From: Dysidea avara
Taxonomy: Eukaryota > Porifera > Demospongiae > Dictyoceratida > Dysideidae
Assembly (NCBI RefSeq): GCF_963678975.1
Contig: NC_089274.1
Span: 27,467,053 to 27,531,052, forward strand
Length of the DNA stretch: 64,000 bases
Direction of reading: 5' to 3'
In this document: positions 1 through 64,000 of the stretch, one piece after another
How positions within the stretch are numbered: position 1 is the first letter of the stretch
How the letters are laid out: every line of letters starts with the position of its first letter
Position numbers and translations under genes: made by a program
Notes under the pieces: model-generated
What the model was told of the DNA's origin: nothing
Database searches by the model: none
What the model saw: the letters and a program-made list of their open reading frames with translations, nothing else

Positions 1-150
1 CTAATTAAAATAAACATGTTCTGTATATTGTACTAAAGTTTCACACGCTGATATGTACATGTAAACATGCATAAAATTTCTGAGATAATGTAATAATGTG
101 TAACTAGCTTCATCTTTCAATGCACATAGCTACCTTTAATATTTACGGCT

Positions 151-3100
151 TCAGTACTCGCTATATATATTCTCTCTACTGTTGTGAATTGTGCACTTTA
201 TGTTGACTGTTTTGATATGGTTGTTAGAAGATAACTTGGTTAGTGATTGATATGCAGGTGACTGTGAACTAGATGCTTCATATATGACAGCAGAATTGCT
301 ATTTTTGGTCTTGCAACTGGTAGCTGTGGAGAATGTTGTAGAAGACACTCCTATTTCATCGTACAAGTGACCAGCATTTTCACTTGTGTTACTCTTATGT
401 ATTTTTGTTTGCCTACAAAAGAAAGGAGAAACGTTATCACTGCCATTACAACTATCTGGCATTTATTCTAGATATATGCTAACTATCATACATATTACAG
501 TGAGGTATACTGCTGCATACTTTTGCAACTTTCATTTTCTGTGTATCAATGTATATATGTACTACATGGTAATATACCACATGACGTATGCACAGGATAT
601 GTACCTTTTGTGTAAATGGCATATCAGTACAGTGCACAAGCAGCACAAAATCAGCATTGCCATGCTACAGAGAGCTGCAGCAGTTACACTGAGTATTGCT
701 AGCTTGGATATACCATCCATTTTTGAACTGGAGTCCAAATCAGAAAGAGGAAATATAAGAAATAATATCCATCCATGATGTGGAAGATGTACAATTGGGG
801 GGTCTTGGTTGGATATGTTAGTTTTGGCTAGATCAATTAATGTCTTAGCAGACAACTGACCATCATGGTGGACTATAGTGGTTATAGATCCTGTGTCACT
901 GTTTAAACAAGTGAGTTGAGGACTATGCAGGTTGTTATATCCATCACAATTACAGACCAAGCTAAACCACGTCCTCAAAGAGATCACTAGCTCTTTAAAC
1001 AAACTTGCATTGTCCTGTTATGTGTTAGTATGCAAAATTTAATTCAATCACCAAATACAGTACAAAATACAAAATATTCTCACTTGAATTAGGTCTTCAC
1101 ATATATCAAGATTTCCTACATATAGCATAAAATTTTCTCCTGCAGAAAGTTGCATGAAGTGATAAAGTATGTACACATACTCCTATGTAGCTGAATAGTG
1201 ATTGTGTGCTTAGTGTTAGGACAAGTACATAGGCAATAATAGAGCTTGGTGTGGTGGGAGGTGATGTGTGTAGCTATAGACAAGCATACCAGGGGCGGAT
1301 CTAGGATTTATAAAAGGGGGGGGCTAACTCAAGGTACTAATCTCTTGGGTAGAGGTAGCGAAGCACACTTCCCAGCATGTGAAGCATGCTGGAACTAGGG
1401 GGGTCTGGGGCATGCCCCCCCAGGAAAATTTTGAAAAATAGATGCTAAAACACTGCAATTTGGAGACATTTCCACATAAAATTCATAATATTTTCTGCCT
1501 GTAGATATTTTATATACTGCCTTTAGATTATAGGTATGGCTCTCTGAAGCATTTTGCTAATGGAAAAGTTTGGGTAGGTACAGACAACCAAGTACATGAT
1601 GCACCCCTCTCACAATTGCACAACACTGAATAGGTGCATGTTAGAATAATAATGTTGAAAGTGGAAAATTTTGAAATTTGAACAATGCAAGATTGAATCT
1701 GAGAGCATTTTCAATGGAAATTGTGAACCTGAATTAAGTATTGTCATACATATTAACTACACAAGTAGATGGATGAAGCCCTTTAAACAGACCAATTCAT
1801 TTCATTGCATGTATAGGTGCTGGCAGATTTGGAAAAATTCCATAACAGAACCAACTACATATGCATGTTTCCAGTGAATGTTCTATTAGAGTAGTTAGCT
1901 GACTGCTCTATTAGAGTATCTCGATCTTGTAAACCTCCAATGCTAATTCGGGTCCTTGCTGCATAAATTTTAGCATAAATCCACTGATAATACCTTGGAA
2001 AGACGTTTATAAGGTGGTTTTATGAGTATTTGTATTATTAGTGGTCATAAAATTATGCTAAGACAAAATTTCATTACAATGCTCAGCATATTGATCAAGT
2101 AAAGCCTAAATATGAAGGGGGGGGGGGGGCTTCAGCCCCCAAAGCCCCCCCCCCCCCCCCCCCCTGGATTCGCCCCTGCATACTATATATAGATTGTGTA
2201 TGAGCATGAATCCTGAACATATAGATGGTGCATGGGCCTCACCATTATTCTTAGCATGTAAAGTGGTAAGATACTATCAACTATGTGCACATAGATCATG
2301 TACAAACACACTAGCTTGCATAGGCGGCGGAAAGGGGGGGGGGGGGGGGGGGGGGGCTAGGGGGCTAAAGCCCCCCTAGGTCTGCTGAGGGGGGCTTAGC
2401 CCCCCCCCCTCAGAATGATATCACACCTAAATTATCTTTCTTGGAGTGGGGCTGAAAACCGTGATAAAGATCGAGATACTCTAATAGAGCAGTCACTCTA
2501 ATAAAGTAGTCAGTGTGTAGCGAGCTATGTAAGGATTTTTATGTATTTTTATGTAGTTTATCAGCTAGAAATGGTATCTGGTGAGGTGGAAAGCTCTTGT
2601 GAGTTGGTTGTGACCTTTTTTTTATTTTTGGTCTCACTTTACCAAACTATAGAAATAAGTCTGGGTCAGCTCAACGGAGCCCCCCCTCATATCAACTACT
2701 TCCTCCGCCGCTGCTAGCTTGATACAACAACTTTAAACCCAAGTACCCTACAGACCTGTGCATGCTGTAAAGCATTAATAAGTATGTGTGGGTACTGCAA
2801 CATAGCAAATACTACATGTAGATAGTTATACTTACTATTGGCAAAGATGCCATGCTCCCACAAATAAAACTTCTTTTCAACAGATCCATACATATTGGTT
2901 GCTGTACAAGTCAAAGCCATAAACCCTCTCTGAGACAGGAAATTATGATATATTTCAATGGTTCCATTACAATGTAGCTTATAGTTTGAAGAATTCCCTT
3001 GTGCCAAAGCATATGTGTTTGACAAGGGATTTATAATGCTCCATGTAATGTTGGGAGTTGGATAAGCATATGTTACACTACATGTTAACAGAATGTTATT

Positions 3101-4446
3101 TGCTGTTTCTTCATCTTTGACTATTGTTTCAGGTTGCATATGCATTATCGGCTTTGCTATAACAAACAGTGTTGTGTGAGCATAATTTACAATAGTATGA
3201 TATTATTGCTTACAAAGAACTATGATATTGAAAATCTTAAACACACTTCCATATTCATTCTTAGCTTTGCAGACATAGTTCCCACTTTCAGTAATATCAG
3301 CAGTGAAGATCATAACACTATCATTGTTGTTGTGTGGACAAGATGAACAAGTGTCTGGGATGGACCAGTTGTACACTGGATCTGGTGAAGATGACACAGT
3401 ACAATTGAGTACCACTTGTTCACTGACATTCACCAACACTGTCTGGTTTTGTTCAAACAGTAGCACTGGAGGCCCTACATGAATATGCATATTATCAGTG
3501 TGCCAATTTCACATGAAAACCTTACAATCAACTCTCAACAAAATTGTTGCTTTTAATGGATTCCAGTTACCTACAATGCATGTGTATAATCCTTGACTTT
3601 GTTTAGTGACATTATAAATGATTAATCCTGACGTATTTTTACTATAATTTGGATTACCACATGGGTACAAGGTAATGTTATTGTGTTTCCATTTTGTTGA
3701 TGCACCAATGGGCTTAATGGAACAGTTAATAAATTTATCTTGATAACGTAATGCAGATTTTTCTTCATTAATTCTAGAACTGCTACTGTAGACAAAGAAT
3801 GAACCAACTGCATGGGAATATGATATTATTAAGTAACAGAAATTTAGTGATGATAACATTACCTATGTTAATTTGCAGGATAACTGCAGCTTTGATGCTG
3901 TGGTTGCTCATTAGACGGCAGGTGTACTTCCCTTCATCAGATTTTTGGCGATTAGTCAAAGTCAGTATGCTACCATTGACTATAGAGAAATATTATACCC
4001 AGCATCATTGTATTGCATTGCTTTCTGGAAGATTAACTATATACACATCCTCTTTGCATGTGCATGTACTTGTTAGATAATTAATACTACAACATTTTTG
4101 TTTTGCACAAAACTATAGTGCAAATAATTCATACCTAGTGTATGTAGAAGCACTTGATTCCTCACCATATATCCTAGCAGCACTGTTTGTATTGATCTCC
4201 TGATAATTTGGGTTGAGCCATTCTACAGCTTCACGATTATGATAACAGAATAAATGTAACTGATAATTACAGGTTGTCATTGCAGTACAAGTTATGTTTG
4301 GACCTTTTGGTATTATTTTCAAGCTGATGGTTGTGCTGATAGAGCATCCTACAAGGTGCATATACGTACATACACTAGTATCACAATGCTATATTACAAT
4401 ATGATACTCTACCTAACAAAAGAATAGAAATGTATCTTTGAAACAT
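151..4446 (-). CDS. Gene A: Ig-SEA-TM receptor with tyrosine-motif tail (9 exons)
   Basis: Predicted single-pass cell-surface receptor of 641 residues. Exons on the minus strand: 4413-4446, 4166-4348, 3863-3979, 3526-3807, 3214-3474, 2836-3156, 1084-1139, 605-1014, 151-412. They join at GT-AG sites with consistent phase (1 up to exon 7, then 0, then 2) and sum to 1926 nt. Exon 1 gives a hydrophobic signal peptide starting MFQRYISILLL. Exons 2+3 form one Ig-like domain (WLNP, then DEGKYTC). Exons 4, 5 and 6 each form one Ig domain (for example SQGLYTC and SGNYVC). Exons 7+8 form a SEA-like domain with TGSIT, then a transmembrane helix ending HLHKR. The tail carries HLYDEI, VIYEAS, PAYQSL and a C-terminal NIYSEY, and lacks the YxxLxHH ending of its paralogues. 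Intron 6 (1.7 kb) holds two mobile elements. Function is inferred; the ligand is unknown. Confidence 0.85.
605..1139 (-). other. SEA-like domain plus transmembrane exons of gene A
   Basis: Exon 7 (1084-1139, 56 nt) encodes a first strand with LYVGN and a cysteine. Exon 8 (605-1014) encodes an amphipathic helix with W, a CNCDG turn, PQLTCL, then TGSITTIVHHDG, a further helix and HGWILFL before the membrane helix. Strand, two helices, strand, G-S-I turn, strand and helices is the order expected for a SEA fold. The G-S-I turn sits where SEA domains self-cleave. The family assignment comes from this pattern only. Confidence 0.6.
1290..2178. mobile_element. Non-autonomous element, TIR CAGGGGCGG, 5-bp TSD CATAC
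   Basis: The ends read CAGGGGCGGATCTAGG and CCTGGATTCGCCCCTG, which are inverted. CATAC is found directly outside both ends (1285-1289 and 2179-2183). It lies in intron 6 of gene A and encodes nothing recognisable. It contains the CTCTATTAGAG motif at about 1880-1925 and, near its right end, a G-run/C-run pair (2117-2165). Related left ends occur near 26930, 27922 and 46093. Confidence 0.7.
2117..2165. repeat. G-run / C-run inverted pair
   Basis: A run of about 14 G is followed by CTTCAGCCCCCAAAG and a run of about 20 C. The two runs can pair into a hairpin, or the G-run alone could contribute to a quadruplex. It lies in intron 6 of gene A at the right end of the CAGGGGCGG element. Tract lengths in assemblies are often unreliable. 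Confidence 0.7.
2319..2713. mobile_element. hAT-like MITE copy 1 (intact), 8-bp TSD CTAGCTTG
   Basis: This 395-bp element has ends CATAGGCGGCGGAAAG and CTTCCTCCGCCGCTG, roughly inverted. An exact 8-bp duplication CTAGCTTG lies on both sides (2311-2318 and 2714-2721). An 8-bp target duplication is typical of hAT transposons. It contains a poly-G tract (2333-2356) and a GATCGAGATACTCTAATAG segment. It sits in intron 6 of gene A. A second, interrupted copy spans 28995-39201. Confidence 0.75.
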
Positions 4447-7400
4447 CGCAGCATTTTACTAGAGCTCACTTTTTTGCCCTATAGATATTGCAATTATTCT
4501 TTATTCATATACTTATATAGCCATACATATATGCAAAAAATGAGTAAGTAGTATACTCTGTAGGATATCAGTACACACATAACATGAGTGTTTGCTAGCT
4601 TACACAAACACTTGTCAGCTCTATATATGGGTGGCAGTTTGTTTTACAGATATTTTCATTTTTATTATTATTTCTATTGTAAGCATGTACTTATATAGCT
4701 GTAGTCTTAGTTTATATATACATAGTTTCAGTTAAAGTGCTCTACAAAACATGTATTTGCTTCACTTACTGGCTTTTTGGAAATTTCTTGTCCACTCTAG
4801 GACCTATATATTCTTCACTTCTGATAGACATTCTCCCATTTTCCTTAATAAACACAGCCATAATTGTGTACAGACAGTGTTGAAGTGCTACACAGTTACA
4901 GCATGCATGGTGGAAACAGTTATAAAACAGTTGCTTGAAATCTTGTAATTATGTTGGGAAGGAGTACTTACATGTGCAGGAGAGTTAAATATCTAACTAT
5001 CTATCTCTTCATTGGAATCTCACAAATATTCGTAGTTAAGATTTCACAAATCTGTAAACAATGTATCCTTATTGAGCCATGGAAAATAGAAAGGATCCTT
5101 AGATTGACTTCAATTATTCAGTGATTAATACTATGATGGGTGTTATAGTTTTGATATCTATGTCATGTGTAAAGGTTATGAACAACACTATTTCAGTTGG
5201 ATATAAAATTTAAACAATGCACATTAATTAGAATGCCACAATTATTTAAAATATGAAACTATACACCCTTGTAAATTTTAAAACATACATTGATGTTTTA
5301 GAAATATACCGCAAAAAAAAAAAAAATTCTAATATGTACAATGGATAGAAAATGATGTATATAGTGAAAATTTTACATTAATTTTGTTCTGAACTTCAGA
5401 TAATTAGGGATATTGTAAATTTCCACTTTTCGCCCTAAAGGTCCCTTTCTATTTTACATGGGCCAATATGTTTGTGATGTAAACTTCGCTGTAGCTACAG
5501 TTAGTACTATATTATTGCAAAATAGCTTATCCTGTGATCATATGTCATATCTTTAATTTTTATCAAACACTGAATAATTCAGTTAATACAGCATTAGTGA
5601 AATATCACAAAAAGAATTTAGGTTTATAGCTATTTCAGTGTTAAGCATTGGGATCCTAACAATCTTATTGTATTATTAAATTTACAATTTACAATCTCCT
5701 CTGCTTACAGGTTTTACATTCATCACTGACTGAACTAGAGAGGCACCATTAGCAATAGCAGTGCAAGCTGTGTACATCACTATGTACTCTCCAACTATTC
5801 GTTATGTACATAAACCTCCAGTGTGCTACCTACACCATTAGTTGAACTGCTATATAGATAAACTTCTTCTTTAGTCTAATTCTATGAGATGGGAGCACAT
5901 GTTTCTGTGGTACATCCATAAAGCCAACGACTGCTAGCGTAATGTCTAAAAACAAGGATTGAACTTTTGTTGTAGTAGTTTGCAATTGTATAAAGACGTA
6001 GTATCTAATATCTAAACATCAATTTTTTATGACAAAATCATATGGTCCAAATTAGACTCCAAATTTCTGAATACGTTAATAGCTTTCCACTGCGTCCAAA
6101 GTCCTGTACTGTCTGTAATAGCTCATGCCATTAATTTGTCCCTGGTATACAGTGCATTGCAATGTATAGCCTCCTCAGAATACATTTAGTTTGTTGTCTC
6201 AAAGGAAATTTGTTTGTCTTCTGTGTTACAGACTCTCAGTCTGGCAGGTTGTTACAGTTATGACTATTACAATGAGGAAATTGTCTTCCCAGCAATTCAA
6301 AATAATTTAGTTTTCTAAAAATCCATCATTACCTTGCTATCCTCTTAAAAATACTATTATATAGTAAAATTGTAGTATTATAATTATAAGGAACACAGTA
6401 AATTCTAATAATAATAATAATAAATAATTACTTGCATTTAGTGCATTTTGTGCATGGCTGTCCTTTAGAGCTTCTTTTATAAGCCTTACTTTTTCTTGAT
6501 CAATTAAGCTTAAAATTAATGGCAAATCCAGGATGGGACATTTGAGACAAATGTCCACGCCCCCTACCTTGTGGAGAAGCTTTTTTAAAAATGTCATCTA
6601 AACAGCATACAACAATACATATAATTAAACACAAAATGTCTCTGTATCCATCCTTCTTCAAAACCTCTCAGCTTGATGTCTAAAGGAGTAGATGCCTATA
6701 TGTCAGTGATCGCACCAATTAAAGCTTCTTCTAAATAGATCCAAGGATTTGAATTGAATTGATGAGGATAGCAATAGAGGATCAGCCATGACTCTTTTGA
6801 TTGAAATATCAAACCTTCAGGCCAATATAATTACATTACATAACATCAAAAATATGCATATTTCATGCAAACTCACCTGAAACTAAAGTTAAACTATCAA
6901 AGCAGTTGTCAAATTATACCCAGTACCTTCCCCAGCCACCTTCAACTTAGTCTGTTTGTGCCGCTCCCATTTCCAGTTCCTGGATCTGTCCCTGAAAATA
7001 GCTACTTTACGATACAATTATTATGCAGAAATATACACTCAAGGAGCTAATACTCGATGTTTTAGAAATATCTAGATCTTCTTTAATAATACATATGACT
7101 TTCTGCAAGACATTCATCAAACCAGTCATATAGGTCAATAAGGTCTTTGCTTTCACGATCTGAATAATAATCACTGTATATGCATCAGATGCTCTTTCAT
7201 AACTTCATAATACTATTGCAGAATGTCATGCACTGAGACAGCTTACTGCACACTAGGCAAACAAGTAGAATAAGTTTGAAAAACACACGATTATTTGCTG
7301 CTCCATTGTAATGCCCTTTGTACTTGAAGTATGCCAAACAGGTGCCTTTGGTTGGTTCTGTGATATCAGAAGCACATGCTACTATATACTGGAGCTCTAA

Positions 7401-8845
7401 CTGATTTTCTGTTTTCTGCACTATGATCATTGCCAGCAGGAGCTTATAGTGCCGAAGGCGCAAAGGAGCATAACACTCAGGGTATAGCTGTGTTCTATCT
7501 TTTGTTAATGAAACATGTCCTTATAAAGAGAGTATAGTAATTTCCTGGGCTGTGCTTGGTTATGTTAACAGGTAATATGCAGCCATAGAGTGTCAGTAAT
7601 ACTGGTAGGGTAATTGAAAGAATGATTTCAATACAGCTCTGTTTCTGGTCCTCAGTACAGCACAGAGAGCTTACAAAATATATGGCTACCTAGTTCATTG
7701 TTAATTAAGAGTTGTTCAGTCTCTTTTAGTTTACAAATAGCACACAAGTACTTAGACTCATCATGGCTTCCTTGCTTGAAGGTGATGATGCAATAAACCA
7801 CTAAGTAACAGTGAATATAGGATGAATACCCTACATGGACTAAGGTTTAAGTAATTAGTCAAATGTTGGAACCACTAGTATCATGCTCCTTCGCGCCTTC
7901 TCCTGTTGCCAGTAAACCAGCTAGGTATGGGTAGCTAGAATATTTAAAAAAGGGTTTTCCAAATTTAATTGCCAATGTACATAGATCTAGATATAAATAC
8001 ATATGAAATTTTCTAATTGAAAAAATGCTGCTCCATTCTTTAGGAAAGTCCTACATTTATAATTATCTTTTCCCCATTTAAAAAGTTGACTGTTGTATTA
8101 GAGTGTTGACTGTTGTATTAGAGTAGTTTTGGCTCCCTATTAGACAACATATTGGATTACTCTATTATAGTATCTTTGCTCTTCATTATAGTTTTGTGGT
8201 TGCATTTAAACCCTTGTTTGTAATCTGAGATTCCTGTTCACTGCTCTCTTTGTGCTGCCAAACTCTGATATTTTGGTGCTCCTGTTGCAGGCCTACAAGA
8301 TCAAATTTCAGAGAGGATTTCCAGGACCCCAGGAAAACCCCTCTCACTGTATAAATAAGTAGTAAATACTGTGGCTAATCATGAATATCACCGCAAATTC
8401 TTAGTGACCATTGCTGAAATGTATATACATTATTTGCTGCAGTATTCACTAGTTATCTTTTACAGTGTGACGTGCACTTTTGCAGTTTCCTCCACCCTCC
8501 TTTTGTGATCCATACTGGGCTACAGAGAAAAAGAAATATGTATACATGTTATTCATATACAATATAACAGATTTGAAAGTGTGCAATTTGAAGATTGATC
8601 CCTTGCTGTATACTAACACAGTAGTTGCAAAAGTAATACTACACTACAATACAAACCTGTAAAAGTATTATGGTGTATAATATGTAATACCAAACCTTAT
8701 ATACATGTATGCATACATATTTATGGTACAAAACATATATATACATTATAGTGGCAAATAAACTGATTTATACACACATACATGCATAACCACAAACATA
8801 AAATTAACAACGTGTTATCCCCATGAATACTGTGACGTGCAGCAG
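4447..8845. other. Intergenic stretch between gene A start and gene B end
   Basis: I found no receptor exons, RNA gene or clear transposon here. Short open frames at 6337-6597 and 7197-7463 (minus) have AT-driven composition and no motif. Copies of the dispersed motif TATTAGAGT occur at 8095-8165. The promoter of gene A should lie just above 4446, but I could not define it. Confidence 0.5.
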
Positions 8846-11800
8846 TTATTGGCCATGGTGGAAGAGCTTATCATATTTCTCTCCTTTCTGAAATTGATTA
8901 TTTTTATTTTCTTTTGCATTCTCTACTTCATCATCGATCTGATAGTCATTACCCTTCTCATTCCTTTTCTTAGTACACACAGGGTTGTCATAAAGTGGTG
9001 TGGATAATGGGCAATAAGCTGGTGGCTGCATTCCATTCATTTCAAATATTATTTTATTGTCTGTAGGACTCTTGTTCACATCACAATCAGTGTTTCTAGT
9101 TTTTAATGCTGAAAACCTATCAACATCATCATACATGTGAGGACTTTTTACACTGATTTGATCTGTGGTATCCGATTTCCTGAAAAACATCATGTCAACA
9201 TTGCTACAATTATTATTTAAGTAAATTGAAAGCATGCGTACCTTCTATGCATCCCATAAACTACTGCAGCAGCAATGCACAATATTGATACTATTAATAC
9301 ACAAACAGCTCCAACAGTTACACCAATGATAATCGATATTGATACATCAGTGATTTCACTGCTGTGGGAGGGAGTGGGGGTATTGTTGGGGAGAGGAGTA
9401 TTTTTGGTGTCATTAGGTAATTCAAGAAATAATATCCATCCATGTTGTGAAAAATTAGCAGTGTTGTTAGTAATGTTAGCTACTGCCAAATTAATTAGTT
9501 GCTGAGCAGACTTGACACCCTCATGACGAACAATACTAGTAATGTAACCAGTGGTGTGGTTCAGACAGGTCAGTTGTGGAGTATACAGGTTATTATACCC
9601 ATTACAATGACATACTGAGTTAAACCATTCCCTCAATGAAGCTAACAGTTCTGCAAACAATCCATACTTATCCTGAAACAACAGAATATACCATTATACG
9701 TATGTTAATAAAGCAAGTTGAATATGTACCTTTTTAACCTCTTGGCAGCTCATGAAATTTGTTATGTACAGAACAAAGTCTATTTCTATAAACAAGAGTT
9801 TATGTAGCTAAGTACAAATTACATATTTGCATACGTATAAGTTAAATGAGGGTGAGACAGTTTTACTATGCACTCTTGATATAAATGAAACACTTAAAGG
9901 TGTAGAAGTATGTCCGCACATGTGCGTACACTGGTACACATATGTAGATACAGTTATAATTTAGTGCAAGCACTTATGGTAGTTTGCACTTTACTTGAAA
10001 CCTTCTGTGTATTTACATGTACTAGCTGTATGGTGTAGCATATACTGTTGGGCACTTAATATGTGTGTCAACCTTTGAGTGACAATTGTGTGATGATACA
10101 GAGAAGACTGGTGATGAGGTCATCTTGATGTCAACATCACAGTTATGATAATATAAAGTACATTTCTAATGCACATTATGATATCTTGCATTACAGCCCT
10201 CAGAGCTCTTCTTTCAATCATCCAAAATAGGATTATACCTAACTAAGAAACAAATGCTATATTTTTCAGGACTGTGACAAATAACTTCATAATAACAACA
10301 TTGATTTTAAGTACCACATTCGGCTTTGCAATCACACATAGCAACAATTATGTCATAGAGTAATTATGCAACACCAACATCTTCTGACAATGCATGTAAA
10401 AATGATATATACGCACTGAGTAGTATTTCTGTAAACAGCAGTATTGTTGATAACTGATGTTGTTGATACTGAAAAACTACAGACATGTGTACATGGAGCA
10501 CTATGAAAGCTGTACAACTACTGTACACAGTAAACACATATGTATTCTCAAACAATAGTGTCGTACTTGCTTTAAATGCAGCATCCTCCCACAAGTGATA
10601 CACCATTTGGGCAGATCCATACAAATTCTCCACTGAGCACATCACATTCAAGTAACCTGCTTCAGATAAGAAGCGATGGTAAATTTCAATAGTAAAATTC
10701 TTATGCAAAGAATAGTCTCTTTCAACACTGGAGTTCTTTATTACAATGTAGTTATCGGATAATACACTCTTAATACTCCAAGTAACGCTAGGTACTGGGT
10801 ATGCATATTTTAGATCACATGTTAATAAGATGTTCTCCCTCTCCTCTTTAATGATTGTATGAGACTCAGTTAACACAATTGGTTTGGCTATAGTAGTAAA
10901 CGTAAACATGCAGTCATATCATTTATTGTACATACTTTGTATGGTCTCATGCATGTTGGTAAGAAAAACAAAACAAGTCATAGAAACACAGTTTACCATG
11001 GGTGAATTTCTGATGAATACATGATATCAAAAAGGCTGATAGGAGGGAATATAATATATTTATGTGTAACCTATAATTATGATCACAAGAACTGCCTAGT
11101 AGGCAATTCTTCTGATCATCTATTAGTTGTACGTTTTAATATAAAGTGTATCTATATTATGTATGTGCACATGCAAATCCTTACAAAATACTTTGATGTC
11201 AAAAGTCATCATGACTCTTCCATACTCATTTCCAGCTTCACAGACGTATTCCCCACTATCAGTAATATCAGCTGTGAAGATCATAACATTATCACTGTTG
11301 GTGTGTGGACAAGATGAACAGGTGTCTGGGGTGGACCAGTTGTACACTGGATCTGGTGAAGATGACACAGTACAATTGAGTACCACCTGTTCACTGACAT
11401 TCACCAACACTGTCTGGTTTTGTGTAATCGGTAATTCTGGAGGCCCTATAAGTATACAGCAGACATAATACCTTGACCTATATATTATATTGTCAACAAT
11501 TACTTACAGATGAGAATCACGTTTATTGTAGCAATTAATGGATCTCCATTGCCAATTAAGCATTTATATATGCCTTCATCAGCTTTAGTAAAATTACGAA
11601 TTATCAGTCCTGAAGTGTTTTGACTGTATTTAGGATGACTATCAGTATTCAATAGTCGATTTCTGTAGTCCCAATTTGTGGAATTGGAAAAATTAACAGT
11701 TGGTGCGAATGAACAGTTAATAAAATTATCTTGATAGCGTAATACAGTTTGTTCATCAGAAAAAAATCTGCTGTTGGGATTGCAGCTGTAGGTAAAATGT

Positions 11801-12320
11801 GGGATGGCTACAAAAGTAATTATATATTTGCCATATTTCTATTCCTTTTAATAAGCATCTACAAATACCTTTGACTAGTATGTTTACATTGGCCTTGATA
11901 TTTTGATTGTGCACTCTCCTACAGGTATAGCTTCCTTCATCTGTTGTTTGACGGCTCAGAAATACCAACGTGGTGCCTTCAGCTAAAGATGATTTCACAG
12001 TTAAGTATCATAAACATTAGATATTATTTAATATAAATTTCATTAATGTGTCTTACTATGTATTCTTGCAGTATTGTCAGTTGTAGTAATTGATCTCGAA
12101 TTTTTATCAAGCCACTCTGTTTCTGCACCATCATGACAAGTCAACTCTAGTCGCTCTTGACAGGTGTTGGGATAGTCATTATAACAGTTGATGCAGGAAT
12201 TAGGAGGTGATATTCTTAAGGCAAAGCTGGTATCTACAGCATAGCCTATTGTCATAACATATATGAACATTGATTATTAGTCTAACCTAGCACAAGGATG
12301 AAGACGTAGAACCCAAACAT
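8846..12320 (-). CDS. Gene B: Ig-SEA-TM receptor with tyrosine-motif tail (9 exons)
   Basis: Predicted 679-residue receptor. Exons: 12287-12320, 12057-12245, 11869-11982, 11508-11807, 11185-11445, 10567-10887, 9730-9785, 9242-9672, 8846-9179, totalling 2040 nt with the same phases as gene A. The signal peptide begins MFGFYVFILVL. Exons 2+3 form an Ig-like domain (TEWLD, DEGSYTC). Exon 4 is Ig (NFINCS, DEGIYKC), exon 5 is the near-invariant Ig (PPELPITQ, DSGEYVC) and exon 6 is Ig (LLTC, WSIK, VMCS). Exons 7+8 are SEA-like, but the cleavage-type motif reads G-Y-I rather than G-S-I/V. The membrane helix ends HRR. The tail carries HMYDDV, PAYCPL, NDYQIDDEV and a terminal YDKLFHH. It is probably a surface recognition or adhesion receptor by analogy; the partner is unknown. 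Confidence 0.85.
9242..9785 (-). other. SEA-like domain plus transmembrane exons of gene B
   Basis: Exon 7 is 9730-9785 (56 nt, FVLYITNF and a cysteine) and exon 8 is 9242-9672. The fold pattern matches that of gene A: ASLREWF, CHCNGYNNLY, PQLTCL, HGWILFL. The turn that reads G-S-I/V in genes A, C and D (first unit) is TGYITS here, so the serine nucleophile expected for SEA self-cleavage is missing. A Ser/Thr/Pro-rich stalk precedes the membrane helix. Confidence 0.6.
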
Positions 12321-12639
12321 TGATGACACCTTCTTTTTGTTTATGATAACTTTGCAGCAAACACAATAATCTAATTATACTTCAAATATCCTTGAGAATA
12401 CTATTTAAACTGTAACACATTTGAATGCACACTAGTCCAACAACAAGTTCTATTATATAGTGTGAAATGTAATAAAACTTCAATACATGACCATGTCAGG
12501 CAAACAGTGTAGATTATTTACCGCTATTCACATACGATTGTACAAATCTTCACTTTCAACATTGTACAGTGAGTGATAATAACACACAACATTTTGTAGA
12601 AAAGAAACACTGCAAATGCATTGGGAGTACCTTGACTTT

Positions 12640-12790
12640 GATTGATTGATTTTTATTGAAACTCAACATTTTGGTAGGGTAGCTCTACCATGTGAGAGTG
12701 CACAACATACAACACAATAAAGTAAAATGACAATAATCCTCTCTTACAAATACAACTTACTATGCATACAATAAAGTAGCAAATAATATT
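12640..12790 (-). repeat. LINE-like 3' tail fragment
   Basis: Read on the minus strand, this ends in AATAAAAATCAATCAATCAA, preceded by a short pyrimidine/purine-mixed segment. That is the form of a LINE 3' untranslated end with a simple-repeat tail. No coding part was identified. The neighbouring 12790-13850 shows nothing recognisable. Confidence 0.35.
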
Positions 12791-14739
12791 TAATACTACT
12801 CAAAAAAAACTTAAATTATAAAGAAAGGATATATAGTCACTCTCACAAATATGTTCAGGGAGTTGATTCCACTAATCTGCTCCCTGATAGCAAAAAATAA
12901 AGTTTGTGAAAGAAGACATCTTTTAATATCAGCAAATGTGGAAGGACACTAAGTACACAGAGGATAGGAACTAAAGTAGCTTTGTTTATAGTACATAATG
13001 TTCGGTACTGAAATAAACCTTCGCAGGTTGATGCGTCCTCACATGATGATCAAATTTCTTAATTTTTTACTATATATACATATTTACAGTCCAATTATGC
13101 TGATGACTAAGATGATCAAGAGATTTCCAGGACCCCACACTTACTGATTAGTGATTCAAGCATTCAGTATTACATAGAATAATCACACATTGTACATATG
13201 TAGCAAAGTCATGCTGTAATTTTAGCGGTGTGAATTACTAATATCACATGCAGCAGCTCTAGAATTTGTTGAGATCTAACTATTGTATATATATTATGTT
13301 TTGCATATGTTGCAATAATACACAGCTACTGTCACAAGTGATGCATACTGCACCAAGTCCTGTGGGTAATTACATTCTTTTATGACACAAGCATTCGTAC
13401 AGGATTAAAATTAATAATACCATTACAAACCAGTTTACGCTCTTAATGGGACTACCAGACCCAGCTACTCAGTTCAACTAACAAGGCTTTATGCATGGAC
13501 AAACATTTATCTCAACTCATTTCTCCCACAGACTACTTCAGATTGGAAAATCTTTGAATAATTATTGTAGAAGATATACAGTAAGTACAGAAGAATTTAA
13601 AGATTTTGTGTAGTAAATAATTTATTTGTTTTGATTTTGTAAATTAGCATGATATCCTTTTGGGACTTTGCTAATTACTATTTAATAAATAATTAGATGT
13701 TGCCCACTAGTACTACTTTGTTTTAGTGCTCTATAAAATGTGGATGATTCAAGTTGATATGTGACCAGATTTTACAGAACCGAACCAAATTGCACATCAG
13801 GCAAAATCAAATTAACACCACCAGTGGATAGCTACACTATCGTACTACAAGTTTTGACCCTCAGCACTACTCAAACTACACGAGGCTGGTTTTAATAGAC
13901 GTCTTTTCTGGGTGGTGTGGAGTGCCCAAATGGCGGTTTCAGGCCTTGTGAAGGACCTGGCTTGGCAAGAATCAGTGGTTTACTGGTGGACAGCCTTATA
14001 ATGTTGGCCAGACGTGTTCTCTGTAGATTTTGCTACATATCAGCCACTAAGGAGCCAGCACAGCCCTGTAATCTCGTGTCTGGACTCCAATCGTGGTCTG
14101 CCTCCATTTGACTGCTCAGATTTTCTATCTTATTTGGCGGGAAACTGTACAAGCAGCTACAGGTACTGGAAGTGGCTTGAAAGGTAACAGATTGATGCAT
14201 CTTTTGTGTAAATTTCATACGCGTGCTTGCTATCCTTGGAGAGTTATGCTGGCTTCAATTCTTTAAAACCGTTTATCTCGAAACTTCTAATGTGCGATTT
14301 GGATCGTTTTTCCAAAATCCAGTCACATATTAAGATTTCATTCTATGTGGTGGAAGTAAAAGGGCTGGCCAAGCCTGAAAGGAATTGAAACTTTCTGAAC
14401 AAAGTAGCACTCTGGGATTGTTGGCTATTGTGTTTGGTGAACTAGGTGCATTGTCATTGGGAAAGCGGAAAGAAGGTATTGCAGCTCTTCACTCTAAAAA
14501 TCCCTAATTTTGGGCTTGCTGGGTAAAAGTGTGTAATTGAGTTCATTACATTATTATTAATACTTTACAGTGACCAGCACTGAAGGTCAATATATAATTC
14601 ACGTTACGTCTTTATCATGTTGACTACATAACTGTGCTTTTATAGAGGTTTAGTAGTTGCAAAGCTGATAGCAAAACTCAAAAATTTATATTACTATGAT
14701 ACGAAATAATGATACAGTGGTTCATGGCCAGTTGGTATT

Positions 14740-15240
14740 GTTTGTTATATTATTATTATTATTATCAATTTTAGTCAAATGACAAGGGTTGCACAAAAGG
14801 CTGAGCCTGCAAACGTGCTCCCCAAAAGGACAAAACAGTACAAGATACAAGGACAATACACAAAAACAAAAACAACAAATAAAACAGTACAATAGCAGAT
14901 AAATACAAAGCAACATTTAGTTAAAAAAGAAAGCGCCGGAGGGCAACACGGAAAAGTTTGGGGTCAGTTATCTGTAAGATATTGTAAGGTACATTGTTCC
15001 AAAGGAAAGGTGAGTTGATGAAAAAGGAAAACTGATAAGCATTGATGGTGGATATAGAGGTGTCTATGGCTGATGGATTTGAATGTCTATTAACTGCAGA
15101 GAAATACCGTGAAGAGATAGCTGATTGGTGGTGCAAGATGTTATGTACTTGACAGATAGTGAAGTAGTTTTGTCTCTGGTGTAATAATGGCCACTCCAAT
15201 TGATTAAGTGGCCTGCATTATGTAGCCTTGGGAACTTTAT
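14740..15240 (-). pseudogene. LINE 3' end with ORF2 C-terminus remnant
   Basis: The minus-strand frame 14921-15199 carries FSFFINSPFLWNNVPYNI and then RVALRRFLF. This is the pattern seen at the very C-terminus of many non-LTR retrotransposon ORF2 proteins. Downstream on the same strand is a 3' UTR ending in (AAT)n at about 14745-14765. The 5' part is missing, so this is a dead, 5'-truncated insertion. Confidence 0.65.
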
Positions 15241-15859
15241 GTGTAGTAGCTCATACAAAGACACATCTTCATTTCGCACACTTCGCAAAATTCGCCATAA
15301 AACACGAATGCGTGCTCGGATTAGGCTGAAATTTGGCACACTTAAAGGGCTCATTAAGGCGGATCATCGTACCAACTTTGGTAGGAATCTGATGAACATT
15401 CACGGAGTTATTACCGATTATTTGCGTAAAATAAGGTCGAAGGTCTGTCACGCCTACAGGGTAAACCCCATAGGAGGAATCAGTTGAAAATTGATATGTA
15501 GATGGAACAACCATCGTAGGAGTGCCTTTTTGTGGTTTGAAAAGAATCAGGATAAAGACCATGGAGATATGACACAAAACCCAACCTGTCAAAATTACGC
15601 GATCGATTTTTATGAATAAAAAACTATTAGTTTTCGTGTCTATCAGGCAAACCGCTTAGAGCAACGAGCTGAAAATCAGTATGTAGCTAGAATAATCATC
15701 ATAGAAAGTCCTTGCAGTAGTACAGAAGAATCGGATTATAAATCACTGAGTTATGATTCGAAAAGCAACTACGTGTAGCAAATGCGAGATCGAGATACTC
15801 TAATAAAACAGTCACCCTAATAAAGCATTCAGCTGCGTTTATAATTTACTTAATATATT

Positions 15860-16115
15860 ACATTGCAAGTTATTCTGTAGGGAATTCAGCTACAAACAAG
15901 TCACCCTGTAGTCAGATCAGCTAGAAGAAGGTACCTAATAGAGAGTTCAGCTACAAACAAACCATCATGTAGAGAGTTCAGCTGCAAACAAATCACCCAG
16001 TAGAAAGGTCCACTATGAACAGATCACCCTGTAGAGAGTTCAGTTAGAAACAAGTCATCCTGTAGAGAGATCAGCTAGATGTAGAGAGTTCAGCTACAAA
16101 GAAATCACCCTGCTT
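15860..16115 (-). repeat. 31-bp satellite, short arm
   Basis: About eight degenerate units of the form AGAGTTCAGCTACAAACAA plus TCACCCTGTAG, which is the reverse complement of the unit at 17620-19160. Confidence 0.75.
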
Positions 16116-16196
16116 CATCTTTTCTTCTTCCTGTGGTAAAGAAAAAAAAGATAGGTTAAAAAGCCCTAAAGCTGGCCATAGGCTATACAAAAAGAA

Positions 16197-16526
16197 GTGA
16201 AATCTAATCCAAAACAGCCAAGCTGTAAAAAAAAGACTGCAGACCTGAGAAAGGCTATGGTGAAAAAAGGTGTGAAATCCAAGGTGGCGGCCAAGAAATG
16301 GCTGTGATGGTAAGTTAATGGTAAAAATTTTAATAATGACAATTCAGGTGAATTTTGTGCCAAGACCAAATGGCACCAAATTCACCTGAATTGTTGTGAT
16401 TAAAAATTTTACCATTAACCTACCATCACAGCCATTTCTTGGCTGCCATCTTGGATTTCACATCTTTTTTTACCATAGCCTTTCTGAGAGCCGCAGTCTT
16501 TTTTTACAGCTTGGCTGTTTTGGATT

Positions 16527-16529
<3 letters not shown>
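16197..16529. mobile_element. Palindromic MITE (copy 1)
   Basis: The arms start with TCTAATCCAAAACAGCCAAG and return as CTTGGCTGTTTTGGATTAGA, giving a near-perfect 333-bp foldback centred at about 16365. No coding capacity. Related copies are at 17071-17401, 22085-22228 and 23526-23770, with degraded ones around 21150-21530. It is followed by an (AT)n microsatellite at about 16531-16556. Confidence 0.75.
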
Positions 16530-16562
<33 letters not shown>

Positions 16563-17070
16563 CAAAGTATTTATGCCATAGCCAGCACTGTTCAGTTATT
16601 AGCTGGTGTGAAATTAGTTTGTCACAAGTGTATGTATAATGTTCCAAACTGAAATGGAGAAGAGAACAACATTGTAATATGAATGTAATGTGAAAGACTA
16701 TTTACAACTGTGTACACAACAGAAGTTCATTGTTATGCACAATAGTGAAATGATGTCTCTTTTGTTAATACTGGCATATGGGGAGTACCAGGTACTGTAA
16801 CTATTCATAGTAGATTATATGGTATAAGAATTTATAGAGTTAATACAACACTTGTAGTTTGTAGTAATATGCTTCCTTAATTAACACATCCTTGTTTCTC
16901 ACACATGATTCATGTGTTCAATATTGTTAACAACTTATACCAATGAGCCTTGGTTAAAATATATAAGATTTAACACATCCAGGGTTTGGCTGAGGAGGGA
17001 GGGGATAGTGTATAGATATATGAAACAGGGGGACTGAGGATAAAGCTCCTTTTTGATCTAGAGTAATTTT

Positions 17071-17401
17071 ATCTAATCAGAAACAGCCAAGATGTAAAAA
17101 AGAGTGCAGTGTCCAAAAAACCCTGGGTGAAAAAGATGCGAAGTCCAAGGTGGTGGCCAAGAAATGGCTGTGATGGTAGGTCAATGCCAAAAATGTTAAT
17201 AACAACAATTCAGGTAACTTGTGTTACCTCCTTCAAGTTTCACTAGGATTCAGCACCAAATTTACCTGAAGTGTCATTATTAAATTTTTTACCATTGATC
17301 TACCTTCTTGGCTGCCACCTTGGATTTCACATCCTTTTTTCACCCTGGATTTTTTGGAGGACGCACCCTTTTTTACAGCTTGGCTGTTTTTGATTAGATA
17401 T
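17071..17401. mobile_element. Palindromic MITE (copy 2)
   Basis: The same foldback family as 16197-16529: ATCTAATCAGAAACAGCCAAG at the left and CTTGGCTGTTTTTGATTAGAT at the right. It contains GGCCAAGAAATGGCTGTGATG in the left arm. Its centre differs from copy 1. Confidence 0.7.
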
Positions 17402-17619
17402 CACGTCTTTTTGTAATTTCATACCTAAAGCCAGCCTATGAATAGCTTTGGGTATTTCTTTTAATTTGCCATTTTCTTTTCTATAGGAATGAGAATTACT
17501 AAGAAGTAATAAAAAGTTAATTGTTAAATTGTTTGGCTATACATGCACATTAATTTTAATAATATTATTAATTTTTACAATTGTGTTCATTAATCATTAA
17601 TCAGTACAGGCTGTATTGT

Positions 17620-19160
17620 TTGCAGCTGAAAACTCTACAGTAAATGTGTATGTACATAGCTGAAAATTTCTACAGGGAGACTCATAATGTAGCTTTACTC
17701 TTAGATGACATGGTGAACGATTTGTAATCGAACTCACCACAGAGTGACTTATAACCTAGCTAAACTCTACAGAAAGAATTGCAAAATAGCTGAACTTTCT
17801 ACAGGATGATTTTCTTGTAGGTGAATCCTCTACAGGGTGAGATGTTTCTACTCTCTACAGGGTGGCTTGGTTCTATCTGATCTTTCTACAGGGTGATTTG
17901 TTTCTAACTGATGCTTCTGTGGAGTGATATGTTTCTTTCTACAGGGTGATTTAAAATGTACATGTAGCTGATTTTTCTACACTGTGACTTGTTTCTAGCT
18001 GATCTCTCTACAGGGTAATTGTTTCAAGGCTATTCAAGCTGATCTCACTACAGAGTGACTTGTTTCTACCTGATGTGCAGGGTGGTTTGAAATGTAGCTG
18101 ATTTCTCTACAGGGTGACTTGTTTCTACCTGATGATCTCTATGCACAGTGATTTGTGTTGAGCTGATCTCTCTACAGGGTGACATGAAAAATAGTTGAAA
18201 TATTTGCAGGGTAGCTTGTTTCCAGTTAATATCTCTACAGGGTGATTTGTTTCTAACTGAATACTGTACAGGGTGATTTGTTTCTAGCTGAACCGTCTAT
18301 TGAGAGATTTTTTTGTAGCTGACCTCTCCACAGGGTGACTTGTAATGTAGTTGGATTCACTACAGGGTGTACCCTGATCAAGCTGATCTCTCTAAAGGGT
18401 GCAGCTGATCTCTCTACAGAGTGATTTATTTCTACTATAGCATGATTTGTTTCTAACAGATCTTTCTATAAGGTGACTTGTTTCTAGCTGAACTCTCTAT
18501 AGGATGCTATCTGATCTTGCTACAAGGTGACTTGTTTCTAGCAAGCTGATCTTTCTACGGGTGACTTGCTTCTAGCTGAACTCTCTACAGGGTGACTTGA
18601 TATTATCTGATCTCTCTACAGGGTGACGCACTTTTAACTGATCTTTCTATGGGGTGATTTGAAATGTCACTACAGGTGACTTGTTTCTAGCTATGTAGCT
18701 GATCTTTCTATAGGGTAACTTAATTGTTTCTAGCTGAACTCTCTACAGTGCAACTTGATTCTATCTGATCTCTTTACAGGGTGACTTGTTTCTAATTGAT
18801 CCTTCCACGAAGTGATTTGTTTCAAGCTAGTCTTTCTACAGGGTGATTTAAAATGTAATTGATCTTGCTACAGGGTGACTTGTTTCTAGCTAGCTGACTC
18901 TACAGGGTGACTGGTAGCTGATTTCTCTACAGGGTGACTTCTTTTTGGCTGAACTCTCATTTTGTTTCAAGCTGATCTCTCTACAGGGTAACTTGAAAAC
19001 TAGTTGAACTCTTTACAGTGTAACTTGTTTATAGCTGATCTCTCTACAGACTGGTTTGTTTCTAGCTGATCCCTCCTACAGAGTGACTTAATTGTTTCTA
19101 GCTGAACTCTCTACAGATGACTTGATTCTACATATCTGATCTGTCTTCAGGATGATTTGA
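17620..19160 (+). repeat. 31-bp satellite, long arm
   Basis: About 1.5 kb of degenerate tandem units close to CTCTCTACAGGGTGACTTG plus TTTCTAGCTGAT. I counted a spacing of 31 between consecutive CTACAGGGTG motifs. This is roughly 45 to 50 units with frequent indels. The units lack unique spacers, so it is not a CRISPR array. Confidence 0.8.
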
Positions 19161-19750
19161 TCCTACTATGGGGGTGATTTGGTCTTTATACATGACACAC
19201 TATCATGTGTATTGATGTAAATTATAGTAATAATTACTAAGTGGTCTGCATTGATCAAGAGCTGTGGGGGTCAGTGACAGTCATGAGTGTTATATGAACC
19301 TAACTAGAATCGTATACAGAAGAGCATTTTCATTTCATTTGTTAAAAAATAAAAATAAAATCCTAGCAGAAGTAATATGTAGGATAGTGCTGCAGATGCA
19401 AGTTTTCATACCTAGCAATAACTGGAGGATTCTTTTTAGTGTTACGTGCAGTGACTGTTCTATTAGAGTATTTGGCTCAATTTTTATGAAATTTTGTTCG
19501 TGTTGGGATATATTTTCATCTGTTACTGAAGCAGATTATTAATGCTAAAAATTTGGTATTAACAGTACTCATTATCAATAACATGCTTAAAAAGAGAAAA
19601 AGCATTATAAACTATCTTGGTGTTGATAACACAACTAGCTAATATGAATGCTTTACTACCCATAGCTGTGTATTAACTTTAGGAATGTAAAATAATTAAT
19701 TGCATGCCACATTAACAGTAGCAGGACTCCATTTCATAAGATGCTTTCAG

Positions 19751-22700
19751 TCACCGTTTACAGTGCACAAGCCTGTTGTATGGCTGGTCATTTTGTGTGG
19801 CACTCTTGTAGCTGCCCACTATTTCTTTGACATTTTCATCATCAACAATTCGGTAGTCATTTAAAGTTTCCTTACTTCGGTATTTGGAACGATCATGTGA
19901 CAACATTACTAGAGAACTATAGACCGGCGGTCTCATTTCAAATATTACTTTGGTATCCTTATCACATGGGGGGTTGTGGTTTGTCTGTGAATCAGAAACT
20001 TTTGCATATGCTGGCGAAAACTGATCCACGTCTTCATAGATGTGAGTATCCTTGCCTTTCTCACTGGTAGTTCTTTTTTGTCTGCAGAGGACATTAATAT
20101 CATCATCATCATGGTGTACTTTATATTGCTCATCATCATGTACAACAAAGGATATTTTTACCAGCAGTCATTTAAAAGCTAAAGTAAAAGATCTAAGCAT
20201 TGGTTTTTATACAAGTCGCTTCTTGACCTGCACTTAAAATGTAAACATTACACCTGGGAGGTAGTTGGCTTGCAGTGCTGAAATTAAAGTTAAATGATTC
20301 AATAACATATCCGAAAACAATTTATAGCAGGCTGATCAACTATATTTTCTGGTAAAAGTGTATAGGTTATAAGGGTTTATGGTGAGTTTGAGGCAAACTA
20401 GAGGTGGCCAGCTCTCACCGTACACTACTTCATGCAACAATGTGTTTGATAGTTGAGCCAGTTGAATAGCTGTTTAGCTATTATGCATGCAAATGACATG
20501 CTGGCACAATATCCATTCTGAAAATTAGAAACTGATACACAACTTAATCTTAACTTTGATTTGTAAATTACTGCATGCATAGCTACATGCTGCTATTTAA
20601 CATGTTTAATACATGATATATAGACTAAGCGTGATATCATGTGACCTATATCAATCAGATAAAGTATAAAGCTATATACATACTATAGAAGCAAGCATAT
20701 TAAGACATACAATAGTGTGCTGTATGGTTAAGAAGGCCAGTGTCTTGCGGGTTCTTCAATTCATCCAAGCAAAATTTGGACTGTAAGCCATGCATGAGTT
20801 TCAAAAATTTGCAGGTGATGTATGTCAGCATGCCTACCTCCTCTACTGCTTGTGCAAAATGGCCATTTTTTGTAGAACTCAGTAAACTATCAAGGTGCAG
20901 ATTTTCTTAATGGAAAAGAAATTGGTTTAAGTCAAGTAATTATAACATGACTAGCATGCAAAACTAATTACTCTTATAGAGCACTCACAAATATTCCATA
21001 ATTATATCAAATATTATGAAGCCAATAATTCGCACAATGTATAACGAAAAGGTAACAGAATCTCTACCTGTAAAAAAACAGACAAAGTAGCCAGATTTGA
21101 GGCTTGCATGCACAAATACAAAATACAATATATACAAACAGCCAAATTGTGAAAAGTGTGCGACCTTCCCAATAATAAGCTAGTGTATAAATGATGCAAT
21201 ATCAAAAAGTGATGGCCAAGAAATGGCAACTGATATTATTATGTTATTGTTGCAAATTTATTGACATTACATAACATTGCTACAACTGCTGCCACCCTTT
21301 TTGATATCACATCTATTGCATATCAGCCTACTTTTTTTGAAATCTAGACTTTTTTCACAGTTTGGCTTTGTATAGCCACACTTGATACAGTGAAGCAGGA
21401 TTGGGTATTTAGTTGATCCACACAAAAATAGCCAAGCTGTGAAAAAATGGCGCGACCTTAAAAAGCTTGGGTGAAAAAAGTTGTAAATAGGGATGTGGCG
21501 GGCATAATAGGTATGTGTGGGAACCAGGAATATTGCTAGCATTTTGAGGTAGGAAAATCTGCAGATTGCACAATTCAACTTAAAAAGATCGAGATACTCT
21601 AATAGAGCAGTCAGAAATTCTAATAGAACAGTCGCTGAATATGAGATAATGAGTATTTACTCTAATATGTGTGTGTTACTTGATGTTTTGTATCTCTGCT
21701 TTTGTTTGTTTTTGTGTACCGGTATTTTGTATTTAGTGCAGTTTTGTAAATTTCTTTGTTTCTTTGTTGTTTTTGTAATGTTATATTTTGGGCTGACACC
21801 TTGTACAGGCTTTGCCTTTTGTGTATGCCTTCCCTTATGGTAAAATTGATAATAATAATAATAATAATAAAGCAGTCACATTGAAATACTCTAATACAGC
21901 AACCAGCTAAAGAATTCAAGACTATTTGAAACTTAAACATCAATGAAAAACTGACATTATTAGCCAATTATGGTGGCATAATTTTGGGAAAAATGGGCAA
22001 TTCTCAAAAGTATAACAGGTGATTTTTTGAGCGCTGCTCAAAAGCATAATGCTCAATTTTTGGAGCATAATAGCCTCATGCCTAGTTGTGAAATCAAAGG
22101 TGGTGGCCAAGAAATGGCTGCAATGATGTTAATACTGATGTAAATTTTAACAATGCAGCCATTATTAAAATTTATCAGTATTAACATCATTGCAGCAATT
22201 TATTGGCCACCACCTTTGATTTCACAACTTTTTTCACCCAGACTTTTTAAGGCTGTATCACAGTTTTGTGTGGATTTCATTTCTTTTTGTACTTTATAAG
22301 GCCCCAAAATCAGCCTATGGCTGAGCTTGGGGTTGGCCTACCCTACCTGGCAGATAGCTATAATGCAAAAATGGTGTGCTTTGGAGAAGGGGCTATGGAG
22401 CTATGCATGCGTGAAAAAGCTGTTTTCTTTCTTTCTGTCAATATACTCACAGTGTGGAGTGCAGGCTTTCTTGGTTGCAAGACACATGGTATGATACTTA
22501 TGACCTACCTTTTGTATATCCCATAAACCACTCCAACTGTGAACAATAGTAGTAGTAGTAACACAATACAACTAATTCCAATACATATTCCAACTACTAA
22601 TGTAGTTCCAGATTTTTCATTGGTGAATACAATATCTGAGTTATTAGTTATGTTAAGAAGCAATATCCACCCATGTTGTGGAAGGGTAACAAGTGGAGGC

Positions 22701-25700
22701 TCATTACTGTGTATAGTAGCTACAGCTGAATCAATTAACACTTGAGCAGTCATATCACCATCATGATGAACTGTACTGGTAACTGAGCCAGTGGTGGTGT
22801 CTAGACATGTCAGCTGGGGATCGTACAAGTTGTTATGTCCATTACAGTTGCATACATCATTAAACCATTCTCTCAAAGCATCCTCCAACTCTCTGAGCAA
22901 ACCATCTACATTCTAATGATCATACATTATTTGAATGTGATTTATCTGCTTGCAAATCGAATTACCTGTTTCAATTCTTCACAGTTTGTGATGTTTCCCA
23001 CATATATTGTAAACTTTACTGCTACAGAAACAGAAACAAAATGCATGTTTGTTTATTGGAATATTTCAAAGGTATTTACATGTAATGTATAACAATGCAT
23101 CTGCCTAGCTATGCACTACCATTATGTAGCTAAATACCTTTTTCAAATTCTGTCCTCTCCCACAAAATAAACTTCTTGATGGCATATCCATACAAATTAA
23201 ATGCTGAACACATTACAATCACATAACCCTCTTCAAACAAGAACCGACGATAAACTTCAATAGTTCCATCACTATGTAGCTCATAGTCTGAACTACTAGT
23301 AGTGTTCTCATGCAGTACAATAAACCCTTCAGAGAGGTCAGTCATGATACTCCAAATAATGTCAGGAGGTGGATAAGCATAATCAACATCACATGACAAA
23401 ATGGAATTATAATCATTTTGATCCCTGACTTCTGTTACCAACTCCATTAGAATGATAGGTAGAGCTACAGTATGTATGAGTAACAATAAAACAATTACAA
23501 CAAAAAGAGCTTTATGCATATACCATGCAAAAGCAGCCAAGCTGTAAAAAAGCGTGACTTTCAAAAGCTTGGGTGAATAAGTTGTGAAATCAAAGGTGAG
23601 AAATGGCTGCAATGATATTATTGCCAATCAATTTTAATAATGCACACAGTCATTATTAGCAGCCATGTCTTGGCTGTCACATTTAATTTCACAAACTTTT
23701 ATCCAGGCTTTTAAAGGCTGCACTCTTTTATACAGCTGGAATTTTTTTACATGGAATTCATTTCTGTTATGTATTTTATATATCCCAAAGCTGGCATCAA
23801 TAAAATTGGGTTCTTCTCTACACATACAATGATGATTACGGAAGACAGAAGTTATAATTGTATTATTGAAAGGTTACTGATTATTTGTATATATATATTT
23901 GTAATACTCTAACAGAATGCTCATTTTTGGATAACAATTTTGTGCACTTTTTACTTCTTGGTGACTGTATTCAACTCCCTGATTTTACACCAGGTCTGTC
24001 ACTGTGGTTTGTTTGAAACCACAAAAGGTTTGAGCTATGATGGCTAACCTATATACGACTGATTTTCAAGTTATTCTTATTAGTGGTTTACCCTGTAGGC
24101 ATGATAAAATATTGGTCTTTTTAATGCAAATAACCGTCTGTAGCTACTTCTGTGAAGATTAATCAGGTTCCTATATCACTTACTAAAGATTCTGACTGTG
24201 AAAATCATCTGTGCACTTCCATACTTATTCTTAGCTTTACAGGCAAACAGGTATTTCCCACTATCAGTAATATCAGCAGTGAAGATCATAACACTAACAT
24301 TGTTGGTGTGTGGACAAGATGAACAAGTGTCTGGGATGGACCAATTGTACACTGGATCTGGTGAAGATGACACAGTACAATTGAGTACTACTTGTTCACT
24401 GACATTCACCAACACTGTCTGGTTTTGTTCAGACAGTAACTCTGGAGGCCCTAAAAGAGAAAGCACACCAGTGGAAGCACTGATAGAAAAAAATTGTTAT
24501 AAATGTGGAGGGAATGACACAAATAGTAATACACATGTACACATACATACATGTTTACTACACAAGCCATGCATATGATACTAATCTTACCCACAACACG
24601 TAGTGATATGGTAGCATTTAATGGATTTATATTGCCAACCAAACAACTATAGCTCCCTTGATCATCTTCAGTAACATTATGAATTGTAAGTCCTGAACAA
24701 TTCTGACTGTATTTTATTGATTCTGTGTTATTCTGATGGCCATTAGAATCATAGTTTGTTGACAGTAGATCATTCTTGTGTTCCCACTGTATGGATAAAG
24801 ATAAATTATGTAGTTCAACTGAACAGTTAATGAATTTATCTTGATGACGCAGTGCTGCTATTTTGTAATAATATTTGGGACTGTTGCTGTAGATAAAGTG
24901 TGGCTCCACTATAAGATAAAGAAATACACAAACTGAATAAGTATAATTGCAGTTTTAACAATGGTTCAAGATTAAATACAAAAACGACACACTCAGAGTT
25001 TTCCTTCATAACTTTAGTTCATAAAGCCACTAAATTTGGAACAGGTGTTCTGTACACATTGTTTTCATATTATGGAAATTTGTACACAAACATTCAAATT
25101 CTTCTATTGTTAGAGCACAAAGTGTATATGCTTTATTAGAAAATTATGTTTTAAAATTTTTTGCAAGTTTGGGTGTGTCTGCCAACTATTTACTAAAACT
25201 CAAACTACCTATAGTTGAAACAAAAATTTCCACTGTAAAACATTTGCAAATTTATCCTTAGAAAACAAGATATAGCAGAATTTTTGAAAGTATGGACTGT
25301 AAAAAAATCTGGTGAATCATTATAGGTATGGCTCTGAAATTTATGCTATAAACAGTGTACACATATCGTAAAATTTCCACCGTAACAGAATTTTAAAATT
25401 CTAAAAGTAACAGGGCTAAACTAAAAACTAGACTATAAATTACTGTCCATGCAATTATAAATCTATTAGTATTGTAGAGCCATTCCATATTTGAAACAAG
25501 CAAAAGTGTTTTTATGCATTATGTTATGAGTACATCATAGTCCTAAAATGATATTTTGAAAAATATCTTGAAAATTTTCCCTAAATTTTGAAGTTTTGGA
25601 AGTTTATGATGTCTTGCACTGTACTCTACAAGACAAAACTGTATACAGACAATATTTCATTATGTTAATATGTCTATCAGCTAAACAAGCAAGCACATAC

Positions 25701-26188
25701 CATCAACTTTTATCATCACCGTTGCATTAATGCTGTGGTTAAGCACACTTCTGCAAGTATATTTTCCCTCATCTGATTTTGAACGATTGTAAAATATCAA
25801 TTTTGTGTCTAGAGCTGTGTACTCCACTATAATAAACATGTTTATGTTATAAACAAATACAATGTACAGATAAATCAGCTCAACAAGTACCACATACCAT
25901 AAATCGTCGATTGATGATTTTTAGTGATAACCTCAAAATTAGGATCAAGCCATTCCACTGTATCTTCATATAAACATGATATATTTTTTGTACCACAATT
26001 ATTAGGAAAAGTGCATTTAACAGATTCTGGACATACTGTTGGACTAATTGTGATGGTGGAATTAACAGTATCTCCTGTGTATGCATATTGACATAGTTAA
26101 AATTACACATGTAAACTATAAGGACACAACATACACATAATATAATACGCTAACCTATTATAATGATGAAGATAGACAAGTAAAACAT
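19751..26188 (-). CDS. Gene C: Ig-SEA-TM receptor with tyrosine-motif tail (9 exons)
   Basis: Predicted 679-residue receptor. Exons: 26155-26188, 25898-26074, 25701-25826, 24591-24908, 24184-24450, 23138-23464, 22966-23021, 22509-22912, 19751-20081, summing to 2040 nt. The signal peptide begins MFYLSIFIIII. Exons 2+3 form the first Ig-like domain (VEWLDP, DEGKYTC). Exon 4 is Ig (FINCSV, DQGSYSC), exon 5 is the near-invariant Ig with a two-residue insertion (GKYLFACKA), and exon 6 is Ig (ILSCD, WSIM, VMCS). The SEA-like domain has TTGSVTS. The transmembrane helix ends IYKR. The tail carries HIYEDV, PVYSSL, NDYRIVDDENV and a terminal YNRLVHCKR. Intron 8 is 2.4 kb and filled with palindromic MITE copies. 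It is the closest match to the 5' half of gene E. Confidence 0.87.
21640..21872 (+). repeat. LINE 3' UTR fragment with (ATA)n tail
   Basis: A T-rich segment ends GCTGACACCTTGTACAGGCT, TTGCCTTTTG and then AAATTGATAATAATAATAAT. The CTTGTACAGGCT signature recurs at about 33555 and inverted at about 37280. It lies inside intron 8 of gene C, on the strand opposite to the gene. Confidence 0.5.
22085..22228. mobile_element. Palindromic MITE (copy 3), in intron 8 of gene C
   Basis: Starts GTTGTGAAATCAAAGGTGG and ends CCACCTTTGATTTCACAAC, with internal arms around AATGATGTTAATACTGAT. It shares GGCCAAGAAATGGCTG with copies 1 and 2. Confidence 0.65.
22509..23021 (-). other. SEA-like domain plus transmembrane exons of gene C
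   Basis: Exon 7 (22966-23021) gives KFTIYVGNITNCEELKQ. Exon 8 (22509-22912) gives ALREWFNDVCNCNG, NNLYDPQLTCL, TTGSVTSTVHHDG, a helix with AQVLIDSAVATI and HGWILLLN, then the membrane helix. The G-S-V turn between two strands matches the autoproteolysis site of SEA domains. It is the cleanest copy in the window. Confidence 0.65.
23526..23770. mobile_element. Palindromic MITE (copy 4), in intron 6 upstream flank
   Basis: Starts AGCCAAGCTGTAAAAAAGCG and continues with GTTGTGAAATCAAAGG. The right arm ends with ATTTCACAAAC, GGCTGCACTC and TACAGCTGGAAT. More decayed than copies 1 to 3. It lies in intron 5 of gene C, between exon 6 (ends 23464) and exon 5 (starts 24184). Confidence 0.6.
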
Positions 26189-27144
26189 GATGAAAAAATT
26201 AAACTACATAGTTAAACTGGTAATATGTACAGTTATGCAGTTCTTAAATTGTATTCGCATATACACAATATTAGTTATACATGCAACATACATCATCAGA
26301 TTTGTAATGCTGCACATATGAAACTTGTTTACTGATATGACATGTATACGGAGTAGTAGTAGTAGTATTTCATTTTCATGTTGTATATAATGTAATTATG
26401 TGATGTATTGACATTTTAATTACACAGCTTATGTAAACTTAGCTTTTGAAATCTTACACAGAACTTAATGTGTAAACACATGATGTGCTTGCAGCTGAGT
26501 AAACATAAACATGCTCCTCTATACCTAACCAAGCGATCCTGTGAATGATAATATTTGTCAGGGGATAGTTATCCAACACATTTACACTATTAGGCACTTC
26601 TTGTTACCCATTTTAGTAAAATAATCAATTCTGTACAAATTGATTAATAGCAACATTTTCTTCCTTGAAATTTTATCACTTATATAATTATGTTACATCA
26701 TGTGTGAATTAGGTAAACATTAACTACGTACTTGTTAACCTTATTGTTTAACTACTACCATGTATGTTTCTATGAAACATTACATGGCTAAACAGTCAAA
26801 TGTTTGTCTATTCCATTGTACAATTACATTTAAATAAACTGCACTGATTTGTTCTAAACTGATGATTTTATAGACGTATCAGATTCATAATGCTAATTGC
26901 ACATTCAGACCCATAATCAGTATAGGTACAGGGGCAGATCCAGACTTTTTAAAAGGGAGTTTCACTCTGGAAATGCAACTTCAGCCTAGCTGTAGCTAAG
27001 TTGAAGACCAAAGAAGAAAAAAAAGGTCACAATAGCTGCCCCTCACCAACTATATTTCCTTATTTATAACTCCACACGCAGCCTGCCACACTACTCCTCT
27101 TAAGAATATTGTAACTGCTCTATTAAAGTATCTTGATCTTGACT

Positions 27145-28570
27145 GCAGTGGCGTAGCCAGAAAAAAATTTTACCAAGGCAAAGTAAGTTGAGAGGGTCTG
27201 CTTGTGACTCAACTGATTCACAAACACTTTCAAGCATGGGTGGTACAGCATTTGTAGGTTGATTCTCTGGTTGGATGGAAGAAACTTTTTCAGAAGACTC
27301 TGAGTATTTTTCTACATGTCATGCTCCAGCTTAGTTAATGCAACAGTATACCATGCTTCAATTATTAGACTAGTTTAATTGTACTCAACACAGAAAACTG
27401 ACTTACTCTGGAGATATTTTGAGTGGTCAGGCTATCCATGGACTGCAACATAGGTCATAGTCATACACACTATACTTTTTATTGATCCGATATGATATTT
27501 AAGTCAGAGATATCTCTTTCATGAAATAATCAACTACATGTGCTAAGTATGTCAAACTAGGAAGTCTGGGGACATGCTCCCTCAAGGAAACTTTTGAAAA
27601 TATATGCTTTCAAATGGCATGTGGAGGCTATTTTCATGATATACATGTATGATCAATGGGCTTTATGCAATGCCATGCAGTTAATTAATTGGAACACTTT
27701 TAAAAAGTAATTTAAAGACAATTAACAATGTAAATGATTTAGACCAAGCAGTGTAAGAGCACTGGCTATACTTTACACTGAATGCTCTATTAGAGTATCT
27801 CGATTTTTTCCGCATACAAATTCAAGTAGCTGAAAAGTGGTCCAGGACTGTGTCACCATGGCCATGGGCTCCAGCCTGCTTAGTACTACAGCCATAGATT
27901 CTATTGTGTGTGGTACAGTAATGCAGGGGCGGAGCCAGGATATTTTTGAAGGGGTTCGGATGGAATATCTTAAGGGGAAGGCCTCGGTACTTCCCCTAAA
28001 CCACGTTTGAACGGAAATGATGTAGAGTAAGCCACCAATGTTCGACCACCATAGGTTCGGACGCGATTTTTCTTTAAACCCTCAAAGAAAATTTCTGCTC
28101 TTGCTATGCCTTTGGAGAGGTCTAGGCCATAAACTCTTGCATGCAAAATTTCAGACCTGCAGTTTTCTTTGTCTGGCTGCTGGAGCTGCAAAAGTGACCT
28201 GTCCGAATGTTCTCAATTCTCAGACAAAAATATGTATTATCGGTCGAGTGGCACTGCTCGTAATACTTGAAGCTGATCAAGTCTTTATGTGCTTGATATG
28301 AAAGAGCAACTCTTATACTCTCCAAATATATGCAGATATTTGGCTTAGTCCTTATTGGCTGTGAACTACAAAGCTCCAAAGTCACCTCAGTCCTGCAATC
28401 TTAAATTCGGCCACATGTGAAGCTCGTGCAAATCAAATAGTTACCTATATCGAATTCAAAGCTATTTTTATGAAGATTGAGAGCATCAGCTACCGTTCAA
28501 TAGTAAATAGATGCATGCACGATGACCGCAACTTGATTTTTGCCCAAATAGCTACTTTGCATTTAGGCTT
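27145..28570 (+). repeat. Dispersed repeat, partner of the 41175-42510 arm
   Basis: The segment starts CAGTGGCGTAGCCAG and runs through TTGAGAGGGTCTGCTT, CTATTAGAGTATCTCGA, AGTAAGCCACCAATGTTCG and CGGCCACATGTGAAGC. It follows the same order as 41175-42510 at high identity, with about 100 extra bases at about 27922-28022. The reading frames on both strands around 28040-28385 recur in every copy of the repeat and match no protein family I know. Confidence 0.75.
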
Positions 28571-28574
28571 TTTA

Positions 28575-28971
28575 TTTATTTAGGCTTTATGGTGTAAAAA
28601 ACAAAAACACCAAAGGTCTGTTGGTAGCAACCAACAGCCATAAAATACGTACAATTAATACTAACTACTTAAGTAATTACATAGTTACATGGTTAAGATT
28701 ATAAGTGATTAAAATTGGTAGTTGGAGGTTTAGTTTGGTGACTTCTGGAGCATGGACATAAGTAATGTAGAGTGCAGTTATTGTTTTCATCAAAGTTAGT
28801 CAGGAAATGGTCCCACAGATATGATTTCAGTTTAGACTTCAGCCAACAAACTGACATGTTTAGGTCCAGAATTGGCATGGCATTCCACAGGGATGGTAAA
28901 CGATGGAAATAAGAATGTCGCGATATGTTGTTAAGATGTTGAGGTAACAAGAGTAACCAAAGAAGCAGCAA
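28575..28971 (-). pseudogene. LINE ORF2 C-terminus remnant
   Basis: Minus-strand frame 28699-28971 carries HSYFHRLPSLWNAMP, then LKSKLKSYLWDHFLTNFD and CTLHYLCPCS. This is the characteristic carboxy end of many invertebrate non-LTR retrotransposons. No reverse transcriptase core remains beside it. It is a 5'-truncated insertion abutting the 27145-28570 repeat. Confidence 0.7.
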
Positions 28972-29143
28972 AGCAAAAACAGTATACGTACATGCATAGG
29001 CGGGGGAAATGGGGTGCTAGAGGGCTAAATCCCCCCTCGGTCTGCTGAGGGGGGCTCAGCCCCTCCCTCAGAATGGTACCACTCCAAAGTTATCCTTCTT
29101 GGAGTGGGGCTGAAAACCGTGATAAAGATCGAGATACTCTAAT

Positions 29144-30080
29144 TAGGCATTCCAGCCCGATTTTTAAATTTTGGAAAAATGGGCTTTTTATATGCTCAAT
29201 AGATAGAGTATTGATCGCTGATCTCAGAAATATATAGTATGTTGGGTTGGAATTAGCTACTTTGGCATGCACAGTGCCTAAAAACTGAAAAAAGGTACAT
29301 TTTTTCTCCAGGGCTCCCCATACATTTAAAAGGGGAAAATGGCACAATTGAATCAGGAAACCATCTAGCAATCTGGACTATCTTGAAACTACAGTTACTT
29401 CTAGCTGCAAATTTGTACATGTAATGAGAGTAACTTCAGATCTTATCAGATCTCAGCGATCTTTGTATGCTTTGTGGTGAGCAAATATGTTTCACCTACT
29501 GCACACCTCTCAATACAATGGTGTATACCCATAGGCAAGTGGCTATCTCAAGTAAGTAAAAACATCAAGTTAACAACTTATAAAGGTAAACAACTAAAGT
29601 GGAGGTGCCACAATGATGCAACAATACCTAAGGTGGAGTTTTGGTTTCAATTGTGGCATTGTTATGCCGACTTTGAAGTGGTTTATACTTTTGAGTTGAT
29701 GACACAGCCATCAGAAAATTGCTCTGGAGCTGAAAATTGCTAACCCGAGTGAAGTAACTACGCCCTTTAAAGTAAGCACCAGTGACTACCTTTCACCCAA
29801 CAGTACGTTTTAAAAAGTTTTAAAGTATTCTACATACATTACAAGGCTTGAAAATATTATAAAACAACACAAAACTTACTTATATGTAACGCACACGATA
29901 AAACTAAGATTTTCATGATGATCAGCGTGTGGACAAACCCCACAGCAATTTTCATCCTCATTAGAGCTCGGACGACGGAGCAATCCCAAGTTAAACACGA
30001 GTTGTTATTTTGTGCCAGGGTTCTATTGGGGAATATACGGAGAATTTCTTTATTAAAAAATGTCGGATACTGGAATGCCT
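29144..30080. mobile_element. Insertion with TIR AGGCATTCCAG and 8-bp TSD ACTCTAAT
   Basis: The ends are TAGGCATTCCAG and CTGGAATGCCT, with ACTCTAAT at 29136-29143 and 30081-30088. It is 937 bp, inside hAT-like MITE copy 2. The short open frames inside have no recognised domain. The 8-bp duplication again fits hAT. Confidence 0.65.
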
Positions 30081-30272
30081 ACTCTAATAGAGCAGTCACT
30101 CTAATAAAGCAGTCACAGTATTAGAGCAGTGTGTAGCGAGCTATGTAAGGATTTTCATGCAGTTTATCAGCTATGAATGCATAGCTGGTGAAGTGGGCAG
30201 TAATTGTCAGCTAGTTGGGACCTTTTTTTTTCTTTTTTTTTTTGATCTCACCATACCAAACCAGAGACTAAG

Positions 30273-30602
30273 GGTTGTGCAGACGTTGGCGCATAATGAC
30301 AAAAATTGTCTTTATGCCTAAGGACAAGATTTTATTCCAATCATTTCTTTAACCCTAAAGACAAGATTTTACGCCAAGCTTGTCATTAAGTACTTAATGA
30401 CAAACTTTTACGCCACTGTCATTGGCATAAAATGCATTGTGAAAGTAACTTTACAGGGAAGTATACTATAAAGGGAAGATTTTACGCCAAGCAGTTAAAA
30501 ACAGAATTCACATGACTATCCTTACTAATCACATGATGCCTACCTAGTATTACATAACTGTACCTGTAGGTATCCATATTCTACCATTTCATCATGCTTT
30601 CA
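30273..30602 (+). repeat. Left terminal inverted repeat of the MULE-like element
   Basis: Pairs with 38812-39143. It contains internal sub-repeats built on AAGACAAGATTTTACGCCAA and a palindrome TTGTCATTAAGTACTTAATGACAA. Confidence 0.8.
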
Positions 30603-31460
30603 CTTCTGTTTCATTATATGCTTTATGTCCCTTTCCTTGCTTTCTTATGCCATAGGAGATAAATCAGTATAATTATGATAACAGTGTTTAGAATAAGAAT
30701 GCATGTGCTTTTATTAGAATATTTTTTTTGCAGCAGATCATGTGATCATTGCAACTGTCAAGCCATAGATTGGAGATAATTTTAGTGCATGGAAAGAGTG
30801 TGTACTGAATAGTTGTCTTGAAAACACAGTTGTACAATTATTGTGATCAAGACCATGACTCTAGGAATACAAATGTGTGCTTTTATTAGAGTTTCCAACA
30901 CTGAAATTTCCTACTCAAGTTAAGTAGTGGTTGAATGCAGGCAAGATCTCGGATCCCAGCTGTTGTGGCTCTCTTGGCGCATGCCTAGAATTGCATGTTG
31001 CTTAGCAAGTCACCACTGGGTCTGGGATTCTTTTCTGCGTCTTTCATCCTTGTAGCACAAGCAGTCAATTATCGAATTGACTCAATTACCGGAATGCACA
31101 TTTCAATTGTGACCGGATTTCATATAACAAGGCTTCCACACACACAAAATCAAACTTACGATTTTACCAGATACACTATCATATTTCACACTGTACTTCC
31201 TTCAGCACTGGCAAGTCTGGTTTCTGTAGCAGCTTTCTTCCGACCCTGTCAAAGCCACGAGTGTGAGATTGGCACCATTAAAATGGCCATGGCTTTGTGA
31301 TAATGGTGTGTAGTGAGCTGGGACTTCACAGAGAGCTCGCCAATAGTGTTCTCAGTCAATTTGGAGTAATTTGAGGGCCATGGAGGGCCATGGAGAGCCC
31401 AAACTTGGCCTCTGGATTCCAATCGTATTCTTACTCCATTTTATACCCATATATTAAGAC

Positions 31461-31670
31461 CACCGTCCACCCCCACCCTCCCACCCTATTACTACCACCG
31501 TCCACCTCCACCCTCCCACCCTATTACTACCACAGTCCACCCCCACCCTCCCACCCTATTACTACCACCGTCCACCCCCACCCTCCCACCCTATTACTAC
31601 CACCGTCCACCCCCATCCTCCCACCCTATTACTACCACCGTCCACCCCCATCCTCCCACCCTATTACTAC
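31461..31670 (+). repeat. 35-bp minisatellite, six units
   Basis: Six head-to-tail copies starting CACCGTCCACCCCCACCC and ending TATTACTAC. Some units have T or A changes. The open frame across it is repeat-driven (PPTLLLP type) and not a gene. Confidence 0.9.
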
Positions 31671-34149
31671 CATCTGTGATATTATTACCCGCTCGAAAAA
31701 AGCTGCTCAAAACAGGGCAAATTTTGGGTATCAGAAATGTATACACCCACTCAGTGATAGCTAGTGAACGGATGAACAATTGGTGCAAATGTTGTTTGCA
31801 CAGCTGTAGGCACTGGGAAGTTATTATGCAATGATTCCTTAAAATCGCCATATCTCCTAAGAAAGCTTTGTGCGTCGAAGCCTTGTTTTGTCAAATTCAG
31901 TCACAATTATTGAATGGGAAATGGCAAAATTCCATGGTATAAAATAGTGGCATGATTGACAATATTTGTGACCGGGTTTGCAAAAAGGTGTCTTTCACAC
32001 ATCTGATTATATGATCTTGGAAGTCCATAGCTTAGTGTTCAAGACAAATAAAAACCTGAATTTTTTTCATCCATCAACCTATGGTGGTGCTCAGTGCTGT
32101 CCAAGTGCCAATCCGTAGTTATGAATTGCCGAAGTTCTTAAATTCGATGTGTATGGGAGACTCCTTTTCACAAATCCATCACATTTTAGCAATTTGTATC
32201 AACCTCCCCCCCTCCCTCCAAGATGATGGTTACCACGCAGAGTTTTGATCCATGTTTGCATTTCTAAATGAATATCTTTGCTATGACTGACCCAATTAGA
32301 GTGCGTTAAAGGCTACATACTTCTACTAATTACGTTTCATGAAAAAGAAAATTGACAGTTATTGTATTTTCATTATTATGGATTTGGAACCTTGTGCCTT
32401 CAATGGTACTTGGTGTCTGTCACTTTAAAGTTTGTGGCAGTCTAATATCTGTTTCTGCTTCAATGTTGATCACCAAACAATAAAGGAAACAAGCCAAGGC
32501 AAAATATTAAGGCCAGTATTCACTGAAAATATCAAAGTAAAACACAGCACAGCTACTGTCAAACTTGATGGTTGAACTGTTGAGCCTAACTCGTGATTTA
32601 AGTGGATATAGCAGTTGTACTGAAAGCAGAGGTTAGTGAAAATATAGTCCAGAATAATGTACTACCACATAGTAAATTAATAAGATGCATAGTGTGCTAC
32701 ATTGGACTTCGAGCAAGCCTTTCACCACACGATATAGCGTTATCTATAAAAGCATCCATGATATCAAGAATAAAGCAAAAAGGATTTAGCATTGGCAGGG
32801 AACTGGTTTCACTGTTAGTTGCTGTAAAACTGTTAAATGACCATTGTGTGTTGAACTATCAAACAATTTGTGTGCATTTTTACAAAATAATTCATATCTC
32901 TTATGTTACACAAGTTTACATGCCGAAAGTTTGCATGGATGCCGGTTAGGAACATGGGAATTTTATCAAATTTTTAATGGCTTTAGAATTTCAGCCAGTG
33001 GTCAGATAATTTTCTGATATGTGAAACACAAATATAAATTATGTGAGCTCTGATAATTGTGACTGGGCCTGCAAAAATAGGGCATGTGAGCACATGATTT
33101 TTGCCTACTTTTTCAAACTTTGTTCACTCATAACCTTATGTACTATTTTGCTATGACAATGCAATTTTAGCTCATAGTAAGCATTTAATAAGTTTTATGA
33201 TGCAAGTTACAGAATACAAATATTCCTTTCCAGTAGTGAGATACAACCAGTAGAGTGATCGGATGTAGTTAGTACCCACATGCCATTTTCGCAGGCCCGG
33301 TCACAATTGAGTCATGGTGATGGTAACTGATTATTTTGTCTACTCACCTTTTCAGCTGTTACTAGTCAAAGGAAGGAGCCATTGACATCAAACTTAGGGT
33401 ACTGCAAAACTTGTACAATATCAAGTGGAATATGTTTGCAAAAATTTGTGTCTGAGGAATGTTTAAAGCAAAGGTAGTGTTTGAAGCAATAAGAGTGTCA
33501 AAATTGATTGCTTACACTACTTTGTTTTTTTACTTGCATGTAGGAAAGCATCCTTGTACAGGCTATGCCTTTTGATTCCACCCTGTCATTTTGAAAAGCC
33601 ATATAAACACAGTAAATTACATAGTAGGTGCCATCCTACTAGAGACATGTGATAAGGCTATTATGCAGGCCTGTAAATAAAAAGAAGTCAGAAAGAAACA
33701 TAGCTAATTGCTTAACAGGGAAATAGTACACAAACAAAAAAACAAAAAAACATAATAACTGTTTTTACGTAATTTCAAAATGATGCCAAAGATGTATAAA
33801 TAGTGTAGAAAACATATATGACACATCAAGCTGAAACAATGGATTTATGTATATCTGCTGAAACGCATACAATAAGGAGTCAGTAAATGCCATTTCCTAA
33901 CAATTGTCTATGCACTCCAGCATCATGATACAACTTACTATATATATGTCCACAATTAATTAAGGTATGATGCAATAGTTCAATTAATAATAATAAGAGG
34001 ACCAATTAATTATAATGCAAACAACTTTTGGTTAACAATGCATACAAATATTAGCACACTGCTTTGGTGATAAACTACTAATCAATCATTAACAAAGTGA
34101 TAGAAGTAAATCGTCCTGTTCAAAAATCACAAGTTACTTCTGGTTGACA

Positions 34150-35660
34150 AGTCACACATATTTGTCAGGGAAATTAACTTTTGTTGTCTCATCATCATTG
34201 TAAAATCGGACTACCCATTTTCCTGTGATAAGGTTAACAGTTGACAGCCATCCTCTGTACCATACGCCATCATGATATCGAACTTCCACTTCATGCCTCC
34301 CTCCATTATCAATTACCAAATTTTCATTCTTAGTTATTTTCTGCTGCTGGCTGTTGTCAAAATGCTGTTTCTTATCTGGTGGTCCCCAACTTGCTGCACT
34401 ATTCTTACCACCACATTGTCATGCCTTTCTTTTGACTGCAGCCTTCATTCACTTTTCCTCAGATGCTTCTGATCGATAGGTTATTTTCGATCCACCGTCA
34501 GCTGCAATATACTGCTGAACAAAAATGTTATCTTCTTCATACAAAGACTGCATTGCACAAAACAGAGATTTTGTTTCTGCTGTCACCATCCTTAGCTAAG
34601 GAATTGGTTCTTTCTATATACACCATTGGTGATTCTTTGTGCTTTGTTCCATACACCTGGAGCCATCTTTGCAAATGGTTTGCTCAACATTCGTAAATGG
34701 CTTTCTCTTGTCCACCATTCCACCCAATGCTTGGCACCTGACCAATCACAGCCAGAAACAATTGCGATTTTCTCTTCAGAGAGTGGTATGCAAAGCTGTT
34801 CAACTGATGATTCCTGTGTCATGCAACACATCAAACAGTTGTAGTACATGCTGCTTTCTACTACAATCATTGTATTCTTTGCAATTAAGCAGAAGGCCTC
34901 AACCGCTGCATGGTCTTCTGTTTCCCTTTGAAACACTGCAGTACACCCTTTCTGCTACTCTCTGGTAAGATCTTGTCCCATGAACACTACAGCCTTTCAG
35001 TACCAGTTCAGCAGTTTCTTCACCAATCACTTCCCGCAATCCTTTGGATGTGGTATCACTCCAATCAACTAATAACTATGATTTCTTTAAGAGTTTCACC
35101 CACCTTAAAATGGGAATACTCCTGTTGACATCTACCAAACATGAACTTGAAAGCTAAGCAATTAAATTCAGATGATTCCTTGTTACCTCTCATGCAGGCC
35201 ACAACTGCCATTTTATTGTTGTATAGTCAAACACAGTGGCATTGAAAAGATAAGTGAGCACTGTGTTTTCATTATATGTCATGTCGGTTTCAAGGAAGTC
35301 AGTTTCTGCCAACAGTTTACACATCAATGGGCTCATTATAAACTGGTAGGTGATTGATGAAGAAATTGCATAATCCCTCATGTAAGGTCTTCCAAGCTTC
35401 TTATATGCCTCTGACAATGCACTTAACCCTCCATTAGCAGCATCTTTACAATCCAATTTTTCAACAATCTTTTCCATTTCACCAACTACAGTTGATAAGA
35501 CGCATGTGTCTTGTAAAATTTTCTCCCTGTGGTGATCAATGCGATCATAACTACTGCCAGAAATATCAACTGAACCAGGTTGATAACCTAATCCTTGACC
35601 ACATTGTAACTGGTGAGAAGTCAAGTATGGATTGCCCTCTATAAGGTATAGTGGCCAGGT
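34150..35660 (-). pseudogene. Degraded MULE-type transposase with Tudor-like C-terminal segment
   Basis: Minus-strand coding remnants lie in at least three frames. Near 35300 is ETDMTYNENT followed by FDYTT, compatible with a first catalytic Asp region. Around 35190-35040 the frame changes and stops appear. Around 34995 to 34600 come DWSDTTSKGLRE and KGCSVHGTRSYQRVAERV, then AKHWVEWWTRE, PFAKMAPGVWNKAQRITN. At 34150-34270 is VEVRYHDGVWYRGWL and GKWVVRFYNDDETTKVNFP, which looks like a Tudor or Agenet-type fold. I recall the same block order in transposon proteins of cnidarians and sponges, but cannot search. It cannot be functional as it stands. Confidence 0.6.
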
Positions 35661-36795
35661 CCAGAAAGTCCAGATGTATCTTCCATTGATTTAATTTTCG
35701 TTAATAGCGCCACCTCATTAATAAGGCCAGTGGCTACATACTGCAGGATCAAACTTATAATAAAACTAACACAACGTTCCCTTAATAAAGGGGCCAGCTG
35801 AACAAACAATCAATGTATCACTGCAAAAGTTGCTGCTCCTGAGTATCTGCCAAATCTATGACAATAGTTTAGAAATTTGCTTTATGCTTTTAGCCGCCAT
35901 TATGCCTCAAGTAATGAATAACCCTATCTGAGCATTATGATGAAACCTGTAGTATATGTACAGTATATAGCTGTTACAGCAACTATAGCCAGGTGCTGAT
36001 TTGTTGAAAACCTTGATAATAAGACCACTTGTTCATGGCTGGATTAATAAGGTTTTCATTAATAAGTCCACTTCACTAATAGGGCCACTTATTGTGGGTC
36101 CCAAAGCTGGCCCCATTAACAAGATTTCACTGTACTTAAGTAAACTGAACACTAGAACTCTATGTAGCTATATAGCTAAGCCATGTAATGTATATATCCC
36201 TATGACAATTTACCACACAGGTGCAAACTGTATGTAGTCTCATACCTGTCCTATCACATGCTGGTACATGTGCAGAGTTTTGCATCAGGCAAAAGAATAA
36301 AGCATCTTTAGTGATGCACCGATTAATGGGTGAATACTCAGACATTAGTATATCGGCCACATTTCTGCATTATGCTTTTAGCTGATTACTTCGCCAATTA
36401 ATTTTACAGACCCGGATAATACTATTTTCCTAACAATATGTGTTTTAAAATCACAATTTTACCTAGAATTTTGGTAAACATAAATATCAGATCGGTTATC
36501 AGTATTGGCCACTATTATGTGAATTTCAATATCGGCTAATTGACAAAATCTCTTATCAGTGCATCACTAAGCATCATATTGTTTCTTTGAATGCTGCTCT
36601 ATGGTCCACACTATGGATGCATGGTAACAGTAAACAACTACAGTCCATATTAGCAGTATATCATTACCACAATGGGACTGATCCATGTAGATACTTAACA
36701 TACCACAATCTACAAACAATCTATAGTTTTCTACATGAGATTATAAATAATTGACAATGAAATGAATTTGTACTGGTACCTGCCATGTGTTATAG

Positions 36796-37708
36796 GATTC
36801 TTCAGTGGATAAGCAACCCTGAAGGAATGATGTAATAATCACCAAGGCGGAGCTGAGGTGATTATTACATCATTCCTTAGGGGGAGTGTATAAACAGTGG
36901 AATGGAATACTGGAATGGTGGAATGGAATTTTTTAAAGTTCAATATCATTTTTTACATCCAAATAAGTACAACTCGCAAATAAATAGGATTTCCCTTGAA
37001 GTCAGCTTATTTAGCATAATTCACCTCACCATATACAAAGTTTACCAATATAATGTAGTGTAAAGTCAGTTATGAACATGCACAATAGCAGTTTATTGGG
37101 AATACCAAGAAGACTCCTGACTTAACCCTTGTTCCCAAATGATAAAAAGTCAGCTAGCTGGCTGATTACATGAATGCATTGTAAAAGTGCATTCACTGTA
37201 TAATGAAGTATTCATTTATTTATTATCAACTTTATCAGTTAGGCACTGGAGGGTGAACACAGAAGGCAGAGCCTGTACGAGGTGTTTACCATTAACCTAG
37301 GAACCTAAGCGAAATCTTTGGGAAAAGTGAAATGCGACTATCTTGTAAGCATTTACATTGAGCCTTTTCCACAATTATGTCAGAAAATAAAATTTAAGCC
37401 AAAGTTCATTGTGGTAGTGCCACGTTGCACACTGAACTGAACCACAGTTAGTTTCAGACAAGTAATAAAGTGTTGAGTTATAAGTCATACAAGTGTTATG
37501 GTGAGGAAAAGTATGCTAAAAGAGCTGACTTCAAGGGGAATCCTATTTATTTGCTTACATAAGGGGAGGAGTTGTACTTATTTGGATGTAAAAAATGATA
37601 TTGAACTTTAAAAATTTCATTCCACCATTCCAGTATTCCACCATTCCAGTAGTCCATTCCACTGTTTATACACTCCCTTCCTGAGGGGTGTCCATCCACT
37701 GAAGAATC
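36796..37708. mobile_element. Foldback element nested in the MULE-like element
   Basis: The left arm begins GATTCTTCAGTGGAT and contains GTGTATAAACAGTGGAATGG. The right arm ends CCATTCCACTGTTTATACAC and ATCCACTGAAGAATC. The arms are about 200 bp. Between them lies a LINE 3' UTR fragment (about 37225-37310, inverted CTTGTACAGGCT type). The left arm carries a small extra hairpin (36820-36878). Confidence 0.65.
36820..36878. repeat. Short perfect hairpin
   Basis: AAGGAATGATGTAATAATCACC and its exact reverse complement are separated by about 13 bases. The right arm of the enclosing foldback lacks it, so it is probably a tiny insertion. Confidence 0.75.
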
Positions 37709-38811
37709 ATACCAATGCATGTCTTAGACAATGGTTTGTGATTATAGCTGAAAGAATACAATTTGTTTGTCATGTTTGTGGCTATAGGTATTCATCATGT
37801 AAGAAATTAAATAAGCCCTGCATACTTTGCAATTATCAAAGTATTTTATGCATGCCATTGTCTAATGACTCAAATCAATCCTGTTACAAGAAGGTAAACA
37901 GTGGTAGCTTTTTACTAGCAATATATTTTGCCAAAGAATATAGAGCTATACCAATACTACACCTGCATCGGTACCAATATCACGAAGTCTATACCAATAA
38001 TATTTTGTAAATAACAGCTACTAAAGGTGGCTGTGTAATTATTTACAAGCTGCTAAAATTTCAGTTACAGCTCAGTAGTATCGGCAATAAATATCACACA
38101 AATTGGCCATAAAATGTGGTATATATTATTATAACCGTAGGCCTAGCAAAGAACAGTTGCTACTTAAACATTATCTGTATGTATGTTCACACAATAGTGA
38201 CTAATACTCTTTTAATAATATTAATGTATTTATTACATATTGATATAATGACAACAGTAATATTAGTAGCTTACCATTAGAACACCAGAATCTGCAAAGG
38301 TGTCTAATGTTTCATCATTGCAAGACTAGTGGAGTTCATTGTCAATCTGCACCAGCAAGGAGCTAAATACTTACCTGGAAATTGAAACTGTGTGAAACTC
38401 GCTTTGGGTGTTTATGCCACAGAACATTACACTTGTTGCATCTGGTCTCACAGCAGTCACTGCAGTACACCAATTCACTCTCTCTACTACAGCTAACGCA
38501 TTATTTATCCAGGTCTACAAAGTTTATAATACAAATTAGCTTTAGACAACTGTGTAATCACTAAAAAGTACCTTGTATATCGCCTTTTTCGACTCCAGCT
38601 TCGCACACAGCCTGAAGCATTGCACCAAAAATGACGCATGCGCACAATTATTTGTTCTATTTAAAGATCGCCTCAGCTGCTAAACCCTTTTTATTGCAAT
38701 AGAACGAAAGTACTATCTGGAGGAAGCAGTTAAAGAAAGGCTACTAATATGATTATTATTCATTAATGCATGGCGGCGCCCGACCCTCGGCAGCACATTT
38801 GTGGTGAGCAA

Positions 38812-39143
38812 TGAAAGCATGATGAAACGGTAGAATACGGATACTTACAGGTACAGTTATGTAATATTAGGTAGGCGTCACGTGATTAGTAAGAATAGTC
38901 ACATGAATTCTTTGTTTTTAATTGCTTGGCGTAAAATCTTCCCTTTATAGTGCATTTTCCTGTAAAGTTACTTTCACAATGCATTTTATGCCAATGACAG
39001 TGGCGTAAAAGCTTGTCATTAAGTACTTAATGACAAGCTTGGCGTAAAATCTTTCCTTTAGGGTTAAAGAAATCATTGGCGTAAAATCTTGTCTTTAGGC
39101 ATAAAGACAATATTTGTCATTATACGCCAATGTATGTATGACC
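38812..39143 (-). repeat. Right terminal inverted repeat of the MULE-like element
   Basis: Reverse complement partner of 30273-30602 with scattered substitutions. Confidence 0.8.
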
Positions 39144-39455
39144 GAGACTAAGTCTGGGTCAGCCCAGCCCCCCCTCTTATCAACTACTTCCTACGCTCCT
39201 GCGTACATGCACTTCGAAACTGAACGTCAGAGAAACACGCATCCCTAGGGATATGTGTGCGGGGAACGCTTTACCTGGGGAACATATTAAATCCCCGGGG
39301 AAACATATATCACTGTGACTTGTAGATTGCTAGCCAGTTAGTGATATGTGTGCAGGGAAACACGGATCCCTAGTGATATGTGTGCGGGGAACACAAAACT
39401 CGGAGAAACACATATCACTGTGACACCTGTACTTTAATCATAATCATAATCAAAT

Positions 39456-40728
39456 ATCTTAAAATCACGTGATTTTTCGTTGCCAGCGTTCGTAGGGTTC
39501 TTCGTATGCCACGATATTCACTCTCAACATTGTTCAAGTAGTCTATCATCAACTCAAAGTATTGGTGGTTTGATTTTATTGGTCAGTTTCTGGTGGCAGC
39601 ATGATCTGTGCAGCTTTTTGGCGACAGACAAAATGTTTCTTCCTCTGGAGCACAGGACAAGCAGAGCATCAACTACGCCTTGGGTCAGCAATGACTAGTA
39701 CTAGGTAAAGTACCTGCATGCGGAGTATGGTTATAATTGAAGCTTGTTAGCCATCTATATGCTGAAATTCGGCCAAAACGACGTGATTTTTGCAAACAAA
39801 TTGTCAAATACCAGAATGGTTGATACATCAGTGAGATAGTCTCCAACAGCACGGATACGAAGCTTATAAACACCTAACAATACGGCTATCTTGCCCAATA
39901 AACGCATAGAGCAATCCAATGCAGGAAATAGGCACTCACGTGATCGATATTTAAATCTCGAAAAAATACAACCATAATCTATTCCAATGACCTTAAAATC
40001 GCTTGGAATCAAGTGACAATCAGTTTGTGTGCATTACGTTCAGCATCTCGATTAGCCCAGCAGTCCAAGACTCTCCCTATGATGCCATCACAGCATAACA
40101 CACACCTGTACTGGCCCAGACCATGCCTGAGCGAACAATTAGTAGAAATATTTACAAAAGGAGCACACTGCATGGTTCCTATTCAGAAATGAAAGCGATT
40201 TCATGGGTATCTCCGCGATTTGAATTTCGATCACGTGAGTGCCTGTTTCATGCATTGGATTGCTCTATGCGTTTATTGGGCGAGATAGCCGTATTGTTAG
40301 GTGTTTATAAGCTTCGTATCCTTGCTGTTGGAGACTGTTCCACTGATGTATCAACCATTCTGGTATTTGACAATTTGTTTGCAAAAATCGCGTCGTTTTG
40401 GCCGAATTTCAGCATATAGATGGCTCAGCCAGATGGCTAACAAGCTTTAATTATAACCATACTCCGCATGCAGGTACTTTACCTAGTACTGGTCATTGCT
40501 GACCCACGGCGCAGTTGCTGCTCTGCTTGCCCTGTGCTCCAGAGGAAGAAACATTTTGTCTGTCGCCAAAAAGCTGCACAGATCGTGCTGCTACCAGAAA
40601 CTGACCAATAAAATCAAACCACCAATACTTTGAGTTGATGATAGACTACTTGAACAATGTTGAGAGTGAATATCGTGGCATACGAAGAACCCTACGAACC
40701 GCTGCAACGAAAAGTCACGTGATTTTAA
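39456..40728. mobile_element. 1.27-kb foldback element with about 510-bp arms
   Basis: The left arm is 39456-39963 and the right arm 40213-40728. Both ends read TCTTAAAATCACGTGA in inverted orientation. The arms are highly similar, covering CGTAGGGTTCTTCGTATGCC through AAATCGATC-type sequence, with a unique centre of about 250 bp. No transposase. Open frames at 39755-40012 (minus) and 40123-40419 (plus) are the same arm read twice. Confidence 0.8.
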
Positions 40729-42509
40729 GACATTTGTACCATTTTCTACCAGAAGAAAGTGACAAAATTGGCTGCCACGCTGGTGTTATGTAAGTTACAC
40801 TTAGCCTAACACATGACAATAGTTAGGTAGTTGATTGGAGGATATCGATTTTTCGCGTTGCGGACCCTATAATTATTATTAGGAATCTGCAATACATGTT
40901 GATATGGCAATATATCGATACAGCAAACAAGTATCACGATACTATACTGTGCTTGGAAAATATCGATATCAAAGTTTTCTAGTAGCACAGTCAGTGATTG
41001 CTCTATTACTGCAACAGTAATCTAGATACTCAAATAGAAAGCCTACCAGTGCTTAAAATACAACGTTACCAGAAGCCATACAAATACGCATTTATAAGTG
41101 CTTCTGTTACTGTGTTATGGCTAAAATATTCTTACCCAGGTCTTCTAACAACAGTAGCTGTTACACTTCAGTGGCATAGCCAGGAAAAAAAATTTACCGA
41201 GGCAAAGTTGAGAGGGTCTGCTTCTGACTCAACTGATTCACAAAAACTTTCAAACATGGGTGGTACAGCATTTACAGGTTGACTCTCTGGTTGGATGGAA
41301 GAAACTGTTTTGAGTGTTTTTCTACATGTCATAAGTAATGCTCCAGCTTAGTTAAGTAATACTATGCTTCAATTATTGCTCAACCCAAAAAACTGACTTA
41401 CTCTGTCGAAGATATTTTGCATGGTCAGGCCATCAATGGACTGTAATGGAGGTCATCTACTTTTACTGATCTGATGTGATATTTAAGTCAGAAATTATGT
41501 AGCTATCTCTTTCATGTGGTACTCAACTACATGTGCTAAGTATGTCAAGCTATAGTGAGTATGGGGGCATGCTCCCTCAAGGAAAATTTTGAAATACATG
41601 CTTTGAAATGGCATGTAGAGGCTATATTTGTAACTGCTAATGCATGATATGCATGATCAATTAGCTCAATGCAATACCATGCAGTTGTCTCCCTGGAACT
41701 CAGTTTGAAAAGTAATTTAAAGACAATTAACATATAACATGTAAATGATTTAGACCAAGCACTGCAATGGGAGCAGTGGCTATATAATCTGTACTGAATG
41801 CTCTATTAGAGTACGTATGTTACGATGACTGCTCTATTAGAGTATCTCGATCTTTTCATGCAAAATTCAAGTAGCTGAAAAGTGGTCCAGCCAATGCTGG
41901 ATTGTGTCACCGTAGGCTCTGGCCCTGCTTACTACAGCCATAGATTCTATTATGTGTGGTAGTAGAGTAAGCCACCAATGTTCGACCACCATAGGTTCGG
42001 ACGCGATTTTTCTTTAAACCTGCAAAGAAATTTTCTGCTCTTGCTATGCCTTTGGAGAGGTCTAGGCCATAAACTCTTGCATGCAAAATTTCAGACCTGC
42101 AGCTTTCTTAGTCTGGCTGCAGGAGCTGCAAAGTGACCTGTCCGAATGTTCTCAATTCTCGGACAAAAATATGTATTATCGGTCGAGTGGCACTGCTCGT
42201 AATGCTTGAAGCTGATCAAGTCTTTCTGTGCTTGATATGAAAGATCAACTCTTATACTCTCCAAATATATGCAGATATTTGGCTTAGTCCTTATTGGCTG
42301 TGAATTACAAAGCTCCAAAGTCACCTCTGTCGTGCAATCTTAAATTCGGCCACATGTGAAGCTCGTGCAAATCAAATAGTTACCTATATCGAATTCAAAG
42401 CTAACATTGAGAGCATCAGCTACCGTTCAGTAGTAAATAGACACATGCACAATGACCGCACCTTGATTTATTCCCAAATAGCTACATTGCATTTATGCTT
42501 CTGTGGCAG

Positions 42510-42720
42510 TAGCAGCCTATAGCTGTGCACCAACAGCTTAGACCAAGCAACACCACAACTAGAGGTCACCATCAAAGATTTCTGCAGTTGCCAACAAGGG
42601 TAGATGCTTATATGAACTCCTTCTTTCCTTTTACAATAAAATTATGGAACCAACTAGATGATCATATTATCCAAGCTCCATCTCTTGATTTATTTAACAA
42701 TTATATAAATTTGTAAATAA
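42510..42720 (+). pseudogene. LINE ORF2 C-terminus fragment in the left arm
   Basis: The frame 42525-42716 carries TTTRGHHQRFLQLPTRVD, then NSFFPFTIKLWNQLDDHI, and stops after NNYINL. This resembles the carboxy end of the LINE at 43457-45092 but is clearly another lineage. The right arm has no counterpart, so it inserted after the arms formed or was lost from the right arm. Confidence 0.6.
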
Positions 42721-43456
42721 GTAGCTAACTACATATGTACGAATATACTCATGATTGAGTTTGTACATTAACAAATATATATATATATATATAGCTACTG
42801 CACCCAGCACACATATACACAATTCAAATCCACTTAAATGGGGTTTTTACTAACCCCTGTCTTAAAAATATCAAAAGTTTCTCTCCAAACTGTCCAGGAC
42901 ATTAGTCAGATCAAAACACTCTAATAGAACAGTCACCTATTTTACAATTGGAGCAGTCAGAAAATCTGAGGGCCACGCCCAGGAATATTCACTTCCATAA
43001 GACTATTACATGTGAATTTTGTTGATTATACAACGCTTAAAACCTGATTACATGTGATAATAAATTGGCTGATCGTTATATTAGAGTAATTGACTGCTCT
43101 ATTAGAGTATTTCGATCTGACTAATGTCCTGGACATTTTGAAGAGAAACTTTTGGCATTTTTAAGACAGGGGATAGTCAAAACCCTGTTTAAGTGGATTT
43201 GGATTGTGTATATGTGTGCTGGGTGCAGTAGCTAGGCTGCTATGTCAGAGAAGCCTAAATGCAATGTAGCTATTCGGATAGAAATCAAGGTGCGGTCATC
43301 GTGCATGTGTCTATTTACTACTGAACGGCAGCTGATGCTCTCAATGTTCATAAAAATAGCTTTGAATTTGATATAGGTAACTATTTGATTTGCACGAGCT
43401 TCACATGTGGCCGAATTTAAGATTGCACGACAGAGGTGACTTTGGAGCTTTGTAAG

Positions 43457-45092
43457 CTCCTAACAACTTTGCTGATGTCTCCCAGCTCCTAACAACTTTG
43501 GATGTTCATAAAGCACCAGGACCAGACAAAATCCCATCACACTTATTACAATTAGCCTCTCAAGAAATTGCTCCAGTACTAACTCTGATCATTAATTCAT
43601 CACTTCATCAAGGAGAACTTCCCATGGACTGGAAACATGCTAATATTGTATCTGTATTCAAAAAAGAAGACAAAACACTTGCACCCAATTACAGACCAAT
43701 ATCGCTAACCAGTATCAGCTGCAAGATCATGGAGCGCCTAATTCACACTCATCTCTTTTCTCACCTAGAATCAATAAATATCCTCTGCGACCAACAACAT
43801 GGTTTCCGACCTAGAAGATCATGCGAATCACAACTTATTACTACTGTAAACAACATTTCTAAATCTCTTGACTCTGGCTTTCAAATTGATATCATTTTTC
43901 TAGATCTATCTAAGGCATTTGATAAAGTGCCCCATCACCGTTTATGTAACAAAATTAATTATCCTACTATGGTATTAGAGGGGAACTACTAACATGGCTA
44001 CAAAATTTCCTCACCGGTAGGCATCAACAAGTAACTCTTGACGGTTCAATCAGTGAGTCACATGCAGTTAACTCGGGTGTCCCCCAAGGAACAATCTTAG
44101 CCCCTCTATTATTTTTATGTTAAATTAATGACCTCCCATTATCAATCAATGCCAACATTGGTCTGTATGCTGGCGATACCATACTGTATTTATACTGTTA
44201 TTCACTCCACATCCGACTGTTTATCACTTCAAAATGATCTCAACTCCTTATCACAATGGGGCACTAGATCTGGTATGTTTTTTAATCCTGATAAAAGTGT
44301 ATTCATGAGAATCACTCGTAAACACAATCCGATCACGTACAACTACACCATTAATGACATCTCTATCCAAGAAGTTTCATCTACTAAATATTTAGGAGTT
44401 ACAATCACCAATGACTTGTCTTGGTCCACACACATTACTAACATCACATCCTAAGCTCTATCAGTCAAAGCATTCCTACAGAGAAATCTTAAGTCCTGCC
44501 CAACTCAAATCAAATTGAAATGTTATAATGCCATGATAAGACCAATCTTAGAATACGCCAATCCTGTCTGGTCCCCTCACATCAGAAGAGACATTGATAA
44601 GCTTGAACGAGTACAGAGGCAATCTGCCAGATTCATTATGGCTGACTTCTCGCATTTCAACAGCGTAACTAACATGCTCATTGACCTTAACATTCCCAGC
44701 TTAGAACACCACAGACAATTATCTAGTATCACCCTCCTCTACAAAATTGTTCATAATCTCATTGATATATCTCCAGTTGATTTAATCCCTGTCACTTCTA
44801 ACACCAGAGGACATGATCAAAGATTTCATCATATCTATGCAAGGACCAATCAGTACAGTAATTCATTCTTTCCTAGATCAATTAGACTGTGGAATTCACT
44901 CCCACCTGACCTAATCCAACAACAATCATTACAAATTTTTAAGTACCAACTGAAATTATTATTACTTTCCCCTACCAATCAGTAATCCCATAGTCAAAAT
45001 CATATTGTAAAACATTTTGTATGCATGTTTCATATGTGCGTTAATCCTCAAACTGAGGCTGCACATTTTTGGAAAATAAAAAAAAAAATAAA
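43457..45092 (+). pseudogene. 5'-truncated LINE with reverse transcriptase remnant
   Basis: Frames at 43498-43992, 44128-44454 and 44515-44985 cover a non-LTR reverse transcriptase from the palm to the C-terminus. Motifs include KAPGPDKIPSHLL, NYRPISLTSISCKIMERL, GFRPRRSCESQL and FLDLSKAFDKVPHHRL. The catalytic box reads YAGD rather than YADD, followed by STKYLGVTITNDLSW, RPILEYANPVWSPH and RSIRLWNSLPPDLI. There are frameshifts near 43985 and 44195 and a stop near 44455. An A-rich tail lies at 45072-45090. The endonuclease domain is absent. It looks CR1/Jockey-like in general; the clade was not resolved. Confidence 0.85.
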
Positions 45093-47576
45093 TAATTCAC
45101 AGCCAATAAGGACTAAGCCAAATATCTGCATATATTTGGAGAGTATAAGAGTTGATCTTTCATATCAAGCACAGAAAGACTTGATCAGCTTCAAGCATTA
45201 CGAGCAGTGCCACTCGACCGATAATACATATTTTTGTCTGAGAATTGAGAACATTCGGACAGGTCACTTTTGCAGCTCCTGCAGCCAGACTAAGAAAGCT
45301 GCAGGTCTGAAATTTTGCATGCAAGAGTTTATGGCCTAGACCTCTCCAAAGGCATAGCAAGAGCAGAAATTTTCTTTGCAGGTTTAAAGAAAAATCGTGT
45401 CCGAACCTATGGTGGTCGAACATTGGTGGCTTACTCTAATGCTGTCTAGTAACATTTGGGTAGAAAATTCAGGGTGCCAAAACTCAGGTCTACTCAGCCT
45501 GAATTGTTGAGCATTTTTTTTAAACCGAGGCAGCTGCCTTGGTTGCCTCAATGGTAGCTACGCCACTGGCAGTAAACAATCTGCTGTATATACTAGTCAT
45601 CTTGACAACTGACCAAAATGCGGAGAAATCCGGACAAGCCTTTGTGGGAGCATGTATTAAAATGTTTGTGGTAGCTAATTGTCTGGGTGGTGTAATAGAA
45701 ACAGGTGGTATCCAGGTAGAGATGCCTTTTAACAGCAACTCTGTTTTCCATACTAAAAATCATACCTGAACACACTATAGGTAGCTATTTGTCACATCAT
45801 GATCAGTACATTTATTACTGTAGTTTAGCAACATTCACTGTATAAAGAAATTGTATACATAGTGAACGGAGAATCAGTGTCGGTTCTTTAAGGTACAGAT
45901 AAATTGGATATTGTTACAACTATACATTAGCTAATGTAATATGCCAGTCATAACTAGCCATGGCCACTTTATTATAGTATTGTGATACAGTATCATACAA
46001 AACAGTTTATTGATGGCAATATGTGATACATACAATACACTGTATTGTAGAACACCAGCTATTCAGAAAAATGACTACATTAGTAGCATGCCAGCCCAAG
46101 GGCAGATCTATACTTTTTAAAAGGGGGTTCCACTCTGGACTCGCAACTTCAGCCTAGCTATATATATTGAAGACCAAAAAATAACTACCCCTCACCATAG
46201 ATACCCTCACCGACTATATTTCCTTATTTATGACTCCAAACGTAGCCAGCTACACTGCTCCCCTTAAGAATACTGTGACTGCTCTATTAGAGTATCTGGA
46301 TCTTGACTGCTCTATTAGAGTGTTAGGAAATTTTTGAAAATTAGACCCTCTAAAGGTGAATGTATATCTGAGTGTTTTTTTGCAGTTTTCAGTGGAAAAT
46401 AATGGAATGTCAGAGTATATCATTAAATTTCACTTTTCCATTAAATCAAGACTGATTGCAATATGCATTGAGTAGTTATCATGCATGCATGCTGATCTTT
46501 TCATTAGTAGCTACCAAGCATTTAGATATAGCTAGCTATATACCATAATACATCATCTCTTAGCCATGCTCTAATCAGCTAAATCTGTAAGGCAGAGACT
46601 TGTATAGTTAAGTAGTAGTGGTGTTGAGCATCATTATTATTAGCATGCATGCTCCTTAGCCTAGTGACACTTTGTTATCCTTAACACCAATAAAAGGCAG
46701 AATGCAGTGAAGGGTACTAGTAGCTATTAGCTAGTCCACTGGCAATCCTTAGCAGTGCAATTACATATATTATTGCATTTATGGGCTTTCTGAATTTGCT
46801 GTTGTGATAGTCTACTTATTTCTACTAGATCTGCTGGGTTATGAAGACTGATCTATAGCTAGCTACAAATGCCAGCACCATAACCCACAACATGCATGGG
46901 GTAAAATCAGAAGGCAACTGATACAGATATTTTACATTCAATTTCATAGACAAAGTGGGTGAATATGCTATTGCTGCTTTATGAGACTGTAAATTGCCAA
47001 AGACTACAGTTTGATAAATGGCTGAGCTGGTAGCTACATTATTATATTGAAGCTGATAATTTTAACCTACTAACACTTTTTAAATCATATAAATATAGAA
47101 ACCACACTAATCACCTCTTATAGCTATGATGGAAAACACTACTAATTATCTGAATAACCAAAACCCACAATTAAAACTTTTTGTAACTGGAGATGCAACC
47201 CACAATCAAAACCTGTTTTTTGAAGAACTCTTGAGGAAAAGGAAGCTATACTCTCCTGGAACAAAGTTGAACAACAGGTGTATTTACAGACATTATTTGT
47301 GTTGGTAGTGATGCATAGTTCCTGAAATAAGTCTCCTTTTGATACACATAGAAGATTTAGAGTTTTATTGGCCAAGTACTAACTTAGAAAGGAAGGGGTC
47401 TCCCCCTAAATTCACCCCTGATGTGTATAAAGAAACTAGAAACTCTTACTTGCATAAATACTGCATTGATTAAATTGTATGTGTAAAATATTGCATTTAG
47501 TTATAACAGCAACTATACATGCATGCAAAGGTGTTATATACTAATAACTTTTCTACTTGTTGTCAGCATTACAAAT

Positions 47577-50487
47577 TTATTTATGGTGAGCTAATTTGCT
47601 ATAAGGCTCATGCTCAATTGTATCAGTCATTATTTTGATACAATTTTCATCTGTAATACTTCTGGTATCTTCCTTACTTCGGTAATCATTATATTTCTCA
47701 ATGCTGGAGGCACTACAACTTTTATACTGTGGTATAGAAAAGTAGCGTTCGTCGGTACTTCTGATGTCTTTTTCAGTATACCAATCATTGCATTTCTCTG
47801 TGCTGGAGGCACTACAGCTTTCATAATGTGGTTTAGAATAGTAGCAATCTTCATCCTTGATGCTTCTGGCATCTCTTTCAATATGATAGTCATTACATTT
47901 CTCCACACTGGAGGCACTACAACTTTCGTAACGTGGTTTAGGTAATGGCTGATAGGAAGGTGGTTGAACATGTGATGTATCAAATACAACCTTGTCACTT
48001 TTAGGACTGGGAGTTGCATTCTTGACTGCAAGAGGAGGAATCATTGTAAACACACTAAGTTCATCATATATATGACCAGGGTCTTTGTTATCACTGCTCA
48101 TTGGTTTTTTAGGTATTTTAGGAGATCTATAAATAAAATTTATAGATAAAACATATACAGAAATGAAATTTACATGATTTTCTAATGTACACATCACAAT
48201 AAATTCTCACCTTTTATGAACTATCCAGATTATGACAAGGATGCACAACAGTATAACTATTAGAGCACATGGGACACCAACCACCAGTCCTACTATAAGT
48301 GGTACTGGGTGACTGTCACTAGATACTTTTAACGTGTTGTTGTTCACAGGTTCCCATTCACAATCAGGACTAAGACATAGTACCCATCCAGATTTGAGGT
48401 ACATCACTGAAGGATCCCTCTCTTGTATATTGTCCTCTATCAAGTCAATCATCATTTGTGTAGTATAGTTTCCATTAGATTCAATCACTGCAGTAATAGA
48501 AGCTGTTGAGTTATTCAAACATGTTGGTGCCAATAATTGAAAATTACAGTTACATACAGACCCAAGTAATGCTTCAATTTCACTTTGAATTATGTTGCTG
48601 CAGTTCTAACAAAAAAGATCACATGTATAATACTATGCACACATGAATTTAGTTATAGAATTAACAAGTGCACAATTATTAAAATATAATGAAGATTTGT
48701 GACAACACAGAGTGATTGCATTCACAAATCTGTGGAACTAAAGGGCAAGAATTAACTGGAAAGTATAGTTTTAAAAAAAAGTTTGAAGTGGTCAATATAC
48801 TCCCAGTCTTTTTAGTATACTACAACCTGAGCATAGTAAATGCAACTTACATTGATGACTACTTGGCAGTTCATTAAGTTTTTTACATAAATGATGAAAT
48901 CCTGTCCAAGTACTCCAGACCCTAAGCCACTGCCATTGTATTCACAGTCTGGGCTAAGACAAACTACCCATCCAGATTGAAGTTTAACCTTTCTTTCTTG
49001 AAGTTCAGATTTCACTAAATCAATTAACATGTTAGCAGTTCTGCTACCATCAGGATGAACACTAGTGGTGACACTGCCAGTGGTACCATCAACACAAGCC
49101 AGTTCAGGATCATACAAGTTGTTGTGACCATTACATTCACAAACAACACCAAACCATTGTCGCAATTCATTAAAAACTTCATCTGGCTCCTAACGGTTAC
49201 CTGTTTGTTATTCCTGTACATATATGCATGTTTCACTTACATTGGTAGCATCTTGACAGTTTTGAACTTTGATATATAGTAAAAGTGTTTGTTCTATCAT
49301 ATAGCATAAACAACATCAACAGATAAACAAGGATGTAATAATATATACTCAAACATGCAATGCTAATAGAGTATATATGTCATCCATACATGCTTAAACA
49401 TCAACAAACCTTGATTAAAGACCTCATGATCCCAGAGATGAAATACATTTTCAGCAGACCCATACTTATTGGCTGCTGTACACATGAATATTAAGTGGTC
49501 ACTTTCTAATATAAATCGATAATACACTTCAACACTTCCATTATTGTGCATTATGTATTTCCCTGTAGAATTTTGTTCTAATTTCTGATAAACTCTGGAT
49601 GATTTGGCCATCATATTCCAAGTAATTTCAGGAGATGGATGAGCATAGTAAACACCACAGCTAAGCATCACATTGCTATTCTCTCTGTTGTAATCTCTGA
49701 AAATTGGCATAATGTTCCTACTAATCAGTGGTTTTGCTGTGTGTGAGAAGTATGCATTGATAGCTAATTTCCAAAATTGTGTAATTTATAGGTGTTGCAA
49801 AATGTATGCACTATATTTATTGTCTGTAGTTTATTTTCACAGCAACAATGATGTATGAAGAGATGACAGATATCTACGTTTATTGCTACTTACACATGAC
49901 ATGGACAGTAAACCTTCTCTGTGTGCTTCCATATTCATTGCTAGCTTCACAGACGTATTTCCCACTATTAGTAATATCAGCAGTGAAAATTATAACACTA
50001 TCATTGTTGGTGTGTGGACAAGATGAACAAGTGTCTGGGATGGACCAGTTGTACACTGGATCTGGTGAAGACGACACAGTACAATTGAGTACCACTTGTT
50101 CACTGAGATTCACCAAAACTGTCTGGCTTTGTGTAATTGTTAATTCTGGAGGCCCTAAGTTAAGTAGACATCTAGTTACACCAGACAATTGTGACAACAC
50201 ATACTTACATTTAACCTTTACTAACACGGTTGCCTTAAGTTGGCCAACAGAACATGTGTAATTTCCTTCATCCTCTACAGTCACATTCTTAATCATTACA
50301 CCAGATGTATTTTGGCAGTATTTTGATGTTTCATTGACCCACAATGGTTCGTTATCAAGTTTCCATGAAACAGTGCTGTATTCTGCCCCGTAATTAACTG
50401 AGCAGTTTAAAAATACATCTATTTTTCTTAGAACAATTTTCTCTTGTACAATGACCAGCTTGTCACTAAATGCAAATGATGGATAAA
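47577..50487 (-). CDS. Gene D: Ig-Ig-Ig-SEA-SEA-TM receptor, 5' exons not found
   Basis: Exons: 50209-50487 (Ig, DEGNYTC), 49894-50154 (near-invariant Ig), 49410-49736 (Ig, VMLSC, FMCT), 49241-49293, 48851-49189, 48211-48605 and 47577-48129, joined in consistent phase. It corresponds to exons 4 to 9 of its paralogues. No 34-nt signal-peptide exon or first Ig exon pair was found up to 52 kb. The SEA-like unit is duplicated: the first (49241-49293 plus 48851-49189) has TTGSVTT, the second (end of that exon plus 48211-48605) has TASIT. Both have SGWV and CLSPDCE. The membrane helix ends IVHKR. The tail is 184 residues, with HIYDEL, PSYQPL, three tandem 33-35-residue repeats and a terminal YSKLAHHK. 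Visible coding is about 735 residues. Confidence 0.8.
47640..47930 (-). repeat. Triplicated 33-35-residue repeat in the gene D tail
   Basis: Three tandem coding units start Y(E/K)SCSASS, continue with EKCND(Y/W) or EKYNDY and end with an acidic, arginine-serine part such as RSIKDEDC or RSITDENC. Each has two to four tyrosines. Genes B and C hold one diverged unit at the same place (KGNDYQIDDE and TLNDYRIVDDEN), so gene D has expanded it. Confidence 0.8.
48211..49293 (-). other. Tandem SEA-like domains of gene D
   Basis: Exon 48851-49189 ends with DFIIYVKNLMNCQVVIN, which is the first strand of the next SEA-like unit. That shows the duplication was of a whole domain with its phase-0 intron. 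Unit 1 keeps G-S-V. Unit 2 has A-S-I, so its predicted cleavage motif is altered. Confidence 0.65.
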
Positions 50488-52050
50488 CTATGTTTGGAAA
50501 ATATGTGCATTATAAAATCTTCAGTATACATTATACACAGCACTATTATTAAGTAAAGTATTTAGTATTTGTCTAATGACTCGATGTAACAGAATTACAG
50601 ATGCAAGCTGTTAGTATAGTACATCTTATATGAATTACAACAGTGACTACTTAATATTTAATGATGATCTGTGCATGTGTTCTTATAAAAGTAGCATATG
50701 TTGAATTAAACAGAGTTCTGGATTTAACTACTAAGTACTTTAGAAATTCGTTAATTTTTACACACAACATTCAAAGTTAACATGTTGGTTGCTGTGGCCC
50801 ATCCCTGGGAGTAGTGGCAACTGCCACCATTTTTTAAGGACTCTATTACACATATGTGCTCATATATACACAGTCTAGTATTTCTGTCTAGCTATACACA
50901 CCACCCTTCCACCACACTGAGCTCTATCATTGCCTACTTTGCCGTAATGCTAATTATAACATTGTTCACAAAGCCGGTAGTGTACATAACTATACACAAC
51001 AATCAGTAAGAACACAATGACACTGTAATAGCTTTATATATACATGAGATTATGCATGACATGACAGTATATTGAGTATACAATATATGATATAGAGAGA
51101 ATATTAAGTTTGTATGAATAACGGGCAACTGAGGAAATCATAGGGCAGGTAATATGCTCTTCCATAAACAGGGTAGATGAATGAATGAACATAGCATTTG
51201 CGGCACTTAGTATTGTCTGGAAAGCAAGTGATGACAGCAAACTGCTAAGACATGTCAAACTGCAGCAATTGATGACTAGCAACCAAAGATGACTGATGTA
51301 GCTATGTCACAAACATTAATATTGGAATAGATTATAAAGCTCTACAGCTACATAACTAGCTTTTAATTCACCCGCCCTCAATCCTTAGTCACCACCTGAC
51401 TAAATTTATATTTATATACATAATAAGTAACAAAAGTTGTGTAATAACAAATTGCAAACCTTATATAAACATACAATGTACATATGGCCATGCACATATG
51501 TCTAATCCCTATCCAAATAGTAGGTGGGTGAGTGGGAACTTTTGTTTCACTAAGGCATTTAATTTTTGACAACGTGGCGTGTCACATGGCCCAAACCTGT
51601 TAAACCAGTTTACAGATTATGTAATGCTTGAAACCATTTCAACATCACTGCACACTTAGGTCATAGCGCACCCTTAGGTCATAGCATGTGCTTAGGTCAC
51701 AGCAATTATATGCAAATTCTTATATTCCTACATCTTCAGCATGGATGTTAACAACAATTTATTGTGATGCAATACATTACAGATAAAAAAGAATACTTAT
51801 ACATGTCAACTCTTGATTGATGTTGAGCATGAGTGTACAACACTGGAGTTGGTAATGGTAGGCAGCAATTAGGTATTACTAGTAAGTTCTTCAGTGACAA
51901 TCTTGAAAAGTAATTATCCTGTAACAACTTTCCAGAATTCTTATAATGCACAAATTATTGTAAAAACTTTTGTCTGTTTCTTCAAATTGACTTGAAATGT
52001 TTTCGTCAAGTTGCTACAGAATTATAAAAATTTACCTGCAGATATAATAG
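50488..52050. other. Region upstream of gene D, no exons recognised
   Basis: Exons 1 to 3 of gene D would be expected here by comparison with genes A to C. I see no signal-peptide exon with a phase-1 donor and no WLDP or DEGxYTC motif on the minus strand. A small tandem GGTCATAGC repeat lies at about 51658-51705. Confidence 0.5.
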
Positions 52051-52058
52051 TGGACATT

Positions 52059-52330
52059 TAATTCCTGATTCAGTCATGGGTATCATACAGTACAATAGTA
52101 CTGTATAGTAGGGACCACAAAGGTGTAGGTGTGGCCCATGAAAAACATCACCCAAAAACCAGCCTTACTTTTCTCTGATGACAATGAAGCAGTATTGACT
52201 AGGTAAAAACAAGCCCAAACAAGCCTTCAGTTGACCCAAAATGCTTTCAACAAGTTGCTGGATTAATAAAAAAATGAAATAACTGGAATTTTCTAGTGAC
52301 TGACTAAGTAACTGACTGACTGTTTCCATC
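52059..52330 (+). repeat. Direct repeat partner of 58421-58640
   Basis: Contains AAGGTGTAGGTGTGGCCCAT and CATCACCCAAAAACCAGCC, and ends in ACTGACTGACTG-like sequence. The same order occurs at 58421-58640 in the same orientation. The pair flanks the retroelement ORF remnant and the LTR element. Confidence 0.65.
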
Positions 52331-52423
52331 AAAAGATAACTACAATTAAACAAAAAATTATCTACCCTATTAAAACTTAATTACAAGTATAATTACGAGA
52401 GGGGCTTGGAGAAAGGGAAAATC

Positions 52424-52575
52424 AGTGTATTCACACTGCAAAGCCCAGTATCTTAGTATCATGCAAGCATTACTTATCCATAGCAAGATTGAAAGTTGTT
52501 TCAACAACTTTTTCTGGGTTTATTTGGTTGAAATATCACTTCTGGCAGTTGTACGACCAGCAATTGTATGGAGAG
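52424..52575 (-). pseudogene. 3' part of an older retroelement ORF, cut by the LTR element
   Basis: Minus-strand translation continues the frame that breaks off at 57860: TIAGRTTARSDIS, then LLKQLSILLW and NACMILRYWAL. It reads as the end of the protein whose upstream part is at 57860-58310. One stop lies inside. Confidence 0.55.
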
Positions 52576-52667
52576 TGTTATATGATGGGTTGCACATGTG
52601 TGTATTTAGTAGAAGAATAGTGACTATTGTGGTGTTCCACGCTATCGCTGATACGAGTCACGTAACA
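52576..52667 (+). repeat. 5' LTR (92 bp)
   Basis: Begins TGTTATATGATGGGTTG and ends GTCACGTAACA, so it has TG..CA ends with a TGTTA/TAACA inverted end. The core GTGGTGTTCCACGCTATC is shared with the 3' copy. Confidence 0.8.
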
Positions 52668-52670
52668 AAC

Positions 52671-52688
52671 TGGGGGCTTGTCCGGGAG
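52671..52688 (+). other. Primer binding site, tRNA-Pro type
   Basis: TGGGGGCTTGTCCGGGAG starts three bases after the LTR. It differs at two positions from the well-known tRNA-Pro primer site of gammaretroviruses, so tRNA-Pro is the likely primer. Confidence 0.7.
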
Positions 52689-52961
52689 AAGAGAGAAGGA
52701 AGAACGACTTGTACTCTACCTTAAGTGAATTTTGTCTCGTCCTCTCACCGCGGTTGTTGGGTTAACCCAGACCGCTTAAACCTGAATTCCTTGGTACTGG
52801 GTTAACGGTACCCGTTAAGGTGACTTGTTGTGTTTCCTTGGTGATCTGTTGTCCTTTATACTCTCTTGTTTCCCCTAGAGTACCTTTGTGTGGTGGACAG
52901 ATACTGTACCTCGTAGTGGGCAATACTTGCAGTTACTCACTTAGTCGATTTGTTGGCAATT

Positions 52962-54937
52962 ATGTCGTCCGCATTTATATCTGAGCCATCCTCCAAGGCT
53001 CTGCGGAAGCTCAAGCGTGCTGAATTGTTGGAAGTGGCTGGTCATTACAAGGTAACATGCTCTAGTTCAATGAAAAAGGAGGAAATATGCTGTGTGATCC
53101 TGGAACACTTACGAGAAGAAGACATCATCTCTGAAGAAGAAGATGTGGGTGAGCCAAGTACCAGTAGCACTACCCTAGAACTCAAGAGGTTAGAGTTTCA
53201 GGGGAATGAAAGGTTAGGGAAAGCGCACTCCGTATGAAAGAACTTGAGATTAAGGAAAAAGAGCTGGCCATACAGATGAAGGTAAAGAAGTTGGAAGCTA
53301 AGATGATTTCATCACTGGAGTCTGTCAGCAAACCAAGTGGATTCGACATCAGTAAACATGTTCGCTTTGTTCCACCATTCCAGGAAAGAGGAATTGATAA
53401 GTATTTCTTGCACTTCAAAAAAGTGGCCACTAGTCTGGAATGGCCTGAGGATGTGTGGACCTTCCTGCTGCAGAGTGTGCTGGTGGGCAAGGCATGAGAG
53501 GTTTATGCAGCTCTCTCTCTAGATCAGAGCTCAGACTATGATGTAGTGAAAACCTCGATATTGAGTGCTTATGAACTGGTGCCAGAGGCCTATCAACAAA
53601 AATTTAGGGAAAGTAAGAAGGAAGACAACCAGACATATGTAGAGTTTGCCCGTGACAAGGAAAGATTGTTTGACAGGTGGTGTGCCTTAATGGGTGTTGA
53701 CAGTGACTTCAAGCGACTTCGAGAACTGATGCTCTTAGAGGAATTCAAGACATGCCTACCCACTGAAATGAAGATGTATCTGGAGGAACAGAAAGTTACC
53801 ACCTTACACCAGAGATATGATGACTATTCACTTACTCATAAGTCTTTTAATGATGTAAGACATCCCGATACAAAGAAAACAACTGAGGCAAATGGCACCA
53901 AGGATCCTTCATGGTCCAATGGCTCTGGAAGGCCTACCAGATTTCCTTCTGGTCCCACGTGCTTTTATTGTAAGAAGAAGGGGCATGTGATGGCAGAGTG
54001 TCGCACCTTAGAGAGGAAGAATCAGATGTTTCCCAAGCCAGAACTATTGATCAAGACAGTGACTTCTTTCCCCATAGCTAATGGTTTTGGACAAGGTGCT
54101 GAAAAGGTGGAGGATAGCGAAGTAGCCAGGTCGTACACACCATTCATATCCAAGGGCTCAATGTCTCTTTTGGGCCAGGCTGGTAAATCTCCTATTCAAA
54201 TTCTCCAAGACACAGGTGCAACCCAGACTCTGATATTGGGCAGTGTCCTCCCCTTTTCAAGCAAGTCTTCCAATGGCAACAGTATATTGCTTCGAGGGAT
54301 TGAGCTAGGAACGGTACGGGTACCTCTCCACCAAGTAGAGCTGTCATCTGAGATTGCTTCAGGGTCTGTTGTTGTGGGTGTGAGACCTTCCCTTCTTGTA
54401 CAATGCATTGACCTTATTTTGGGGAATGATATAGCTGGTGGTAAGGTGGAAGCTAACCCCTGTGTGGGTGTTGTCCCCGATTCTAGCCGTTCTGATGTTA
54501 ATGAAGACATCCCTGGATTGTTCCCAGCATGTGCAATCACTCGTGCCATGGCCAATAAGTTGTCACTGCAAGTAAGGCCTGAGGGTGGTGGGCAAATTGT
54601 GGAAGCCACCGGAAAGCCCGAAGAGGCATTGCCAGGTGGTGTGCCAACGGCGTCTAACACTGCAACTTGTAATGAACCAGGGAAACAGAGCAGTGAGTTG
54701 GAAGCTATAGAGAACTCTGAAATGTCCCCAGAGGAATTGGTGAAGAAGCAAAAGGATTATCTGGAGCTACAAAGGTTCTGGGAGCAAGCCATTAGTGAAG
54801 AGGAAGCTAGCAAGGTACCTAATTGTTATTATATGAAGAGTGATATGTTAATGCGAAAATGGAAGCCCAGGGACATTTCGTCATCTCATGAATGGAAAGT
54901 GATCCACCAAGTGGTAGTTCCCCTCATATCGCCCTGA
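52962..54937 (+). pseudogene. gag-protease region of the Gmr1-like element
   Basis: The N-terminal part has a SAP-like helix pair (LKRAELLEVAGHY, then KKEEICCVILEHL), followed by a Lys/Glu coiled-coil stretch. A capsid follows with LMLLEEFKTCLPTEMKMYLEE, similar to the SCAN domain core, then a CCHC knuckle at 53960-54001 (CX2CX4HX4C). Downstream, QDTGATQTL near 54209 is the aspartic protease motif D-T-G. Breaks: a frameshift near 53220 and an in-frame TGA at 53495. The frame 53546-54937 (463 codons) is otherwise open. Confidence 0.8.
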
Positions 54938-55960
54938 GACACTAAGATTAGCTCATGAAATGCCTTTGGCAGGCCACTTGGGAGTCAACAAGACCTACAG
55001 AAGAATTTTAAACCATTTTTTGGCCAGGGATTCAGAAAGATGTTCAGAGTTTCTGTAGGTCCTGTGTTACATGTCAGAAGGTGGGAAAACCCAATTGTAA
55101 ACACCCGTTAGCCCCATTAAAGCCTATCCCTGCTGTTGATGAACCATTCAGCCAAGTTGTCATTGACTGTGTTGGCCCACTTCCGAAAACTCGAGCAGGC
55201 AACCAATACCTACTCAAAATAATGTGTCTATCCACTCACTTCCCCGAAGCAGTGCCCCTCAGAAACATTAAGGCTCCCAATATTGTGGAAGCTCTACTAA
55301 AATTCTTCACCTTTGTTGGACTACCACGAAGCATACAATCTGATCAGGGTTCCAATTTTATGTCTGGGGTCTTCCAGCAAGTCATGTATCAGTTAGGAAT
55401 CCGTCAATATAAATCGACTGCCTATCACCCACATTCACAGGGGGCAATGGAGAGGTTCCATCAGACCTTGAAAAATATGCTAAGAATGTATTTCCTGGAA
55501 CAGAACAAGGACTGGGGTGAGGGAGTCCACATGTTATTGTTTGCGGTACGCGACTCTGTCCAGGAAGCATTTGGTTTCAACCCTTTTGAATTAGTATTCG
55601 GGCATACACCTCGTGGACCTCTTAAAGTGTTGAAGGAAGTTTGGCTAACACCAGATGACACTCAAGATGTGATCACTCGAGTGACTGATGTCCATCACAG
55701 ATTGAAGAAGACTACACAGCTTGCTCGGAAAAACCTACATGCAGCTCAAGGCACCATGAAGACATGGTATGACAAGAATGCTCGTCAGAGGACATTTAAT
55801 CTGGTGATATGGTGTTGGTATTGTTGTCAATTCATGGTCATCCCCTGCAGGCTTGATATTGTGGCCCCTTCATGATAGAGGAGAAAGTTAATGAAGTAGA
55901 TTATGTGATCAAAACCCCTTGGGCATAGGAAAGCAAACCAACTTTGTCATGTCAACATGC
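54930..55960 (+). pseudogene. Integrase region of the Gmr1-like element
   Basis: An H2C2 zinc finger (GHLGVNKTYRR, then SCVTCQK) lies at about 54950-55080 across frame breaks. The core at 55081-55875 has the triad D29, D88 and E124 of that frame, with 35 residues between D88 and E124 (DD35E); see VVIDCVGPL, SDQGSNF and HPHSQGAMERFHQ. The end has a frameshift near 55795, then a HVNMLKAYYERE segment typical of the GPY/F module. It lies upstream of reverse transcriptase. Confidence 0.85.
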
Positions 55961-56965
55961 TAAAAGCATATTATGAAAGGGAACCAGTAACAGCAGTGGC
56001 TCTAGCTACACAGAGGGTGGTAGAGGAGTCTGATACTAGCTCAGAGGCAGAGTGTCCAGTTAGTATGGTGGTGAAGGGTCCTAAATTACAGAATTCTGAA
56101 GTTCTAGCCTCTCTGGACCAGAAACTTGCTCATTTGCCTGACTAGGAACAAGAGCTGCTCAAAGCCCTGATTAAAGAGTTCTCAGAGTTATTCCCGGATA
56201 CTCCTGGAAGGACACAGATTATGTATCATGATGTGGATGTGGGGCAGGCCCAACTTATCAAGCAGCACCCCTATAGAGTGAATCCGGTAAAATTGAAGGC
56301 TATTTGCGATGAAGTAAAGTATATGTTGAAGAATGGCATAATAGAACCAAGCAGTAGCCAGTGGAGCTTGCCGTGTATCCTGGTCCTCAAGCCAGATGGA
56401 AGCTATAGATTTTGCACAGACTTCAGGAGGTGAATGCGGTGACAAAGGCTGATTCTTACCCTATTCTGAGAATTGATGATTGTATTGACTGAATAGGGCA
56501 TACAAAACACATTAGCAAGTTCGATCTCTTGAAGGGTTATTGGCAGGTGCCACTGACTGAGCGGGCCAGGGAGGTGTCAGCTTTTGCCACTCCTGATGAT
56601 TTGTACCAATATCGTGTAATGCCCTTTGGGATGAAGAACGTGCCGGCAACCTTTCAAAGGATGATCAATGGTGTAATTGCTGGATGGATGGTTGTGAGGC
56701 ATATATTGACGATGTGGTTGTACATAGCAACACATTGGATCAGCACATTGAACAGGTGAAGGAATTTCTCTCCAGACTTCGAGAGGCCAAGTTGACAATC
56801 ATCCTGTCCAAGAGTGAATTCTGTCAGGCCCGAGTGGTTTTCTTGGGTCATGTTGTGGGTCAGGGAGAGGTTGCACCTGTGATGGCCAAGGTACAAGCTA
56901 TTTCCAACTTTCCGGCTCCAAGCAGCAAGCACGAACTAATGAGGTTTCTTGGAATGTCGGGATAA
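55957..56965 (+). pseudogene. Reverse transcriptase region of the Gmr1-like element
   Basis: Motifs in order: HPYRVNP, MLKNGIIEPSSSQWSLP, LVLKPDGSYRFCTDFRR, KGYWQVPLTERA, YRVMPFGMKNVPATFQRMI, YIDDVVVHS (catalytic box) and FLGHVV. This is the Ty3/gypsy pattern. Breaks: TAG at about 56143, a frameshift at about 56431, a stop at about 56491, a further frameshift near 56680 and TAA at 56963. Confidence 0.85.
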
Positions 56966-57007
56966 TACAGGAAGTTCTGTCAAAACTTTTCAGTAGTAGC
57001 TGAACTG

Positions 57008-57584
57008 TTGACGAGACTGCTGCAGAAACGTGAACCTTTCATATGGTCTGCAGACTGCCAAGCAGCCTTTCTCAAGATCAAATCCTTACTTTTATCGGTG
57101 CCAGTACTGATGGCACCAAATTTTGGTAAGCCCTTCAAGTTCATGGTTGATGCTAGTGATGTGGGCGGTGGGGCTGTGATGTTACAGGAGGGCGAAGATG
57201 GTGTAGACCACCCACTGTGTTACCTTTCATGGTTGATGCTAGTGATGTGGGCGGTGGGGCTGTGCTGTTACAGGAGGGCGAAGATGATGTAGACCACCCA
57301 CTATGTTACTTTTCACATAAGTTCAATAGGCATCAGAGGAATTACTCAACGAAACTCTAGCCCTGTTGCTCACCCTACAACATTTCTGTGTGTATTTGGA
57401 AGCTCCTGTGAATGAAATATTGGTTTATACGGATAACAATCCCCTAGTGTTCATAAATAAGATGAAAGACAGAAATCAAAGGTTATTGCATTGGAGCCTT
57501 GCTCTACAGGAGTTCAGTCTGAAAATCTCTCACATCAGGGGTAAAGATAACATCATCAAAGGTGCCCTGTCTAGAGAGATGTAA
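57008..57584 (+). pseudogene. RNase H region of the Gmr1-like element, with 86-bp duplication
   Basis: Starts with AELLTRLLQ and FIWSADCQAAF, then FMVDASDVGGGAVMLQ (first Asp), YTDNNPLVFI and LSREM at the end. An 86-bp tandem duplication (57141-57226 and 57227-57312) repeats the VDAS segment. Because 86 is not a multiple of three, it shifts the frame. Confidence 0.8.
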
Positions 57585-57750
57585 ACAATCCATTGTAGCT
57601 GTTTTACATATCATGACTTTGGTGAACTTGACCTTTTTGGCATTAGGCTTACAGTGTGTATGTTTCATGCTTATCTAGTGTTGTAGTGTACATCTCTTGT
57701 TGTTATAGACACATCCCCAGTAGCTGTATGTATGTGGGAATGCATTTTTG

Positions 57751-57859
57751 TAGGGGGGAGTATTATATGATGGGTTGTGCATGCGTGTTTTTAGGTTTTA
57801 ATTAGAAGAAAATTGAGTATTGTGGTGTTCCACGCTATCACTGATACGAGTCACGTAAC
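57751..57859 (+). repeat. Polypurine tract and 3' LTR
   Basis: AGGGGGGAG at 57752-57760 is the plus-strand primer tract. The 3' LTR 57761-57859 begins TATTATATGATGGGTTG (first dinucleotide mutated from TG) and ends GTCACGTAACA. Confidence 0.8.
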
Positions 57860-58310
57860 AAGAGTTTGAAGAGTGAGGGGACCAAACACCAAAGGTTTCT
57901 ACAACCAGAGGGACAAAATCACACCCTGCCTCCTCTACAGCATCTAGATACCTCTGATCTTTAACTAACTCCCCAGCTGCAGCAGCAACCCCAGCACTAG
58001 AAGAAGAATAGAAATGTGACAGGGCTGGGTAGTGCTGTGAACCAACAAATCGAAGTAAGCAGGTCAACCATACTGAACATCAGGGTGGTACATATCACCT
58101 GGATGGGAACGGTCCTCATGACTTTGGGACAGAGCATGACAGACAATGTCAACTAAAGCATCATGGTGACCAATTCTCATGGGACCATGGGAACATTCTA
58201 GAAGGTGACCACCAAGCTGGTCAATAGAAGCAAGGCACATGCATAGTGGTGATAGTGGAAAAAGAGGAATTCCAAGCCACAAACAAAGGCCAACAATAAA
58301 CTCAGGTCAC
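57860..58310 (-). pseudogene. Older retroelement ORF remnant, upstream part
   Basis: Minus-strand frames at 58064-58282 and 57864-58067 read CMCLASIDQLGGHLLECSHG, RIGHHDALVDIVCHAL, HPDVQYG, then AGVAAAAGELVKDQRYLDAV, CDFVPLVVETFGVWSP. I know this block as the carboxy-terminal part of a retroelement polyprotein common in invertebrates, possibly nuclease-like. There is a frameshift at about 58066. It is interrupted at 57860 by the Gmr1-like element and resumes at 52575. Confidence 0.6.
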
Positions 58311-58740
58311 TGACTGACTAATGCCTTCAGACAAGCGCAACTCGATAATGGCTAAGGCTATGGACCTTATTTTTCCCAAGAGGTTGCCTATATATACAGC
58401 AGAAATAATAGTGAACATTAATCTCTAATTCAGTCATGAGTATAGTAGAGACCACAAAGGTGTAAGTGTGGCCCATGAAAAACATCACCCAAAAACCAGC
58501 CTCACTTTTGGCCTGACAACAATGAAGAAGCAGTATTAATGAGATCCAAGCCTGAACAAACCTTCAGATTGACCCGAAACACTTTCAAAAAGTTGCAACA
58601 GAATTTTGACTGACTGAGTAACTGACTGACTCTCTATGACTGACTGATGCCTTTATACAAACATAACTCAAAAATTGTTAAGGCTATGGGCTTGATTTTT
58701 CATTGTTTTACAATGATTCGGTCTGAGAGTTGCTTTTTAG
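58300..58740 (+). repeat. Direct repeats with ACTGACTG motifs
   Basis: CTAAGGCTATGGACCTTATTTTTC (58351) and TTAAGGCTATGGGCTTGATTTTTC (58678) head two diverged units about 325 bp apart. The intervening 58421-58640 matches 52059-52330. This looks like a low-copy tandem or a dispersed repeat. Confidence 0.5.
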
Positions 58741-60504
58741 CATACTGCAGTATATACAATGTATTCTTAATGGACTTACCAGTGTGTCCCATTTATCTTT
58801 GCTAATGAAAAGTGTTGATTTGGCAGTAGCATGTGATGGCTTCCCTTTGTAACGGAAATCGTCTGTATCTTTCTTGGTGGCTACGTGGATTGCAGAGGTG
58901 CTTTTGGAACAGTTCGTGATTTGTAATGCTGTGTAATGGCGCTGAAAAAAACCAACAATGAAGCGTAATAGACTTTTCAGACAATAATGATTACTGGGGC
59001 GCATGGTGCCATTTCTTTTCTTTTGATGTGGTATGCGTGAATTAACCAGTTAAAACAATTGTAATTTAATATCGTGCACTACTCCAGCTTGTTTGAGTAC
59101 TTTTTATCAATGTGCTATAGTCCGTACTCTAGTTAAAAATTCCAAACCTTTTCTGTGTGTAGTAGTAGACTGAACTTAGCTAAGGATACTTGTATAACTG
59201 CAGGTGTAGGTGACCTCCCTTGTCTCTCTACTTTTTGTCTATGATGCCTAATCGAACTTAAAATTCCTATTTTTCTTTATACTTGTTGTTTGTACTATAG
59301 CACAGTACTGCTTCAATCTATGGGTGTGCATGTTTTACAGTGTTATTGTACCAACATATTGGAATACAGACCTTTCAACCTGGAAGCAGATCTGGTTGTG
59401 AGAAATTAAGCCAGCCACCCAACCCCCATGCAGCTGTGAAGCCTACCATCTTTGTGATGGAGTCCATGCACATAGCTAGCTACATTTGTTCTAACAAAAA
59501 AGTATTTAAAATGCACAACTAGCTAGCTATGTGGGTGCCTGGGGTTAGTATATCTATGGTGGATGCAATACTGCTGTTTACTGCAGCTTATGATATCTCC
59601 ATACTATAGTGTTGCCTATACACTATGATATAAACTACCATCATTGAAACACGTAATATTGCATTAGTCATAGAAACTTCTATTGATTCATCATTTAAAT
59701 CACCTCTCATTTTGAGTAACATCATGCAGCAGTAGATTCAGTGCTCAGCACATTGCCGTCATTGGTTCTCCAAACAATGTACCTCACAACAAAACAATAC
59801 ACATTTGTAATAACATCACTGACAGGACTTCACCCTACCATCTCACTTCTACTTTTAACATGTGCTGAGTCATTTTTCTAAGGATTCAAAATTCCAGTAA
59901 AGAATATAGGGTGCTCCATTGATGTCATTAAATGATTATGTGATATATATATATAAAGACATTTTAGTGCTTTAAGTAAAGCAATTTTAAGTGTATCTTA
60001 AGAAATTTCATGATAATTTCAGCAAGTGGTCATGATATATCAAAGCTGAAGTGGTGTAGTCTTGTGCCAAGACCACTTTTTCCTTTTGGGTGGGTGGGTG
60101 GGTGGGGGGCCCACACAAAAAGAAAAAGAAGTGGCCTGGGCATGAGACTAGGAATCGTGTGTCCCATGACCAAATCATGATAGCTGAGAGGCCTGTCCTG
60201 GAAGGTATATAGTTCAGTGAGCTGGTCTCCATTGTAGACCACATGTTGTCACCTATCACCAGGAAATGGACTGCTTGTGGAATGGCATACACAAAGTATA
60301 TGTATGAAAGCAGACTATTGTGGTGAGTTAGCTGTGTGTGAGTGAGTGAATTAGTCTGGCGGTTATGCCAGACCTTTGTGCCATTGGTGTGAATCAGTAG
60401 TAGGTGCAGCTGGAATGTAATACATAATATTATGTGATGGTAACTTTGTAATAGTGGTCATGAATTGACAAAAGAAGTTCACAAACAACTGAGTATAAAA
60501 AAAC

Positions 60505-60770
60505 CCCCAGGAATTTAAAACTAGAGTAGGGACAATGTAGTATCGCTGCAATAAAAAGTACTGAAGTAATATGTAATTAATGTCCAGATACTGTAAAACA
60601 ATAAGAAGTGAATATCCCTACTGTGCATTTTGCTCCATAGCACAGTAGGGATATTCACTTCTTACAGTATCTGGACATTTATTATGTACTACTCCGATCC
60701 AGCTTGTTTCCATACTTTTTATTGCAGCAGTACTACATTGTCCCTACTCTAGTTTAAATTCCTATTTTTC
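60505..60770. mobile_element. Palindromic MITE, about 265 bp
   Basis: Arms from AGGAATTTAAAACTAGAGTA to TACTCTAGTTTAAATTCCT, with an inner core AAGAAGTGAATATCCCTACT mirrored around GCATTTTGCTCC. A decayed relative lies at 59060-59310. Confidence 0.75.
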
Positions 60771-61984
60771 CTTATGCTTGTATATATATATATAGTTATA
60801 TATGCACAGTAGGTCTATTACAATTTTGTGTCACAGTCATAAACATTTGTAAAACTTGCATATGTGTGACACATATGTATGTTTTACATATGTGTGTGAC
60901 AAAATCACTAAACACCACAGTTAAACATACATTGCTATTCTCTCTTGTTGTAATCTCTAAAAAATTGGGGTAGTGTTTCTACTAATAAATGATTTAGCTG
61001 TGTGGGCAAGAAGTGTGCAATGATGACTAACTGCATAATTTAGTGCTGTAAAGTGTATCTACTATATTACCATCTCTATAGTTTATTTTCACAAAAAATA
61101 ATGATATATGAAGAGAACAGGTATTTATGCTTACTGCCACTTACATATGACATTGACAGTAAACCTTCTCTGTATGCTTCCATATTCATTGTTTGCTTCA
61201 CAGACATATTCTCCTCTATCAGTAATATCAGCAGTGAAGATCATGACACTATCATTGTTGGTGTGTGGACAAAATGAACAAGTGTCTGGGATGGACCAGT
61301 TGTACACTGAATCTGGTGAAGATGACACAGTACAATTGAGTACCACTTGTTCATTGACATTCACGATTACTGTCTGGTTATGTTCGAAAAGTAACTCTGG
61401 AGGCCCTAAAAGAGAAAATACACACACTTGCACAAGTGGAAGCACTGACTTAATAAATGTATAAATGTAGGGGAAATGACACAAATAGTAATACACACAT
61501 GCATACATGTTTGCTACACAAGCCATGCATATGATACTAATCTTACACACAACATGTAGTGATATGGTAGCATTTAATGGATTTGTATTGCCAACCAAAC
61601 AACAATAGCTCCCTTGATCATCTTCAGTAACATTATGAATTGTAAGTCCTGAACGATTCTGACTGTATTTTATTGATTCTGTGTTATTCTGATGGCCATT
61701 AGAATCATAGTTTGTTGGCAATAGTTCATTCTTGTGCTTCCACAGTATGGAAAAAGATAAATTATGCAGTTCAACTGAACAGTTAATAAATTTATCTTGA
61801 TGACGCAGTGCTGTTACTTTGTAATAATAATTGGGACTGGTGCTGTAGATAAAGTATGGTTCCACTGTAAGATAAAGAAATACGCAAACTGAAATCAGTA
61901 TATATATATATATACCACTTTCACACCTCACTTCAAAGGGAAGAGAAGGTGTATAAGTGGTATAATAGCACTGCTAGCAGTGCT

Positions 61985-62090
61985 CAGGAATGCTGTAACG
62001 AGAATAGGAGGTAGTATATACAAGTTATATCCCTCCTAGGAGTGATATAACTTGTATATACTACCTCCTATTCTCATTAATGCATTCCAA
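61985..62090. repeat. Hairpin in intron 3 of gene E
   Basis: AGAATAGGAGGTAGTATATA and CAAGTTATAT are mirrored as ATATAACTTG and TATATACTACCTCCTATTCT around CCCTCCTAGGAGTG. The arms are about 40 bp. Confidence 0.75.
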
Positions 62091-62352
62091 GCATTCTCAG
62101 AAATCATTTGATTTCTTTGATGAAACTGTGTGATCTCGTTCTCCTTTAATATAGCAACACTTCACAGGATCGATAGTGGGTTTTAGTTTTTGTAAAGTGA
62201 GCCAAGGCATAGATCATGGACTTGGGGAAGAAGATAGTTCATTGTTTTAATGAAGAAGGTCACAGGTTAGTTAATATTAAACATGTTACATTCAATAGTT
62301 ACGTGGGGATGTCCCACAGACACTGGGTGTAGCGCTTAATTGATTTGGCCAT

Positions 62353-62799
62353 TAGGCCCCTATTTGGTGATTATTAGTTTCTCATCCAGCCTTTCTAATT
62401 ATTATGATGCGGGCGGGAGGATATTACCATTATGCCATTATTTTATAATATTAACACACTGATGTACAGACCTTGTCCAAATTGTCTTTCTTTCTTACTA
62501 CAAACATTTCCTTCACTACTTTTCGTGATCGCCAACTGTCTTTCGACAGTCAACTGAAAGCCCGCTTTGATGAAGTCGATAAAACACGATTGCAACTGAC
62601 ACTGCAGCAATTTGCTAAGGAAACAACAGTTCTCCTGGCGATATTTAGCGCATTGTAGCGTTCATCAAATAATTATAACAGTTTGGTATCACGTGTTCTT
62701 CTGAGCATGCACAGAGTAAATAATGGCTTTCCATGCGGTAGCTTATAAGAAGGATGCGGGCGGTGGATGAGAAACTAATAATCACCAAATAGGGGCCTT
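62353..62799. mobile_element. Inverted-repeat element in intron 3 of gene E
   Basis: GGCCCCTATTTGGTGATTAT and TAGTTTCTCATCCA at the left are mirrored at 62764-62799. It encloses a 61-codon frame (62473-62658) with no recognised domain. Next to it, 62810-63030 repeats TTAGTTTAATCATGGCTAGT twice about 155 bp apart. Confidence 0.6.
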
Positions 62800-63267
62800 A
62801 GTGTTAACAGTATTCACTACTTTAGTTTAATCATGGCTAGTAAAGTAAGTACTTTAGTGTAGTTGAATCGCCTTTACATTGCCGTTTTGACACCTGGCGC
62901 GATGTCACACACTCGTAGTGACTGGGCGTGGCGCGTAATTGGCTAGGCCATTATAGCGCTGTAAACATATTCACTGCTTTAGTTTATTCATGGCTAGTAT
63001 AGTAAATACTTTATAGTGCACTTAAGCTTCATTATGAGCTGTTCAGCTCGTATTTGGGCTTCCTGTGTTTAATTGCGTACCCACGATCGAAGCGATCTGC
63101 ATGCTCGTGACGATACACTTACGTTCGGCCTCTCAGCAGTGCCTTGTCGTTGCTCTTACGACGTTACCCACAATCGAAAGTCACATGGTCCCATATAAAT
63201 ACACTCGCAAAGCATTCCTGCAGTTTCCATGTACACTTGCAGGTGATTCACCCAAGTGGAATATATT

Positions 63268-63380
63268 AGTTGTAACATGGGCACTTGTGATTTGCCTGAA
63301 ATATACACACTCGCACTCGGGCTGCGCCCTCGTGCTCGTGTGTATATTCCAGGCAAATCACTCATGCCCATGTTACAACT
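63268..63380. repeat. 113-bp palindrome in intron 3 of gene E
   Basis: GTTGTAACATGGGCACTTGT at the left returns as CATGCCCATGTTACAAC at the right, and GATTTGCCTG, AATATACACAC and GAGCACGAG-type segments pair to a tight GGGCTGCGCCC apex. Arms of about 53 bp differ at few positions. Confidence 0.8.
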
Positions 63381-64000
63381 ACTACATATATATTTATATA
63401 GTTGAATTTCCAACAACATGCAGCTCAAGATTAAATAAGGAGTACTCAAAATGTATATATACCTCTACAAGGCAATACTATGTTTGCAAACAATATTTCA
63501 TTATGTTAATATGACTATTAGTTAAACAAGCACATACCATCAACTATTATCATCACTGTTGCATTAATACTGTGGTTAAGCACACTTCTGCAAGTATATT
63601 GTCCCTCATCTGATTTTGAACGATTGTAAAATCTCAAATTGGTGAGTAGAGCTATGTACTCCACTACAGTATACATGTTTGTGTTATAAACAAATACAAT
63701 GTACAGATACATCAGCTCAATAAGTATCACATACCATAAATCCTTGATTGACTATTATTGGTGATCACCTCAGAATTAGGATCAAGCCATTCCATTGAAT
63801 CTTGATAAAAGCATGATATCGTTTCTGCACCACAGTCAGTAGGAAAAATGCAGTCCACAAATTTTGGAAATACTTTTGGTATGGAGGTGGAACTAACAGT
63901 ATCTCCTGTGAATGTATATTAACATAGTTAAAATTACACATGTAAACTATAAGGACACAACATACACGTAATATAATATGCTAACCTATTACAATGATGA

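Follow-up and report, generated by a model that had tools for sequence, protein, structure and literature searches.

Near-uniform silent sites in one Ig exon of a clustered, mosaic receptor gene family in the sponge Dysidea avara

One exon, exon 4, stands out in a clustered family of Ig-type receptor genes for cell-surface proteins of the sponge Dysidea avara: its silent sites are nearly homogenised across genes, unlike those of the other exons. Among 14 copies of this exon, which encodes the third Ig domain, all 91 pairs showed pS below 0.4 (median 0.23), as did 74/74 pairs drawn between the groups that we set by hand for this comparison (median likewise 0.23). For the other exons, 6 of 190 between-group pairs in total fell below the same value (e1, 0/14; e2, 0/14; e3, 0/40; e5, 0/32; e6, 6/70; e7, 0/20). 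The five exon 4 copies in the window, the 64,000-nt stretch of D. avara DNA analysed here (C3:27,467,053–27,531,052), lie on the minus strand at 3214–3474 (P1), 11185–11445 (P2), 24184–24450 (P3), 49894–50154 (P4) and 61145–61405 (P5). In 39 distant pairs, the 100-nt intron flanks of exon 4 had mean identities of 0.60 and 0.58, compared with 0.57 for shuffled sequence and 0.83 for the exon, and at the level of nucleotide identity the flanking introns look unrelated between distant copies.

Selection acting on the DNA or RNA, through a splicing signal or an overlapping function, might also conserve exon 4 in the absence of conversion. Antisense open frames were found to overlap exon 4 in all five window copies, and the conservation began at the splice acceptor, both in line with such selection. 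However, the antisense frames may just follow from the conserved sense sequence, no comparable silent-site constraint was detected in the remaining coding exons of these genes, and a breakpoint in P5, described below, marks recombination within exon 4. We regard this explanation as very unlikely. Gene conversion confined to exon 4, combined with cassette exchange, is the simplest account, with conversion as the presumed cause. The family would have grown by tandem duplication and exchange of exon cassettes, and repeated conversion would hold exon 4 uniform among its genes. We hold this account as a whole, an Ig receptor cluster of Dysidea-like sequences with cassette exchange and a conversion-maintained exon 4, with moderate confidence; it builds on computed gene structures, the clustering of the SEA-like exons, mosaicism and the low silent divergence of exon 4. 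Homogenisation of a single exon points to a testable mechanism by which receptors could stay alike in one domain and diversify elsewhere.

The genes are mosaics, with at least one exchange breakpoint located inside exon 4. P5 resembled P3 until exon 4 and P4 after it, and the switch from P3-like to P4-like sequence within its exon 4 copy gave a maximum chi-square of 73.9 (0/2000 permutations). The annotated protein P0004 shared e1/e2 at 100% with P0001, e3 at 79% with P2, and e5 at 97% with P0005. A more specific proposal, that exon 4 is a dedicated recombination hub, a stretch of ~165–260 bp held almost identical by conversion limited to the exon, in which crossovers would join variable outer Ig cassettes (signal to e3) to variable inner ones (e5, SEA-like module and tail) and so diversify an individuality locus, seems unlikely to us. 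Outside exon 4, the close paralogues P4, P7 and P10 showed dN/dS of 0.39–0.47, indicating purifying selection, and no significant nonsynonymous excess was detected in six pairs tested. Purifying selection in these paralogues is unlike the expectation for a hypervariable allodeterminant, though compatible with one.

The initial annotation had described five head-to-tail paralogues on one strand that share their exon structure and vary in domain number, tail motifs and intactness. Splice-consistent models recovered five paralogous exon sets, every one on the minus strand and with common splice phases and exon-by-exon layout; domain number, tail length and intactness indeed differed among the copies, as illustrated by two SEA-like modules in P4 and a decayed e5, but the sets probably represent four genes, P5 and P4 being one. 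P1 (151–4446) comprises a signal exon at ~4446–4413, e1 4348–4166, e2 3979–3863, e3 3807–3526, e4 3474–3214, e5 3156–2836, e5b 1139–1084, e6 1014–605 and e7 412–151; this model agreed with the annotated D. avara protein P0002, showing zero substitutions over 616 residues, and P0002 lacks 25 residues of e1 relative to it. P2 (8846–12320) comprises a signal exon at 12320–12287, e1 12233–12057, e2 11982–11869, e3 11807–11508, e4 11445–11185, e5 10887–10567, e5b 9785–9730, e6 9672–9242 and e7 9179–8846, and P3 (19751–26188) a signal exon at 26188–26155, e1 26074–25898, e2 25826–25701, e3 24908–24591, e4 24450–24184, e5 23464–23138, e5b 23021–22966, e6 22912–22509 and e7 20081–19751.

When the 550.8-Mb assembly was searched with the SEA-like exon, as the initial annotation had proposed for sizing the family, 17 matches at E ≤ 0.01 emerged (21 candidates scored), and 17/17 fell on the minus strand within C3:27,467,809–27,785,640, a single 318-kb stretch. 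The array thus extends past the window, at least as far as C3:27,785,640, and the 100 kb to the left of the window contained two weak e1 matches only (E 0.009). The window appears, with fair probability, to be the left end of a clustered Ig-type receptor family. A 51-kb repeat may represent two haplotypes. The annotated proteins P0003–P0005 are encoded on the same chromosome as the cluster and are annotated without the SEA-TM-tail part, which implies that the Ig part extends to more members of the family than have the receptor form. Database searches revealed no relative outside Dysidea-like sequences, though these searches were insensitive, one of them having failed to return P0002, a relative already known and of suitable length; by this weak test, the family so far seems limited to Dysidea-like sequences.

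P4 (47577–50487) comprises e3 50487–50209, e4 50154–49894, e5 49736–49410, e5b 49293–49241, e6a 49189–48851 (SEA-like 1), e6b 48605–48211 (SEA-like 2 and TM) and e7 48126–47577, in which a 105-bp tandem repeat of 2.5 copies (47684–47941, minus strand) lengthens the tail. P5 (61145–64000) comprises e1 63905–63735, e2 63663–63538, e3 61864–61547 and e4 61405–61145, with a signal exon starting at window-relative position 64019, just beyond the window, and behind its e4 lies a decayed e5 remnant (60909–60988, minus strand) with a broken frame and a stop. Exon searches in the window turned up neither e1 nor e2 for P4; for P5 they turned up no tail, TM or SEA-like module and no functional e5. These complementary absences, together with the two-unit layout of P7, which lies just outside the window and corresponds to the annotated protein P0001 (86.6% identical to P4 over the length of P4), indicated that P5 is probably the 5′ half and P4 the 3′ half of one gene, separated by a long intron that carries an LTR element; joining P5 and P4 would give the same two-unit layout. 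Alternatively, P5 could be a 5′ fragment on its own and P4 a distinct gene whose start went unrecognised: they are 10.7 kb apart with the LTR element between them, P5 formerly had one more exon, as its dead e5 shows, and a hydrophobicity scan placed a signal-like candidate between them at 59710–59605. This candidate decides nothing, because the scan missed true signal exons; P7/P0001 is annotated as one gene, and the missing P4 e1/e2 also speak against separate genes, a reading to which we give about one chance in four.

From the N-terminus, the predicted proteins carry a signal peptide and at least four Ig domains, followed by the juxtamembrane SEA-like module, a single TM helix and a tail rich in tyrosines. 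The Ig exons are symmetric (phase 1-1). Pfam Ig cut-offs were passed by 3/3 scanned stretches containing exon 3 or 4 and by several stretches each of P0003, P0004 and P0001, and P3 exon 5 scanned alone gave no Pfam Ig match. Foldseek comparison of a low-confidence P0002 model (mean pLDDT 46) with the PDB gave 844 matches at E ≤ 0.001, and the best 50 of these were all titled as Ig-domain proteins. By both profile and fold, the family belongs to the Immunoglobulin superfamily.

The assignment of the juxtamembrane module was less clear. In P3, this module and the TM helix span 22509–23021 (minus strand), with e5b coding for the first predicted strand and e6 for the rest. The element order predicted by a weak model (helix-strand-strand-helix-strand-(strand); pTM 0.53, mean pLDDT 54) fits the name “SEA-like” used in the initial annotation, and fold searches were run on this model, which is too weak to decide. 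Pfam gave no match to SEA (PF01390) at E ≤ 10 in four spliced window segments or P0001, and the only match below 0.001 in the four window segments was MAPB1_N at the P4 double module (E 1.1e-4, 21.9 bits; cut-off 27); a SEA profile search of the genome returned 0 matches, and zero in its controls too. Autoproteolysis of SEA domains occurs at G-S between two strands. Among 14 distinct SEA-like modules, the putative cleavage site read G-S in 3 (P1, P3 and P4a) and any residue followed by S in 8, with T at the S position in P11b and P12b and Y, L or V in P2, P6, P11a and P12a. The G-S signature is not general across these modules, and SEA membership is unproven.

The window tails were mutually 25–38% identical and kept several motifs: H-x-Y-[DE]-[DE]-[ILV] in 7/7 distinct tails, PPxY in 6/7, and conserved YxxPhi-type motifs. 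After phosphorylation of its tyrosines, the tail would signal via SH2 and WW partners. An ITIM or ITAM in the tail is typical of Alr receptors. Strict ITIMs occurred in 0/4 window tails and in 1/7 distinct tails scanned (P11), and the ITAM core in 1/6 distinct tails scanned (P6, outside the window); the motifs cited in the initial annotation are mostly not strict ITIMs or ITAMs. The P3 tail has a V-containing ITAM look-alike. The rest of that description stood: the receptors are clustered, rich in Ig domains and single-pass, their tails carry tyrosine motifs, one exon is decayed, and the host is a sponge.

The outer Ig domains may bind variable cell-surface or microbial ligands, and the exon 4 domain may provide a common interface for within-family pairing or a shared partner. 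Microbe-sensing innate receptors that combine activating and other tails with one conserved Ig domain, a set-up resembling that of CEACAM paired receptors, are a tentative possibility that we consider well short of probable. The homogenised Ig exon accompanied by differing tails (the ITAM core in P6 and not in the other five distinct tails) is consistent with this reading, bovine CEACAM conversion affects exons common to ITIM and ITAM-like members (PMC7042247), and a D. avara Ig-superfamily transcript, linked to the present family by superfamily alone, responds to microbial elicitors (PMC6208332). About equally doubtful is an ordinary adhesion or tissue-organising Ig family, expanded in Dysidea and lacking an immune or self role: the best structural neighbours of the low-confidence model were adhesion or guidance Ig proteins such as neurofascin, contactin, Robo and Sidekick, purifying selection fits, and the NCBI names of the family proteins are generic; but ranking of Ig chains says little on function, and adhesion proteins with a structural role would not usually show such modular turnover and low similarity between members. 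An allorecognition complex, in which polymorphic allodeterminants decide fusion or rejection like cnidarian Alr1/Alr2, is in our estimate improbable. The architecture, clustering, decayed exon and mosaic exchange agree with it, as do the clustered single-pass Ig genes with likely pseudogenes of Hydractinia Alr (PMC11067881) and the specific, repeatable sponge graft responses described as pointing to a polymorphic genetic system (PMC5450542); the purifying selection seen among P4, P7 and P10 and the mostly non-strict tail motifs argue against it. For this single assembly, a self/non-self role is a hypothesis.

Among known systems, Botryllus offers a likeness in fuhc and fester, described as recognition genes at or near the histocompatibility locus, and their architecture differs from that of the Dysidea receptors. 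Ig-TIR receptors and aggregation factors are other recognition or adhesion systems of sponges (PMC12909245, PMC5450542), and a profile scan found no TIR domain in the Dysidea frames scanned. Sponge grafts are rejected with high specificity, and the relevant passages of PMC11999971 and PMC5450542 name no receptor locus; a compact Ig receptor cluster in D. avara, a species emerging as a model in which to study symbiosis and innate immunity (PMC12909245), offers a concrete locus to genotype. The Dysidea genes share with Hydractinia Alr the organisation as clustered single-pass Ig-superfamily genes, with likely pseudogenes in the Alr clusters (PMC11067881), and differ in their SEA-like juxtamembrane module, at least four Ig domains, one homogenised Ig exon and window tails devoid of strict ITIMs; no protein named Alr was among the database matches listed, in searches that need shared 5-residue words. 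Mammalian CEACAM genes also encode clustered Ig receptors with conversion in exons common to differently tailed members, but there conversion was described around the outer N-domain exon, whereas in Dysidea the third of four Ig domains is uniform and the outer ones diverge (PMC7042247). An Ig exon homogenised among members with different tails was found here as well, a likeness of pattern alone; an almost identical building block joined to diverged and swapped parts also occurs in certain recognition systems.

Splice-consistent gene models built on the minus strand of the window gave one layout for each full gene: a short signal exon whose 3' end is in phase 1; e1 and e2, which together encode the first Ig domain; e3, e4 and e5, each encoding one Ig domain (phase 1-1); a juxtamembrane module, whose first predicted strand comes from e5b (53–56 nt) and whose remainder is encoded by e6 together with the transmembrane segment (TM); and e7 (phase 2), which encodes the tail. 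The models of P2 and P3 were complete, and the P1 model showed no substitutions relative to its annotated product P0002, an isoform without 25 residues of e1. The variation in domain number and intactness described in the initial annotation was borne out, as P4 contains two SEA-like modules and only a broken e5 remnant was found downstream of P5 e4. A search for e1 and e2 of P4 found neither.

All five exon sets (P1–P5) occupied the minus strand as first proposed, but five is probably too high a gene count. In the adjoining gene P7 (annotated product P0001, 1012 aa), 86.6% identical to P4 across P4's length, the order is signal, e1, e2, an extra Ig exon, e4, e3, e4, e5, e5b, two SEA-like modules, TM and tail. 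Parsimoniously, P5 and P4 would constitute a single gene of the P7 layout with an LTR retrotransposon in a 10.7-kb intron; given a signal-like candidate between them, they may instead be two genes. The retrotransposon pieces in the P4/P5 intron lie in separate frames at window positions 52917–57584 (+), in the order SCAN-domain match, integrase, reverse transcriptase and RNase H; integrase ahead of reverse transcriptase is an order reminiscent of Gmr1-like elements. Another reverse transcriptase frame, probably non-LTR, occupies 43456–44985 (+; RVT_1 match at 43456–43989), with dispersed repeats around it at 27–28, 42 and 45 kb, and two minisatellite arrays with a similar 31-bp unit lie in opposite orientation at 15866–16112 and 17787–19165.

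Sizing the family genome-wide with the P3 SEA-like exon, as had been suggested, yielded 17 matches at E≤0.01 in the 550.8-Mb assembly (21 candidates scored), and 17/17 fell on the minus strand of C3:27,467,809–27,785,640, upholding the clustered array. By our own grouping of exons these represent 11 SEA-bearing genes (P1, P2, P3, P4, P6, P7, P6d, P7d, P10, P11 and P12). In tblastn searches of the flanks, the minus-strand array continued to the right, and the left 100 kb contained two weak e1 matches (E 0.009) and nothing else. P6/P7 and P6d/P7d form a repeat with two family genes per copy, spaced ~51 kb apart and 97.6–98.9% identical in clean blocks (97.9–98.9% in the blocks at C3:27540658–27561389 and 27592049–27612842), reflecting either recent duplication or unmerged haplotypes. 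P6d e2 contains a stop, and the P10 tail is interrupted.

Exon 4, encoding the third Ig domain, was uniform across the five window copies (74–81% protein and 82–90% DNA identity in 10/10 pairs), whereas other exons mostly showed 18–53% protein identity, the exceptions being e1–e3 of P3/P5 (61–87%). Silent divergence (pS) of exon 4 was below 0.4 in all 91 pairs among 14 copies (median 0.23) and in 74/74 pairs between groups set by hand; the corresponding between-group counts were 0/14 for e1, 0/14 for e2, 0/40 for e3, 0/32 for e5, 6/70 for e6 and 0/20 for e7. Purifying selection on the protein would not lower silent divergence so. The conserved stretch starts at the splice acceptor and fades ahead of the donor, and in 39 distant pairs the 100-nt intron flanks showed identities of 0.60 and 0.58, compared to 0.57 for shuffled sequence and 0.83 for the exon. 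The simplest account is repeated gene conversion confined to the exon, which would homogenize exon 4 across the family.

P5 is P3-like in e1–e3 and intron 3 and P4-like from exon 4 onward, with the best breakpoint inside exon 4 (P3-like at 54/61 informative sites before it and 9/69 after; 0/2000 permutations as extreme). P0004, encoded on the same chromosome, combines e1/e2 of P0001 type (100%), e3 of P2 type (79%) and e5 of P0005 type (97%). Cassettes on either flank of the uniform exon 4 have thus been swapped between genes. Among these paralogues of one assembly, dN/dS outside exon 4 was 0.39–0.47 for P4/P7, P4/P10 and P7/P10, indicating purifying selection, and 0.83 for P3/P5 and 1.01 for P6/P6d, neither significant; such values count against strong diversifying selection between paralogues.

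The element order and GS[VI]T-like turn of the juxtamembrane module originally described as SEA-like resemble a SEA domain, but no Pfam SEA match was found for the module, and a genome-wide profile search was likewise without a match, also in its controls. The only Pfam match below 0.001 was MAPB1_N in the P4 double module, below its cut-off. The structure prediction on which the fold searches rest was weak (pTM 0.53), and G-S was present in 3/14 modules; SEA membership was not assigned.

In the tyrosine-motif tails, H-x-Y-[DE]-[DE]-[ILV], which resembles Src-family SH2 ligands, was present in all seven distinct tails scanned and in ≤0.2% of shuffles (5,000 for each of six tails). PPxY, a motif resembling WW ligands, occurred in six of the seven, with SPAY in its place in P1, and five tails had [EQ]xYx[KR]L at the C-terminus. 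A strict ITIM was found in one of seven (P11), and an ITAM core solely in P6 among six distinct tails scanned (YEDLDKFSPPLYEEI; C3:27545369–27550196, minus strand), with a V-variant in P3.

The closest annotated proteins to the window genes came from the demosponge Dysidea avara, placing a family of Ig receptors in a sponge, on C3, as envisaged. The window corresponds to C3:27,467,053–27,531,052. Of 7,490 candidates compared with P3 residues 200–668, five reached E≤0.001, and every one was a D. avara protein. An alignment search scoring the 7,991 candidates with most shared words gave 37 proteins: the same five from D. avara, P0006 (matching the P5 e3–e4 frame of the window), four jgi-source proteins (P0007–P0010) and a further 27 with Ig domains, of which 26 carry names from other animals. 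With the SEA-TM-tail part of P0001 as query, P0001 itself was the sole hit at E≤0.1 among 2,583 candidates, but the search also missed the known relative P0002, of fitting length, and so says little about absence; restriction of the family to Dysidea-like sponges is thus likely, though on a weak test. In the family members P0003–P0005, also encoded on C3, the annotated C-terminus is another domain in place of the SEA-TM-tail part; these may be secreted proteins or truncated gene models.

In the D. avara genome paper, I-set sequences number 637, V-set sequences are put at 594 in the text and 564 in a table, and NLRs are covered; the word "allorecognition" has 0 occurrences in its main text (PMC12909245). 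No published account of this cluster appeared among the titles and abstract openings listed, a set mostly outside subscription journals. The compact receptor cluster and its unusual evolutionary signature are real. The cluster is a candidate, at this stage, for an allorecognition complex, and its sequences evolve in the manner of a diversified recognition family.
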